Assembly (NCBI GenBank): GCA_009746045.1
Contig: RPFO01000310.1
Span: 1,186,234 to 1,250,233, forward strand
From: Mesostigma viride
Taxonomy: Eukaryota > Streptophyta > Mesostigmatophyceae > Mesostigmatales > Mesostigmataceae
Length of the DNA stretch: 64,000 bases
Reading direction: 5' to 3'
The position numbers and the translations under genes are program-made. Each line of letters begins with the position of its first letter. Positions within the stretch are counted from its first letter, which is position 1. The notes under the pieces are model-generated. The model saw nothing but the letters and a program-made list of their open reading frames with translations, had not been told where the DNA came from and ran no database searches. Below, one piece after another: positions 1 through 64,000 of this stretch.

Positions 1-136
1 TCTGAACGATCTTCCTAGCGTCGGACCAAGAAAGGAAAATGGAGGACCATTGAGGCGTAATCACTACGTAATATTTAGCTAGACTATTATCGCTAGAAGA
101 ATGGGAAGGAGCAGTAAAAACACGACGCTGACTCAT
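1..136 (-). CDS. RNase H1 N-terminal-like (viroplasmin-fold) ORF1 of a gypsy element, 5' end only
   Basis: This is the first 45 codons of the small ORF that follows the LTR; the rest lies left of the window. The start ATG is the complement of 134-136. The protein matches the product at 14852-15244 except for one Ser/Ala change, yet about 15 codons differ synonymously, all after codon 12. The readable part contains the first half of the YYVV...IFLSW pattern of the RNase H1 N-terminal hybrid-binding (Cauli_VI) fold. It marks a second gypsy copy, diverged in coding sequence, that begins here and extends leftwards. Confidence 0.6.
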   Translation of the reverse strand, partial: MSQRRVFTAPSHSSSDNSLAKYYVVITPQWSSIFLSWSDARKIVQ

Positions 137-158
137 GGTAACGCACCTGTTGGGTCTT

Positions 159-168
159 GTGACGTCAC
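159..168. promoter_or_regulatory. CRE-like palindrome GTGACGTCAC, left LTR
   Basis: A perfect ten-base palindrome containing the bZIP/CREB-type site TGACGTCA, about ten bases inside the LTR end next to ORF1. It is conserved in the right LTR (15267-15276). Function is inferred from motif identity only. Confidence 0.3.
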
Positions 169-530
169 GCTAGAAGAAGGGGTAGGCGACTTATCTGGGC
201 GATCTGGAGCACCGAAAGCAGCATGAGGGCGGAATGGTCCAGCGCTCGTCCTAAAATCAGCGACCGAATAGTCCAGCGTTCGTCTAAAAGCAGCGACCCG
301 TATCTCTGCGGGTGCGGCCGTCTAATAAAACAGCAGCACGAAGGAAAAAGGTGTAGTCTACCACGACGCTACTCGTCTCACTGTGGCCGTCTAATAAAAC
401 AATTATCCTCTATCTACGACAGGAAGAGAACTTGCGCAGGAAAACAAAACGAAGGAGCTATCTACGAAAGGGTTTATCCGCTACGAGCAGGTCTAGCATC
501 TAGGCAGATCGTGTCCCGAACCGGGCAGCA

Positions 531-833
531 CTACTCTCCCAGCTTGACGGCGACCCGCCCATTACCTGTCAAGAAAGTGTCGACTTCGTATCCCTGGACG
601 CGGAAGGGTTCTTGCAAAGGCGTATGTGACAAAGGACCGTCGTCTCGTTCTCTACCTACGAAAGTTCCTCCGGAACCATTGTTACGTCCTAAACTTCTAC
701 CTCCACCTCTACCTCTACTGGGCCTGATACTACCTAAATTGGTCAGGCCTCCTCTACTCAAACCCCTAGCGAAAGACGAACGAGACGGTGCAGATCTCAA
801 TGCATTCACGTATGTGTTGCTGTAATACGCCAT
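531..833 (-). CDS. RG-rich 100-aa ORF inside the LTR, left copy
   Basis: An ATG-initiated ORF lying wholly inside the LTR on the same strand as gag and pol. The middle (about residues 25-62) is rich in Arg-Gly, with SRGRGGGRSLG-type stretches, as in RGG-box RNA-binding segments. The N-terminus begins MAYYSNTYVNALRS. The protein is identical to the one at 15640-15942. I do not recognise a family. It may be an LTR-encoded accessory protein or a chance ORF preserved because the LTRs are young. Confidence 0.35.
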   Translation of the reverse strand: MAYYSNTYVNALRSAPSRSSFARGLSRGGLTNLGSIRPSRGRGGGRSLGRNNGSGGTFVGRERDDGPLSHTPLQEPFRVQGYEVDTFLTGNGRVAVKLGE

Positions 834-1772
834 ACAACCATTTACCCGAACCCGTTTATTCCAGGAATAGAGGAAGGAAACACACTACACAGCCGTGACC
901 CAAGCCTAATTGTGTTCATTCATTCAACACACGCCGAGTAACCACACAACTAGGAGTGGAACGTGCATAAAATGGTCACAACGGTCCAACAGGCTCGGGC
1001 CGACCTGGCCCTCGCCTGCAGAAACACAGAAACACAGGAAGGTGCACAGATGCACGCCGGTCCACTACATTCTACCAAAGGATAAGGACCACTACTAAAG
1101 TACGCGGCGCGGCGCCCAAAGGCACCCAATATACCACGGTACTGTTACGAGGACAATAATGTCCCAACTGGCACTACACGTAAACCTAGAAACAACCGAG
1201 GCCAAGGACCTAATTTACGTCCGTAACTACAACGAATTGTTACGCGACGTAACAGTAAGGTCTATCTTCAATTCTTCACACCCGTGGACAGACCGTCCGT
1301 GGTGGCCGCACGTAGCCCTAGCGCAGCGGAACGCCTGCATGTCATGAAAGAAAGATTGGGCGATGCACTTGGCTAAGCTATCTAGTTGGTCCCAACTGCC
1401 AGGCGTGATCTTATAGTTAAAGTGGATACCTATTTGTCCAGGTTCGAATTGAAAAGGTTGCCCGCACAAGCCAACACTTATGGCCAGTCCGAGCTTGATG
1501 GACCCAAAAAGTAAACAGGAGCAGGCACGATGTTTAATATGGCCACAAGAACGGTGATTGTTTCCAACAGTTCTCAAATAGCACGGAGTTTGAGAGAGTT
1601 TATCCCTGCCCTCTACACTTGGCTTGCCTACTATGTTTTGCAAATACTGCCTATCCTGAAGTCCCTTGGTCCTCCCCTTTCCTTCATTTGTGAATGCATA
1701 TCATAGGCAGGTCACTGCCTTCTTACTTGCAACATGGGTGTGTGATTAACCACACTGGGCGTCGGGGTTGCC

Positions 1773-4700
1773 TTCTACAAGACTAAATCTCTTTTCTCAT
1801 CTCAGGTGCTCTTCTTATCTAATGAGGCACGAAACCCTAGCAAGGTATTTGCCTGCGCCCTATGGTACCCTGCATACTGGCTTGTCGTGTGCAATTCTTC
1901 AATCTATTACTAATAACGCCTGCACACTTCTACAGTAACCGGACACATCATCCTTGTCCCTTAAAGGACTAGCTAGAATGGAGAGTAGGGTAAGAGGTTG
2001 CCTACAGTTATCGAGGAAGAAAGGGGGTATAACCATGCGCAGCCTGGGCAGTTGTTAAGGAACAACTCTCAGACAAGATAATCTCTCAATCATCCAGAGC
2101 CATTCACATAGTTGCCGCAGAGCTTCTCACTACCCTATTCAAACGTTCTACTAAATGAGACGGAGAGGATGGTAGGCAGTACCGAAGGTGACTTGGTACC
2201 GAAGCAGCAAGAACTGCTGCGCAAAATCAGAAGTAAATAACTTATCTTTATCACTAAATAACTGCCTACTCAAACCATGATATCTATATAACGTTATTAA
2301 GGTATAAGGCGTGCCGCAATCGCGTGCGTGTGATTTCTAAAGGACACGGCACGAGATGACAATCCGAGTAAAACGATCTACGAAAACAAGGATTCTGGGC
2401 GTTCCTTCTACATTCTTCCTAAAGGGTCTCAAAATCATATAGGAGTCCCACGGCATGAGGGATCCAGGTAAGGTCCTAGGCTCTGCTATTGTCCTACAAT
2501 TGTTTGGTTCATTCTCCTGGCAAGATTGACAGGTTCTAACATTATCATCCTACTCCCCTTTTTTAAAAAGGGGAAAAGGCCAGTAGTAGAGCGCGGCTAC
2601 TAGGTCCCGTACCCGTTTACCACCCTGAATGAGCACTAAGTCATCAACTCAAAGAGCAAGGAGGAAGCGACAGAAGGAGGACATACAGTGCGCTCATTGA
2701 AGGGGGAGGAAATCTCTATCTGCACATTATTGAAAATCACACTACAAATTACAAGTGTGCTTCCTATTGTTGGGGATGGGCAGCAAATGCATCTAATGCT
2801 TCCGGCTCAGTGGCCGTAAATCTAACTAATAAGGCGTCAGATCAAGGTCAGGTCCTACACTGAGGGTTATCGCAGAACAGGTTTAAATAGATCTCCTACA
2901 CGCCTGCCAAAGGAGAAGGGGAGGTCCTAGAGGGACTATGTTTTCATAAGGACTTCCTGACCTAGTCGGCTACATGGCTAAAGCGGTATGAGAATTTTAT
3001 TTTTCCCCTCCCCCCCCCACGAGGCCACAGGAAGGGCCTCACAGGGAGAGAGCAGTCCTAACGTGAGAAAGGAGATTCAGGCATGCGAACACTTATGAGA
3101 AGGTAGGCCATAGGATTCATCATCAGGGTGAGTTCAACCATAACGGGGTTACACCCATAGTAGTAGAGAACTAGAGTAGTATTGAAACATCAACGGTCCC
3201 TCGAAAAGAGTAATCTGCACGACGGGAGAGTGCATCTGGTACTAATGTTATCTAAACACCCTTAACATACTGAAGTTTAAAAGGGGAGAACTTGGCTAAA
3301 ACTCCCCATCCAGCCGGCTTTGACGAGGGGTAAGGTTGGGTGTGAAGAAGATGGGTAAGGGGACGGTGATCCGTCTGATACTAATCTATAAGGATCAATC
3401 TCACAGGTTTCCATTCAGACCAAACATCAAATTTGAGCACCTTTAAGGAGTGCTGCCACGCGTGGCAACAATAACCAACACTAATAGTTCCCTGCTGGTG
3501 TAACGGGATAGTTACGCTCCCAGGAACATGTCTAGAGATATACTCATTGGCTGTAAGCCCGACCCTGATCCTGGAGAGAAGACGCCCCTATAGCTACCTT
3601 GCAGCATATCTGTGCTAAACAAAGGTTTAGTAGTATCCGGTAGGATGAGTTACGGGAGGGAGAGGAGTAGGGATTGTTAAACACTGAAGACGACTGACTT
3701 CACTACTCCAACAAAGGGGAATCCTTCTTTAATAAGTGAATTAATGGGGCTGCTATAGTTGCGGAACGCGGGATAAACTGCCTATAGTAAGAAGCAATGT
3801 TCCTGAGAAAACTACGTACAACCTTTAACGTCGGTAGGGGTAGGGCCATTCCGAATTGACTTAGTCTTTGTCAGGTCGGGTAGCAACCCCGGCGTCTTGA
3901 CAGGACGTGCCCTAAAAATGGCGGACTCATACCTACAGAGCGAACTTTTAGCACGGCGCGCCCATAAAGAATTTTCAGCCATGATTTCTAATACTATTCT
4001 TTAAACTCACGTAGGTGCGTTTCAAAATCAGGGAGAATAAAATAGGATACTCATCTAAGTAAGCTGAGCCCAAGAACGGTCCATGCTGCAGAATAAAGAA
4101 ACGAGGAGAAGGAAGGACTCCTTTAAATCAGAGGAACACTTGAAGGGAGTGAAGAATTCCCATAAACAGGTCTAAGCACTTCATCATTAACATTTGGAAA
4201 GAGGTCAGGAGAGTTCACAGAGTCCCATACCGCTACTCTCAAACTGGTAATGCCCAAAAGGGGTACAAAGGCGGTTTTGTGGCAAATCCAATCAGGAGCT
4301 ATACGAAGTGCCCAAAAAACATCCGCAACAATCTAGTAACTGTGAAACAGTAGAACCTTTAACCTATTAAAATATATATCAATAACAGTAGAGGTATTTA
4401 GACTTCAAGTAATATCGTTATAAACTTCCTAAATCGAGTTAACAGGCGAAACTTGCCATTTGCTAGGAACTAACAGGACACCAGCGGAAGTTAGGGGGAG
4501 TTACTGGGGCCTCTATCAATCCTGCTTCTAATTAGTGATACCTAAGATCTTTTTAGTTCCTTTAAATTCGTAGGGCCCCATTGATAATCGGAGAAGTGCC
4601 GGTAGAACTGCACGTCCTTGATAACTACACGGTGAAAACAGAATCGAGGAGAGGAATAAGAGAGATCTTTCTTCAAATACTTTTGAAGAAATCTATCACA

Positions 4701-6843
4701 GCCAGTTATCTTTACTAGTTTCATTTTCGTAACTCTCACTCCTATGTATCCACTGTATTGACATCTATATCCAATATTTATTAGTGATAGGTATCTCTGT
4801 ACTTCTAACTGAAGGAACATACATAATAGGTATCCATATTCCTTTAGTCAGAACGTAATTCGACATTGGACATTAATACTCAGGTACTAGGTCTACAGAG
4901 GATCAACAGGTTAGGAGGAGTAATATCTACCAAGGATAAATTTTCTAATCTATAATGACGTTCTGTACCCAGTAAGACTACTCTGGAAACAAATGACCAT
5001 AGTATCATACATTAAATAGTAATTTATATCCTGGTGCCATTCTAATCTAGATAACTCAGCTGTAGTGCATAAGGGCCTATATGTGCCGTCCAGGTTACCG
5101 TAACTCCTTATGACAGGGGGGAAGGGAACCGGTACCGGGGATGACTGGTGCGACCATACATAATGGACTCGTCGACCGTTTTTGTGTGAGGGGTAGGGAC
5201 TTAGTCCTAAACGCCTAACTAGGGCCCTCGCTCACAAGAGCTAGCCGCACGCTATCTTTCACTAACACAGAGACATTCAAGAGTCATCAGCATGCAAAAA
5301 AGGGGTCACAACAGTAATGAGGGACGGTTAAGCCACCATTCAACGAAACAAAGAGGACGCACACGTAGTGGTAGGCAATGCATTCAAGCTCCTACAGGGT
5401 TATAAAAACAGGCAAGCCAAAAATTATTATCTGGGGGTACTATACTAAGGACCTGTCCAGGTTAGTCCTCCCGGCTTGACAGGCCTACTGTTCCCCTCCC
5501 CCCCCAAATCCATGGAACTACCCCGCAGAAGACACTGGCGGAAAAGCCACTGCTGGAGGTCACGGAGGGTTGAAGAGTGGTAGCGGGAGCCTGATTATCA
5601 TTAGGGGAACCCTGGGGATCCTGTCTGCACAGCAATTCAGCCTACTAGGGTAAGCTGAAGGAACGCTCCTGAAGTGGGACGAATAGAGACACGCTTAGGG
5701 TACGGAGGGCAGCGTTCGGATGATGAGGGAGCCAACCGAAAGGAATTGGGGCACTCAAGTTTAAGATGACCTACTCCTTACAATGATAGCAGGTGATTGA
5801 TGAGACATCCCAAAGCTGAAATAGGTCACACACACATATCCTGTTTTTCTACATAGAGTTTCTCCTCCCTCAGGGGTAAGACTAATATTATTAATACTGG
5901 GACACGGTAGGAAAGAAGGCTGGAGCAAGAAATCCTGCTACCGTAAAAAGATGTTTGGCGCACTACTCTGAGGCAGGTCAGTAAATACGTAGCAGAGAAC
6001 TGGCGTTGACTTCACGCATAAGGCTACGAGGCCCTGAGAAGGAAAGCTGGCAACTACTTCTGCGCCCGACAAATCCCTAATCCGTACCATCTGGGCATCA
6101 AAACTCTTTCATATATTCTTAAGGATTTGGTACCCTGCTAGCAATGGTACCAAAGGCTAATCTATCCTCGCCAATCTTGTCAATCGGGAGGGGACTAAAT
6201 GGTTCTCTAGACGCTTAACAATTCTGCTAACAGATTTGGTAGGCATTCCAGAGAGGCAAGAGGACTCACACTGGATCGAGGTTATAGCAGCTTCAGGAGT
6301 AATGCAGTAGTTAGAAGGTAATGAGAACTAGTACGGCATCAGAGAGGCGCACATCCTAATTGTGGTCTGCCAGGACTCTGCTGTTCCTGGGGTTGAGCAA
6401 CTAATGAAGGTGAAAAACTGTTGAGGGGTAGACTTGACATCCAGCTTAGTACAGGTTGCAAAGGGGCGAAGAGAGGAGGCTATAGGGGATGAAAATCAGT
6501 TTCCCATAGGCATATCTCCACGGTTAATAAGCCGGGATAGAAGAAGATAGGAAAAGTTTGGGTGGTCTAGGGGAGCCAACCGTTTCAGGATGGTGCCCAT
6601 AGGAAAGGAACAGTATATGCTCAAGCAGGAGGAGTATGAAATATCTATAATTCCTAATCATCTAGGTCATGGTACGAATAAATCTAAATACCAACGGTAG
6701 GACCTACGCCTCAAGGCCGTCTCTGGTAGGACCGTGGAAGCAGGTGGTAAAAGGAACTGCCCTAGGGCGCCCAGAGGGCCGACAGGGCAGAGGGAGACCC
6801 GTGTTAAGGCAGGCATGAAGGCACAGGGTGGGAAGGAGGCCTA
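1773..6843 (-). pseudogene. Indel-riddled collinear copy of gypsy gag-PR-RT-RH-IN, probable unpolished long-read patch
   Basis: This block is collinear with 9340-14420 over almost the same length and can be followed base by base. It carries an insertion or deletion every ten to twenty bases, many in homopolymers, with comparatively few clean substitutions, and no long frame survives. Recognisable stretches include the RT N-terminal region (4542-4820, matching 12090-12370) and the integrase region near 1780-3000. Both edges fall at abrupt joins: 1772/1773, where integrase meets LTR flank at a short GGG-TTGCC/GGGGGCC microhomology, and 6843/6844, where gag meets unrelated GC-rich sequence. The error profile resembles raw single-molecule reads used to close a gap. 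Natural decay is the alternative but normally leaves mostly substitutions. Confidence 0.75.
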
Positions 6844-8355
6844 TCGGGAAAAACAGGTCCACCAGGGGCTCCACGTTGGACGGCCACACCGGATGTGCCG
6901 AACCTCTCGGGAGCGCCACCGACGCGCACACTGTCGCGACCCGAATGTCTCTAGGTAGTCGCTGGCCCGAGGAGGAGGTGTGCCACGGGAGTCTAGACCC
7001 TGGCCCGGGAGGCGCCGGCGACGGGCATCCCACTCAAGGATGGGCTGGAGGACCGTGTGTACGGCACCCGGTACCGCAGGAAACTCTACCGTAAGGGCAT
7101 CCGAAGCCATAATGCCCAGAGGCGGAGGGTAAGCCCACTGGAACCCACCGTAGGTGTCCAAGTCGTTGTGGCGCCTAGCCCAGCGATACAGAACGCGCCG
7201 AACCAGGATCTCACCCTGGAACACAGGATCAGCTAAAATAACCATGTCGAAAGGAGGCCGATCAGTCTCAATGGGTAGGCCACGATCCCGCGCCCGACAC
7301 ACCTGGGAGAACCCGTAGGACATGGGCGAGATGGCAAGCTCAGCAGAGGCGCGCGGCAGGTCACACTGTCGGCAGGCGAGTGCGGACATACCATACCCAG
7401 GAACGGGCGTGTCGCGCGACTCCGGCGTCGCATGCACCACAGAAGGGGCCCTGTCCCGATCACCCTGGGACAACTCCCGGAGGGAATCGGCAGCGCGGGT
7501 GGCGCGAGGATCCTGACCGGTGGACCGAACAACCGCGCCAAAGACCGCGAGGCCGAAGGGGCAGGGCCGAAGCAGGGGCCGAGCAGGGGCGGGAGCCGAC
7601 ACCGACGCAGGTGGCACTGGTACAACAGGAGGTCGCGCCGGACCCGAAGCCAGAGAGGGCCGTGACGGACCCGCCACCGCAGCTGGCGCGCCGGTCTCCG
7701 TTGCCGGCGCACCCTCAGGCCACATATTGAAAATAGGGCCCGTAGGGACAGGCAGTCCGGCATAAGATTGGTTGCCATCCAAGCTCCAGTCGGGCACCGG
7801 AATCCTCTGCGGGGGACCACCCTCCCAAAGCCTGGGATGATCGCCCGTGTCGCTGAAGAAACCCGCACTGGCTGCGAGGGCGCAGCGGGCGGCCCAGAGG
7901 AGGCGACGGCGGGCACAGCCGAAGGGGCGGAAGACTCGCGTCGCGGCGCAGAAACGTCGGTCGCAGGCACAGAGGCAACCGGAGGTGTCGGAGCCGCAGC
8001 AACCGAAGGGGTAGGGGGCCGGCGAAACCACAGGTGCCGAAACAACCGAAGGGGTAGGGGCGCGGACCACAGACACCCCACCTGGCGTGGCCGGAGTCTG
8101 CGCTTGGGCCGCCATGAAGGCCCCGAACGCCGTGGTCAGGGACTGGATCTGAGCCTGCATAGCCGAAACCGTCGCCGAAAGAGGATCAGGCAAACCCGAA
8201 GGGGTAGGCTCCACTGCAACACGCCGGGTCGACCGGGGACGACGGGACGGAGAGGGAGGAGCAGACGCCGAGGAGGAGGGACGCAGCGCTCGAGGCAGAA
8301 TATTCTGGAGTATAATGTACCTCGGCTGGGGCGCCCGTAGGGGCAGGACCACCAA
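6844..8355 (-). CDS. Pro/Ala-rich unknown ORF, possibly Gag-like, frame-broken
   Basis: A GC-rich minus-strand reading frame of about 500 codons. From the N-terminus it has a basic Ser/Pro segment, then a short predicted coiled coil (MQAQIQSLTTAFGAFMAA, about residues 65-83), a long low-complexity Pro/Ala/Val region, and a more ordinary C-terminal part (FDMVILADPVFQGEILVRR, then W-rich). The proline-rich pattern switches frame near 8040 and back near 7850, suggesting two indels. The coiled coil plus disordered linker is reminiscent of a retrotransposon Gag, but no capsid or zinc knuckle is visible. The frame runs into the indel-rich block at 6843, so its natural C-terminus is unknown. Confidence 0.35.
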
Positions 8356-8569
8356 CTGCTATCCCGCCGACTGATCAGCTATCTCCATGAATTCTACGGC
8401 CCGTAAAGGTCGCAGGGGTTCTCATCTACCTCAGCATCACCCTCAGCCGGAAGCCAGGGAACACTCCCGTAGGCAGGAGCGGCCCACAGGGGTAGAAAGG
8501 TAGGAGAACACTCGGAGCACTGGAGAACCGCATCTATCTGTCCCAAGGCTGGACAGCGGGAACCACACC

Positions 8570-8827
8570 CTAACAAACAGTGCCGGCATCGTCGAACCCG
8601 TGCAAAACAAGCTGGTGCGGCTCATCAGGGGAAGGACCGTACCACGTGACCCCGAAGAGGGCCGCCCTGACTAACTCGCATGTTGGGCCTGAGGGCCGGC
8701 TGCACAACGCCACCCGGTAACTGGACCGCGACACCCAGCGGCCCGGAAGGGCCTCGAAATACAGCTCAGGGTCCGGTGGGGGCGGGGACGGCAGCGAGCT
8801 CTCAGCCGGAGGGGTAGGCTCTGACAT
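8570..8827 (-). CDS. 85-aa ORF downstream of the chromodomain, unknown
   Basis: A small ORF starting MSEPTPPAESSLPSPPPPD, proline-rich at the N-terminus. It begins about 75 bases after the chromodomain stop at 8904 on the same strand. An overlapping frame (8394-8576) contains C-x3-C and C-x2-C pairs (CGSRC, CSEC) and may be its frameshifted continuation as a small zinc ribbon. No family recognised. Confidence 0.3.
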   Translation of the reverse strand: MSEPTPPAESSLPSPPPPDPELYFEALPGRWVSRSSYRVALCSRPSGPTCELVRAALFGVTWYGPSPDEPHQLVLHGFDDAGTVC

Positions 8828-8903
8828 GACGGCTGCGGAGGGGAGGGGACAACCAACCACCCGTCGACAGCAGACATAACATAAGAGAGGAGAAGGTCTA
8901 CAA

Positions 8904-9661
8904 CTAGAGCTTATGCAGGGTTTTATACTCCTGCAGCAGGCGACTACACCCATCTAGCTCACTCTCCGTATACCAGACCTTATCTACCTCACTACGAGCA
9001 TACATCCACTTCACCTTATACTGGCGCTGGGTACCGCGGCCCTTTTTGATATCTCTATGGGCCACGATACCCTCTACCTCATCCTCTACCTCACCAGTAT
9101 CCGGATTATGCTCTAAAGGGGCAGGGGCTAATTCTCTACCAGCGAACGTGCTCTGATGATAGAGCTTCAGCTGGCTTCTATGAAAGGTGCGCGAGTGGGT
9201 CTGCCAAGAGGTAGGAATATCTATCTCATACAGAAATTACCTACTCTAGACAACACACGGAAGGGTCCTAAGAAGGCGGGCCTAAGTTTCACTTTCAGTT
9301 CAGCTTCGAACTTATGAGCGAAGCGGCCAACACGGGGGCCTTCTACTAAGACTAAATCTCCTATTTCTATCTCAGGTGCTCTTCTATCTAATGAGGCACG
9401 CAACCTAGCAAGGTATTTGGCCTGCGCCCTATGGTACCCTGCAATAGCGTTGTCGTGTGCATTCTTCATCTTATCTAATAACGCCTGCACACCTTCTACA
9501 GTATCCCGGGACACATCATCCTTGTCCCTTAAAGGACTAGCTAAGAGAGAGGTAGGGGTAAGAGGTTGTCTACCAGTATCTAGGAAGAAGGGCGTATAAC
9601 CATGCGCAGCCTGAGGGCAGTTGTTAAGGGAAAACTCTACCAACATAGATAATCCTCCCAA
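8904..9661 (-). CDS. Ty3/gypsy integrase C-terminal region with chromodomain (one frameshift)
   Basis: From 9661 the frame carries the end of the integrase catalytic region and the GPY/F-type module (LGPFRVLSRVGNF), stopping at 9221 because one base is missing near 9230. In the next frame the protein continues through SRTFHRSQLKLYH, the usual gypsy integrase tail. It then reads EVEGIVAHRDIKK, YKVKWMYARSEVDKVWY and ESELDG to a stop at 8904-8906. The EVE-I..HR, YxVKW and W/Y-E-L spacing is that of a chromodomain, which in chromoviruses steers integration to particular chromatin. A single indel separates the halves, so either this copy is mutated or the base is a sequencing error. Confidence 0.75.
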
Positions 9662-10722
9662 TCACTCCCAGAGCCATTCACATAGTGCCGCAGAGCTTCT
9701 TCCACTACCCTATTCAAACGTTCTACTAAATGAGACGAGGAGGAGTGGTAGGCAGTACCGAAGGTGACCTTGGTACCGATAGCAGCGAAGAACTGCTGCC
9801 AAAAATCAGAAGTAAATAACTTATCCTTATCACTAATAAACTGCCTACTCAAACCATGATATCTATATACGTTATTAAGGTATAGGCGTGCGCAATCGCG
9901 TGCGGTGAGTTCTAAGGGACACGGCACGAGATGACACATACGAGTAAAACGATCTACAAAAACAAGGATCTGGGCGTTACCTCTATCATTCTTCCTAAAA
10001 GGTCCTACAAAATCCATCATAATGGAGTCCCACGGCATGATGGGATCAGGTAAGGTCCTAGGCTCTGCTATCTGTCCTACATTGTTGGGTTTCATCTCCT
10101 GGCAAGATTGACAGGTTCTAACATACTCATCTACATCCTTTAAAAGGGAAGGCCAGTAGTAAGAGCGGGCTACTAGGTCCCGTACCCGTTTACCACCCTG
10201 ATGAGCAGCTAAGTCATGCAACTCAAAGAGCAAGGAGGAGCGACAGATAGGAGGGACATACAGGCGCCATTGAGGGGGAGAATCTGCTATCTGCACATAT
10301 AAAAATCCACCTACAAATTTACAAGGGTGCTTGCCTAATTGTTGGGGATGGGCAGCAATGGCAGCTAATGCTTCCGGCTCAGTGGCCGTAAATCTACTAA
10401 TAAGGCGTTCAAGATCAGAGGTAGGCATCGCTACAGAGGTATCCAGAACAGGTTTAAAGAGATCTCCTACCGCCTTGCCAAAGAGAAGGGGAGGTCCTAG
10501 AGGGACTATGTTTTCATAAGACTTTCCTGACCTAGTCGCTATATGGCTAAGCGGTATAGAAATTTTATTTTTCCCCTCCCCCCCCACCGAGGCCACAGGA
10601 AGGGCCTCACACGGGAGAGAGAGTCCTACGTGAGAAAGGAGATCAGGCATGCGAACAGCTGTATGAAAGAGGTAGGCATAGGATTCATCATCAGGTAGTT
10701 CACCATACGGGGTTACACCCAT
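9637..10722 (-). CDS. Ty3/gypsy integrase catalytic region
   Basis: An integrase of the gypsy type that joins element cDNA to chromosomal DNA. Visible in order are the zinc-binding HHCC module (LHDLAAH, then CQSCQ), the first catalytic Asp in MMDFVGPF, the second in FISDKDKLFTSDFW, and the catalytic Glu in HLVERLNR. The segment before HHCC includes the linker from RNase H. The expected TAYHPQTDGQTER pattern reads TAYHSSSSHLVER, so the flexible loop before the Glu is altered. The frame ends at 9637 and overlaps the next (9221-9661) by about 25 bases in a different frame. Confidence 0.85.
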   Translation of the reverse strand: MGVTPYGELPDDESYAYLFHTAVRMPDLLSHVGLSLPCEALPVASVGGEGKNKISIPLSHIATRSGKSYENIVPLGPPLLFGKAVGDLFKPVLDTSVAMPTSDLERLISRFTATEPEALAAIAAHPQQLGKHPCKFVGGFLYVQIADSPPQWRLYVPPICRSSLLFELHDLAAHQGGKRVRDLVARSYYWPSLLKDVDEYVRTCQSCQEMKPNNVGQIAEPRTLPDPIMPWDSIMMDFVGPFRKNDRGNAQILVFVDRFTRMCHLVPCPLELTARDCARLYLNNVYRYHGLSRQFISDKDKLFTSDFWQQFFAAIGTKVTFGTAYHSSSSHLVERLNRVVEEALRHYVNGSGSDWEDYLCW

Positions 10723-10855
10723 AGTAGTAGGAACTAGAGTAGTATTGAGAACATCAAGGTCCTCGAAAAAGGAGTAATCTGCACGACGGAGAGTGCATCT
10801 GGTACTATGTTATCTACACCCTTAACATACTGAAGTTTAAAAGGGGAGAACTGTG

Positions 10856-11425
10856 CTAAAAACTCCATCCAGCGCGCTTGACGAGGGGTAAGGTTGGGTT
10901 GTGAGAGAAGATGGGTAAGGGACGGTGATCCGTCTGGATAACTAATCTATAAGGATCAATCTCACAGGGTTCATTCAGACAAACATCAAATTGAGCACCT
11001 TTAAGAAAGTGCTGCCACGCGTGGCAACAATACACCACAGCTAATAGTTCCTGCTGGTGTACGGGATAGTTACGCTCCGCAGGAAGCATTGTCCTAGAGA
11101 TATACTCGATTGGCTGTAAGCCCTGACCCTGATCCTGGAGAAGGACGCCCCCTATAGCTACCTTGCTAGCATCTGTAGCTACAACAAAGGGTTTAGTAGT
11201 ATCCGGTAGGATGAGTACGGGAGGGGAGAGGAGTAGGGATTTTAGACACTGAAAAGCCGACTGACATTCACTACTCCAAACAAAGGGGATATCCTTCTTT
11301 AATAATGATTAATAGGGGCTGCTATAGTTGCGAAACGCGGGATAAAACGCCTATAGTAAGAAGCAATTCCTAGAAAACTACGTACACCTTTAACGTCGGT
11401 AGGGGTAGGCCATTCCTGAATTGAC
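10856..11425 (-). CDS. Ty3/gypsy RT connection and RNase H (frame-broken)
   Basis: This follows the RT frame and links it to RNase H, which removes the RNA strand during cDNA synthesis. RNase H landmarks are ATDAS (first Asp, near 11190), the segment around YPVHQQELLAVVYC (Glu, near 11050) and QTDHRPL (Asp, near 10940). The frame changes at least once between 11089 and 11426 and again between 10856 and 10722, each by a small indel, so no single ORF spans the region. Order and spacing match ordinary gypsy pol. Confidence 0.7.
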
Positions 11426-12421
11426 TTAGTCTTCCGGGTCGGTAGCAACCCCGGCATCTGACAGAACGTGCCCTAAAAATGGGACACTCCTACCAGAGCG
11501 AACTTTAGCACGGCGCGCCCATAAAGAATTTTCAGCCATGATTTCTAATACTTTCTTTAAATCACGTAGGTGCGTTTCAAAATCAGGAGAATAAATAAGG
11601 ATATCATCTAAGTAAGCTTGAGCACAAGAACGGTCATGCTCAGATAAAGAAACAGAGGAGAAGGAAGGATCCTTTAAATCAGAGGACACTTGAGGAAGGT
11701 GAGAATTTCCCATAACAGGTCTAAGCACTTCATTCATTAACATTTGGAAAGAGGCAGGAGAGTTACAGAGTCCCATAGCCGCTACTCTAAACTGGTAATG
11801 CCCAAAAGGGGTAGCAAAGGCGGTTTTGTGGCAATCCTCAGGAGCTATACGTAGTTGCCAAAAACCATCCGCACAATCTAGTACTGTGAAACAGGTAGAA
11901 CCTTTAACCTTATTAAATATATCATCAATACGAGGTAGAGGGTATTTAGACTTCACAGTAATATCGTTTAACTTCCTATAATCAGTAACTAGGCGAAACT
12001 TGCCATTTGGCTTAGGAACTAACAGGACACCAGCGGAGTAGGGGGAGTTACTAGGCTCTATCAATCCTGCTTCTAATAGTGATACTAAAATCTGTTTTAG
12101 TTCCTTTAATTCGGTAGGGCCCATTCTATACATCGGAGAGTGCGTAGGAACTGCACCGTCCTTGATAACTACACGGTGTAAAACAGAACGAGGAGGAGGA
12201 TAAGAAGGAGTCTTTTCTTCAAATACTTTTGAGGAATCTATCACAGCCATGTATCTTACTATTTCATTTTCAGTAAATCCCACTCCTATTGTATCCACTG
12301 TATTTACATCTATATCCACACTATTATTAGTGATAGGTATCTCTTGTACTTCTAACTGAAGGAACATACATAATAGGTATCCATATTCCTTTAGTTCAGA
12401 ACGTAATTCGTCATTGGACAT
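11426..12421 (-). CDS. Ty3/gypsy reverse transcriptase with an insertion before the YLDD motif
   Basis: The polymerase that copies element RNA into DNA. Motifs are PSNSPYSAGVLLVPKP, FRLVTDYRKLND, VLDCADGFWQLRI (first catalytic Asp), FGHYQFRVAAMGLCNSPASF and YLDDILIYS (catalytic Asp pair). Between NEVLRPVMG and YLDD, where gypsy RTs usually have under ten residues, there are about thirty, including SEHDRSC. The insert is in frame. The ORF opens immediately after the protease stop and ends in ATDPED, where a frameshift cuts the connection to RNase H. Confidence 0.9.
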   Translation of the reverse strand: MSNDELRSELKEYGYLLCMFLQLEVQEIPITNNSVDIDVNTVDTIGVGFTENEIVRYMAVIDSSKVFEEKTPSYPPPRSVLHRVVIKDGAVPTHSPMYRMGPTELKELKQILVSLLEAGLIEPSNSPYSAGVLLVPKPNGKFRLVTDYRKLNDITVKSKYPLPRIDDIFNKVKGSTCFTVLDCADGFWQLRIAPEDCHKTAFATPFGHYQFRVAAMGLCNSPASFQMLMNEVLRPVMGNSHLPQVSSDLKDPSFSSVSLSEHDRSCAQAYLDDILIYSPDFETHLRDLKKVLEIMAENSLWARRAKVRSGRSVPFLGHVLSDAGVATDPED

Positions 12422-12852
12422 TAATACTTCAGGTATAGGTCTACAGGAGGATCAACAGGTGTAGGAGGAGTAATATCTACCAAGGATAAATTTTCTAATC
12501 TATAATGACGTTCTGGTACCCAGTAAGAGCTATCTGGAAACCAAATGACCATAGTATCATAATTAATAGTAATTTTATTATCCTGGTGCCAATCTAATCC
12601 TAGTAATACATCAGCTGTAGTGATAGGGCCTATAGTGGCCGTCAGGTTGACCGTACGTCCTTGTATGACCAGGGGAAGGGACACCGTACCCGGGGAATGA
12701 CTGGTGCGACCGTCAGCATAATGGACAGTGACAGTTTTTGTGTGAGGGGTAGGGACTAGTCCTAAACGCCTAACTAGGGCCTCGCTCACAAAGGAGCTAG
12801 CCGCACCGCTATCCACTAACACAGAGACATTCAAGAGTTCATCAGCATGCAA
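12421..12852 (-). CDS. Ty3/gypsy aspartic protease
   Basis: A retropepsin that would mature the Gag-Pol polyprotein. The active-site motif reads VLVDSGAASSF (DSG), and the second hydrophobic motif is TADVLLGLDWH, about 70 residues later, as expected for one half of a dimeric retropepsin. It lies between the zinc knuckle and RT, the normal gypsy order, and abuts the RT frame at 12421. The upstream boundary with the knuckle ORF (12853-13008) is frame-broken. Confidence 0.85.
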   Translation of the reverse strand: MHADELLNVSVLVDSGAASSFVSEALVRRLGLVPTPHTKTVTVHYADGRTSHSPGTVSLPLVIQGRTVNLTATIGPITTADVLLGLDWHQDNKITINYDTMVIWFPDSSYWVPERHYRLENLSLVDITPPTPVDPPVDLYLKY

Positions 12853-13008
12853 AAGGGGTCTACAACAGTATGAGGGACGGTTAAGCCACCATTCAAGAAC
12901 ATAAGAGGACGCACACGTAGTGGTAGGGATGATTCAGCTCCTACAGAGGTTATAAAAACAGGCAAGCAAAAATTATTATCTGGGGTACTATCTAAGGACC
13001 TGTCCAGG

Positions 13009-13377
13009 TTACCCCCGGCTGACAGGCCTACTGTTCCCCCTCCCCCCCAAATCCATAGGAACTAACCCCGAAGAAGACCCTGGCGGAAAAGCCACTGCTG
13101 GAGGGTCACGAGGGATTGAAGAGGGTGCGGGAGCCTGATTATCATAGGGGAACCCTGGGGATCCTGTCTGCACAGCATTCAGCCTACTAGGGGTAGCTGA
13201 AGGAATGCGTCCTGAAGTGGGACGAATAGGAGCACGCTGAGGGGTACGAGGAGGGCGAGCGTCGGGATGAGGGGGAGCACCCGAAAGGAACTTGGGGCAC
13301 TCACGTTTAAGATGACCTACTTCCTTACAATGATAGCAGGTGATATGAGAGACATCCAGAGCTGAAAGGTCAGTCAC
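13009..13377 (-). CDS. Gag C-terminal zinc knuckle (nucleocapsid)
   Basis: One CCHC knuckle, CYHCKEVGHLKREC (C-x2-C-x4-H-x4-C), near residues 14-27, followed by a proline- and arginine-rich tail. This is the RNA-binding nucleocapsid part of Gag. The frame starts by overlapping the last bases of the capsid frame (13374-13377), so the two halves of Gag are separated by a one-base frame change, either programmed or an indel. Confidence 0.8.
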   Translation of the reverse strand: MTDLSALDVSHITCYHCKEVGHLKRECPKFLSGAPPHPDARPPRTPQRAPIRPTSGRIPSATPSRLNAVQTGSPGFPYDNQAPAPSSIPRDPPAVAFPPGSSSGLVPMDLGGRGNSRPVSRG

Positions 13378-14060
13378 ACAATATCTAATTCTTCTACATA
13401 GGAGTTCTCCTCCTCAGGGGTAAGGCTAATATTATTAATACGGGAACGGGTAGGAAGAGAAGGCGTGGAGAAGAAATCTGCTACTCGTAAAAGATGCTGG
13501 CGCACATGCTTGAGGGGCAGGTCAGTAAAACGGTAGGCAGAGAACTGGCGCTTGACTTCACGCAATAAGGGTCTACTGAGGCCCTGAAGGAAGCGGGCAC
13601 GTACTTCTGCGCCCGACAAATCCCTAATTCGTACCATCTGGGCATCAAACTCTTTCATATATTCTTTGAAGGATTTGGTACCCTGCTGCAAGGTACCAAA
13701 GGCTAATCTATCCTGCCAATCTGCATCGGGAGGGACTAAATGGTTCTCTAAACGCTTAAACAATTCTGCTACAGAGTTTGGGTAGGCATGAGAGGCAAGA
13801 GACTCACACTGGATGAGGTTAGCAAGCTCAGGAGTAATGCAGGTAGTAAGATAATGAGGAACTAGTACAGCATCAGAGAGGCGCCACCTATTGTGGTTCT
13901 GCCAGGACTCTGTGTTCTGGGTGAGCAACATAATGAAGGTGAAAAACTGTTGAGGGGTAGACTTGACATCCAGCTTAGGAAGGTTGGCAAAGAGGGGAAG
14001 AGCAGGAGGCTTAGGGGGATTAGAAGAATCAGTTTTTCCCATAGGGCCACTATCTTCCAC
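13374..14060 (-). CDS. Gag capsid region (retrotransposon Gag family)
   Basis: A 228-residue frame matching the retrotransposon Gag fold: ESWQNHNRWRLSDAVLV, the FKRLENHLVPP helix, then GTKSFKEYMKEFDAQMVRI and FLQGLSRPLLREV. These are the conserved alternating helices of gypsy capsids. It would assemble virus-like particles. The frame appears to continue upstream past 14060 to about 14108, where one indel separates it from the asparagine-rich ORF, so the two were probably one Gag. Confidence 0.8.
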   Translation of the reverse strand: MEDSGPMGKTDSSNPPKPPALPLFANLPKLDVKSTPQQFFTFIMLLTQNTESWQNHNRWRLSDAVLVPHYLTTCITPELANLIQCESLASHAYPNSVAELFKRLENHLVPPDADWQDRLAFGTLQQGTKSFKEYMKEFDAQMVRIRDLSGAEVRARFLQGLSRPLLREVKRQFSAYRFTDLPLKHVRQHLLRVADFFSTPSLPTRSRINNISLTPEEENSYVEELDIV

Positions 14061-14062
14061 TG

Positions 14063-14688
14063 CTACATAAGCGGGATAGAAGGAAGGGATAGGAAAAGTT
14101 TGGGTAGGGGTCTAGAGGGAGCCACCGTTTCAGGATGGTGCCCATAGGAGAAGGGAACAGTATATTGCTCACGAAGAGAGGAGTAGGCAAAATGATCATA
14201 ATTCCTATCATCTAGGGGCATGGTACTGAAATCATTATTAACTTCTAAATCAGCCACACGGGTAGGGACCTGGGCAGCCTCATAGGCCGTCTCTGGGTAG
14301 GACCAGGAAGCAGGTGGGTAAAAGGGAACTGCACTAGGGCGCCCAGAAGGGCCGACAGGGGCAGAGGTACGACCCGTGTTAAAGGCAGGCATGGAAGGCA
14401 CAGGGTGGGAAGGAGGCCTAGAAGCATTGTTAGTGAGTGAGGACCTGCTGGAGGGGTGAGCCAAGGTTGCAGAAGGAGCAGGGGCCTGGTTCACAGCAAA
14501 AGAGGGTTCATCACTAAATCTGACTTGTGAGAAACGTTGTTCATAGGTAGGTGGGGTAATTGAGGGACGACGGCGACCACCAGCAACAGGAGAAGGGGGT
14601 GAGGTACGCAGAATACCTTGAGGAGTGAGATGGTGTACCGTTTCCAAGGAGTCCCGTCGGTTACCAAGAGTGTTGTTATTATTATTGG

Positions 14689-14722
<34 letters not shown>

Positions 14723-14761
14723 GGTAGGTATAGGCGACATATCTCCACCCACTGGATCCAT
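14063..14761 (-). CDS. Gag N-terminal low-complexity region with Asn repeats
   Basis: A 232-residue frame starting MDPVGGDMSPIPT, followed by three near-perfect 18-base repeats encoding five Asn and one Thr (residues 14-31). The remainder is Pro/Ser-rich with little predicted structure. It ends in PSIPLM just where the downstream Gag frame reads FPIPSFYPAY, consistent with one indel. I treat it as the disordered N-terminus of Gag; a separate accessory protein is possible. Confidence 0.55.
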
Positions 14762-14851
14762 CTTTAATTAATTAAAGGAATAGGAATATAGATGAAAGCA
14801 ACAAAAGAAAAAGGAAAACCTTGAAGGTCTGAAGCAAGGACAAAATTAAAA

Positions 14852-15244
14852 TCAATCCTTTTTAACAACAGTAATGGATAGGGAACCAAACTCCAAAGTG
14901 AGAGGAGTATCTGATGCAGATGCAGATGCAGCCCGTTTAGGGGGAGAAGAAGGAGGGGTAGCAAAGACTAGAGCTTCTACGGGAGGACGACCATGAGGAG
15001 TAGAACGTACATGAAGGCCTAAATCTGATTCACTATGGTCTATCAGGAATTGTTGAGCTTCGTCGAAGGTAACAAATTTCTTATACCTAACTACGTTATA
15101 AGTACGGTTTTGCACTATCTTCCTAGCATCTGACCAAGAAAGGAAAATGGCTGACCATTGAGGGGTAATAACTACGTAATATTTGGCTAAGCTATTGTCA
15201 CTGGACGAATGGGAAGGAGCAGTAAAAACACGACGCTGACTCAT
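14852..15244 (-). CDS. RNase H1 N-terminal / viroplasmin-like domain protein (ORF1)
   Basis: A 130-residue ORF between the 5' LTR and gag. Residues about 20-68 read AKYYVVITPQWSAIFLSW, then VRYKKFVTFDEAQQFL. This is the YYxV-G-IFxSW...YKKFxTxxEAxxFL pattern of the RNase H1 N-terminal hybrid-binding domain, also called Cauli_VI/viroplasmin. The fold binds RNA-DNA hybrids in RNase H1. The C-terminus is Ser/Ala-rich and basic. A separate ORF with this fold upstream of Gag is not part of standard gypsy organisation. Comparison with the left copy shows almost exclusively synonymous change, arguing that the protein matters. The start is the first ATG after the LTR. Confidence 0.65.
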   Translation of the reverse strand: MSQRRVFTAPSHSSSDNSLAKYYVVITPQWSAIFLSWSDARKIVQNRTYNVVRYKKFVTFDEAQQFLIDHSESDLGLHVRSTPHGRPPVEALVFATPPSSPPKRAASASASDTPLTLEFGSLSITVVKKD

Positions 15245-15266
15245 GGTAACGCACCTGTTGGGTCTT

Positions 15267-15276
15267 GTGACGTCAC
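15267..15276. promoter_or_regulatory. CRE-like palindrome GTGACGTCAC, right LTR
   Basis: The same ten-base palindrome as in the left LTR, close to the ORF1 end of the LTR. It lies downstream of where transcription would be expected to start, so a role in transcript initiation is uncertain. Confidence 0.3.
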
Positions 15277-15639
15277 GCTAGAAGAAGGGGTAGGCGACTT
15301 ATCTGGGCGATCTGGAGCACCGAAAGCAGCATGAGGGCGGAATGGTCCAGCGCTCGTCCTAAAATCAGCGACCGAATAGTCCAGCGTTCGTCCTAAAAGC
15401 AGCGACCCGTATCTCTGCGGGTGCGGCCGTCTAATAAAACAGCAGCACGAAGGAAAAAGGTGTAGTCTACCACGACGCTACTCGTCTCACTGTGGCCGTC
15501 TAATAAAACAATTATCCTCTATCTACGACAGGAAGAGAACTTGCGCAGGAAAACAAAACGAAGGAGCTATCTACGAAAGGGTTTATCCGCTACGAGCAGG
15601 TCTAGCATCTAGGCAGATCGTGTCCCGAACCGGGCAGCA

Positions 15640-15942
15640 CTACTCTCCCAGCTTGACGGCGACCCGCCCATTACCTGTCAAGAAAGTGTCGACTTCGTAT
15701 CCCTGGACGCGGAAGGGTTCTTGCAAAGGCGTATGTGACAAAGGACCGTCGTCTCGTTCTCTACCTACGAAAGTTCCTCCGGAACCATTGTTACGTCCTA
15801 AACTTCTACCTCCACCTCTACCTCTACTGGGCCTGATACTACCTAAATTGGTCAGGCCTCCTCTACTCAAACCCCTAGCGAAAGACGAACGAGACGGTGC
15901 AGATCTCAATGCATTCACGTATGTGTTGCTGTAATACGCCAT
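15640..15942 (-). CDS. RG-rich 100-aa ORF inside the LTR, right copy
   Basis: Identical in protein to 531-833. It begins 78 bases after another possible upstream ATG context and has no overlap with ORF1. Arg-Gly clusters occupy the centre, and the C-terminus (FRVQGYEVDTFLTGNGRVAV) looks like a short folded strand segment. No family recognised. Confidence 0.35.
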   Translation of the reverse strand: MAYYSNTYVNALRSAPSRSSFARGLSRGGLTNLGSIRPSRGRGGGRSLGRNNGSGGTFVGRERDDGPLSHTPLQEPFRVQGYEVDTFLTGNGRVAVKLGE

Positions 15943-16267
15943 ACAACCATTTACCCGAACCCGTTTATTCCAGGAATAGAGGAAGGAAACACACTACACA
16001 GCCGTGACCCAAGCCTAATTGTGTTCATTCATTCAACACACGCCGAGTAACCACACAACTAGGAGTGGAACGTGCATAAATGGTCACCAACGGTCCAACA
16101 GGCTCGGGCCGACCTGGCCCTCGCCTGCAGAAACACAGAAACACAGGAAGGTGCACAGATGCACGCCGGTCCACTACATTCTACCAAAGGATAAGGACCA
16201 CTACTAAAGTACGCGGCGCGGCGCCCAAAGGCACCCAATATACCACGGTACTGTTACGAGGACAATA

Positions 16268-16525
16268 ATGTCCCAACTGGCACTACACGTAAACCTAGAA
16301 ACAACCGAGGCCAAGGACCTAATTTACGTCCGTAACTACAACGAATTGTTACGCGACGTAACAGTAAGGTCTATCTTCAATTCTTCACACCCGTGGACAG
16401 ACCGTCCCGTGGTGGCCGCACGTAGCCCTAGCGCAGCGGAACGCCTGCATGTCATGAAAGAAGATTGGGCGATGCACTTGGCTAAGCTATCTAGTTGGTC
16501 CCAACTGCCAGGCGTGATCTTATAG
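16268..16525 (+). CDS. 85-aa antisense ORF in the LTR, uncertain
   Basis: A plus-strand ORF starting MSQLALHVNLETTEAKDLIY with ordinary, non-repetitive composition, antisense to the element. In the left LTR the same start is followed by a frameshift after 47 codons (1159-1347) caused by one missing base in a CCC run. No family recognised; it may be chance. Confidence 0.2.
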   Translation: MSQLALHVNLETTEAKDLIYVRNYNELLRDVTVRSIFNSSHPWTDRPVVAARSPSAAERLHVMKEDWAMHLAKLSSWSQLPGVIL

Positions 16526-16864
16526 TTAAAGTGGATACCTATTTGTCCAGGTTCGAATTGAAAAGGTTGCCCGCACAAGCCAACACTTATGGCCAGTCCG
16601 AGCTTGATGGACCCAAAAAGTAAACAGGAGCAGGCACGATGTTAATATGGCCACAAGAACGGTGATTGTTTCCAACAGTTCTCAAATAGCACGGAGTTTG
16701 AGAGAGTTTATCCCTGCCCTCTACACTTGGCTTGCCTACTATGTTTTGCAAATACTGCCTATCCCTGAAGTCCCTTGGTCCTCCCCTTTCCTTCATTTGT
16801 GAATGCATATCATAGGCAGGTCACTGCCTTCTTACTTGCAACATGGGTGTGTGATTAACCAACA

Positions 16865-18269
16865 CTGGGCGTCGGGGTTGCCCAGGATGTCTAGTTCATC
16901 CTGGCGTGGCCCGTATTTGCGAGTAACTTCTTTTCTTGTCGAGGTTCCACAACACACAATTTGCCACCATGCGCCAAGCCTCATGCCTCGAGGACCCAAT
17001 GGCCAGAGGACACAAGAAGAAGATAGGATCAATGATCAAGCTGTAATGATCACGGCAAGGGCAAGTTTTTCTCTCAACAGTGATGACGAAGTGACAGGAA
17101 ATAAGAGACCTCTCGTCCATGCCATCTGGCCATGGCTATCAACATCATGCAAATACTCGATCGATCATGGATTAAACAAGCGTGTGAGCCTCTAAGCACA
17201 GTGAAGCCGGTGCTAAGAAAGGTTGCATCAATATGCACATATAACTGAGTGCTTTTAGCAAACACCTTCCAAGAAATCACTCGAAAACCACTCGATACAA
17301 CCCCGACAGCCTGCCGACATGCCATGGCTCTTGCCTTGACACGTCCCAGCCATGCAACGTAGATAACATCATTAAAACCTGCAAGGGATCCGGTGACGAG
17401 CAGGGCGGATGGCAAGGTATCTGGCGCTACCTGACGGGAAAGAAGGCAAAACCTCAGGTTGATAACGTTGCTAAGCGAAACATTAATAGACGTTGAGCGC
17501 AGAATCCCACCAATAAAGGTATTTTCCTTCGCCCAGGGGCATTGGAAAGGGTCCCCCCTTCCGTGCAGAGACGTTGGACGAGCATGCCACGAGCCTGGAC
17601 AGTGTCGTACCCATAATGATGGAAAGCTTGACGAAAAGCAGCACGATTTCTAAAGCTTCACGCTCTTAATAACAACATAAATGCTTTCCTAGGGCTGATT
17701 GAATCCCACAACACCTGACATTGCAAAATGCACAAACAACATCATTGAATGATCTTCTTTAACCTTTAGGATTCGCGCTATTTCTCTGCATTCCGCATGC
17801 TATATTTGTCTTCGTCCCTTCGTGCCTTTGTTGCATCCGTTGAAATCTGTTGAAATCAACCCTACCAAGCTGTACTTTGGCACGCAGCGAAACGCAATGA
17901 CCGGGCGACAAACCTACCACGTTTGTCACACGCATACCGCTTGATACGTCCCGAAGCAGTTCTGTGGTCACGACGGCACGCTACTCGAATACGGAACAGT
18001 TTGCACAACAGTATAAGCAAGAGTTTGGGCAAGCAAGCCATGTCATTCAGAGCCAAATCACGACGCAGTTTGGTTAAAGTCTTTCTGACAAACGTTTGCC
18101 GCAAACGGGGCAGACCTTTGGCGCGCAACCAGGGGACGCAACCAAGCCAACTTCACGCATGAAAGGGAACCCCTACGGTTGACCCCCGATCGCGGCACGC
18201 TACTCGCACGCGGCAACAATTGGCAGCACCAGTTTGCGCAGACTTTTCGCACACCCAAATCGTAGAATC
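16865..18269. other. Intergenic or upstream region, no gene recognised
   Basis: About 1.4 kb between the gypsy LTR and the first ankyrin-type intron. Short ORFs exist on both strands but none has family character. A pair of imperfect repeats around GGCACGCTACTCG occurs near 17971 and 18193. The 5' end and promoter of the ankyrin gene would be expected here or further left, but I cannot identify a start codon. Confidence 0.4.
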
Positions 18270-18466
18270 CATGGCTTTACCACCAGCTCGGAGGCAAGGA
18301 ATGTGGCAGTGGCAGTGATCAGGGACAGTGGCGGTGCTGATTGGTGCGGGATCCTTTTTGCTGCAGGACATGGCGGGGTCCTGTGAATGCTGACACGTCC
18401 ATGTTTGCGTGGCTGTTGTCATGCGTCTGGGTTGTCACGGGACTTGTGTGGCTGCTGCACTCTCAG

Positions 18467-18565
18467 GATGGGTATACCCCGCTACATTGCGCATCATGTG
18501 GTGGCCATCTGGATGTCGTCCAGCATCTCATCGCCAGCGGCGCAGACATGAAGGCCAAGGACAAT
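18467..18565 (+). CDS. Ankyrin repeat exon 1
   Basis: 99 bp, 33 codons, phase 0 at both ends, acceptor TCTCAG and donor GTCAGTGA. It reads DGYTPLHCASCGGHLDVV, then the HLIASGAD turn. The TPLH and L-x3-GAD landmarks define one complete ankyrin repeat. Confidence 0.85.
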
Positions 18566-19047
18566 GTCAGTGATATCTCCATGCCTTGTGCCAGGGGGAT
18601 GTGCAGTTTCTGGGTGGTCACATAGCCCTTGAGCAACACAATGACCGTCCTAGCGAAGAAGATTGGGATGTGGCCAGTTTGTCTGGTTTGTTTCCAGCAT
18701 GTATGGTTTCGTAATCGAGGCTTTAATAATTCTGTCAAGGTTACAATGTGTTGTGCTTCCACCCATGTCTCCACTGTCCCAGGGCAGGATATCACAGCCA
18801 GATCTTGGAGGGTTTTGGGTGGTGGTTGTGAACAAAAGCCGGGAAGGTAGGCATGCCTTTACCACCAGCACGGAGGCAAGAATGTGGCAGGGCCAGTGAT
18901 CAGGGACTACGGCGGTGTCGATTGGTGCAGGATCCCTTTAAGCTGCAGAGCATGGCGGGGTCCTGTGAATGCTGACATGTCCATGTGCTGCGTGGCTTTT
19001 GTCATGCGCCTGGGTTGTCACGGGACTTGTGTGGCTGCTGTCTCCAG

Positions 19048-19149
19048 AAATATGTTTGGACCCCGCTGCATTTTGCATCAAGGAACGGCCGTCTGAACGT
19101 TGCCCAGCATCTCATCGCCAGCGGGGCAGACCTGAAAGACAAGGACGAG
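19048..19149 (+). CDS. Ankyrin repeat exon 2
   Basis: 102 bp, acceptor CTCCAG, donor GTCAGTGA. One codon longer than the others at the front (KYVWTPLHFAS in place of DGYTPLH), and the helix reads NGRLNVAQHLIASGADLK. The extra residue lies in the beta-hairpin tip. Confidence 0.8.
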
Positions 19150-19745
19150 GTCAGTGATGACTCCATGCAGTGGGCAAAGGGGACGTGCTGTTTCAGAATG
19201 GTCGCATAGCCCTTGAGCAACGCAATGACCATCCTAGTGAAGAAGAAGATTGGGATGTGGCCAGGATGTCTGTTTTCCTCCCAGCCATGTGCATGGACGA
19301 TTTCCGAACGTCTGCGAAGCATTTGTCCCCGATGCGGAAGACATGCGGCTCAGTGGGCCATTCCCTATGGCTTCCGATTCCCTATTTTAAACCTTCCCTA
19401 CGGCTTGGCATGGATGGTAGTGATAGTTGGGAGGGCTCCATCCACGTCTCCACTGTCCGCGGGCCCGCTGTCACAGCCAGATCGTGGAAAGTTGTGGGTG
19501 GTAGCTGTGAGCACAATATAGCATGGAATGGCAGGCATGGCTTGGCTTCTTGCACCGGCCAGGAGGTTGGCTTGTCAAGATAGTGGCAGTGGCAGTGATC
19601 AGGTACAATGGCGATGTTAATTTGGGCGGGATCCTTTTTGCTGCGCAACACGGCACGGTCCTGTGGATGCTGACATGTCCGCGTGTTGTGTGGCTGTTGT
19701 CATGCGCCTGGGTTGTCACGGGACTTGTGTGGCTGCTGCCTCCAG

Positions 19746-19844
19746 GATGGGGATACTCCGCTGCATGAGGCATCAGAGGGTGGCCATCTGGATGTTGTCC
19801 AGCATCTCATTGCAAGTGGCGCGGATGTGCACGCCGTGAACAAG
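19746..19844 (+). CDS. Ankyrin repeat exon 3
   Basis: 99 bp, acceptor CTCCAG, donor GTCAGTGA. It reads DGDTPLHEASEGGHLDVV and ends GADVHAVNK, the same ending as exon 5. Confidence 0.85.
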
Positions 19845-20089
19845 GTCAGTGATGACTCCATGCAGTGGGCAAGGGGGGTGTGCTGTTTCTGGATGGTCGC
19901 ATAGCCCTTGAGCAACGTAATGACCGCATGTGATGAAGAAGAAAGAAGATTGGGACGTGGCCAGGATGTCTGGTTTGTTTCCAGCATGCATGCCCTCATA
20001 ATCGGAGTTTTGAATGATCTTCACAAGGTTTATAGCTTATATGTGTCATGCCTCCATCCATTTCTCCCCTCTCCCAGGGCAGGGTACCA

Positions 20090-20117
20090 CGGCCGGGGCC
20101 GGGGCCGGGGCCGGGGC
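20090..20117. repeat. GGCCGG hexanucleotide run in an ankyrin intron
   Basis: About four copies of GGCCGG in the intron between ankyrin exons 3 and 4. The equivalent places in the next two introns show one or two copies only, so copy number varies between units. Confidence 0.7.
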
Positions 20118-20356
20118 AGGTTTCAATTGATGGTTGTGTTGGACACACAGTGATCGGCAGGCATGGCTTTACCACCAGCTCAGAGGCAATAATGTGGCAG
20201 TAGCAGTGTTCAGGTACAATGGCGGTGTTGATTGGTGCGGGATCCTTTTTGCTGCGCAACACGGCGGGTTCCTGCGGATGCTGACATGTCCGCGTGTTGT
20301 GTGGCTGTTGTCATGCGTCTGGGTTGTCACGGGACTTGTGTGGCTGCTGCATCCAG

Positions 20357-20455
20357 GGTGGGAGTACCCCACTGCATGAGGCGTCATTTGGTGGCCATCT
20401 GGATGTCGTCCAGCATCTCATCTCCAGCGGCGCAGACGTGAAGGCAAAGGACGAT
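20357..20455 (+). CDS. Ankyrin repeat exon 4
   Basis: 99 bp, acceptor ATCCAG, donor GTCAGTGA. It reads GGSTPLHEASFGGHLDVV and HLISSGADVKAKDD; Ser replaces the common Ala in LIAS. Confidence 0.85.
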
Positions 20456-20953
20456 GTCAGTGATATCTCGATGCCTTGTGCCAGGGGGATGTGCAGTTTC
20501 TGGATGGTCACATAGCCCTTGAGCAACGCAATGACCGCATGTGAAGAAGAGTCTTGGGACGTGGCCAGGATGTCTGCATGGTTTGTTTCCAGCATGCATG
20601 CCCTCACAATCGGAGTTTTGAATGACTTTGTTGAGGTTTATATGTTTCATGCCTGCATCCATGTCTCCCCTGTCCCAGGGTAGGGTATCACGGCCAGGCC
20701 GGGGTTGGGGCAGGTTTCAGTTGATGGTTGTGTTGGACATACGGGATTGGCAGGCATGGCTTTACCACCAGCTCAGAGGCAAGAATGTGGCAGAGGCAGT
20801 AATCAGGGGCAATGGTGGTGTCGATTGGTGCGGGATTCTTTTTGCTGCAGGACACGGCGGGTTCCTGTGAGGATGCTGACATGTCCATGCGTTTTGTGGC
20901 TTTTGTCATGCGGCTGGGTTCGGTTACGGGACTTGTGTGGCTGCTGCCTCTAG

Positions 20954-21052
20954 GATGGGGATACTCTGCTGCATGAGGCATCAAAGGGTGGCCATCTGGA
21001 TGTCGTCCAGCATCTCATCGCCAGCGGCGCAGACGTGCACGCCGTGAACAAG
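20954..21052 (+). CDS. Ankyrin repeat exon 5
   Basis: 99 bp, acceptor CTCTAG instead of the usual CAG, donor GTCAGTGA. It reads DGDTLLHEASKGGHLDVV; the TPLH tetrapeptide has become TLLH, which would weaken the helix start. It ends GADVHAVNK like exon 3. Confidence 0.8.
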
Positions 21053-21537
21053 GTCAGTGATGACTCCATACAGTGGGCTTGGGGGATGCGATTTTTCGTA
21101 ATGGCCGAGAAGCCCTTGAGCAACGCAATGACCGCATGTGATGAAGAGTCTTGGGACGTGGCCAGGATGTCTGCATGGTTTGTTTCCAGCATGCATGCCC
21201 TCACAATCGGAGTTTTGAATGACTTTGTTGAGGTTTATATGTGTCATGCCTGCATCCATGTCTCCCCTGTCCCAGGGTAGGGTATCACGGCCGGGGCCGG
21301 TCAGGTTTCAGTTGATGGTTGTGTTGGACATACGGGATTGGCAGGCATGGCTTTACCACCAGCTCAGAGGCAAGAATGTGGCAGAGGCAGTAATCAGGGG
21401 CAATGGTTGTGTTGATTGGTGCGGTATCCTTTTAGCTGCAGGACACGGCGGAGTCCTGTAAACGCTGACATGTCCGCGTGTTGCATGGCTGTCATTTGAT
21501 TGGGTTGTCACGAGACTTGTGTGGCTGCTGCCTCCAG

Positions 21538-21636
21538 ATTGGGAGAACCCCGCTGCATGAGGCATCAGAGGGTGGCCATCTGGATGTCGTCCAGCATCTC
21601 ATCGCCAGCGGCGCAGACGTTAACGCCAACAGCGAT
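21538..21636 (+). CDS. Ankyrin repeat exon 6
   Basis: 99 bp, acceptor CTCCAG, donor GTCAGTTT, slightly weaker than the other donors. It reads IGRTPLHEASEGGHLDVV and ends GADVNANSD. It is the last exon before the retroelement insertion in the following intron. Confidence 0.8.
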
Positions 21637-22085
21637 GTCAGTTTCTGCCTTCATGCCAGTGGGCAAGGGGGATGTGCTGTTTCATAATGGTCGCATAGCC
21701 CTTGAGCAACGCAATGACTTTCCTAGCAAAGGAGGTTGGCCAGGATGTCTGGTTTGTTTCCAGCATGTATGGTTTCGCGATCGAGGCTTTAAATAGTTCT
21801 GTCGAGGTGATTATGTGTCCTGCTTCCACCCATGTCTCCACTGTCCCACGGCAGGATATTCCAGCCAGATCTGGGCGGGTTTCAGGTGATGGTTCTGCAG
21901 GTGCGGTGATCGGCAGGCGTGGCTTTTCCACCAGCATGGAGGCAAGAGTGTGGCAGTGGCAGTGATCAGGTACAATGGCGGTGTCGATTGGTGCGGGATC
22001 CTTTTTGCTGCAGGACACGGCAGGGTCCTGTGGATGCTGACATGTCCATGTTTGCGTGGCTTTTGTCATGCGCCTGGGTTGTCAC

Positions 22086-22750
22086 ATTTAGCGACGCCGG
22101 CCAGGCAGCTGCCGTGAGCTCCTGGTCCTTGTCGCAACTGTTAGGACCTAGGTCGCGTAGCTTGCAACCTTTGCTCCTCGCCCCAGGTAACGCTCTCGCT
22201 GGCTTGCTCACTCCAAGTGACAACCACGGTGCGTCGGCAAAGAACTGCCTTGACCTGCCTTAGGCCATAGCTTTATGTTACCTCATTTCCATGGTGCCCT
22301 AAGGCATCTCCCGTCGGCCTCGCACAGTGCACCGCTACCTTGCCAGAGCTCAGCTTACCGCTACCTTGCATCCTTGCTGCAGGCAGCGTTAAGGACCTCT
22401 GACATCCCGTGACTAGGTATCACCAGTTCCTGTCACAGCTCTGCACGGATGCGTATCCTTGCAGAGCCCGCGACTGGCCTACTGGTCTCTACTTAGCCAC
22501 AGGACCGTTGCGTCCTCAGCCTCCGTGGACCTTAGTCACGTGATGGTCCAGGCTAAGCCTGTGCAGGCCCTGCCTGCCACGTGTCCTGTCCACGGCGACC
22601 TCGGTGTGCACTGCCGCCGCCGCCGGTCGGCAGTACTTCGGGACCTGATAACTCTCACGTCCCTTGTCTGTTTAAGGCGGTCAGCACGGCGTTAGAAAGG
22701 TCTCCTCATCCTGCATCCAACTAGCACATTGGCGTCCCAATATGCTAACT
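22086..22750 (-). repeat. Element 1 3' LTR (665 bp)
   Basis: Same sequence as 29802-30466. On the element strand it is preceded by a purine-rich tract, AAGAAAGGGTTGG, that fits a polypurine tract for plus-strand priming. A second near-copy of the tract lies at about 22939-22957. Confidence 0.9.
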
Positions 22751-23685
22751 CCAACCCTTTCTTGTTTTGGAGGCTGGACCAGCCTGAGATTCCAATCAGC
22801 CATGCTCACTCATGCCACAGACTCCTGACCTCTCCCAGAGGCCAGGGCTGCCCTTCTTTTGGAACTTGAGGTTTTACCCAAAGATTAGTCCAGAGCCAAC
22901 ATTGGTTCCAAGGCCCAGCCCTGACCCAGATGTCAGCCCCCAACCCTTTCTTTTGGGAACCTGGTTGAGGAGAAAAGTGAGGTCTCTACATCCAGGCAGC
23001 TGAAGTTGGACAGAGGAAGTTATTATTGTGAGTTCCTGGTCCTTTCCAGTTATCACAGGCGCCCGTATCAGAGGCGCCCGCTCACAACCATTCCCCTTCC
23101 TTTTCATTCAACAGACACGGATAGAGCCCAGTTAATGCTTGCCAAGCTGGGGAGCCCATGTCCTCACTGAGGGATAAACTCAGGATTCACACATGCCAGG
23201 CTGTGGTCAGCTGGGGAATCGAACCCCACCCCATATCCTCCAGGTTTGGAACAGCTCCTGGAACTGTACATTACAAACAAACATGAAATGGAGATAACAC
23301 GATTATGACGTATTAATATAGAGAGAATAACCCATAATGAGGCTCCCTGGCAACCACGTCCAACATGGTCACACAACCAGGGTTTTATTAGCATGCAACA
23401 GGTTGGTTACAGAGAATATAAACAAATGTACAGCAACCTGTAAGAGCCAACATTTGGGCTGCCCTTTCAGGGTCCATTCCATGAAGACCCAAGGCCGGTT
23501 ACAAGGTCCTTAAGACCCTTCTGCAACCCCATGACAGGGCCAGGCGATATTCTCAGCCAGGGGAGTGACTCCACCCTGACCCCTGTTCAGCAGGGTGTAC
23601 GAACCCTGAAGAACCTGCTGTCAGCCATTTCTGGCTACCCAGCCCACCGGGACACATCCCACCTCAGAGCAAGGCGTTGGTCTCC
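22751..23685. other. Element 1 3' untranslated region
   Basis: About 930 bases between the RNase H stop and the 3' LTR. No ORF of note. CCAACCCTTTCTT occurs twice (next to the LTR and near 22940), a duplicated polypurine-tract-like motif. Confidence 0.5.
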
Positions 23686-24050
23686 CTAGCACCCCACCAT
23701 GGGGCCCATGAGCCCACGGAGCAGAGGGTACTGCTGCACGGCCTTCTCCTCAAGCTTGGTGAGAGCATCTGCAGGGTTATCCAGGCCAGCCACATGTTCA
23801 ATGTCAGCTAAGCAGGACAGTGCCTTGAGCAACAGATAATCAAGGTCCCTGCTTCTGGCCAGCTGCCTGTGCACGAACTGCACCATGCCCATGCTGCCAG
23901 TTTTCACCAGTGTGTGCATCTGCAACCGACAGGAAGCTACCTTACATAGCTGGTAGAAAAGCTCCCTCAAGTAAAGGGCTGTGTGCAGCCCCTCACAGAT
24001 TGCCCTGCACTCAGCAATGTCACTGCTGGGGTTACCCTATTCTGCAACCG
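23686..24050 (-). CDS. Element 1 RNase H, C-terminal part
   Basis: Copia-type RNase H tail. The AECRAI acidic motif lies just after a one-base frameshift near 24030. Then come LYLRELFYQL, an MHTLVKTGSM stretch in place of the usual TDN-type motif, ARSRDLDYLLLKAL and the closing DNPADALTK, typical of the end of copia pol. The third acidic position (D in V[YH][CT]D) is replaced by HTLV, so the enzyme may be impaired. Confidence 0.75.
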
Positions 24051-25217
24051 ACTGTACCAGCAGACCAGAGAGGACTGTTCCTGCACCAGGGTGATTAATG
24101 CTGCTGCCCGCCCCCTGACCTCTGTGACCTTCCTACTATCCATAGAACTGTCCACATAGAGAACCATGTCAAAGGGCCTGTACAAATCCAAAGGACCCAA
24201 GATGAGAGGTGGAGACATCCTCACAGATTGCATCACACTCTCAGCACCCACCTCGACCAGCTGGGAATCTGTCAACCGACTCAAGACCAGCAGGTCAGGC
24301 GCACAAATGCTAGCCAACCATGCCAACATACCGCGTATGGAAGCACACCTTGGCTGGGTAATGGGCTCCCGCAGGGCATCAAGGATCTGCTGAGGATAAT
24401 TGTTACCACCCTCCAGCCTGATGACCCAAGAACCCTGTTGTTTAATCAGTGTCGCCTGCATCCCACAAAACACCATGGGCTCATCCTCGACCATGTGCTG
24501 GATCTTACCCAGCTCAAACCGTTTCTGGATCCTGGACAAAGTCTTCTCAATCCAGGAGGGAGGACCCATGAGATGCATATCATCACCATGTAGGGAGGCA
24601 AATACAGGCAGGCCACCATCGCTAGCCTGGAACAAGCAAGGATCAACTGGGGAAACAGTCAAGCCACAGACAGTTTTGAGAAACTTCTCTAGGCTCTTCC
24701 TCCAGATGATGGGACTGGACCTAAGACCCTCAACACCCTTGAGAATCCTTAGGTACCTTGCCTTGATTTCTGCCCTCCACACAGCAGGCACACTGACAAA
24801 GAAAGGTGGTATCGTTCGCCATGTCTCCCTAGCCTCTTCCTGGTCACCCTTGAGAAAAGCCCTCTTGAAATCTATCAAAGCAGAGCCATAGGCAATGCCT
24901 TTGACCAGGAAGGATAAGAAAACACACAACAACATTCTCCACGTGTCATGCAGCATCCCTGGTGTATAGAGCTCCTCATCTGCTAACTGTCCAGTGCCAT
25001 GGTACTCGGTTACAACTGGTCTGACATGTGGCACCTCGACACCATCTACCTGTTTGAGCTTGAGGACAAACATCAATCTGAGCAGCTGGTGATCCTCTGG
25101 GAGGACATCTACAGGCTCTGCACAGTTGGCAATCATCCACTCATGCCCAGAAGCAATGAAGCCAAGAGTCCATGCCTTAGCCATCTTGGGGCTTTGCATC
25201 ATCTCCACTAGCGCCAA
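23967..25217 (-). CDS. Element 1 copia-type reverse transcriptase
   Basis: Landmarks are LMFVLKLKQVDG, HVRPVVTEYHGTG, LIDFKRAFLKGD (first catalytic Asp; the copia AFLxG motif), LKGVEGLRSSPIIW, DPCLFQASDG and SLHGDDMHLMGP. The last is the catalytic motif, with His-Gly in place of the usual Tyr-Val before DD. MLAWLASICAPDLLVLSRL is the thumb/connection segment and VLYVDSSMDSRK starts RNase H. It overlaps the protease ORF by ten bases in another frame. Confidence 0.9.
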   Translation of the reverse strand: MALVEMMQSPKMAKAWTLGFIASGHEWMIANCAEPVDVLPEDHQLLRLMFVLKLKQVDGVEVPHVRPVVTEYHGTGQLADEELYTPGMLHDTWRMLLCVFLSFLVKGIAYGSALIDFKRAFLKGDQEEARETWRTIPPFFVSVPAVWRAEIKARYLRILKGVEGLRSSPIIWRKSLEKFLKTVCGLTVSPVDPCLFQASDGGLPVFASLHGDDMHLMGPPSWIEKTLSRIQKRFELGKIQHMVEDEPMVFCGMQATLIKQQGSWVIRLEGGNNYPQQILDALREPITQPRCASIRGMLAWLASICAPDLLVLSRLTDSQLVEVGAESVMQSVRMSPPLILGPLDLYRPFDMVLYVDSSMDSRKVTEVRGRAAALITLVQEQSSLVCWYSRLQNRVTPAVTLLSAGQSVRGCTQPFT

Positions 25218-26394
25218 GGTACAGGACTCGTTCCAGGGATCTGGTACCTCTGCACCCCCAACTGGCGTGGGTCAAACGTAGTTGGGATGATCAGCAGGTC
25301 CTGAGCAATGGGCTCCTTAGAATCAGGCCCCTCCACTGCAACACCCTTCACAGCCCTTACAGCCACACTAAGTCCCTGGGAGTAGCGATATCTCTGGAGG
25401 GGTAAACTACCCTGCCCTTCTAGTGCCAATTCCTCAGAGGTTATCGTCACCCCCGGCTGGCATAAGAAATTCTGCCCCAGTATGGCTGGACCCTCATAGC
25501 CCTCTACCACACAGAACACAGTGGGCACCCCCAGAATAGGCACACTCACCTCCCCCAGAACTTTCATGGACACATTCCCCGAGAAATCAGACACGGCTGG
25601 GCAACCGGCTACAGACATCCGCAACCCTGCAGCATCCTCAGCCCTCAGAATGGACACCTGCGAGTTGGTATCCACCTCTAATGTTGCTGCCCAGCATGAC
25701 CCCCACCCCGTGAGCTTAGATACCTTGGGATCACGCTTGCCGCTCATCAGTGCCCGGATGACGTCCGCCATGAGGAGCCCCTTGGGCTTTGGTCCAGCCC
25801 TGGCCCCCACTGGCCTTGTGACAGTTGCTGCAGCAGATTCCAGCTCACCCTCGTCCATCCAGGACAGACCATCATCCAAGCATGGAGGGTTAGCATCTAC
25901 TGCCTGGCTCTCCTCCTGAGCCTCAACCTCCAAGGGAGGCTCAGGGCCGTCTACAGGCCAGATTGCACATGGCCTCTTCTCTCGGATGTGAGCCCAGGAC
26001 AACCTGTACACGCGCCTAGGATCCTTGTCCAAGGCTACCAGACAAGAATGGTTGGCCTCATCCAACTGGGTTACCAGCCCATCCTGCCACTTGCCACGCT
26101 TGCCTGGTATTGATGGCTCCTTCCACATCCTGACCCCCATTCCCACAGGGGCCTCAGCATTTTCCAGCCCTTGTCCTTGCGCCTCAGCCGAGCAAACACT
26201 CTATCTGCCTTTCTCAGGCAGGCACCCACTACCTCTGGGGACAACAACCCAAACTGCGCTGCTAAGGGAGAGACTGCCACACCATCATAGTAATAGTTTA
26301 CCCTGTGGTTAAGCTGTTCCTCAATCCCCTTGCACCAGGCTGCCTTTTCCAAAGCAGATGCTACCACTGGCACAGTCTTTGCTGCTAGCACCAC
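25208..26394 (-). CDS. Element 1 integrase C-terminal module and retropepsin-like domain
   Basis: Two overlapping frames (26071-26394 and 25208-26146) form one reading path with an indel. The first part is the end of integrase, with an SH3-like, GPY/F-resembling module (PGKRGKWQDGLVTQLD...VYRLSW). After a linker the second part has EVDTNSQVSIL (catalytic Asp near 25670), the strand and flap segment VSVPILGVPTVFCVVEGYEG, and PAILGQNFLCQPG. These are the DTx-S and ILGxxF hallmarks of a retropepsin, but with Asn for the Gly of DTG. It lies between integrase and RT, unlike ordinary copia elements. Confidence 0.75.
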
Positions 26395-26420
26395 TGTCTT
26401 TACCTCACGGATAGATCTCT

Positions 26421-27257
26421 CTACAGCCCCTGCTGCCCATGACTCTCTCTAGGGACCACTACCAGCTTACACGGAAGCTGATCAGCATGCTTTCTCAAGC
26501 AGTCAAACTGCAAGTCAGCTTGCACCAAGGTGTACACCCCAAAGCATGGCAACAAAGACTGGAGACCCAACAACAAGTGATGCTCATCCATGCCAGGCAG
26601 GATGGTCAACAGCCTATACCGGCTGAACCTATCCACCCCCACCAACAGATACAAACCACGAATGTGCTGTATATCTACTTGGATATCTCCCCGCTCTCTA
26701 GCAGGCTCTCTAGCGTGGGACCGTGGTGGGTGAATCTGATTCTCCTGACAGACACAGTTCTCAGCAGCTGCAGTGCAGGCCTCCAACAGAGGCTGCTTAC
26801 CTAGCTTCCAAGCAAACATTTCTGCCTGTTTAGAGTGCCCAAATACATGGTGTAGAGTATGCCCAGCGGCTGCATAGCTCAACCCCCTAGCAGTCTCACT
26901 GCATAAGGAGGAACTAGGACCTGGCTGTGTGCGCGGGACCGCACGACCCACCTCCTGCTCCTTGGAACCAGGGACCTCCACAGCTTGACTCCCAGAGCCA
27001 ACAGTGGTTCCCTCGGCGCCAGCAGGACTTTCCAGCTGAGCTGCTTGACTCCCAGAGCCAACACTCACTGAAGACCCTGTACCTGCCACAGGCCCAGGGA
27101 ATTGCACTGCTGCAGCAGCGACATTGCAATCATGTGGAAGAACAAGCCCATCAGTATTCCCAACCCCCTGCTGCTGAACAGGAGGTGCACCCCTATCATC
27201 CATATTTACAAGTGCCACCTGCCCCACCTGGGGTGGCTGACTATTTACATGGGGCAC
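26421..27257 (-). CDS. Element 1 integrase N-terminal and catalytic core
   Basis: The frame begins in phase with Gag directly after the Gag TGA stop (27267-27269). After about 120 low-complexity residues it shows the zinc module (LHHVFGH, then CVCQEN, where the last Cys of C-x2-C appears lost), the first Asp in IQVDIQHI, VGVDRFSRYRLL, and the second Asp in QADLQFDCL. The frame stops at 26421. One base further it continues AVERSIREVK, supplying the catalytic Glu; the shift lies in a GGGG run. No protease motif exists between the Gag knuckle and the zinc module. Confidence 0.8.
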   Translation of the reverse strand: MPHVNSQPPQVGQVALVNMDDRGAPPVQQQGVGNTDGLVLPHDCNVAAAAVQFPGPVAGTGSSVSVGSGSQAAQLESPAGAEGTTVGSGSQAVEVPGSKEQEVGRAVPRTQPGPSSSLCSETARGLSYAAAGHTLHHVFGHSKQAEMFAWKLGKQPLLEACTAAAENCVCQENQIHPPRSHAREPARERGDIQVDIQHIRGLYLLVGVDRFSRYRLLTILPGMDEHHLLLGLQSLLPCFGVYTLVQADLQFDCLRKHADQLPCKLVVVPRESHGQQGL

Positions 27258-27266
27258 TGCACTAAG

Positions 27267-28601
27267 TCACGGCTTCCTGGACTGACCACCTGCTCCTGCA
27301 GCATTGGCCAGATCAGGGCAATCACGGCGCCAGTGACCTGTCTTACCACAGCCAAAGCACTTATCCTCCTTCCCAGCCTGGGCCTTCCTCTGACCCCCCT
27401 GGTTCGGGTTGCCTGGCTTATTCTGGTTGCCTTGGCCCTGGCTCTTGCCTTGCCCTTGGCTACCTCCCCCCTGCTGTCCCCCTTGGTGACCACCAGCCTG
27501 CTTCTGACCCTTGTTCTGAGCCCCTTGCTGCTGGCCCTTGCCACCTTGGTTCCCACCCCCCCTGCGCCTCCCAGCCCTCTGACGCCTGCTAGGACGAGGA
27601 CCTCCCTGGGCTGCCTGCCCTGGGGCATCCCCCTGCACCTGGCTAGCGGAGGCTGAAGCACCTGAGGTCTGAATGGTTTTACAAGCAGGGGCAGATGGGC
27701 GAATGCTCAAGACTACCCTCTCTAAGGCAGCCAGCGACCCATCTGTCTGATCTGCAAACAGCCTAGCTGCATTGCGACCATCCACACTGAGCCCCATACG
27801 ATCCATGAAATAATCCACCACAGCCCTGATGGGGATCTTGAAGCCCTGGCTAGACCCCTTCTCCACAATGCGAAGGAGCCTCTGCCATTCCTCAGCTATG
27901 GTGCCCCTGATCTCAAACGTATCATAGGCCAGCTTGTAGTGATTAGTGAGGTTGAGGACTTTGTCAGAAAACTCTTGACGCAGGCCCAGGAGAAACTGCT
28001 CCCAAGAGAGCTTATCCTTCACTGCAGACCTGGCTTTGTCCCTCACACGCTCAGAAGAATCCCTATTCACTGAGGAAGCATGGAACACCTGGACGAGATT
28101 GACAGTGGGATCTACGGAGTAGGTGACTAGCTCCATATCCTCTAACCACTTGTCTAACTCCTCCTGACTCACGGGTGGCTTCAGAGGCTTCTGGCCGTTC
28201 ATCACGGCTACAGCACTCATGTGGGGCCTAGTTCCTGGCAACGCGCGAGCATCACTACCCACAGCAGAAGCCCCAGCACCCCCAGCCATAGCGTCTACAG
28301 AAACATGAGGAGGAACGACTGCCTCGGCCACACGGGCCGTCTTACCACCGTTGGCCTGCAGCCCCTCCCCTTGGCCTTCTCCAGTCAGCTCAATGCTGTC
28401 CGTTGGCCCTTCTGCGCGCTCCTTCCCCCGAGCTTCCTCCTTTCGCTTCCGGTACCGCGTCCTTTGCCCCGCCACGCCCTCCATCGTGGGAATCGCCTCC
28501 CCTTCTGGCTGGCCGACTGCTGGCACTGACGCTCCCGCCTCTCCACCCTCCATCGCAACCGCCTTGCTCCCGCCGCCGACCCCGTTCTTGCCCTTAAGCA
28601 T
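27267..28601 (-). CDS. Element 1 Gag with zinc knuckle
   Basis: The capsid-like part contains EELDKWLEDMELVTYSVDP, then WEQFLLGLRQEFSDKVLNL and TIAEEWQRLLRIVEKG. A long Gly/Gln-rich basic linker (QGGKGQQQGAQNKG) and one CCHC knuckle, CFGCGKTGHWRRDC, follow near the C-terminus. I start it at the ATG complementing 28599-28601, MLKGKNGVGG, because the extension upstream has no ATG. It ends with TGA followed by C, and the integrase frame continues in the same phase. Confidence 0.85.
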   Translation of the reverse strand: MLKGKNGVGGGSKAVAMEGGEAGASVPAVGQPEGEAIPTMEGVAGQRTRYRKRKEEARGKERAEGPTDSIELTGEGQGEGLQANGGKTARVAEAVVPPHVSVDAMAGGAGASAVGSDARALPGTRPHMSAVAVMNGQKPLKPPVSQEELDKWLEDMELVTYSVDPTVNLVQVFHASSVNRDSSERVRDKARSAVKDKLSWEQFLLGLRQEFSDKVLNLTNHYKLAYDTFEIRGTIAEEWQRLLRIVEKGSSQGFKIPIRAVVDYFMDRMGLSVDGRNAARLFADQTDGSLAALERVVLSIRPSAPACKTIQTSGASASASQVQGDAPGQAAQGGPRPSRRQRAGRRRGGGNQGGKGQQQGAQNKGQKQAGGHQGGQQGGGSQGQGKSQGQGNQNKPGNPNQGGQRKAQAGKEDKCFGCGKTGHWRRDCPDLANAAGAGGQSRKP

Positions 28602-28650
28602 TATGGGCACAGACACAAGATGGCAGCAATGAAAGCAACGCCCTCTATCC

Positions 28651-29769
28651 TCACGAAGCCTCCCCACCTGGCTCGGCCTCCTGGCTCAGCCTGGCTTGTT
28701 TGGACTCACGCTCCTGCTGCTCTCTCACGCCCGCAGGTTCTGCAACCGGTGTAACAGGACGACGCGCGACTGCCAAGTCCGCGTTGAAGACACCGTAGAC
28801 GCACCCCACCGGTCGCTGGCTGTCTTGTTGACGTTCCACAGCGACCCTGGGCTCACTAGGATTCCGGAACCACTGCTGGTTCCTCACCCACCGCGTGTCT
28901 CCGTTAGCGAGCTGGTTCTGCTCACCTCGCCCCGCCCGATCGTATTCGTGCACTGAATCCCTAGGAAGGTTTAGCTCTGAGCCCTGCTCAGCCTCGCGGA
29001 TCTGCTGCGCTGTCCTCACCACTATCCCCCTCGGGCGATCAGTGTAGGTATGGAAGATGTTATCTGGCGACCTCGCAGCCCCGGCCTCAATCGTTACCGA
29101 CAGACCTGGTGCCGATGCCGCCCTCGCGCGTCGAGGAGTATCCAAAAATGTGAAGATTCCAGGTGGGTTGGTGGTGATCACAAACCTGTCTGCCTGCCCC
29201 CTTGCCTCTTGCAAAAGCACAGCAACTAAATTCTCAACAGTTTGCGAAAACACTTCAGCCGATACCCACGGATTGATCTCCTCACGTCTCCTCGCTTCCC
29301 GGATCTCGTCTGTCTCTGGAATTCCCTCGCCCAGCACCGCCGTAGCCACCCAGTGGTTAAAAAGGCGCGTGCTTCCCAAGGCTATAGCCACAATCTGGCT
29401 ACACGCTTCTCTCGCAAGGTCAAGGCTTGCTGGCGTAATATGACCCCCCTGATACGCCACCTCAACGCCGCTAGCTGTGATAGCCAACGCGTCGCGTAGC
29501 CGCACCAGTTCTTCAATGGCCACCCGCCCAGCTTCCCCTGGCGCGCTTGTCACGCGGGCCCTTTGCACTATAGGATCCGCTGCAGCCGCCCGGTTGCCCC
29601 CCCCGAAACTGCGACCCAACCCTCGTCGGCAAGCCCTCTCGCAATGTATGCCGCCTGCACAAACGTAGGCGCACTTGCTGGCTGCCGGTATGGGTAAAAA
29701 GGAGCTTCTTGCGAGCTCTGACCTTCGTCTCCCGCGGCTGGATGGCCCGTAGACGATGCGCCAGACATG
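28651..29769 (-). CDS. Element 1 ORF1, unknown
   Basis: The first ORF after the 5' LTR. Coding starts MSGASSTGHPAAGDEGQSS near 29769 and changes frame in a run of eight C (29596-29603). It continues in the frame beginning GNRAAAADPIVQRARV and ends QARLSQEAEPGGEAS at 28651. The middle is helical (AIEELVRLRDALAITASG, ASLDLAREACSQIVAI). It might be an N-terminal Gag part or a separate protein. No family recognised. The indel in a C8 run is a classic sequencing-error context. Confidence 0.5.
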   Translation of the reverse strand, partial: HVWRIVYGPSSRGRRRSELARSSFLPIPAASKCAYVCAGGIHCERACRRGLGRSFGGGNRAAAADPIVQRARVTSAPGEAGRVAIEELVRLRDALAITASGVEVAYQGGHITPASLDLAREACSQIVAIALGSTRLFNHWVATAVLGEGIPETDEIREARRREEINPWVSAEVFSQTVENLVAVLLQEARGQADRFVITTNPPGIFTFLDTPRRARAASAPGLSVTIEAGAARSPDNIFHTYTDRPRGIVVRTAQQIREAEQGSELNLPRDSVHEYDRAGRGEQNQLANGDTRWVRNQQWFRNPSEPRVAVERQQDSQRPVGCVYGVFNADLAVARRPVTPVAEPAGVREQQERESKQARLSQEAEPGGEAS

Positions 29770-29801
29770 AAATGGCAGGAAATCACGAAAACAATAATAC
29801 G

Positions 29802-30466
29802 ATTTAGCGACGCCGGCCAGGCAGCTGCCGTGAGCTCCTGGTCCTTGTCGCAACTGTTAGGACCTAGGTCGCGTAGCTTGCAACCTTTGCTCCTCGCCCC
29901 AGGTAACGCTCTCGCTGGCTTGCTCACTCCAAGTGACAACCACGGTGCGTCGGCAAAGAACTGCCTTGACCTGCCTTAGGCCATAGCTTTATGTTACCTC
30001 ATTTCCATGGTGCCCTAAGGCATCTCCCGTCGGCCTCGCACAGTGCACCGCTACCTTGCCAGAGCTCAGCTTACCGCTACCTTGCATCCTTGCTGCAGGC
30101 AGCGTTAAGGACCTCTGACATCCCGTGACTAGGTATCACCAGTTCCTGTCACAGCTCTGCACGGATGCGTATCCTTGCAGAGCCCGCGACTGGCCTACTG
30201 GTCTCTACTTAGCCACAGGACCGTTGCGTCCTCAGCCTCCGTGGACCTTAGTCACGTGATGGTCCAGGCTAAGCCTGTGCAGGCCCTGCCTGCCACGTGT
30301 CCTGTCCACGGCGACCTCGGTGTGCACTGCCGCCGCCGCCGGTCGGCAGTACTTCGGGACCTGATAACTCTCACGTCCCTTGTCTGTTTAAGGCGGTCAG
30401 CACGGCGTTAGAAAGGTCTCCTCATCCTGCATCCAACTAGCACATTGGCGTCCCAATATGCTAACT
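29802..30466 (-). repeat. Element 1 5' LTR (665 bp)
   Basis: Same length and, by eye, same sequence as 22086-22750. On the element strand the LTR ends GCTAAAT and is followed by CGTATTATTG, which does not start TGG. Confidence 0.9.
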
Positions 30467-30497
30467 GTCACGGGACTTGTGTGGCTGCTCCCTTCAG

Positions 30498-30596
30498 GGT
30501 GGGAATACCCCGCTACATGAGGTGTCATGGGGTGGCCATCTGGATGTCGTCCAGCACCTCATCGCCAGCGGCGCAGACGTGAACGCTGTGGACATG
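30498..30596 (+). CDS. Ankyrin repeat exon 7
   Basis: 99 bp, acceptor TTCAG, donor GTCAGTGA. It reads GGNTPLHEVSWGGHLDVV and ends GADVNAVDM; Val replaces the Ala after LHE. Confidence 0.85.
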
Positions 30597-30654
30597 GTCA
30601 GTGATCACTTCATGCATTGGGCAAGGGGGATGTGCTGTTTTATAATGAAATATT

Positions 30655-30726
30655 TGGTATGATACTGGATACGAACACAGGACTTCTTGCAAGATTTCGC
30701 GACTATTGGGGTCTCCTGATCCTAAT
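30655..30726 (-). other. tRNA-like sequence in ankyrin intron 7
   Basis: About 72 bases inserted relative to the block 1 introns. On the minus strand it has an A-box-like TAGGATCAGGAG, a B-box-like GTGTTCGTATCC about 45 bases later, and ends ...ATACCA. The acceptor and anticodon stems do not pair convincingly, so I read it as a tRNA-derived (SINE-type) remnant rather than a working tRNA. Confidence 0.35.
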
Positions 30727-31161
30727 ATTCGCACACCCCTTGAGCACGGCAACGACCGCGTGTGGTGAAGAGGATCGGGACATGGCCAGGATGTCTGGTT
30801 TGGTTCCAGCATGTATGCCCTCGTAATTGGAGTTTTAAGTAATTTTGTCGAGGCTAGTATCTGTCATGCCTCCATCCATGTCTCCACTGTCCCAGGGCAG
30901 GGTATCATGGCCAGAATCATGGGGAAGGTTGTGGGTGGTGATTGTGAACATGCGGTGATCAGCAGGCATGGCTTTACCACCAGCTCGGAGGCAAGGATGT
31001 GGCGGTGGCAGTGATCAGGGACTATGGCGGTGTCGATTGTTGCGGGATCCTTTTTGCTGCAGAGCACGGCGGGGTCGTGTGAATGCTGACATGCCCATGT
31101 GTTGCGTGGCTGTTGTCATGCGCCTGGGTTGTCACGGGACTTGTGTGGCTGCTGCATCCAG

Positions 31162-31260
31162 CTTGGGAGAACCCCGCTACATTGCGCGTCAAGTGGTGGC
31201 CATCTGGATATCGCCCAGCATCTCATCGCCAACGGCGCAGACCTGAACGCCGAGGACGAT
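31162..31260 (+). CDS. Ankyrin repeat exon 8
   Basis: 99 bp, acceptor ATCCAG, donor GTCGGTGA. It reads LGRTPLHCASSGGHLDIA and HLIANGADLNAEDD. Confidence 0.85.
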
Positions 31261-31318
31261 GTCGGTGATGACTCCATGCAGTGGGCAAGGGGGATGTGCT
31301 GTTTTATAGTGAAAGATT

Positions 31319-31388
31319 TGGTAATACTGGATTCGAACACAGGACTTCTTGCAAGATTTTGCAACTATCGGGGTCTCCTGATCCTAAT
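31319..31388 (-). other. tRNA-like sequence in ankyrin intron 8
   Basis: A second copy of the insertion in intron 7 with a better B box (GTGTTCGAATCC) and a terminal TTACCA. Its presence at the same place in two neighbouring introns shows that it was copied with the exon-intron unit. Confidence 0.35.
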
Positions 31389-31647
31389 AGTCGCATAGCC
31401 CTTGACCAGTGCAACGACCCCTTTTGGTAAAGAAGATTGGGACGTGGCCAGGATGTCTGTTTTGTTTCCAGCACGTATGCCCTCGTAATTGGAGTTTTGA
31501 GTAATTTTGTTGAGGTTGATATGTGTCGTGCCTCCATACATGTCTCCACTGTCCCAGGGCAGGGTATCACAGCCAGATCTTGGAAGGTTTCGGGTGATGG
31601 TTGTGAACATGCGGTGACCGGCAGGCATGGTTTAACCACCAGCTCGG

Positions 31648-31783
31648 AAGTTAGATAATTAATATTATCTGAACCTTTTTGCGACTGGCGCAAAGGATGC
31701 TGGAGAGTAAACCTTGCCGGCATTAATACTAGGAAATTGAGTGCAGCAGTGGCAAGAAGGTTCGGATAATATTCAACTAACTT
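31648..31783. mobile_element. 136-bp MITE-like element in an ankyrin intron
   Basis: An insertion relative to neighbouring introns, between GCTCGG and GGCAAGAATG. The ends are imperfect inverted repeats of about 27 bases, both starting AAGTTAG and sharing AATATTATC and GAACCTT. No coding capacity, and no clean target duplication could be read. Confidence 0.65.
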
Positions 31784-31961
31784 TGGTGGCAAGAATGTGG
31801 CAGTGGCAGTGATCAGGGGCAATGGCGGTGTCGATTGGTGCGGAATCCTTCTGGCTGCAGAGCACGGCGGGTTCCTGCGAATGGTGACCTAGTCGTGTGC
31901 TGTGTGGCTGTTGTCATGGGCTTGGGTTGTCACGGGACTTGTGTGGCTGCTGCACTCTCAG

Positions 31962-32064
31962 GATGGGGATACCCCGCTGCATTACGCGTCATGGAAGGCC
32001 GGGCCATATGGAAATCGTCCAGCATCTCATCGCCAGCGGCGCAGAAGTGAACGTCGAGAGCAAT
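31962..32064 (+). CDS. Ankyrin repeat exon 9 (frameshifted)
   Basis: 103 bp, so it cannot keep the frame. DGDTPLHYASWKAG is followed, one base further, by HMEIVQHLIASGAEVNVESN. An extra G in the CCGGGCC context near 32000 explains it. Donor GTCCGTGA, acceptor TCTCAG. It is either a disabling mutation or a sequencing error. Confidence 0.75.
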
Positions 32065-32711
32065 GTCCGTGATGACTCCATGCAGTGGGCAAGGGGTGTG
32101 TGCTGTTTCTTAATTAGTCACACAGATGTCAACAATTTTGCGATGTAACAGTTGCCCTTATCCAACACAACGACTGTGTGTGTTGAAGAAGATCAGGGCG
32201 TGGCCAGGATATCAGTTAAGGTGACGGCCCCGGCGCGAAGTTGTGGGCGCCAAGAAAAGTGTTGGATTATCAGAGAGTAGTGACTCAGTGTGAGACAGTG
32301 TTTGCACTTACACCAGTGCGTGGTGGTCCTTCCATCATCTTAGTGTACACATGTGTCCATCGTCTCACAGTCCCAAGCCCAACACGCCATCTGTCACAAC
32401 GAATGTCGCGTTGCCATGTGTGCTCATCTACCACTGGTCCCGCCAATATTGCGCTACTGTTTCATGACAACCGTGCCGTCCCTCTGACCGTAGCAAAAAA
32501 GTATGTTGCCGGTCCACATCGCCGCTCTGTACCAAACTGGTGTACACGAATTATGTTTCCGACTGCCATCACCACAATTCAGCCCGTGTTGCGTGTGTGA
32601 CTTGGCAACAAGTCAGCCTTGACCTAGCACAGCTAACTATTTCTTTGCACGCGCATGCGGGGTCGTGTGTGGTGGGATGGCATGGGAGTTGCGTGGTTGC
32701 TGCACTCTCAG

Positions 32712-32810
32712 GATGGGTATACCCCATTGCATAGAGCATCATGGACGGGCTCTCTGGATATCATCCGGCATCTCATCGCCAGCGGCGCAGATGCGAACGC
32801 CAAGAATCAT
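32712..32810 (+). CDS. Ankyrin repeat exon 10
   Basis: 99 bp, acceptor TCTCAG, donor GTCCGTTC. It reads DGYTPLHRASWTGSLDII and HLIASGADANAKNH. It is the most diverged full repeat in the array. Confidence 0.8.
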
Positions 32811-33331
32811 GTCCGTTCCTGGGTTGTGTCAGTGGGAGGGCAGATATATTATGTTTTGTTTTGGCAGAGTGCATGGCCGAATGCAGTACCTGCGTGTGAT
32901 GCACGCAAACAAATGAGCCAAGTTGCGGAGAAAGGCTTAGCATTTCTGCTACAGTGTGAATGAGGATAATCTGTAGTCGCCAGCATGTTTTTGCTTAAAT
33001 GTCAGATTCAGCCAGCGTCTGGTCCGAACTCACCAAGGTACATGCTATAAAGTACAATTTTTTTACTGCTGCAATGAACATTCCTTTTTGAAGGTTGAGG
33101 TGCGTTCATCAAGGGTGCTTTGCCCGGCAAGCAGGTTTTGGAAGAAATGCATGTTTGTGATGTGTATTTGTGCTATGTACTTGCCATCAAATTTGAAGAA
33201 AGTGGGATGTGTCGCGACAGGCTTTCATCTCCTTCACTGCCACAAGGTAGGTCTTATATATTTCACTAGCCAAGTTCAGGTTTTGCTGCTGAACCTCATG
33301 CTCTGATATGGCGTATGTTTTCCAACTACAG

Positions 33332-33400
33332 GCGGGCCAGACACCCCTTGACTTTGCTGAGGAAGTTAAGGAAGCGGACGCGGCGCAGTTGTTGCGAGAG
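33332..33400 (+). CDS. Ankyrin C-terminal cap exon 11
   Basis: 69 bp, acceptor CTACAG, strong donor GTAAGC. It reads AGQTPLDFAEEVKEADAAQL, the TPLD-A..G/A...LL pattern of a terminal half ankyrin repeat, which closes the array. The conserved donor shows that the transcript continues downstream. Confidence 0.75.
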
Positions 33401-34070
33401 GTAAGCCCCAGGCTCAGCAGTCACCGGCGACATTAACTGTGGAGAACGTGGTGAGAGCGGCAAAAGGGTTAGTCCTGCGCCCTGTGGCCACCTGCTGCCA
33501 ACAACCCAGAAAGCATGCTAGAGCTCTTTCATGATGTGTATGACCACCTTCAACGCACTTGGGCAGGCACGATTGGTTCTTGGACCGATGGCAAGCACAC
33601 CGCACTCTATGATGCAGTAGAGGGCCATGGTTAAAAGGCATCCTTTCAAGCCAGGAAATCATTCTGGCTGGGGTCCATAATGCATCCTTGGATCGCCCCA
33701 CCCTTTCTTAAGTGTGATTAGAAGTGGCACCTTCAATTAAAAGACCCATACGTTGTGCCTGCATAAGCCAAACTACTTGTTGACTCGTTCAACATCCGAG
33801 AAGTGCATAATGCTCGCAATCCTCATTTTCTTCTTATCCTCTAATTTGCTCCCCATCCTCGGCTTTTGTACAGTGACCTTATGTCTTGACCTATCTTTCA
33901 TGATCTTCTATACGCGCTAGTATTTAATGCTGACCAGCCAGAGCCCTTGTGAGATCCAGCTTTGATAGAGCATGGCAGACTCATGGTGCGCACTGGTATG
34001 CTGCCCCGGGCGACCACCTCCCAATCTTGCTACCTGCGATTGCATACTGCCTATAATCCTTGTGGTAAAG
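33401..34070. other. Intron of the host gene
   Basis: About 670 bases from the donor at 33401 to a possible acceptor GGTAAAG ending at 34070. No ORF of family character. The acceptor choice is a guess based on where the downstream frame opens. Confidence 0.35.
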
Positions 34071-34228
34071 TAAACCTGACCTGCTCGCCCTGTATGTGGT
34101 TGGCTCATCTTGCTGCATGCTCGTGCCTGACGGGGAACAGGCTATGAGGGACGTTCTTGCTGAGATTGACTGGGCCACCCATCAGTCGATTCCACAACCT
34201 GGCCTCCTGGCCAGCCTGGAGGGTATGG
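34071..34228 (+). CDS. Host gene linker exon, interrupted by element 2
   Basis: The open frame contains DGEQAMRDVLAEIDWATHQ and PGLLASLEGM up to the target duplication TATGG. After the element the same frame resumes VPGIQETWTVAQLAHRMG at 40386. The upstream edge is uncertain. Confidence 0.55.
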
Positions 34229-34573
34229 AGTTGAGTAACTCTAGAGCCCTAGGATCTGGCTCTAAGTTCCCCATGTCCGTCCGCACGCCTTCCGCTAGCG
34301 TCCGCTAAGCCGCCAGCTATAATCCGGCGGTCCGATGCGGTCGACCGGTCTAAGGGCGGCGCCTAGGGCCGGCGCCACCTAGGCCCCAGTCCGGGGCCTT
34401 ATCCGGGTCGGTACGGACAGCTAGCTTGTCCCACGGTTACGGCTAACCGGATAGGGTTTGCTGGCTAAGACATAAACCAGTGGTGGGCCAGCTCCGACAG
34501 CAGTTCTCTGTGTTCACCTTATCCCAAGCTCAACGTGACCGACCGCCATAGCTGAGCCGGTCGGGCTTTAACT
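34229..34573 (+). repeat. Element 2 5' LTR (345 bp)
   Basis: GC-rich, with several short inverted repeats such as GGCGCCTAGGGCCGGCGCC. It is followed directly by TGTATTCAT, the same nine bases that follow the 5' LTR of element 3. Confidence 0.9.
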
Positions 34574-34592
34574 TGTATTCATAAAAATCCCG

Positions 34593-35431
34593 ATGGCTTC
34601 CGGTACACGGAGCCGCACGGGCGAACACACAGATACGCCAAGTGGCGAGGCCGCAGGGACCGTCCTGCCACGCTTTAGTGCGGACGAGGCCACGAGGTTG
34701 ATGCAAACCCTCGTGGCGCAACCTGAACTGGCCAAGCAGTTCAAGCATCTGATGCTTGCTGCTGACGATGCACTAAATCGCGGCCCTCTCAAGCAAACGG
34801 AGGTGCCCGCGATCTACCTGCCGACTATACGGCGGACGACGCAGCAGATTTTCTAGCTGCTCTCAAGCGTCTGCGCGATGGACGCGCAGACAAAGATTCG
34901 GAGCTGATTGGCAAGTTCCGTGCAGTATTCTGCAGTACAACAAAGCACCCAAACATTGCCAATCTAGTTCGCATTGCGGACGACAACAAACAAACCTGGG
35001 AAGTTTTTTACAACGGTCTAGATGCCCACTTGTCGCGGTCTAAGGAAGAGGCCGACGAGCAAGCCTTCAATGACTTCGAGGGCTATGCAGTTAATAAGGC
35101 AAATTTGCCCGGGGCTGCACGTGATTTCCAGGTCTTCGTGCACAAGCACAAGCTGCTAGATACTCTCAAGCCCATTTTCCTGTGCAATCGATTTCTCAAG
35201 AAATGCGACCTGTCGTCGGATGTGCATCTGACCATAGCGACGGAACTCAAAAAGAAGAGTGCCGTCAGTTTCGACGAGGGCATGCTGTATTTGATCTCAT
35301 GCTTCAAGAGTGCGCAGTCCAAGCCGGCTGCCTCGGCTGCTCTGCCATCCCTGCGCAAGGTGGATGCCGGCGCGTCTTCTTCTTCAGGCGCAGAGGCTCC
35401 ATTACGCGGTCGGAGCTTACGGCCATCCTGA
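34593..35431 (+). CDS. Element 2 Gag (frame-broken)
   Basis: The start ATG lies 20 bases after the LTR. The first frame (to about 34795) gives PRFSADEATRLMQTLVAQ and KQFKHLMLAADDALN. One base later it continues ARDLPADYTADDAADFLAAL, then TWEVFYNGLDAHLSRSKEEA and HLTIATELKKKSAVSFDEG, ending at 35431. It resembles a helical capsid. A further frame change near 35395 would link it to the zinc-knuckle frame. It is intact except for these indels. Confidence 0.65.
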
Positions 35432-37374
35432 AAAAGGTCGTCGGCCACGGCAACAACGGGGGCCAGCGAGGGCGCAAGCGCGGGCATGGTGGCGACGCCA
35501 AGCAGGGTGATAATCCCCCGGCCAAGCGGCAGCAGGGGGCGTCTACTGACCGCAAGCAACGCTGTGAGCGCTGCTTCGGACGTCGCCATGTCCGGGATGA
35601 CTGCCGAGTTCGCCCGGACCTGGAGCTCGAGGACAACCTTTGCCGCAAGTGCCACGACGTTCTGCGTGGTCACAGCGTGGAGGCGTGCAAGGCCAAGCGC
35701 ATCGTCGTCCACGGCACACGCGAGGAGTGGGCAGAGCGACGGGCAGCACGAAAGTCAGGTGAGAGCACGCTCGATACCCCTTCTTTTGCTCAATGCGTCA
35801 CGCTGAACCGGGCCGTCGTAGAGCCTGACGTCGTTCCTAAAAGCAACGTGACTGCATCCTCTGTCTCATTCCGTGATGTGCTCACGCAATCCGTTGATGC
35901 TGCTCTGGCTCTGTCGCGCCAGGATCACGTGCTTCCTGAGCACGGGTCTACAATGCGTGACCTAAGCAATGTGGTGTCTTCTAGGTCGGGTGTGTACAAC
36001 GCCGAGCGACCAAGCACTACTGCAGCACCCCAGCTAGATACTGGGGCGGTTGGGCCTATGAGGAATGTTGTGACAGTGCAAGAGAATGCTGGGCGGGCAG
36101 ATGTTCTCGGTACACACCACCCTAGTGTGGATCTTCACATTGGCAAGGTGCTCACACGGGCGGCCTTTCGTGCAGCCTCTGAAGCTGCCCAGTTAGCCAA
36201 TGTCACTACCCCAGTAGTCACCCCACCTGTTGAGAATCCTGACAATGCCACTGCACCTCAGGCTGTCACCCTGAAACTGTTAGCATACCAGATGCACCGT
36301 GCATACGGGCATGAGGCCCAAGCCGAGGTAGAGGGGGCACACATGTTGGGGGCACCTTTATACAACGAGCTGAAGAATGTGCGTGCTCAGTGTCCTGCCT
36401 GCATCAAGATCAGGAAGAAGTCGCGTAGGCGGCATGCCAAGACTCCACCCTTGGAGCGAGGGTACCTTGTGGGGGATGTCATGCACATGGAAGGGGGGGA
36501 CACCTATTTCATAGTCAAGGATAGGTTCAGCAAGGCCACCTACATTGAGCCGCTGCCCCACATGTTTGAGGCTGACCTGCACAGGGCTATCAAGATCAGC
36601 CTGGCTTTCTTTCATCCCGTAGTGGAGCTCATGCTAGACCAGCAGTTCCGCTGTGTGCAAGGTTTGCCGGGGATGGAGGCCGTGGTCATCGTGGGGCGTG
36701 AGGATCACGGCAATATGGGCATGATAGATCGCACTGTAAGCTATGTCAAGACTGTGGCAGCCAAGCGACAGGATAACCCACATGGCAAATCCTACGCGGT
36801 CAAGACGGCGTGGTGCAAGGAGCTCATGCATGTGTGCAACCATAGGCACGTGCTTGATGTCAAGGGCTTTGGGCTAGTCACGCCTCGGGGGCTGTCAGCG
36901 GGCACCTACTCACCCGAGGTAGTAGAGGCATACCAACAGCATCTACAGGATACCGCCGCCAAGCTGCGGCTCAAGGATGCCACGCTGCCTGATTTGTCTA
37001 GCGCTTTTGAGGTCGGGCAGTTGGTCATGTTCCACAAGGAGAGCTCGCCCAGCGGCAAACGGGGCACCATGCAGGGGCCTGGGGCCATCACAAAGTTAGA
37101 CTGGCCGCTGCGGGTCATAGACATAGAGTGGAATGATCGGGTGTATAGGGTACCATGGGCATCGGTGGCAGGCTATAAGCAAGGGGATAGCATGGAGAGT
37201 GAGCTGGCAGCCAACAGGGCACTGGGGTGGGTAGTGAAGGATAATGCGCCTGTCGTAGCATCTGAGGTGGTACCCCACGGGTCGCTCCCAGGGGCAGACA
37301 CAGCTACACCCCCCCCTCCCCTGGGCCCCAATATGACCCCGTGGATGGGTGGGATGAGGATGGGGTGGGTTTGA
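35182..37374 (+). CDS. Element 2 zinc knuckles and integrase
   Basis: The frame becomes protein-like from about 35395. Two CCHC-type knuckles (CERCFGRRHVRDDC, and CRKC...GHSVEAC with wider spacing) precede a 200-residue linker. The integrase zinc module (MHRAYGHE; CPACIK), first Asp in GDVMHMEG, VKDRFSKATYIEPL and second Asp in LMLDQQFRCV follow. The third catalytic position reads MIDRTVSY, with Asp instead of Glu. The C-terminal module GKRGTMQGPGAITKLDWPL...VYRVPW resembles the GPY/F/SH3 module. It ends at 37374, overlapping the next ORF by 34 bases. Confidence 0.85.
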   Translation: MQSISQEMRPVVGCASDHSDGTQKEECRQFRRGHAVFDLMLQECAVQAGCLGCSAIPAQGGCRRVFFFRRRGSITRSELTAILKKVVGHGNNGGQRGRKRGHGGDAKQGDNPPAKRQQGASTDRKQRCERCFGRRHVRDDCRVRPDLELEDNLCRKCHDVLRGHSVEACKAKRIVVHGTREEWAERRAARKSGESTLDTPSFAQCVTLNRAVVEPDVVPKSNVTASSVSFRDVLTQSVDAALALSRQDHVLPEHGSTMRDLSNVVSSRSGVYNAERPSTTAAPQLDTGAVGPMRNVVTVQENAGRADVLGTHHPSVDLHIGKVLTRAAFRAASEAAQLANVTTPVVTPPVENPDNATAPQAVTLKLLAYQMHRAYGHEAQAEVEGAHMLGAPLYNELKNVRAQCPACIKIRKKSRRRHAKTPPLERGYLVGDVMHMEGGDTYFIVKDRFSKATYIEPLPHMFEADLHRAIKISLAFFHPVVELMLDQQFRCVQGLPGMEAVVIVGREDHGNMGMIDRTVSYVKTVAAKRQDNPHGKSYAVKTAWCKELMHVCNHRHVLDVKGFGLVTPRGLSAGTYSPEVVEAYQQHLQDTAAKLRLKDATLPDLSSAFEVGQLVMFHKESSPSGKRGTMQGPGAITKLDWPLRVIDIEWNDRVYRVPWASVAGYKQGDSMESELAANRALGWVVKDNAPVVASEVVPHGSLPGADTATPPPPLGPNMTPWMGGMRMGWV

Positions 37375-39659
37375 CGGGACCTAGTGCACGTAGTGACTCA
37401 CCTCCTGTGCTAGCCACGGATAATGTGGGAGGCCCGCCTAGCGTGGCCTCGCCGGAGGGTCAGGGTCCTGCCCATGCGCCTCGCCCACCTAGGGACCTGG
37501 CTTCAACGGTCACGGCCTTGTGGCGTGCTCAGGCGCTTAAAGCGAAAGCTGCATCAGGGGTGGCTCAGGTCAAAACTCTCTCACAGGGGGTCAGGCCGGT
37601 TAAGTCAGCCTTGTTTCCTACGTGTAGACCGTGGCAGCTGGTGGCTGTGGACACGCAAGCATCCGTGTCTATTATCTCTCGTCGGGCAGCCACCCTGTAT
37701 CCAGTGCTAGAGTCGCCGTACAAATCGGTGACCGACTTTGCAGGCACTTCGGCATATCAAGTTACCGGGATGGTGGTGCTGCCGGTGTTGGGCATTGACA
37801 CGCCGTTTCACGTCGTGGATGGCTACGAGGATGTGGCCTTGCTGGGCGAACCTTTCGTATCATACCCGGGGTTCTCAGTGTCCGCTGACTTGCTGTCAGT
37901 CGCGGGGGTGGGCAGCATCCCGCTTCGCGAGTACCACGCTCCATTGGGGGTGGTGGTCGGGCAGCCCGGCGTCGTGCGGCGCTTACCGATGGCGGCGTTT
38001 TCCACACCGCCGCTCGTCCAGTCCATCATTCAGCCTCAGGATTGGCACCCGCGCAGCTTCGGCCTCCACTCACACTCACTGGCGGCGGATAGCCCTGTGA
38101 CGTGGGAGCAACTTGTCCTGGACTGTCAAGATCCTCTCAAGTTTGCTTTGTGGCGCGACGCGTTCATTCGAGCCAAGGAGCAGTGGCGAGAGCGCGAGGT
38201 CTACCGAGGATTGGAGAGTGTGCCAGCCGGGGCCACGCGGTTGCGGTTGAAGTTCGTGCTCACCTACAAGCCGGACGAGACCAACTCTTCGGTGGTGTTC
38301 CGGGTTAGGCCCGTGGTCACGGAGACGAAGGGGTCCTCCCCGCTGGACGCCAAGGATCTTTATACCCCTGGGCTCAACCATGTTTCGCATCGGCTACTGA
38401 CGGTCATCTACTTGGGCAAGCGGAACGCGGGCAAGGACTACGGGATGTGGTGCGGTGACTTTCAGCGGGCATTCCTCCACAGCGACGCTGGGGTCGCGCA
38501 GCAAACATGGCAAGGCACCCGCTACGTGGTGAAGGTCCCGGTGGTCTGGCAGGATGGCACCATTGGCAGCGAGTATATCGAGCTGTTGACAGGGGTGGAG
38601 GGGCTGCAGAGCTCTCCCATCATCTTCCGCATTTCCGCGGAGGAGGTCTTGCAGAGCTTAGGGGCCACGTACCATCGCGCTGATCCTAACTTCTTTGTGG
38701 TCCCCACCGGCGTCCCTGGCGAGCCAGCCCTCTTCGTGTGGCATGGCGATGACTTCAAGCTGGTGGCACCTCGCACATTTGCTACCCAGTTTCTTGCTGC
38801 AGTGGCGGCTAAGTTTCCCCTGGGCAGGGCGGTGGATCATGAGGAGGGTAAACCCGTGGTGTTTTGCGGCGTGCAGTCTACGTTGCAGCGGGATTCGCGT
38901 TCTGGCGAATGGGTCATGCACATGCAGGATAGCCGCAACTATGTGGTTGACCTGCTGGCCGACCTCCCGTCCCCGCTGTTGGCAACCCATGGGCCCTCGG
39001 TTAAGGGCAAGCTCGGGTGGTTGGCGGACACGGTGGCACCTGATTTGGCAGTGCTCGCTCGCCTGCCCGATGATGTGCTGGAAGGACTAGGGTCCATTCA
39101 TGTTCGGCGGCAGCTGGCCATGACGCCCGGCATTGTGCTTCGTGGGCTCGATTGCTCACAGCCGGTGCACCTCGAGATAGTGACGGATGCTAATCTAGAG
39201 ACGCGCACAGTCAGCCAAGTGCGGGCCCGCATGGGGGCGCTGTTCTTTATCAGCAATGAGGGCCAGCCTGGCATGTTGTTAGATTGGTACTCGCGCTTGC
39301 ACAGCCGCATTGCCACTAGCCCCAACACGGCTGAATGCCGGGGCATTGTTTCAGCTATCTCACATGGCATGTGGCTGCGGTACTTGCTGGGTTGGGTATT
39401 TGGCTCGTGTGGGTTCACTCTTCACTGGACTAGCACGGTGCACACTGACTCACAAAGTTGTTTGGCCTTCCTTGACAATCCCTATGCGCGGTCACAGGAC
39501 GTTGATTACCTCGTACTCGCTGAGGCGGCCTCCTGCGTCACGCGTCTCCAGCACATCGCGGATGAACTCAATCCCGCGGATGCACTCACCAAGGAGGCGC
39601 GGGAGGCTGCCCCGCAGTACGCAGTGTTGCGCAAGCGCATGACGATGCAACACCCGTGA
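37341..39659 (+). CDS. Element 2 retropepsin-like domain, RT and RNase H
   Basis: 772 residues. The protease-like domain is near residues 100-195: LVAVDTQASVSIISRRA (DTQ for DTG), TGMVVLPVLGIDTPFHVVDG, VALLGEPFVSYPG. Copia-type RT follows: LKFVLTYKPDETN, VFRVRPVVTETKG, CGDFQRAFLHSD, LTGVEGLQSSPII, VWHGDDFKLV (HGDD). RNase H has EIVTDANLETRT, NTAECRGIV, VHTDSQSCLAFLDN and ELNPADALTKEA, so the acidic residues are intact. The frame relation to the integrase ORF is minus one, and where ribosomes switch is unknown. Confidence 0.88.
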   Translation: MDGWDEDGVGLTGPSARSDSPPVLATDNVGGPPSVASPEGQGPAHAPRPPRDLASTVTALWRAQALKAKAASGVAQVKTLSQGVRPVKSALFPTCRPWQLVAVDTQASVSIISRRAATLYPVLESPYKSVTDFAGTSAYQVTGMVVLPVLGIDTPFHVVDGYEDVALLGEPFVSYPGFSVSADLLSVAGVGSIPLREYHAPLGVVVGQPGVVRRLPMAAFSTPPLVQSIIQPQDWHPRSFGLHSHSLAADSPVTWEQLVLDCQDPLKFALWRDAFIRAKEQWREREVYRGLESVPAGATRLRLKFVLTYKPDETNSSVVFRVRPVVTETKGSSPLDAKDLYTPGLNHVSHRLLTVIYLGKRNAGKDYGMWCGDFQRAFLHSDAGVAQQTWQGTRYVVKVPVVWQDGTIGSEYIELLTGVEGLQSSPIIFRISAEEVLQSLGATYHRADPNFFVVPTGVPGEPALFVWHGDDFKLVAPRTFATQFLAAVAAKFPLGRAVDHEEGKPVVFCGVQSTLQRDSRSGEWVMHMQDSRNYVVDLLADLPSPLLATHGPSVKGKLGWLADTVAPDLAVLARLPDDVLEGLGSIHVRRQLAMTPGIVLRGLDCSQPVHLEIVTDANLETRTVSQVRARMGALFFISNEGQPGMLLDWYSRLHSRIATSPNTAECRGIVSAISHGMWLRYLLGWVFGSCGFTLHWTSTVHTDSQSCLAFLDNPYARSQDVDYLVLAEAASCVTRLQHIADELNPADALTKEAREAAPQYAVLRKRMTMQHP

Positions 39660-40035
39660 GCCACACAGGGTTACGGCTCGGGCGCTTTATGAATACAGCC
39701 ATAACTCACCCTGTGTTGCTAGCATTCACGAATATCATGGTGGTTTTTTTTTGCTTGTCCTGACCATACCCTAGCCACGTTGGACGGTGCCTTGGGCCCG
39801 TCGGCGGGTCACTGGTCCTAATAAATGGGTCACCTTTTGTCTGGTGGCATAGTTGTTTTTTTCTCGATACTTATTACATCACTATTCATGTGTGATCACA
39901 AGGGCGCGGGTCGATACCGTGGTGATTTTGACGGCCTTGAGGCCCCCTTGAGTTCCCTACCTTAGAGGTTTTTGTATGGTCTGCATTTGATGTAATTATT
40001 TTGATAATTAATCAAAGAACAAAAGAGTATGTCGG
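39660..40035. other. Element 2 3' untranslated region
   Basis: No ORF. A purine-rich stretch, AAAGAACAAAAGAG, ends about ten bases before the 3' LTR and is a candidate polypurine tract. Confidence 0.5.
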
Positions 40036-40380
40036 AGTTGAGTAACTCTAGAGCCCTAGGATCTGGCTCTAAGTTCCCCATGTCCGTCCGCACGCCTTCC
40101 GCTAGCGTCCGCTAAGCCGCCGGCTATAATCCGGCGGTCCGATGCGGTCGACCGGTCTAAGGGCGGCGCCTAGGGCCGGCGCCACCTAGGCCCCAGTCCG
40201 GGGCCTTATCCGGGTCGGTACGGACAGCTAGCTTGTCCCACGGTTACGGCTAACCGGATAGGGTTTGCTGGCTAAGACATAAACCAGTGGTGGGCCAGCT
40301 CCGACAGCAGTTCTCTGTGTTCACCTTATCCCAAGCTCAACGTGACCGACCGCCATAGCTGAGCCGGTCGGGCTTTAACT
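40036..40380 (+). repeat. Element 2 3' LTR (345 bp)
   Basis: Identical to the 5' LTR apart from one substitution. It is followed by the second TATGG, from which the host frame resumes. Confidence 0.9.
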
Positions 40381-40385
40381 TATGG

Positions 40386-41199
40386 TGCCAGGCATACAGG
40401 AAACCTGGACAGTTGCGCAGCTGGCCCACCGCATGGGGATGATGGTGGAGGGCAGCGCCTTGAATGCGGCGAGACTAGGCAAACAGCTTAAGCAAGAACT
40501 GAGGTCAGCGCAGCAGCGAGCAGCTGACCCAGGTGCAGGTGCAAGAAGAGGCCATGCACCGGAAACTAGCCCACCTTCGCCGGAACAGCATGGACGTGGC
40601 TGCGGCAAGGGAGCGGGATGAGGCGGTGCAGGCATATGTGAGCAGCCTTCACGCTCTGCGTGAGACTTTGGAGAAGAAGGCAGGCCTGTCGGAGCAGCGA
40701 CACAAGCAGCAGCTGTTACTAAAAGCAACCATGGGTTTGTTTGACAAAAGCCAAAAGATATTGCCTGCTAGCGATGTGGGGAAAAGGCCTAAGCCAGAGA
40801 TGGAGGCAAGCGGCCGGCTGGCGCTTGTGCAGCTGAGGCAGGTGATGAGGGACTGCAATGATGAGCTGATGCCTGCAGCGGTGGCTACACAGAAAGCAAT
40901 GGAGCATTTGCAGGCGTGCTTGGAGAAACAGCAAAGCATCGCAACCAAATTGCGGGGTCGGCTGGATGCTGCCGTCCAATCAGGGCAGCGGTTCGCAGCC
41001 TCGGTGCTTTCCCAGCTGAAGGCTGAGACTCCTGAGGAGGATGGCAGACATGCGCGCAAGATGTCAGAGATAACGTCCTTGCAAGAGAAGGAGATGCGCA
41101 GGATGATGGCCCTGCGAGAGAGCATCCCAGGGACCCTGTCTCGCCTGGCAGCTGCCCAGCAGGAGGGTAAGCTGATCCAACGACAGCTCAGGTATATTC
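40386..41199 (+). CDS. Host gene coiled-coil segment, between elements 2 and 3
   Basis: About 270 codons rich in Ala, Gln, Lys, Glu and Leu with heptad-like spacing: ALNAARLGKQLKQELRSAQQ, HRKLAHLRRNSMDVAAARE, YVSSLHALRETLEKKAGL, TQKAMEHLQACLEKQQSIA, SRLAAAQQEGKLIQRQLRY. It predicts long helices and probably coiled-coil oligomerisation. A one-base frame change near 40520 (in CAGCAGCGAGCAGCTG) separates the first 45 codons. The frame runs to the TATTC duplication and resumes after element 3 as IPLEIQDAEDDGRTG. Confidence 0.7.
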
Positions 41200-41681
41200 A
41201 GTTGGTTGGAGACCCATCTAGGGTCCACATGGGTCCTCAGAGATAGAGGATCTTGTACAGATTACTACAATATACTTTATTGTAGTATTGGGCCAATGGC
41301 TGTACTTCACTAGTACTCGCCAATGGGATAACGCCACGTAGAATATGTGGGCGTCTCCCAGGCCTCCACGTCACCGGCTGGTCAAGGGCCGGTGCAGTCC
41401 TGTCAATAGGATTGAGCCGACTATCGGCCTATCATGTATGCGCATCTGCCTTGGTACCTCCTAGAGGATTCTAGAAGTATTTAACACGCGGCATGCACTG
41501 AACTACACGGAATGCATGTCCACGTAGGATATTCAGCAAGACTGATGAAGGTGCCAAACGCAATAGAATATATGCGCAACGAAGACGAATTATGCAGCAA
41601 CGACAATAACGTATGAGAACAATAAACACAACGTTCATTTCATGCTTTCTGATTTACATCGCATTCCATTTATTTGCAACT
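41200..41681 (+). repeat. Element 3 5' LTR (482 bp)
   Basis: Contains a nine-base hairpin stem, ACTACAATA/TATTGTAGT, near 41262. It is followed immediately by TGTATTCATTGCA and then the Gag ATG at 41695, so the leader is only 13 bases. Confidence 0.92.
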
Positions 41682-41694
41682 TGTATTCATTGCA

Positions 41695-42936
41695 ATGTCT
41701 TCGGACGACAATCTTTCAGAGCAGAGGTCTGGCCCTGGTGAGCACGGACCGGCTCAATTTTCTGTCGACCCTGGCCCAGGCGAGCACAGGGATGACAATA
41801 AGGATATGTCCGACCAGCCCCGGGAGGAGGGCTGCGGGCAGGGAAGTACTAGTAGTGACAACCAGCGTGCGCGTGATAAGGTGCTTCGGCGGGAGACCTT
41901 GCTTCAAGAGGCGAAGCTGCTGTCGGCAATCAAGAAATGGGTTCCAGCCCCGCTGGTGCCTGGTGCTATTCAAGCAGACCGGGATCGCTTTGTAAGCTCT
42001 CTTGGGCCGTTTTTCCGCAGGCTCGCGGGCAACCGAGACATCATTCCGGACTGGCTGGAGTTTCTTCGTGGAACCCCGCTGGGAGACCGCGAGAAAAACC
42101 ACCCAGAGTGGATTTCGCTGCTGGATAGAGCACAGCGTCTGCGGTGGTCGCCGTTCGAGTTTCTGCGCCGAGCGAGGGAGACTTTTCTTCGTTCTATCAC
42201 TGCCAAAACCTGCGACGAGATCGAGGAATTTGTAGATGCAAAGCCGAAGCCCGGGCAGACCATCATCGAGCACCTCAACTCTTACTACGACATGCTGGAG
42301 AAGCAGGGGCTCCGGTGGCCTGACGAGGCGGTGAATCTCCGATGGATCCAAAACTGTGCTCTGTCCGAATCCGAGAAGCGGAATTTGGTCGCCAACTGCC
42401 GCGGTTACCTGTGCGACACTCACCGATGCAGAGCTCACCTCAAGGAGCTCCTGACGAATCAAACCCGTGTTTCCAGAGAAGGAGGTGCCGCGGAGGTGCC
42501 TCGTGTCGCCATGGTGATGGAGCAGCAACGGGAAATCTTCTGCTACAACTGCGGGCAGCCCGGGCACACACGCCGCGCATGTAAGGGTAAGGTTGTCGCT
42601 AATTCTGAGTCCTTCCCTCCCTGCACTTTCTGTAATAGGACTAACCATCTGGCTAAGGATTGCTACTTTCGCAAGTGCAAGTCTTGTGGCAATTCTGGAC
42701 ATGATGCGTCTGCCTGCAGGAGCAAGGCGGGCGCTGGACCCAAGGATACCCAGATGGAGGTCCTCAAGCTGCTGCAGCAGATCTCCCAAGCCGTCAAGAG
42801 CGGTGCCCTTCGTGGTGGCGACGCTTCTCAGCCGCGTGGTGGTGACGCTTCCCAGCCGCGTGGTGGTGATGCTTCTCAGCCGCGGGGTGGCAATACCTCT
42901 CGTGGCCGCAAGAGGAAGCAGCAGCAGAAAAACTAG
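41695..42936 (+). CDS. Element 3 Gag with three zinc knuckles
   Basis: 413 residues from the ATG just outside the LTR (MSSDDNLSEQRSGPGEHG). The capsid-like middle includes WLEFLRGTPLGDREKNHPEW, LRRARETFLRSITAKTCDEI and IEHLNSYYDMLEKQGLRWPD. Three CCHC knuckles follow: CYNCGQPGHTRRAC, CTFCNRTNHLAKDC and CKSCGNSGHDASAC. The tail has three GGDASQPR octapeptide repeats and ends RGRKRKQQQKN. The stop TAG follows GAAAAAC, a possible minus-one slippery heptamer; the Pol frame is minus one relative to Gag. Confidence 0.92.
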   Translation: MSSDDNLSEQRSGPGEHGPAQFSVDPGPGEHRDDNKDMSDQPREEGCGQGSTSSDNQRARDKVLRRETLLQEAKLLSAIKKWVPAPLVPGAIQADRDRFVSSLGPFFRRLAGNRDIIPDWLEFLRGTPLGDREKNHPEWISLLDRAQRLRWSPFEFLRRARETFLRSITAKTCDEIEEFVDAKPKPGQTIIEHLNSYYDMLEKQGLRWPDEAVNLRWIQNCALSESEKRNLVANCRGYLCDTHRCRAHLKELLTNQTRVSREGGAAEVPRVAMVMEQQREIFCYNCGQPGHTRRACKGKVVANSESFPPCTFCNRTNHLAKDCYFRKCKSCGNSGHDASACRSKAGAGPKDTQMEVLKLLQQISQAVKSGALRGGDASQPRGGDASQPRGGDASQPRGGNTSRGRKRKQQQKN

Positions 42937-42974
42937 ATGATCCTCTCTGTTTATATAACCCCTACAGCGTCCTT

Positions 42975-45900
42975 ATGGATGCTGATGAGAGTGGACTCAT
43001 GGCAGATGAGGCCTGCCAGGTGGTAGGGGCTCCAGCAGTAACCCCTACTGACCGTAAAGCTGCCCCAGTGAGCAGCAGTAAAAGTGCCCCTGTTTGTGGC
43101 ATTCCTATCCATGCCTGGAATAAAAAGAGTACCCCAGAGGGAACTCTTCCTGTAAATAATACATGTGGATCTGCTCCTGGTTGTAGACAGATGCCACATG
43201 GTGTTGCCCAGGTGAGCAACGTATCTGTGAACAATACATGTGGTGCAGCTCCTGTTTGTAGCCAAGCACCCATTGATATTGTTAACAGTCAAGCTCCTCA
43301 GAGCAATAATCCTTGTTATATTGATAATAAAAACTTGGACTCTTGCTCTGCCAGGAACGTGGATGCCCGTCCATGTCCTGAAGAGCCTGAGCCTAATGAT
43401 TGTATTAATCTTAGGACTCTGGCTAAGAGTTTGCATGATGCCTGTGGCCATGGAAACAATGCCATTAGGCTTGTTCAAGCCATTAATAACAAGGCTCTCT
43501 GGCAGGCTTATCAAGATGTCAGAGAACATTGTGTGTGCCAATTGTGTGCTAACAAGCCTTCCAAACGTCATGCAAAGCATCCTGCAGATGGTAGGGGTAA
43601 TCTACAAGCTGATATCCTCTACTTCACCAATTACAGGCAATTGCCTTACTTGGTGGCTGTGGATGAATGGTCAGGCTACATTGGAATTGAACCTATGGCA
43701 GCAGGGGATGAGAATACTCTCCATGCCGCAGTTCTTGTTATTCTGCAGAAGTTTGCAGTTATTCATAAGCTGCAGATGGACTTGCAGTTTAACTGCCTGA
43801 CCAAATACTCTGATCTGCCTTTCCTAAGGATTGTGGGTCGTGAAGATCACCAAGCCCAAGGCAAGGTTGACAGATATATACAGGAGCTTAAGAAGTTGGT
43901 AATATCCGGGGACTATCCTGAGATGTTTAAACCAACTTTTGCTGTCAGGTGTTTGGGTGCTGCAAAAGTGGAAAACACCATGAACAACCGTTTTCATACT
44001 ATCAAGGTGCGTGGTGTTCCACGGCTGGTCTCACCTCGTGGACTAGCAGGTGGCCTCTACCCTGATGACATCATGCAGGCATGGAGTAAGCAGAGGTGGG
44101 CACAGTATGCTCATCTCTGTGAAAAGGATAAACAGAGAGGAGAATCATTAAAATTTGAGGTGGGAGACCAGGTGATCTTCCACAAAGAAAATGCTCCTGG
44201 TAAACGTGGTTATTGGCAGGGTCCAGGGACCATAACCTCAGTTGACCTGGAGATGAAAACTGCTGATGTGGTCTGGAATGGGACCACTTATCATCTGGCT
44301 TGGAATAGATTGAAGAGAGATCCAATGAACGTTCAAGAAAATCCCCTGGAAATTATGGCCCCTGAAGAGGCACTTGGATCTCCCAATCTTTCCTGTCCAC
44401 CTTTGGCCAGTGAACAGGCTGGACTCCAACTACCAGAAAGGGCGGCCTCCCATCAACTGGAGCCTACTACTCAGCAAGCTCAGCCTAAGACATTGACTGG
44501 GATATCACAGGATGATATGGATGAAGCTGACTTGTTGGATAATAGGGTGTCTGATCAGCACCGGAAGCTCCGGCCGTTGGAACATGGGCTTGAGACCCCT
44601 GGGCAGGTGGATAACATATTTCAGTCTGAACAGCCAAAGCTTGGATCCAATTACCCTGGTAATAAGCCATTGCCCTTGGAGACTGATGGGATTCCAGCCC
44701 AAGGAAGACAAGCTGAGGAGGGGTTGTCCAGGTTGAACACTCAGCTCGGCAAGAGAGGCAATCCTCAAGAGCTTCGGGATATTGTAAAGAAGCTCAAGCC
44801 CTCACTAAAGATTGCCAAAATAACTTCTCTTCTAGAGAAGGGCATGGACCTTGATGGCTTTGATGTGGATACCAAAGCAGAGGTCTCTGTCACCTCGCCC
44901 TTTAATGCTTTGCTGGATAAGTATTCCCTTGAACCCAGTCCATGGACTATTGTCCAAGACTTTGCGGGTAACACTGATCATCAAGTTCTTGGGAATATCA
45001 CTATCCCATTCTTGGGTGAGTCTTTGACACTTTGTGTTGTTGATGGCTATAAGGGACCCACTCTCATTGGCCAGCCATTCTTGGTGACTCCCGGTGTTAC
45101 CATTGTTGATGGCCCCAATAACACAAAGAGTCTCCTAAAAACCCATTGTGACCCAATTCCTCTGGAATCATTCAGATGTCTCTTGCCTCTTGAAATGTTC
45201 CAGAAGGCAAATTGGAAGACCGCCTGTGTCGGTTCAATAAAAGGAGCAGAATGGGGAAGGGATATACCCCCAGCTTCTGAGCTGGTAGAACCCGCCCAGC
45301 TCAGTGTGACTTCTCTTGGTCTCACAAAAAGGTCATTTGCTGCTCATAGCCCCATGTCCTTTGATGATGTAGACCTGGATTGTCACACTTTCGCTGGCCT
45401 TGAGGCCTGGCGAGTAGCATTGGCGCGTGCGCTCCAGGAGTGGCAAACGCTGGATGTTTTTGAAGGCATTTCAGAACCTCCACCCAATGCTCAAATGCTT
45501 CAGTTGCGTTTTGTATGCAAGATGAAGAGCAAGCTTGGTGAGCCTCCCATACCAAACGCACGTCCAGTCGTGACCCAGTTCCATGGTACTACAGACTTTG
45601 ATAAGGAGGAGCTGTACACTCCTGGCCTGTCACATCCTGTTCTCAGGCTTATTCTTAGTCTGTACCTTGGTGCTTTGGACTATGGCTTGGATTATGGAGC
45701 AGAAATTGATGACTTCACCAGGGCCTTTTTGCATGGTGATCCTCAGGTGGCCAGAGCCACTTGGCAAGCTCAAAGACCCTGTTGTGTTAAGACCCCAGCA
45801 TGCTGGATAGCTGAAGTAGGTCATCCCTACATGCAGCCTAAAGTGGGCTGGGAAGGACTGGTCAGCAGTCCAGTCATCTGGTATGAAACCATTGCTCCTG

Positions 45901-46904
45901 CCATCCAGGAGAGATGTCAGATGCAACAATCTCATCTTGCTTATTGTCTCTTTGTGGGGCAATCCAAAGGACAACCCACCTGGGCTACCTTACATGGAGA
46001 TGATATGCAACGCATTGGTCCCAAGGGATGGTTGAATGAGACCTATAAAAGGCTCAATGACAAGTCCCCTATTGGTACCAGAGCATGGTTTAGTAAAAAC
46101 AGCCAGGTACCTTACTGTGGCATTGGCTGTACCCTTTTCCAGGATGACAAAGGATGGCATCTTAAGCTGCAATCGGCGAAGGGGTATAAAGAAAAAGTAA
46201 TAACTCAGTTGCCCAAGAGAGTAACTGAGGAGAATGCCCCTACGGTTAAAGGTCAACTGGGTTGGCTGGCTGCCACAACTAACCCTGACCTGGCAGTACA
46301 GAGTAGGATGCCAGACTCTGTTGTTGTAGGAGAAGGAAGGAGGCGCCTGGAGAGCTGCCTCAATGAATCTCCTGACTTGGTGTTGTCCGGTGTAGACTGG
46401 CATGGGCGCATCATCATAGACGCCTACACAGATGCTAGCCAAGAGTCTAGATCTGCCAACAAGATTGGTGCCAGAGCCGGATGCCTGATCACCATCAGGA
46501 ATGAAGGCAAACAGCCCTCGTTGGTATACTGGTCCAGTAACCTTCAGAGGAGGCGGTTTGCTGGCATTGACACCGCTGAGTGCAGGGCATACGCCATGTG
46601 CATTCGCGATGCCATATACATAAGAGAGCTACTCTTATGGTGTCTGAGTCAGATAAGACCTCAACCCGTGATTGATGTCAGGGTTTATTGTGATAATAAG
46701 CCCGTGGTCTCTTTTATCAAGAATGAGAGGGCCACTACTACTGACTTGGACTACCTTGTGGCAAAGGAGTTGTCCAGCCACTGTATAACCATACATCTGC
46801 CAGGACACTCAAATCCTGCTGATGCTATGACCAAGCTTCCACGACTGGCCCTTAATGGGTACCAGTTGCTGCGGTCCATGATGGCTGGGAAACCCTTGTC
46901 ATGA
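42975..46904 (+). CDS. Element 3 Pol: integrase - retropepsin-like - RT - RNase H
   Basis: 1309 residues in one frame, which is open upstream past the Gag stop. Order: 150-residue low-complexity Cys-rich N-terminus; zinc module LHDACGHG and CVCQLC (about 153-190); integrase Asp in QADILYF and LQMDLQF; third position KVDRYIQEL (Asp, not Glu). Then GPY/F-like GKRGYWQGPGTITSVDL, a linker, and the protease-like domain from about 630 (DVDTKAEVSV; ITIPFLGESLTLCVVDGYKG; PTLIGQPFL). RT follows with FVCKMKSK, NARPVVTQFHGT, IDDFTRAFLHGD and LHGDDMQRIGP. RNase H has AYTDASQES, TAECRAY, VYCDNKPVV and HSNPADAMTKLP, so its catalytic residues are intact. It proves that the IN-PR-RT order is not an artefact of broken frames. 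Confidence 0.93.
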   Translation: MDADESGLMADEACQVVGAPAVTPTDRKAAPVSSSKSAPVCGIPIHAWNKKSTPEGTLPVNNTCGSAPGCRQMPHGVAQVSNVSVNNTCGAAPVCSQAPIDIVNSQAPQSNNPCYIDNKNLDSCSARNVDARPCPEEPEPNDCINLRTLAKSLHDACGHGNNAIRLVQAINNKALWQAYQDVREHCVCQLCANKPSKRHAKHPADGRGNLQADILYFTNYRQLPYLVAVDEWSGYIGIEPMAAGDENTLHAAVLVILQKFAVIHKLQMDLQFNCLTKYSDLPFLRIVGREDHQAQGKVDRYIQELKKLVISGDYPEMFKPTFAVRCLGAAKVENTMNNRFHTIKVRGVPRLVSPRGLAGGLYPDDIMQAWSKQRWAQYAHLCEKDKQRGESLKFEVGDQVIFHKENAPGKRGYWQGPGTITSVDLEMKTADVVWNGTTYHLAWNRLKRDPMNVQENPLEIMAPEEALGSPNLSCPPLASEQAGLQLPERAASHQLEPTTQQAQPKTLTGISQDDMDEADLLDNRVSDQHRKLRPLEHGLETPGQVDNIFQSEQPKLGSNYPGNKPLPLETDGIPAQGRQAEEGLSRLNTQLGKRGNPQELRDIVKKLKPSLKIAKITSLLEKGMDLDGFDVDTKAEVSVTSPFNALLDKYSLEPSPWTIVQDFAGNTDHQVLGNITIPFLGESLTLCVVDGYKGPTLIGQPFLVTPGVTIVDGPNNTKSLLKTHCDPIPLESFRCLLPLEMFQKANWKTACVGSIKGAEWGRDIPPASELVEPAQLSVTSLGLTKRSFAAHSPMSFDDVDLDCHTFAGLEAWRVALARALQEWQTLDVFEGISEPPPNAQMLQLRFVCKMKSKLGEPPIPNARPVVTQFHGTTDFDKEELYTPGLSHPVLRLILSLYLGALDYGLDYGAEIDDFTRAFLHGDPQVARATWQAQRPCCVKTPACWIAEVGHPYMQPKVGWEGLVSSPVIWYETIAPAIQERCQMQQSHLAYCLFVGQSKGQPTWATLHGDDMQRIGPKGWLNETYKRLNDKSPIGTRAWFSKNSQVPYCGIGCTLFQDDKGWHLKLQSAKGYKEKVITQLPKRVTEENAPTVKGQLGWLAATTNPDLAVQSRMPDSVVVGEGRRRLESCLNESPDLVLSGVDWHGRIIIDAYTDASQESRSANKIGARAGCLITIRNEGKQPSLVYWSSNLQRRRFAGIDTAECRAYAMCIRDAIYIRELLLWCLSQIRPQPVIDVRVYCDNKPVVSFIKNERATTTDLDYLVAKELSSHCITIHLPGHSNPADAMTKLPRLALNGYQLLRSMMAGKPLS

Positions 46905-47172
46905 GGAGTAATCTGGGAGCCTGAGCCTAATGCTCCTCCTGTAGGTTTTTATCCCCCTGGAGGTTTTGTCCTCTCTGGAGAAGAGGTTTTCCTTCAGATT
47001 TGGGTTTTCCCTACAGCAGGTTACACCAACCATGCAATGATGAGATGCAAACTCCATAAGACCCAAGTGAGTCCCCATTGCCCACATATGTGAAAGTGAA
47101 CTGGCCAGGTGCGGCCGAACATCAATGAATACATCTAAGCCTTATCACTTTCACAAGGGAAAGAATGGCTGG
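46905..47172. other. Element 3 3' untranslated region
   Basis: No ORF. AAGGGAAAGAATGGCTGG directly before the 3' LTR is a candidate polypurine tract. Confidence 0.5.
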
Positions 47173-47654
47173 AGTTGGTTGGAGACCCATCTAGGGTCCA
47201 CATGGGTCCTCAGAGATAGAGGATCTTGTACAGATTACTACAATATACTTTATTGTAGTATTGGGCCAATGGCTGTACTTCACTAGTACTCGCCAATGGG
47301 ATAACGCCACGTAGAATATGTGGGCGTCTCCCAGGCCTCCACGTCACCGGCTGGTCAAGGGCCGGTGTAGTACTGTCAATAGGATTGAGCCGACTATCGG
47401 CCTATCATGTATGCGCATCTGCCTTGGTACCTCCTAGAGGATTCTAGAAGTATTTAACACGCGGCATGCACTGAACTACACGGAATGCATGTCCACGTAG
47501 GATATTCAGCAAGACTGATGAAGGTGCCAAACGCAATAGAATATATGCGCAACGAAGACGAATTATGCAGCAACGACAATAACGTATGAGAACAATAAAC
47601 ACAACGTTCATTTCATGCTTTCTGATTTACATCGCATTCCATTTATTTGCAACT
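47173..47654 (+). repeat. Element 3 3' LTR (482 bp)
   Basis: Matches the 5' LTR except for two substitutions in GGTG[C/T]AGT[C/A]CTG. The host coding sequence resumes directly after the TATTC duplication. Confidence 0.92.
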
Positions 47655-49000
47655 TATTCCCCTTGAGATACAGGACGCGGAGGATGATGGTCGCACGGGG
47701 CAGCTGCAGCAGCTCAAGGAGAAAGAGAGGACGCTGCTGGAGCAAGCCTCCCAGTTGGCTGCGGAACAAGCCACACTGTCCAAGTCGTTGGCAGATGCCA
47801 AGCTGCAACAGTGGTACCCGGACTTGCTGGCGCAGGAGGAGCGCATCAAGGAGTTGCACAAGTTCTTACCTGCAGGCGCCAGCAGGGACCTCATGGACAC
47901 TGAGTGGAACCTCTCCAAGTTCCGCGATAGCCCTGGGACCCCCTTGGTGTCGGCAAGGGGGGCGTGGCGGGTGAGGTTGGTGGAGGACTGGAACGGGAGG
48001 CAGTGGGTGGTGAAGGAGATGGGGCCAGGGCCAGAGTTGCGGCGGGAGGTCAACCGGCTGAAGGCATTGCAGCACCCGCTGCATCCCCCTGGAGCGGGTT
48101 TTCATCGACAACAACGTGGCCTACCTGCAGATGCCCTACTACAAGAACGGGAACCTGCGTGGCTGGGTTGACAGCATCGTGGGCTCCCAGAAGGGGGCAG
48201 CGAGCCTGACCACCCAGCAGGGTGTGCAGATCTGGAGCACGATGAAGCAGGTCTTCCAGGCGGTGGCCTTCCTCCACCGCAAGGGCATCGTGCACCGCGA
48301 CCTCAAGCCGGAGAATGTGCTGCTGCAGGATGACGGCCAGATCGCGCTGTGTGACTTTGGGGTCAGCCACGATGTGCTGGCCCACCTGCAGATGACCAAG
48401 GCAACGCTGGCCATGGGGGGACATACCGCGTGCTATTATGCCGCCCCGGAGGTGCTTGCGGGGAAGGGCGTGTCCGCAAGCAACCCATACGCCGAGGACC
48501 TGTGGTCCCTGGGGGTGATGCTGCTGGAGCTGGCAGGGACCCGGCTGTCTTGGAACGCGACGACCTCCCGCCTGGAGGATGAGCAGGGTCACCCCATCAA
48601 CACGGCCGACTTGCTGGTGGGCAAGTCCAAGTGGCACCGTGATCTGATCACCCTGGCTAACTCCCTGCTTCAGGTGGATCCTGATGCCCGGCCCATTGCT
48701 GACGCAATCCTTGCCAGCGAGCTCTTCCAGCAAGACCCGTCCGCCAGCCAGGTGCAGCAGAACCGTCATCTGCTGCTGCTGACCAGCCACCTGGCGAAGC
48801 TGCGGCAGAGCCCTCAGGGTGGTGGGCGGCCCAAGACCCACGTGATGAGGTTGGACGTGCGCGAGGGGCCCGGCATGGTTGCCCCGGTGCTGGCGCTGTT
48901 TGCTCGGGAGGACGTCAAGCCCGAGGAGACCCTGGTGGGCGAACATGCGGGCGTGCGCATCCCTCTCTCCGAGGTGCTCCACAACTTCTTTGAGGCGCGG
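47655..49000 (+). CDS. Host gene: coiled coil, Ser/Thr protein kinase domain and start of HECT
   Basis: After PLEIQDAEDDG a coiled coil (QLQQLKEKERTLLEQASQLA) leads to a kinase domain. It has a Gly-loop-like SARGAWRVRL, beta-3 Lys in WVVKEMG, helix-C Glu in LRREVNRLK, the catalytic loop IVHRDLKPENVLL (Asp near 48299), DFGVSHD, YYAAPEVLAG and DLWSLGVMLLEL. All catalytic residues are present, so it should phosphorylate Ser/Thr substrates. One frameshift in a CCCCC run near 48086 separates the N-lobe from LERVFIDNNVAYL. After the kinase, VAPVLALFAREDVKPEE and IPLSEVLHNFF start the HECT-like region, and a second frameshift near 48990 follows. No introns are evident in this part. Confidence 0.85.
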
Positions 49001-50217
49001 TGGTGCTGCCCGCTGCCGGCCTGTTTCAGCAGGGCAAGGGGGATGGCGAGGATGCCAGTGGGTCTGGAGTGGCCTCCCAGGTGCGCGAGGGGGTGGGCTT
49101 CCTTCCCAGGGTTTGCCAGGCGAGGGGCGCCAAGGCCGTGGAGACACACCGGCAGCGGCTGCGCACGGTGGGCAAGATCTTGGCCAAGGCGGTGCTGCAG
49201 TGCATCCACGTGCCGGTCCAGTTTTGCAGCGCGCTCTTCTGTGCGCTGGTGGCCAAGGACGACCTCACGCAGTACAGCACGGCCGACTGCCTGGAGATGC
49301 TGGCGGAGTTTGACCCCACCGACGCGCGCCGTATGCGCGTCACGCTGGCCATGAAGCACGGGGACGGCGAATCGGGGATCACCCTGGGGGCCCTCATGGG
49401 CGATGCCGACGCGAATGAGACCCTCATGACGGATGCCAACAAAGACCTGCTCGTGCGCAAGGCGATCCACCACCGCCTGGTCTTGACGCGGGCGGCCGAG
49501 CTCGCAGAGGTGCGTGCCGGCTTCCTGTGCCTCGACTGGGAGCCCCTGCTGGGTGTGCTGTCGCCGTTTGACCTGATGACCCTCTTCTTTGGGACGGACT
49601 ACCTGGACGTCAGCCGCGTCAGCCAGGCCTTCCAGCTGGACACGAACAGCTGGCAGGGCAAGGAGGCAGAGGGGCAGCAGGCGTGGCAGTGGCTGCAGCG
49701 CTTCGTGCACGAGGCCTCGGAGACGTCCCTGCGCCTGTTCAGCATCTGCGCCCTGGGCGGCGCCAAGTCCTGGTGGTCGGGCATGTGTGCCGTGAAGAGG
49801 CTGACCTCTGCCAGCAACGGGGGCCTGCCGGAGTTCTCCCGTGAGTCGGGCTCCCTCTACCTGCCTCTCCCCGGAAACAACTGCTGCCCCTCGTACGAGG
49901 CGTTCAGCGCGCGCATGTTTGCGGCGCTCAAGGTGCACGGGGAGTACGGCCAGCGCACCGAGGCGCAGCGTGCCCAGAAGATGGGCATGGAGGAGATGCA
50001 GGGTGTGGTGCGGGCGATGGCGGGGCAGGTGAGGGCGGGGGGCTGGTACCGCTGCCCCAACGGCCACCTGTACTGCATCACCAAGTGTGGCGGTGCCATG
50101 CAGGAGAGCACGTGTCCCACCTGCGGGAAAGGCATTGGCGGGAGCCAGCACCGGTTGAGGGGCGACAACGCGAATGCACTGGATGTGGATGGGGCGCAGA
50201 GACCCGCTTGGAACTGA
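49000..50217 (+). CDS. Host gene: HECT E3 ligase domain and C-terminal RZ-type zinc finger
   Basis: The HECT N-lobe shows RTVGKILAKAVLQCIHVPVQ and MLAEFDPTDARRM. The C-lobe shows LLGVLSPFDLMTLFFGTDYL, AWQWLQRFVHEASETSLRLF and LPLPGNNCCPSYEAFSARMF, where NNCC occupies the place of the ubiquitin-accepting Cys (near 49881-49886). The last 60 residues are an RZ finger, GWYRCPNGHLYCITKCGG, then C-x2-C and IGGSQH, as in RNF213- and ZNFX1-type proteins. In RNF213 that finger supports ubiquitin transfer. The frame starts inside VVLPAAGLFQQGKGD, where the previous frame is lost. Stop TGA at 50215-50217. Two separate ubiquitin-transfer modules in one polypeptide are unusual. Confidence 0.82.
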   Translation: MVLPAAGLFQQGKGDGEDASGSGVASQVREGVGFLPRVCQARGAKAVETHRQRLRTVGKILAKAVLQCIHVPVQFCSALFCALVAKDDLTQYSTADCLEMLAEFDPTDARRMRVTLAMKHGDGESGITLGALMGDADANETLMTDANKDLLVRKAIHHRLVLTRAAELAEVRAGFLCLDWEPLLGVLSPFDLMTLFFGTDYLDVSRVSQAFQLDTNSWQGKEAEGQQAWQWLQRFVHEASETSLRLFSICALGGAKSWWSGMCAVKRLTSASNGGLPEFSRESGSLYLPLPGNNCCPSYEAFSARMFAALKVHGEYGQRTEAQRAQKMGMEEMQGVVRAMAGQVRAGGWYRCPNGHLYCITKCGGAMQESTCPTCGKGIGGSQHRLRGDNANALDVDGAQRPAWN

Positions 50218-50891
50218 GCAGCCGCTTCCTCTGCACGGCCTGTAGCCATGCCGCCATTTGTGCGTCTGAAAAAATTTCAATCGCCTCAATCTGCTTAATT
50301 CGAATGGGCGGAGCATACTTTGCATGAGGTACAAACAGGAGTGCACATGGGTGACAACACGTCATGGACCATCCGCAGAGAAGGCCAGGTGCATCCACAC
50401 AAATTTGACGTGATGCTATGCACACTGTTTGGTGTGGACAGCTCTGATCTGCGGCAGTGCTGACAATGTCAGGGTGGCATTTGCATGGTGCCAAGCTCTC
50501 CTCTTCCATGCATTCTTTGGTACAAAGCCGAGGGCTTGATATGTCAAACCTTATTTAGCCCTTCAAGTCTGCCTTGTACAGCAGTGAACATTATTTGCCT
50601 CGTGTGTCCTAGTTCGCCTGCGTAACCGGCATATGGTTTAAGGTTTTGCGAGATCTGCTACTCTTGATTGTGATGCATTCAACTCGGTTACGTGCATGGG
50701 CGTTTGGAATGATATCGGCAACAGTTACGTGCATGCTACCCACTTGCAGACGGGCATGTAGAGGTTTTCACGGTTGTAGCTAGCTAGTTACTATCATACT
50801 GGTTGTCTCTTTGAGACTGTTGAGTGCTACTAAATGGCATGCGTGCCAATCCTGAGGGGTGTTTCATCGATAAGTTGGGGAAAGGATGACA
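50218..50891. other. Intergenic region, no gene recognised
   Basis: About 670 bases between the host gene stop and the DNA transposon. I see no ORF with family character and no clear polyadenylation signal. Confidence 0.4.
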
Positions 50892-50895
50892 TTAA

Positions 50896-50911
50896 GGGGT
50901 CCGGACGGACC
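50896..50911. repeat. Transposon left terminal inverted repeat
   Basis: GGGGTCCGGACGGACC, preceded by TTAA at 50892-50895. The inner GGTCCGGACGGACC is partly self-complementary. Confidence 0.85.
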
Positions 50912-50984
50912 GGAATTATTTCGCGCCAAAAAATTCCCGCCGGTACCGAAAGTGACTCCGGACCACAGAAGTTCGCAATGCGAA

Positions 50985-51335
50985 ATGGAAAGTGTGTGCG
51001 GGGTGGAAATGGCGGACAGTTGCGCGGACGTAGAGCTGGAAGTTGATTGTCAATTGAAGCTGTACGTGTGGATGCGTAAAAATAATTTGTTGCACGTCCC
51101 GCTAATCCCAATTCTGGGTAGGAAATGGCTTATTAATCGCCCAGCTGCAGAGGATCACCGCCCCCCGCAAACGGTGGACGCCTCTAACAAAGCATTCAGG
51201 CACGCCGCATACCGGCATTTTGCCAAAGAAATGAAATGGTTTGACGAGAAGGGCGGAGCGAAAAAGTTGCCCGAAGAGGTAGAGACGATCATTCATGAGC
51301 GCTGGCCCGACGCCGGGGGGGAATACACCGGCTAA
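50985..51335 (+). CDS. P2X7 intracellular (ballast)-domain-like small protein
   Basis: 116 residues. The C-terminal half reads NKAFRHAAYRHFAKEMKW, then KKLPEEVETIIHERWPDAGG and EYTG at the end. This follows the N..(L/F)RH.AYR.(F/Y)...LP......I...(F/W)P..G.Y.G pattern of the cysteine-rich intracellular domain of P2X7 receptors, known outside receptors as a zinc-binding module. Several Cys lie upstream (CEMESVC, DSC, VDC). I set the start at the ATG at 50985, since the frame otherwise runs through the inverted repeat. Its job in a transposon is unknown. Confidence 0.5.
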   Translation: MESVCGVEMADSCADVELEVDCQLKLYVWMRKNNLLHVPLIPILGRKWLINRPAAEDHRPPQTVDASNKAFRHAAYRHFAKEMKWFDEKGGAKKLPEEVETIIHERWPDAGGEYTG

Positions 51336-51404
51336 TTCAAACCGTCTAGGGCTCGCAAGTAGATTTTGACCCCGGCCAGCACGTCAGAGCATTAGAGCAA
51401 TATC

Positions 51405-52379
51405 ATGGGCAGAACGCGGCAATCGCAAGCTCAACGTGAGCGTAGGGAGCAAGAACGCGCAGCACACGAATCCGGGGTGGAGCTGCCTGCGCCTGTTGAG
51501 GAGCGCAGGGGTCGAGGCAGGCCGCCGGGGACTACAAATGAGGCCAAACGTCGTGGTGGGCGGCCTCGTAAGTCCGCGGATGAGCAGACTCGGGCAGAAT
51601 GGGTTGCTAGCGCGGGGGTGGAAGGGCTGACGGCGACAGCTGGTGGCGATTCGGGTGGTGCTCCATCTGTCGAGGACGAGGGAGTGCTGCCCGGTGCGGA
51701 GCGAGCGAGGAATCCTCCACATCACTACCGGCCGTCGCCCAAGAAAGTGCTGCCGCATGGTAAACAAGTCAGAGATGCTGTCGTGCTGCCTCCCGTTGTC
51801 GAGGACAAGGGCTTGCCTTTTGATATGCCCCGGCTTATTGTGGATTCTTGTGGGCTGGAGGCCATGGCTGCCGCCCTCCCGTGCCCATGCTGTTTAGGGT
51901 TCACTCTCAAGCTGGGCATGCTGGAGAAGCCAAAGCGCGATGCGGGCAGCTGCTCGGATGTTGTGCTGTGGTGCACCAATCCCTTTTGCAAGCCCAGGCT
52001 GAGCACGGCCCCGGATGGGAGGGGAAAGAGTGCGGGTGATGAGAATGAGCCGTGGTGGCAGCCTTTTCCCCTTCTTCAGCCCAACTCAGATTTGAGGCTT
52101 GGTGTGAGGCGCAATGCTTGTAGCAGCCTGCTGGCGTGTGCAGGTGTGCTCTTTGGCTTGTCCCGCCAACAGCTTGTGCGTCTCTCCGTCGTGCTTGGCA
52201 TTAGTAGGTTCCCACGTGGGCACGACACGTGGGATAAGGATGTGCGTGCTGTGGAGCAGGTGGTCATGGAGCATCTGATTGAGGTGATCAAGGAGAACAG
52301 AGTGGCGGTACGAGAGATGGAGATGAAGTGCAATTGCGGTTCAAGATGGATGGGAAGGGTAGGCAGGGCTGCAGGGTGA
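51405..52379 (+). CDS. Kolobok-like transposase, N-terminal part
   Basis: Starts MGRTRQSQAQRERREQERA. Two AT-hook-like motifs, RRGRGRPPGTT and RRGGRPRKS (about residues 35-57), should contact the minor groove of AT-rich DNA. A zinc-ribbon-like part has CPCC and WCTNPFC. The helical segment LLACAGVLFGLSRQQLVRL is typical just before the catalytic core in this family. The frame is lost near 52340 and runs to an artificial stop at 52379. Confidence 0.7.
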   Translation: MGRTRQSQAQRERREQERAAHESGVELPAPVEERRGRGRPPGTTNEAKRRGGRPRKSADEQTRAEWVASAGVEGLTATAGGDSGGAPSVEDEGVLPGAERARNPPHHYRPSPKKVLPHGKQVRDAVVLPPVVEDKGLPFDMPRLIVDSCGLEAMAAALPCPCCLGFTLKLGMLEKPKRDAGSCSDVVLWCTNPFCKPRLSTAPDGRGKSAGDENEPWWQPFPLLQPNSDLRLGVRRNACSSLLACAGVLFGLSRQQLVRLSVVLGISRFPRGHDTWDKDVRAVEQVVMEHLIEVIKENRVAVREMEMKCNCGSRWMGRVGRAAG

Positions 52380-53033
52380 GCTTTGATGGGAGCTGGGCCA
52401 ATAGGGGGTTCAAGAGTTTGTGGGGGCAGCAGCTTTTGATCCATAGCCCCAGCAAGAAGGTTGTTGGTATCCACATCTCATGCAGGTAGGTGGTGCCCCA
52501 CGTGTGAGCAACCAAGGGGTAGCAATGATGAGGTGTCTGAGCACGTGTGCTGGCGGAATCACGGTGGGTCCAGCAAGAGCATGGAGGCATGGGGGGCGGT
52601 AGCCCTCTTAAATGACCTCATGTCACTGCAGGATGGCCTCAACATTGGCATGGTGTGCAAGGAGAGAGGGGAGGGAGGGGAGGGGGGGGATTGTGCTAAG
52701 CCAAGGCAGCAGCGCCTGTACGCAGCAGAGGTGGTCAGCGATGGTGACACATCCTGGTACGCTGTGGTGCAGGAGAAGCTCACGGAGCACGTGCCAGCCA
52801 AGCAGGAAGATCTGAACCATTTAGGCAACTGCCTGTATGGTTCACTTCTGAAAGCAAGGAAGGAGCACTTGTCCAAGCTGCCCAAGGTTCTCACAGATGA
52901 TGTCATCACCCACATATGTACCAGTTTCAGGTGGTGCATTCGCATTAATGGGCACATGAAGGGGGAGTGCATGGCTGTCACAGGCAATGCACAACCTGAT
53001 AGACCACTGTTTCAACAAGCACGACGGGTGTGA
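52340..53033 (+). CDS. Kolobok-like transposase, catalytic core (frame-broken)
   Basis: In the frame from about 52340: GCRVSFDGSWANRGFKS (first catalytic Asp near 52385), then WGQQLLIHSPSKKVVGIHIS to a stop in GGTAGG. An extra four bases (TAGG-type duplication near 52488) shift to the frame reading GRWCPTCEQ, HVCWRNHGGSSKSMEAWGAV, EVVSDGDTSWYAVVQEKL (second Asp in SDGD, near 52740) and DLNHLGNCLYGSLL. DGSW...C-x2-C...NH.GSS..ME...DGD matches Mutator-like/Kolobok transposases. Three frame breaks make this copy non-functional as read. Confidence 0.75.
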
Positions 53034-53880
53034 GACGTACTGCAACCACCACAAGGACAAGGAGACTAAGGAGGTGACGAAGGAGGATTGGTGTGGCGTG
53101 GCAAAGAAGACCAGCAATAGGCCGGGCTGGAGGAAGGGAGGACGCTGGCTGCCGCCTGCCGAGGCTACCAGCAAGGGGGTGATTGTGGACGTGCGTGGTG
53201 TGGTGGACAACGCCGTTGAGAAGTATGTGAACCCTGCACTGCTTGACCGCTGCAACCATGATGCCTCGTCCAACATGAATGAATTCCACCACTCCGTGCA
53301 GATCGGCTTTGTGCCAGGGGGCAAGGGGGGCTTTGCGGGTTTGCGTTGGCCGTATGCCTGCATGATGGGCGTGCTCAAGGCCCGTGATGGAGAAGATTGG
53401 TGGTCAGTGCTGGCGGCCAAGCTGGGCATAGCGGTGACCGAGACGGTGACGGACCAGCTGGAGACGTTGCGGAAGGAGCGCACCCTGAAGCAGGAAACCA
53501 AGCGGGACCCTAACTTCAAGAGACGGCAGCAGAAGCGGTCGCGGATTGCAAAGGGGCTGAACTGGTCCAAGGAGAAGGAGGCAGCCGCCAAGTACGAGCA
53601 TGGATGCGGCTATGAGGATGTGGCCAGCGGGGAGGACGAGGGGGGAGATGCCAGCAGTACCAGCTCTGATGATGGCGTGGACAGGGTGTTGTGCATCAAA
53701 TGCATGGGGGCGGCTAGCACTGACGCCAACCCCTTCCTGCTGTGCGACACCCCGGATGTGGATGGGCATGGGGCTCACATGCTGTGCGTTGGTCTCACCC
53801 TCAAGACCCTGCCCCAGGAACGGGAACCGTGGTTTTGCCCCAACTGCTGTGGGGAGGGTGACAGCTCAGATGAGGACTAG
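52987..53880 (+). CDS. Transposase C-terminal part with PHD-like finger
   Basis: 297 residues starting inside the transposase (NLIDHCFNKHDGCETYCNHH, a Cys/His-rich segment near the end of the core). A conserved helical region follows (RCNHDASSNMNEFHHSVQIG; GGFAGLRWPYACMMGVLKA). After a basic and then an acidic stretch comes a PHD-like finger (residues about 235-290): CIKC, FLLCD, GAHMLCVGL, WFCPNC. The fourth zinc ligand appears replaced (DTPDVD where a Cys is expected). PHD fingers read histone tails and could target insertion. Ends at 53880. Confidence 0.7.
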   Translation: MHNLIDHCFNKHDGCETYCNHHKDKETKEVTKEDWCGVAKKTSNRPGWRKGGRWLPPAEATSKGVIVDVRGVVDNAVEKYVNPALLDRCNHDASSNMNEFHHSVQIGFVPGGKGGFAGLRWPYACMMGVLKARDGEDWWSVLAAKLGIAVTETVTDQLETLRKERTLKQETKRDPNFKRRQQKRSRIAKGLNWSKEKEAAAKYEHGCGYEDVASGEDEGGDASSTSSDDGVDRVLCIKCMGAASTDANPFLLCDTPDVDGHGAHMLCVGLTLKTLPQEREPWFCPNCCGEGDSSDED

Positions 53881-54523
53881 TCCTAGCCGCCATGTGTTAT
53901 TAGGTGCCTCATGCCATCATGGGTGTTGCATTGTAGGACCATGGTGTTGTTTATTTTTGCTTTCATGATGTTTATTGACTCTGCCCTGCCCCAGCAGGGG
54001 GATTGTCTATGCATGTATTGGTGGAACCCCTTTGCCTGCATGTTGCATGGCTTACAGGGTGGTAGTTGATGGCAGTAGTTTATGCCATGATTCTATCTTA
54101 GAATGACCTGAATTTTGAGACCATGATAGTTTGCATAATCAGTGACGTGCTGGCACCTTGTTTGCCCCACTTGGTGGTGGGCAAGGTTGTGATTGGTGCA
54201 GCCATTTGGCATAAAACCGTATTTTCGTGCATTTTTTTTTTCATACAAAAGAACATAACTGTTCACATACGTGGTCAGAATGAGCTGAAAATTGGTCCCA
54301 TTGATATTCCCACCCTGTGGAAGTTATTTTTATCTCCCTGGGCCCAACCCATGCGTATTTGATTTGTTTTTTTTTTTTTAGTCACAAAAAAGACGTATTT
54401 TTCGGTAAACTGCATAAGTATGCCCAGACGTGCGATTTTGGTGCTGCAAATTAGCTCCATTCTTTGGTCTGGGTGGGGATTTGACAAAAATATGGTGTTT
54501 GGTACACAAGTGTGGGGGGGTTG
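53881..54523. other. Transposon 3' non-coding region
   Basis: AT-rich sequence with T runs (54231-54242, 54367-54379). No ORF of family character. Confidence 0.5.
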
Positions 54524-54601
54524 AGTTATATACATCGATTCCTTGCGGAATCGATACTAAGCGCTTAGTATCGATTCCGCAAGGAATCGATGTATATAAC
54601 T
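54524..54601. repeat. Palindromic terminal repeat, left
   Basis: 39-base arms meet at CTAAGC/GCTTAG. Each arm contains a smaller hairpin, ATCGATTCC-TTGC-GGAATCGAT, so the sequence can fold as a cruciform or as two small hairpins. Confidence 0.9.
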
Positions 54602-54649
54602 AAAACTTTTGCTTGCGCCGGCAAGGCTAAGGCCGATACTAGTCGGGTC

Positions 54650-54752
54650 ATCGAATTGGCTATTCGATTATCGAAGTCGCCTATTCGACCATCGAACTTT
54701 CCTATTTGATTATCGAATTTTCCTTATTCGATTGTCGAAATTTCCTAGTCGA
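54650..54752. repeat. Short tandem TCGAA-rich repeats
   Basis: Five imperfect units of 20-23 bases built on ATCGAA-TTTCCTATTCGATT inside the palindrome-bounded element. Confidence 0.6.
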
Positions 54753-55073
54753 CAGGGGGTCAGAGGCCAGCGGCCTATCATACTCGGCGCCCAGCGAGCC
54801 ACCGAACTAGGCCTAGTCGATTATGGCGAGACATCGCGTGGAAATTAGCCGATTTCGGGGACTTGGCCGATTTTCGGAGCGACGTCGAACAACACAGATG
54901 ATTAGCCGGTTGAGCACATCATATCAGTCGAATAGCTAGCGCTAGTACTCAGCATAGTCAGCGGAGAGCACTTGCCTTATTCGATTAACATAGCACATTA
55001 GGCCGAACGATTAGCGTCCGCAACGTTATTCGCATTACTAGGCGAAAAATCCACCCCCGGAACGATCCTAGCG

Positions 55074-55084
55074 GGATTCGAACC
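55074..55084 (-). promoter_or_regulatory. RNA polymerase III B-box-like sequence
   Basis: On the minus strand it reads GGTTCGAATCC, the exact tRNA B-box consensus. It sits in a T-arm-like hairpin (CCGGG-TTCGAAT-CCCGC) about 30 bases from the right palindrome. No A box is visible, because the palindrome begins where it would lie. Confidence 0.55.
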
Positions 55085-55112
55085 CGGGATGCCGGCGTGT
55101 CGCAACAGTCTT

Positions 55113-55190
55113 AGTTATATACATCGATTCCTTGCGGAATCGATACTAAGCGCTTAGTATCGATTCCGCAAGGAATCGATGTATATAACT
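55113..55190. repeat. Palindromic terminal repeat, right
   Basis: Identical to the left palindrome. Followed by GGTTG, the second half of the target duplication. Confidence 0.9.
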
Positions 55191-55388
55191 GGTTGTCCTA
55201 GGCAATCCGTGCTTTTAGGGGGTGTGCGCGCCAAAAAAAGCTCCGTGCACATGTATTGTGATGGGCCTTGAACTCAACAAGTAGCCAGATGCATGCCCAA
55301 GGGTCATATTTATGGTCCCCCATCATAATTTGCATTGCCAGAATGGGTATTGAGTGCAAAACATGTGTATTCAATTTGGGGGGGGGCA

Positions 55389-55404
55389 GGTCCGTCCGGA
55401 CCCC
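55389..55404. repeat. Transposon right terminal inverted repeat
   Basis: GGTCCGTCCGGACCCC, the exact inverse of the left repeat, followed by TTAA at 55405-55408. Confidence 0.85.
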
Positions 55405-55408
55405 TTAA

Positions 55409-58084
55409 GAGAAGATTTTCAATTCAAAGTTTTAACGAATGATCAATGGCAACATGGGAGAAAAATCTTATGATATAAAATGGAAAATATAAAAAACAAT
55501 GCATGCATGCATAATTGTTGTGACGAAAAGTGTGCGAATAGGCCATGGCTACATGATTCACGAAAAACAGATGCTGCCTGCCTGCCTGCTCTATTGTTTA
55601 CTATATAATTCCACCAGCCACAAGAATTAACAAGTTCATGGTGACATGCAGGACAGGACACAACCTTGCCAACGGTCTGCCTGCAGTAGGCATGGTGGGG
55701 TGCTGCCGTGTGGAGTGTGCACCGACGTGGTCAACCCCTCGTACAGCGTGCAGATGACAGCAACTAGGAAGGTGGGCATGCCAGCGCGGGCAAGGGCAAT
55801 CCACAGAGTGTCCCAGCGGTGGTTTGGCAGCGTTGAGGGCACAGCCAAGTATTATCGTTGCAGCCCGACATATAGCCCGCAGAATAACGATAGGGATTTG
55901 TGCGCGAAGTTGCCTCTGTTTACCTACTCGAGAGATTCCGGGGAACCGGATTTGTTTGCCATGGCATTTCATTTTGGGTTCCGGCCGGCCTCGAGTTTGG
56001 TGCTTTGAACCTGGACTGGTCCGGATCTGACTGGGAAACGCGAAAAACAGCACGCCAGCAGGTCGACCCCTTGTACTGTGTGCCAATGATAGCACTCAGG
56101 GAGCTAGCGGGTACGCCAGCACAAGGGAGTACAGGCCACGGATATCAGGGAGTGTCCCAGCAGTGGTGGGCACAGCCAGGGATAAGTGTTTCAGCCCACA
56201 TAACCTGCTAGAGGGAACTGTACGCATGTTCGCCTCTGGTTACTAACACTACCTCAAGCACAGTCACCTGGCCTGCGCAGAAAAGGCAGACGCGTCAGAT
56301 CGGTGAGCTGGCACCAAGCCTACCCAGCCCGGGCACATGATCCCTACCTGGTCTCCCCCTGCATGGCTGCACGCGCCCAGGTCGTCGCCATTGGACCTTC
56401 CAGGACAGGCTCCGTTGGGGAATGTGCTATCCCTGAGAAGACAGGCGCGTGCCCGGGGGCATGGATCTATCATTTATCTGTGGGGGCAGATGATCCGCAA
56501 AGAGCGCTGGCAGAAGGTTGTGCTAGCCACAGTCCCCAAATCCGTGGGGAAGCTGCGTGTGACGCGGATATTGGCAATCAATGTGGGCCGTTGCGTCTGC
56601 CCTCGTACCACTAGATCGACTACATATTAGACCGTTTGACGCATGCGCTTTACCATCGATCCCACCCCACTCATTGAGGAATTATGCCCACGAGATGCTG
56701 TCATGTGTTTTGATTAATGATTATATCATCAGCCAACATGCTCTACGAAGGTCTAAGACCAAGCTGGGCCCAGCACCCCAGCACATAGGATAACTTATTA
56801 TTAGAAAGCAAAAGAGGCATGCACACTTCCATTCCATGGCATTACCAACGTCATCCATGCACTGGAAGCCAGCTAGTTTGGGCGGTGCATATGATGGAGA
56901 CGAGAAAAGGTTACCTGCGACTGTCAGGCTTTCAACGCCGCAGTATCTGCTGAAGGCTTCCCCATGCACTCAATGCATTATAACGCAGTAAGACCACACC
57001 ATCGACGCTCTCATACCTGGCAGCCGCCCCAGACACCGCATGACCAAAGGGACATGGGCTGGACACTCCCCACCCCCATGCCACCTGGCCACCCCACCCA
57101 CCCAGGCAGCGTGGCCGAAGCTGCATGAAGGCCACATGTGCTGGGCACTGGGGAATGCCTTGCATGCAAATGCCCACGCGCATACGATCTGGGTATGCTT
57201 GCACGTATAGGACTGCCCGACATACCGGGAAGGTAAGGCAGCGGACCAATCACACGCCGGGTCGCCGGCCATGACTTCACCATTACTTCCTCGAGCTTGC
57301 TCGTGCTTCCCTGGTACGTGGTGCACCGCCCACCTCGTGCCGGACCAGCACCGCCTTCATCTACAGTTCGGCCACTTTGATAGAGGCACAGAAGCGGCTT
57401 GTGTTCAACCCACTGGCCGGTATTCTGTATCTACCAGTCAAGTAAGCCCTGACATTAACCTGTGTGGCGCCGGGGGGGGGAAGCCTTTCTCAGTTACCGG
57501 CAGGTGCTTACTTGGCTGGTCAGACACCTTTCGTTTGGTTGAAAACCACAACAACCCCAGTCACCCCTCCTTTCTCTGAGGGTCATCCGTGCTGAATCAC
57601 CCACTCCATGTGGTGCAACCCAGGCCAGGATGAAGACCAAAAGTCTCTCTCTTCGCACCATATGGCCTAGGGTCCCATTATGTGCAGCTGAGGCTGATGT
57701 CACAGCTCCCAAACTGCTGGGAGTATGTGGGGTACCGTGTGACCAGTTAGCATGTTGGGTGGAGCTGTAGTTGCGTGATGAGCAGGTGGAGAATGCAAGC
57801 ATCTGTGGCACTTGCTTGAGGAGTGCCAGAACAGCATGTGAGGAAATGGGGTCGAAGCAGTAGTGTTGAGGGGGGCGGCATGGGGGTGACATGCATGTCC
57901 TGCTCAGGTGCAGAGGAAGCAATCGCAAGGAAAAAGCAGTCAAACGACAAAGCAAAGACCTTTCCCCGGAAATGGAGCCTTTTGTCTCAGCACCACAAGG
58001 GTCCATGCAGGGAAGGTTGGACCAGGTTTACTTCATCAACATTCCTGCCTCTGTACCCTTGCTAGGGGGAAAGGGGAAAACTCT
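55409..58084. other. Region without recognised genes; one imperfect duplication
   Basis: About 2.7 kb with only short, featureless ORFs. 55735-55855 and 56065-56185 resemble each other (both around CGTACGCCAGC/GGGCATGCCAGC and GAGTGTCCCAGC-GTGG), suggesting an old local duplication. Nothing else could be supported. Confidence 0.35.
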
Positions 58085-58914
58085 AGGTTCAGGCCATAAG
58101 AAAGGGGGTGCTGGCAAGCAGATGAATGCCACCGCAAGGGGACCAAACAAACTACCCGATGAAGCACACAGGTTCAGGCCATAAGAAAGGGGGTGCTGGC
58201 AAGCAGATGAATGCCACCGCAAGGGGACCAAACAAACTACCCGATGAAGCACACAGGTTCAGGCCATAAGGAAGAGGATGCTGGCAAGCAGATGAATGCC
58301 ACCGCAAGGGGACCAAACAAACTACCCGATGAAGCACGCAGGTTCAGGCCATAAGAAAGGGGATGCTGGCAAGCAGATGAATGCCACCGCAAGGGGACCA
58401 AACAAACTACCCGATGAAGCACACAGGTTCAGGCCATAAGAAAGGGGATGCTGGCAAGCAGATGAACGCCACCGCAAGGGGACCAAACAACTACCCGATG
58501 AAGCACACTTGTTCAGGCCATAAGAAAGGGGGTGCTGGCAAGCAGATGAACGCCACCGCAAGGGGACCAAACAAACTACCCGATGAAGCACACAGGTTCA
58601 GGCCATAAGAAAGGGGGTGCTGGCAAGCAGATGAATGCCACCGCAAGGGGACCAAACAAACTACCCGATGAAGCACACAGGTTCAGGCCATAAGAAAGGG
58701 GATGCTGGCAAGCAGATGAATGCCACCGCAAGGGGACCAAACAAACTACCCGATGAAGCACACAGGTTCAGGCCATAAGAAAGGGGATGCTGGCAAGCAG
58801 ATGAATGCCACCGCAAGGGGACCAAACAAACTACCCGATGAAGCACACTTGTTCAGGCCATAAGAAAGGGGATGCTGGCAAGCAGACGAATGCCACCGCA
58901 AGGGGCCCAAACTA
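58085..58914. repeat. 85-bp minisatellite, about ten copies
   Basis: Units start AGGTTCAGGCCATAAGAAAG at 58085, 58170, 58255, 58340, 58425, 58509, 58594, 58679, 58764 and 58849; one copy is 84 bp. Variants are few (GGGGGTG/GGGGATG, AACGCC/AATGCC, ACAGG/ACTTG), so the array is homogenised. 85 is not a multiple of three, and the overlapping open frames are by-products. Confidence 0.95.
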
Positions 58915-61186
58915 ACCAATGAAGGAAACAGGCAGGGTCGCTCATCTAAGCAGCCTAGCCCTCAGAGGTACCTGATCCCGTCCCTGGCTAGCTGAGGCAT
59001 GCTGCAATAGTTTTGGAAGCCGGGCCCTGCCTGGAATGGGGACGTGTCACGGAGGAAAGGAGGGGGGAAGAAAGAGAGCGGAAAGTGGTGCAGGTTAGTC
59101 AACGTGTCATAATGTCGGTGTAATCCCCAGCATCGCATTATCTTGTCTCCTGCATGGCGAGGCAGCCTTCGTCCACGCCTGTCCTCAGACTAACACGATG
59201 AGGGAAGAGGATACTCAAATCGCTCAGTTAAGCATAGCCAAAACCGAAACAAGCGCACCTTTTCGAAATGGCCCTACCAGCTTACCGCACTTTGAAAGAT
59301 CGGCGCCCATGTCAGCAGGCCAACTTATCACGGCGTCATCCGGAACGTTGTCTTTTCGTGCAAAACTGCGGACAGGACACCATTTATGCAGGTGCCATCT
59401 GGATAGCATATGCAAGCTTGCCGGGATGATAAACCTCCAATAGCGACGAGACCGTGACTTGCCATGACAGTATTGCCCCTCACGAGTTCCGCAGAGAAAC
59501 AGACACAGTGCCAACACCAACGCGCACCTCCGAATGTGAAATGGATTCTGTGACGCAGAACGATAGTCATGAACGATGTGAGTCGTGTGACAGACCAGGC
59601 AAACCGCAAAACCCTGATTGTACTCTGGCCGCGATCTCGAAGACAGGACACGTGATGACTAGAAACATGTTGGTCATGCGGCGAGCAGCGAGCAGCGAAG
59701 AGCAGCGTACGTTTTTCATTACAAGAGTCGCCCACCAATAGTCGTCTATTACCGTTCTCGTTAGCAAAGCATACTACTATTGATTTATTTCTCTGCTGGC
59801 TTCAAGCACACAGTACTGCAGTATGGAACCTGCGGCACCGTCAGGCCGATATGGTGGGGTGGATCCTCCACGCTTCCACAGCAACCTCTTTTGCATGAGA
59901 GGCTTTCTGAATCCTCCAGAGTACAAAATGTTACCGGCAAGGCGGCATCAATGCACATTGATGCCACGTGCATGGCATCGGGAGAGATCGGGAGCTAATT
60001 TTGCGCAGGTCACGTGCCCCGATGCCTCGCCACACGGTCCAGGCGCTGCCAGCGCATCGCCGAGTCCCACTTTATCCGAAGGCAGGCAGAAGTAATAATA
60101 TCGCGCTAAGCTTAGGTCAGCAGGTACGCAACGAACGGGGCCAAGTCCGTAGCGGACCGCAATGCACAGCAAATTCTTCGGCGCTGGAGAATACTGGAGA
60201 TGCCAAGAAAACGGAAAGACTAATAAGTACGTTGTGCAAGTTTAATTTAATATGAACCCTTCCCGCTGTCCATTTCTCGGACCTCTCTTTGTCAACAATC
60301 TACCTAGTTCTGAACAATTATTCGAACGAAGCACGGGGGCCAGCCTAAAAGTCACAGCGGAATGCTGCGACCCACATTCAAATTCGGTTGGCAGCCGTGC
60401 CGTTTCGAGCCATTAGATTGTTTACAATCTGGCGACCTCTTTTAGTTTGTTTCCATCCTTAACTCACTCGCAGGGCTCCAACAAGGGCCGGGGGGAAACG
60501 CAGTTTAGCTGTTTGCGGTACCAGAATAGTCAAGAGGTGGTGTGGATACTTAATGCTAGCCAGAAATGTTCCCTCCCCTCTGACCACGAGATGAAATATC
60601 TGTAAATTGATAACAGGGCAGCAAAGTATCGCAATTCCATGCCTCGCATCGACGAGTAGCGATGCGCGAGTAAGGCGGAGAGCGAAGGCTGCCAACATTC
60701 CTTCACTGCCGTCGGCTTGCCACCGCATTGTCGTCTTTTAACAATGGTAAGAGATTGAGAGACTGGCTGGCGCGTGCATACGAATCGCCCCCCACACACA
60801 CCTTGCAAGTCTTTCCTGCTATACTGGAACAGGCTTTCCTGCTTATCCTGTCGGTAGCACATCCAAGCAAGAATTGGGTGCCTTGAGTTACTCCTTATTT
60901 CCTTGACCGCCTAGTTTTTACTTAATCCTGGTAACTTTTTGAACTTGGTTTAGGCGTGCTCGCGCATTTTCATGCCCTCGATCTCCAATCCCAGTCATCC
61001 CACCCTGACTATCTTCTCTTCTCGGTTGCATGTACTAACAAAAATACTGCTATCATTATATTAATCTTTCTGATCAGACTAGCGGCACCCCTCAGTTATT
61101 GGGAGGTGGCATTCGTAAAGTATACGTATGTCAGGGACGGCTTTGGGCTACTGCAGGGAGCTAGACGTCTCAGGGGTGCAAGCTGA
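58915..61186. other. Region without recognised genes
   Basis: About 2.3 kb. Short ORFs on both strands lack family features. No repeat or RNA gene was recognised. Confidence 0.35.
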
Positions 61187-61430
61187 GGGCAAGCATGGAC
61201 CAGCGCATGGGGTGCACGCGTGTCTCATCGCTTGCTTGGCCAGCATGCCTGGTTCCTGTGGATGCTGAGGGCAAGCATGGACCAGCGAGTGCATGGGGTG
61301 CACGTGTGTCTCATCGCTTGCTTGGCCAGCATGCGTGGTTCCTGTGGATGCTGAGGGCAAGCATGGACCAGCGCATGGGGTGCACGTGTGTCTCATCTCT
61401 TGCTTGGCCAGCACGCCTTGGGATTCATGT
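61187..61430. repeat. Three tandem copies of an 82-86-bp repeat
   Basis: Units start GGGCAAGCATGGACCAGCG at 61187, 61269 and 61355; the second has a four-base GAGT insertion, and the third diverges near its end, directly in front of an ankyrin exon acceptor. Confidence 0.85.
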
Positions 61431-61445
61431 GACTGCTGCATCCAG

Positions 61446-61541
61446 GCTGACACCCCACTGCACATAGCATCAGAGGAAGGTCGTCTTGACATTGTTCGGC
61501 AGCTTCTCGCAAGTGGTGCAAGCGTGAATGCCAAGGACTGG
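61446..61541 (+). CDS. Ankyrin repeat exon, second locus, first visible
   Basis: 96 bp (32 codons), acceptor ATCCAG, donor GTGAGT. It reads ADTPLHIASEEGRLDIVRQL, then LASGASVNAKDW. It is more diverged from the first array than the array exons are from each other. Confidence 0.75.
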
Positions 61542-62088
61542 GTGAGTTCAGGCTTGTCATCTGAGTTTAAAGGAATGCCACGCCTGCCTGTGGTGCACAG
61601 AAGGTAGGCAGCAGAGTGTCGCCAGGCATTCTCCCAACGCGAGCGCTTTTCATTTCTGCAGCGGTTCAATATCTTTTCTTCTGAGGTTTTGCATGCAGCT
61701 TGTTGTTTGTCCAGCTATGCAAAGGTTGCTGTCCAGACCGATTATTGTCGCCGCACGCAAGAGCACCATCATTAAATAGCAGCATGGCAGCTCTGGCAAC
61801 AGGGGTGATGTCCAATACATCATTTCTTTGAAAAATCTAGTGGCAACAGATGGCGTTGCCATTTCTGCGTCATCTAGCCAGCCCCATTCGTCCACAGACA
61901 GCCCCTCATCCTCAAACTCTCATCGTTGTTGTTTCAACAGGTACCTGGGAAGGGTGAGAAGATTAGTTTTAGGATATATGTGCATCCCTTGAATTGCAAT
62001 CTGTCATGTTGTGGAATCTTCAGCCCATGCAAGTGCACAGTTCCGACTTGATGAGGGCGTATGTTGAAGCTTGCGAAGAACCGCGGGC

Positions 62089-62345
62089 TCTCAGTGGGCT
62101 CTTGCTTGTTTTGGTGCATCGTAACCGTACGTGATCTCAGCTGTGGTTTCGCCATGCAACTCAACTAATAATGAAGTGTCTACGCAGTACCGTGGGGGAG
62201 CGATGGAACATTAAACTTCCAGAGGGTGATGCTTGCCATCACAAATGAGGTAGGACGTGGGATACTTTCTTCAAAGTCAAGCTGGCTTTTTATGCAATCT
62301 AGTCTTGTTGATTTTCCTGAGTGACAAATTCCCTCCACGTACCAA
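62089..62345. repeat. Direct repeat copy 1 (about 255 bp)
   Basis: Starts CGGGCTCTTGCTTGTTTTGG and continues through CATCACAAATGAGGTAGGAC and CTTGTTGATTTTCCTG. Copy 2 lies at 62627-62885 with scattered differences. Between them is a piece of ankyrin-type intron (62346-62626). Confidence 0.75.
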
Positions 62346-62626
62346 TTACCATGTGCGGTTTTATAATGGTCGCGTAGCCTTTTAGCAACGCGATGACCGC
62401 GTGTGGTGGAGGAGATTGGGACACGGCCAGGATGTCTGGTTTGTTTCCAGCATGTATGCCCTTGAAATCGGAGTTTTAATTAATTTTGTCGAGGCTAGTA
62501 TCTGTCATGCCTCCATCCATGTCTCCACTGTCCCAGGGCAGGGTATCATGGCCAGAATCTTGGAAGGTTGTGGGTGGTGGTTGTGAGCATGCGGTGATCA
62601 GCAGGCGCGGCTTTACCACCAGCGGG
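62346..62626 (+). repeat. Ankyrin-type intron fragment without its exon
   Basis: Carries the conserved intron landmarks (GGCCAGGATGTCTGGTTTG; CATGTCTCCACTGTCCCAGG; TTTACCACCAGC) in order, but breaks off before the acceptor and exon and passes into the direct repeat. It is a remnant of a deleted unit. Confidence 0.7.
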
Positions 62627-62885
62627 CTCTTGCTTGTTTGGTGGATCACAGCCGTACCTGAGCTGCTGAGCTCAGCTGCGGTTTCGCCGTGCAACTTAAC
62701 TAATTATAAAGTGTGCACGCAGTAGCGTAGGGAAGCAACGGAACACTAAACTTTCAGAGGGTTAATGGTTGCCATCACAAATGAGGTAGGACTTGGGAGA
62801 GCATGTTCCGAATCAAGCCAGACTTTTATGCCGTTTATCCTTGTTGATTTTCCTGCATCAGACAAGTTCCCTCCGTGCACCAACA
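62627..62885. repeat. Direct repeat copy 2
   Basis: Counterpart of 62089-62345. The two copies flank the orphan intron fragment, suggesting that the fragment and one copy were duplicated together. Confidence 0.7.
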
Positions 62886-63482
62886 TTTGTCCCCCGGCTA
62901 CAGTTGCGCATGCACAATCCTGACCTCCTGCAAAGCTTTAGTCCAACATTTGTGGAATACGGGCTGCTTAACCGAGTGTGTCGTTCATCTGTCATCTATG
63001 TCTGCATTGCTGACCTTGCGGATCTTGAATCGCATGGGATGGCTCCATCGGTGTCTTCACTGCCTGTGAGCAATGCGATGGCCGCATGTGGTGAAGAAGA
63101 TCTGGATGTGGCAAGGATGTCTGTTTTTTCCCAGCAGGTATGCCCTCGTAATCGGAGTTTTGAGTAATCTTGCCAAGGTTCGTGTATGTCATGCGCCCAT
63201 CCATGTCTTCCATGTCCCAGGGCAGGGTATTCCATCACAAAAGGTTTTGGGTCGTGGTTGTGAACGTGCCGTGATCGGCAGGCGTGGCTATTTGCACCAG
63301 CCATATGGCTCTGTGGCAAGAATGTGGCGGTGGCAGTGATAATGTACAATGGCTGTGTGAATTGGCGCAGGAGCCCTTAGCTGACATACACGGGTTCCTG
63401 TGGATGCTGACATGTTTGTGTGTTTTGTGGCTGTTATCATACGAGTGGGTTGTCATGTGACTTTTATGGCTGCTGCCTCCAG

Positions 63483-63581
63483 GCTGGGAGTACTCCATTG
63501 CATTATGCATCAGTGAACGGCCACCTCGATGTCGTCCATCATCTCGTCGCAAGCGGCGCAGATGTGAAAGCTGAGAACAAT
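63483..63581 (+). CDS. Ankyrin repeat exon, second locus, second visible
   Basis: 99 bp, acceptor CTCCAG, donor GTCAGTGA. It reads AGSTPLHYASVNGHLDVV and HLVASGADVKAENN. The preceding intron (from about 63060) is of the same type as in the first array. Confidence 0.8.
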
Positions 63582-63869
63582 GTCAGTGATGACTCCATGT
63601 AGTGCGCAAGGGGGATGTGTTGTTTCTTAATGGTCGCATAGCCCTTGCAAGGCAATGAGACCCCGCGTGGTGAAGATGTTTGGAATGTGGCCAGGGTTTG
63701 TGCTTTGTTTCAAGCATGTATGTACTCGTAATCGGAGTTTTCAATGATTATGCGGAGGTTAATGCACGCGCTTAGCTTGAGAGTGGTGCAAGGAGAAGAA
63801 GCTGTATCGCGCTTGTGCATATCCTTTGGCCTCCTATCTCTGACATACCCGACTCCTTACCTCCCTTGG

Positions 63870-63968
63870 GATGGGGATACCCCGCTGCATGATGCGTCAA
63901 GGGGTGGCCATCTGGATGTCGTCCGGCATCTCATCGCCAGCGGCGCAGACGTGAACGCCAAGAGCGTT
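63870..63968 (+). CDS. Ankyrin repeat exon, second locus, third visible, no acceptor AG
   Basis: 99-bp unit reading DGDTPLHDASRGGHLDVV and HLIASGADVNAKSV, donor GTCAGTTT. The base context in front is CTCCCTTGG|GATGGGG, lacking the AG present at all other exons. The intron before it is only 288 bp. Probably a non-spliced, decayed exon. The locus continues beyond 64000. Confidence 0.65.
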
Positions 63969-64000
63969 GTCAGTTTCTGGGTTAATGCCATTGGGCAAGG

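What the first reader, a model, noticed from the sequence alone, without database searches (positions are those of the whole stretch)
22086..47654. Three copia-like elements with a permuted Pol: integrase - retropepsin-like - RT - RNase H
Ty1/copia Pol normally runs PR-IN-RT-RH. Here all three elements (22.1-30.5, 34.2-40.4, 41.2-47.7 kb) have a retropepsin-like domain between integrase and RT, and none shows one between Gag and integrase. The motif is DT followed by N, Q or K instead of G (DTNSQVSIL, DTQASVSII, DTKAEVSV), with an ILG/LLG/LIGxxF partner motif 55-75 residues later. Element 3 carries the order in a single uninterrupted 1309-residue ORF, so it is not an effect of broken frames. 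Shared traits also include HGDD in RT and AGTT..AACT-type LTR ends. This looks like a distinct lineage. I cannot say from the sequence alone whether it has been described.
Basis: partly seen in the sequence, partly recalled or inferred. Interest (0 to 1): 0.88.

Follow-up and report, generated by a model that had tools for sequence, protein, structure and literature searches.

The report
Jumping genes with relocated protease
Three recently inserted virus-like jumping genes in this eukaryotic genome belong to an abundant lineage whose protein-cutting enzyme appears to sit between the integrase and the reverse transcriptase instead of in front of both, a gene order that an earlier survey discarded as a likely error.

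Summary
All three elements are LTR insertions with perfect 5-bp target duplications and near-identical LTRs. Each has a homologous domain between integrase and reverse transcriptase. For element 1 it is predicted to have the retropepsin fold: all listed PDB matches are retropepsins. Three retropepsin profiles find nothing convincing in the Gag-integrase linkers.

In the unnamed 440-Mb genome the elements belong to abundant families: 60 identical matches to element 3's integrase core, 58 of 58 scored copies of element 2's PR-RT-RH frame, 113 matches at 79% to element 1's PR frame. Families L035, L050 and L051 have the same order in one open frame each. RT and RNase H are Ty1/copia type, but the lineage is its own 100/100 clade on a long stem. 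Three ordinary copias of the same genome keep PR-IN-RT-RH.

The protease carries the ILG (non-copia) motif and compares better with gypsy-type than copia proteases, so capture of a foreign retropepsin is likely. The residue after the catalytic D-T/S is never glycine in six families. The domain is under purifying selection (dN/dS 0.15, like RT). No relatives were found in the other collections searched, which hold few eukaryotes. Cleavage is untested; the host is unidentified.

The parts
29802..30466 (-). Element 1, 5' LTR (element runs on minus strand)
   Evidence: 100% identical to 22086-22750; TSD GTGAC
22086..22750 (-). Element 1, 3' LTR
28654..29853 (-). Element 1 ORF0, conserved extra frame upstream of gag, function unknown
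   Evidence: 60% identity over 251 aligned columns to the same frame in L035; no Pfam family over its cut-off
27270..28667 (-). Element 1 Gag with CCHC zinc knuckle
   Evidence: Pfam zf-CCHC 3.5e-5
26424..27257 (-). Element 1 integrase, N-terminal half (frame broken beyond)
   Evidence: rve E 0.0064, below cut-off; homologous to el2 and el3 integrase
25358..25771 (-). Element 1 retropepsin-like domain (DTNSQVSIL ... ILGQNF)
   Evidence: AF2 model and Foldseek/VIA: retropepsins; dN/dS 0.153 against L035
23970..25217 (-). Element 1 RT (HGDD) and start of RNase H; rest of RNase H in another frame, about 23707-24027
   Evidence: RVT_2 7.1e-7, 29.5 bits, below cut-off 31.6; copia RT profile 7.3e-20
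34229..34573 (+). Element 2, 5' LTR
   Evidence: TSD TATGG
40036..40380 (+). Element 2, 3' LTR
35182..37374 (+). Element 2 frame with zinc knuckles (read by eye) and integrase (about 36271-37176)
   Evidence: homologous to el3 integrase, 32% over 313 columns
37341..39659 (+). Element 2 frame with retropepsin-like domain (37557-37958, DTQASVSII ... LLGEPF), RT (HGDD) and RNase H
   Evidence: copia RT profile 5e-16, RH 5.6e-9; 58 of 58 scored genome copies 100% identical
41200..41681 (+). Element 3, 5' LTR
   Evidence: TSD TATTC
47173..47654 (+). Element 3, 3' LTR
41674..42936 (+). Element 3 Gag with CCHC zinc knuckles
   Evidence: Pfam zf-CCHC 7.3e-10
42975..46904 (+). Element 3 Pol, 1309 aa, order IN-PR-RT-RH in one frame
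   Evidence: 35 of 35 scored copies identical
43410..44321 (+). Element 3 integrase (HHCC; D213, D269, and D299 at the usual third place; E290 in REDH)
   Evidence: Foldseek of AF2 model: the 50 listed rows are all retroviral integrases, best E 1.5e-9; model confidence low
44805..45200 (+). Element 3 retropepsin-like domain (D632-T-K ... LIGQPF)
   Evidence: homologous to the el1 and el2 domains
45399..46901 (+). Element 3 RT (HGDD from residue 1007) and RNase H
   Evidence: copia RT profile 4.4e-16, RH 1.1e-6

Best explanation
The three elements are recently active, Ty1/copia-related LTR retrotransposons of a separate deep lineage with the Pol order integrase - retropepsin - RT - RNase H. In that lineage the usual copia protease in front of integrase is gone, and an ILG-type (gypsy/cellular-like) retropepsin sits in the integrase-RT linker. 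Probable working: Gag and Gag-Pol are made from one RNA; the retropepsin dimerises inside particles and cuts the polyproteins; RT and RNase H copy the RNA; integrase joins the LTR ends to the target with 5-bp duplications. Shown: order, purifying selection, many identical copies, TSDs. Predicted: the retropepsin fold. Inferred: cleavage activity, capture of the protease from a non-copia source, particle-based life cycle.
For: Order in the three window elements and in single long frames of three further families: L035 1195 aa, L050 1301 aa and L051 1371 aa (their integrase is placed by the match and by motif).

Copies: 35/35 el3 Pol identical. Of 30 fetched el3 loci, 28 have no nucleotide change in pol; for the 26 whose 3' LTR lines up, the first 15 flanking bases all differ, though three flanks (L009, L019, L020) are alike at 55-56 of 60 bases. 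60 of 151 matches are identical to the el3 integrase core, 58/58 el2; the el1 PR frame has 127 matches, 10 at 99-100% and 113 at 79%.

Retropepsin; a profile of six families against PDB gives proteases in 14 of 15 rows (8 named HIV-1 protease), best E 0.0029, over the C-terminal half. Selection: dN/dS PR 0.153, RT 0.147, IN half 0.138, linker 0.446. No other protease.

Copia type: RT profile 7e-20 to 5e-16 in el1, el2, el3 and L035, 3e-24 and 1.1e-26 in L050 and L051; RVT_2 over its cut-off in L051. Own clade 100/100.

Non-copia PR: hhalign to host gypsy-type PRs E 5.9e-5 over 84 columns, to host copia PRs E 0.074 over 16 columns out of register. PMC2774666 passages give LLS as the copia state and ILG as that of other PRs.
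Against: No residue after the catalytic D-T/S is glycine in the six families, so activity could be lost or altered. The fold was predicted with useful confidence for el1 only; the el3 model (integrase + PR) had mean pLDDT 43, pTM 0.24. The profiles that compare PR types rest on 3 to 6 sequences, and one of the four rows of the gypsy-type set looks bacterial. CoDi-like copia PRs also have Q after D-T/N, and the copia PR profile touches the DTQ place in L052 (E 0.0093) and el2 (E 1.7), which might mean a copia origin. The new PR profile also gives a weak, motif-less match inside the Gag frame of L050 (6.8 bits, E 0.00093 for five frames; 0.011 with the six-family profile), which I take as chance. 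All members come from one genome. The window copies of el1 and el2 are not in one frame.
Confidence: 0.87

Rival explanations
1. The domain is a retropepsin fold that no longer cuts (a pseudoprotease kept for assembly or dimerisation), and processing is done by a host protease or not at all.
For: The residue after the catalytic D-T/S is Q, N or K in six of six families, never G; G is general in retropepsins (recalled).
Against: The D-T/S and the ILG-type partner motif are kept in all six, and dN/dS over the domain is like that of RT and IN. Three CoDi-like copias also carry Q there in the PR read from them.
Confidence: 0.25
2. The PR is the ordinary copia PR that was moved from before to after integrase by a rearrangement and then diverged, not captured from another source.
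For: Q after D-T as in CoDi-like copia PRs; the copia PR profile weakly finds the same DTQ place in L052, a diverged el2 copy (E 0.0093; the gypsy-type profile finds it at 0.032), and in el2 (E 1.7).
Against: Partner motif is ILG type, not LLS; profile comparison favours gypsy-type PR (5.9e-5 against 0.074).
Confidence: 0.25
3. Artefact: misassembly, broken frames or chance motifs mimic a permuted order.
For: El1 and el2 have frame breaks in the window; a plant survey removed every element with unexpected order as likely incorrect (PMC6317226 passage).
Against: One open frame in el3, L035, L050 and L051; 35/35 identical el3 Pol copies, most of them with unlike flanks among those examined; perfect TSDs in the window.
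Confidence: 0.01
4. The lineage is a chimera with a non-copia integrase, so that the unit is not copia with a moved PR but a new assembly of IN, PR and copia RT-RH.
For: Copia IN profile is weak (best E 1.7e-4 in L052, 0.011 in L051, 0.03 in el2, 0.36 in L035; no match in the L050 Pol frame); the usual third acidic place is E, D or N across families.
Against: IN lies before RT as in copia, and the CoDi-like copia integrases share an EH...[VI]ER pattern. Integrase trees were not run.
Confidence: 0.3

Closest known systems
Ty1/copia (Pseudoviridae)
   Same: RT and RNase H type, integrase before RT, CCHC Gag, 5-bp TSDs
   Different: PR after instead of before integrase; PR partner motif ILG instead of LLS; LTR ends AGTT..AACT (AAAT in el1); deep separate RT clade
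CoDi elements of diatoms (label for P0038, P0045, P0048 is recalled; order PR, IN, RT, RH for diatom copia elements seen in passages of PMC2806351)
   Same: Q after D-T/N in PR, H in the RT motif in two of three, EH...[VI]ER integrase pattern
   Different: these sequences have PR before integrase; different RT clade
Gmr1 Ty3/gypsy elements (PMC2774666 passages; Goodwin and Poulter 2002 seen only in its reference list)
   Same: known case of a changed Pol order in LTR elements
   Different: there integrase lies upstream of RT in a gypsy element, still downstream of PR
Ty3/gypsy and cellular retropepsins (Ddi1)
   Same: ILG-type retropepsin; best structural matches of the el1 model
   Different: DTG in the comparison sequences L041-L044, D[TS][QNK] here; here inside a copia-type Pol
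Troyka (PMC12440569; outline, abstract and Introduction read)
   Same: recent example of a new LTR superfamily with non TG..CA ends
   Different: 3-bp TSDs, CG..CG ends, animal hosts, most likely sister to a group with gypsy and retroviruses

Membership tests
Ty1/copia (Pseudoviridae) | Copia-type RT (RVT_2) | tested here: met
   L051 39.3 bits over cut-off 31.6; el1, L050 and L035 below it (29.5, 26.9, 18.1); el2 and el3 no Pfam hit; copia RT profile 7e-20 to 5e-16 in the three window elements
Ty1/copia (Pseudoviridae) | Copia-type RNase H directly after RT | tested here: met
   profile E 5.6e-9 (el2), 9.8e-8 (L035), 1.1e-6 (el3), el1 piece only 0.039; L050 1.1e-10, L051 7.4e-9
Ty1/copia (Pseudoviridae) | Pol order PR-IN-RT-RH | tested here: not met
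   IN-PR-RT-RH in el1, el2, el3, L035, L050, L051
Ty1/copia (Pseudoviridae) | PR with LLS motif (PMC2774666; nearly all copia PRs) | tested here: not met
   ILG, LLG, LIG or IIG in six of six families
Ty1/copia (Pseudoviridae) | RT inside known copia clades | tested here: inconclusive
   own clade 100/100 against 24 to 26 other copia-type rows; sampling small, most rows unnamed, stem very long, deeper placement unresolved
Ty3/gypsy (Metaviridae) | order PR-RT-RH-IN and gypsy RT | tested here: not met
   integrase before RT; the window's gypsy RT as phmmer query gives no hit below E 3 in these elements
Retropepsin (clan AA) | retropepsin fold | tested here: met
   predicted structure, el1 domain only
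Retropepsin (clan AA) | D[TS]G catalytic motif (recalled) | tested here: not met
   D[TS][QNK] in six of six families
Retropepsin (clan AA) | ILG-type partner motif | tested here: met
   six of six families
Retropepsin (clan AA) | proteolytic activity | not testable with these tools
   needs bench work
DDE integrase | HHCC, then D, D and E | tested here: inconclusive
   HHCC and two D kept; usual third place E (L035, L051), D (el2, el3) or N (L050); another E in [RL]E[DCS]H is kept in all six families

The most novel reading that the evidence does not exclude
A new superfamily-level lineage of LTR retroelements: copia-type RT-RNase H, lost copia protease, a captured ILG-type retropepsin between integrase and RT that works with D[TS][QNK] instead of D[TS]G, and an integrase whose third catalytic acid has drifted from its usual place to an invariant E nine residues earlier.
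Probability: 0.4. Interest if true: 0.88.

Novelty: new variant of a known kind. Interest (0 to 1): 0.76.

Why it matters
[quoted passage not shown] A permuted lineage with many identical copies shows that the order can change and stay highly successful. It bears on how the protease is counted and timed in retroelement particles and on modular exchange of proteases between element classes. It also gives a natural test of whether the glycine of the retropepsin active site is dispensable. Standard annotation can miss such elements: el2 and el3 Pol had no Pfam hit at E 1.

Tried and rejected
Relatives outside the genome. The 5.8-billion-protein search with el3 Pol gave none at E <= 0.001 among 3889 candidates; with profile A1, of 7997 scored candidates, it gave only the window's own protein and one ordinary copia (E 2e-6). 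Viral contigs four scans, genome contigs two scans, plasmids and phages: none. Each contig scan used two short peptide patterns. These collections hold few eukaryotes, so absence elsewhere is not shown.

Third catalytic residue. I first read the integrase as DDD throughout; L035 (E), L051 (E) and L050 (N) showed that it varies, so the DDD idea was dropped.

A VDSGS string in the Gag-IN linker of L035 looked like a protease motif; el1 has G in place of D there, no ILG follows, and the copia and gypsy PR profiles give no match in L035 Pol. A match of the new PR profile inside the Gag frame of L050 (6.8 bits) lacks the D-T motif and lies before the zinc knuckles; taken as chance.

Programmed frameshift between integrase and PR in el2: the end of the integrase frame is the same in the window copy and three others, but no classical slippery heptamer was found, the stretch holds long C and G runs, and copies differ by small indels. 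Left open.

Primer site: the bases after the 5' LTR ([TC]GTATT) do not begin with TGG; primer not identified. Rfam at gathering threshold and the tRNA scan of the window: nothing.

Trees: P0042 and P0050 were dropped (motif not found or misplaced), the el1 piece was left out, and P0052, P0046 and the gypsy outgroup were left out of the second tree there.

Host: searches for host marker genes did not complete. Host unknown.

Papers. Searches listed no paper whose title or shown abstract reports this order; most listed papers were not opened. Strings such as IN-PR-RT gave 0 papers while PR-IN-RT type strings gave 20. Open-access text only. Seen: PMC12440569 outline, abstract and Introduction; PMC6317226, PMC2774666 and PMC2806351 passages; the others as search listings.

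Full report
What was checked. The three elements are real LTR retrotransposons. Self-comparison gives LTR pairs of 665, 345 and 482 bp with 0, 1 and 2 mismatches, each with a perfect 5-bp target duplication: GTGAC, TATGG, TATTC. El1 runs on the minus strand; repeats spaced about 570-700 bp lie on both sides of it, so it sits in a repeat array. El3 lies inside a host gene: with one duplication kept, the joined flanks read through as a 392-codon frame; a protein kinase frame follows downstream.

No second protease. Profiles for the new PR, for gypsy-type PRs and for copia PRs were run over 352 six-frame ORFs of 40 aa or more from 22086-47655, plus L035 Pol and three ordinary copias of the same genome. 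The new PR profile hits strongly only once per element, between integrase and RT; the next match has E 1.2. The copia profile hits the three host copias (1e-31 to 1e-35, but these rows are in the profile) and nothing below E 0.4 in the window; the gypsy-type profile nothing below 0.45. In L050 the new PR profile also gives a 6.8-bit match in the Gag frame, without the D-T motif, which I take as chance.

The genome. The window lies in an unnamed 440-Mb assembly of 2243 contigs. El3 Pol: 35 of 35 scored copies identical in protein. Of 30 fetched loci, 28 have no nucleotide change in pol and two have 1 and 3. For 26 of the 30 the 3' LTR lines up without gaps; their first 15 flanking bases all differ, but the flanks of L009, L019 and L020 are alike at 55-56 of 60 bases (which corrects). 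El3 integrase core: 60 of 151 matches identical, window copy included. El2 PR-RT-RH: 58 of 58 scored copies identical. El1 PR frame: 127 matches, 10 at 99-100%, 113 at 79%. One 79% copy, L035, has Gag and a 1195-aa Pol with the order IN-PR-RT-RH. The integrase query also brought two distant families, at 41% (13 rows) and 31% (4 listed rows; not all rows were listed). L050 (1301 aa) and L051 (1371 aa) each carry the permuted order in a single frame. L052 is a diverged el2 copy. Ordinary copia elements of the same genome (L037, L038, L039) have PR before integrase; L040 is a broken near-copy of L038.

Relationship. A copia RT profile built from 25 rows finds the window RTs at 7e-20 to 5e-16; a copia RNase H profile (11 rows) finds el2, L035 and el3 at 5.6e-9 to 1.1e-6 and the el1 piece at 0.039; a gypsy RT query finds nothing below E 3. 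L051 passes the RVT_2 cut-off. The RT trees give one clade, 100/100, on a stem of 3.4-3.7 changes per column, with or without the gypsy outgroup and two of the longest other branches. Placement deeper in the tree is not resolved.

The protease. Six families show D-[TS]-[QNK], never G, with ILG, LLG, LIG or IIG as partner motif. PMC2774666 gives LLS as the state of nearly all copia PRs and ILG as predominant in the others (passages). Profile comparison favours gypsy-type PRs (E 5.9e-5, 84 columns) over copia PRs (E 0.074, 16 columns out of register); with four families the values were 0.002 and 0.29. The gypsy-type set (A8) includes one row, L041, that looks bacterial. Between el1 and L035, dN/dS is 0.153 for the domain, 0.147 for RT, 0.138 for half of integrase and 0.446 for the linker in front of the domain (one pair of families). 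The domain is thus held by selection about as firmly as RT. My reading: a retropepsin of non-copia type was gained in the integrase-RT linker and the old copia PR was lost. Cleavage activity is inference.

Integrase. The HHCC and two D are kept. The usual third place is E in L035 and L051, D in el2 and el3, N in L050, while an E in [RL]E[DCS]H, nine residues earlier, is kept in all six families, el1 included. On the RT tree the two D families are not sisters. The catalytic acid may have moved; untested.

Expression. Gag and Pol lie in the same frame with an intervening TGA in L035 and el1, and in different frames in el3; el2 has a further frame change between integrase and PR. Recoding is possible but not shown.

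Literature. PMC2774666 lists five integrase positions, none of them integrase-PR-RT. PMC6317226 removed all elements of unexpected order. Order strings for this case gave 0 papers, those of the usual order 20. Within these open-access searches I saw no report of the order.

Limits. One genome, host unknown, one usable fold model, small PR profiles, one pair for dN/dS; copy counts are lower bounds by the tool's own statement.

Noticed in passing
window 40533-41199 and 47655-50217: El3 interrupts a host gene; the frame reads through the empty site, and kinase, HECT and RZ-type zinc finger matches follow downstream.
   Followed up: partly
window 18300-22085 and 30450-32860: Direct repeats spaced mostly about 570-700 bp that flank el1 on both sides; el1 is inserted in the array.
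   Followed up: no
window 9640-14060 minus strand: Ty3/gypsy element pieces: RVT_1 with YLDD, integrase H2C2 and rve.
   Followed up: partly
window 51405-53877: Mutator-like transposase piece and a PHD finger (just under its cut-off) in neighbouring frames.
   Followed up: no
window 28654-29853 (-); L035 552-1448 (+): Extra conserved ORF upstream of gag in the el1 families, 60% identical over 251 aligned columns, no known domain.
   Followed up: partly
L041 (C2011, contig of 1,488,356 bases): A retropepsin-like protein that looks bacterial (recalled resemblance to alphaproteobacterial clan AA proteases) on a 1.5-Mb contig: perhaps an endosymbiont or contaminant.
   Followed up: no
G000:C1624:598015-598383: El3-type integrase inside an open frame of 9742 codons.
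   Followed up: no
G000:C1:7251959-7269229; L013: Cluster of four el3-type copies in both orientations; the 3' LTR of L013 is followed by what looks like el3 internal sequence.
   Followed up: no
L037, L038, L039: Ordinary copias of this genome have HVDD in RT and VLDSAASSHM or VVDTGATYHM in PR.
   Followed up: partly
P0052: Metagenome copia with VLDSGS near the N-terminus and a second LLDSGA string further on, before RT; could be another case of a second or moved PR.
   Followed up: no
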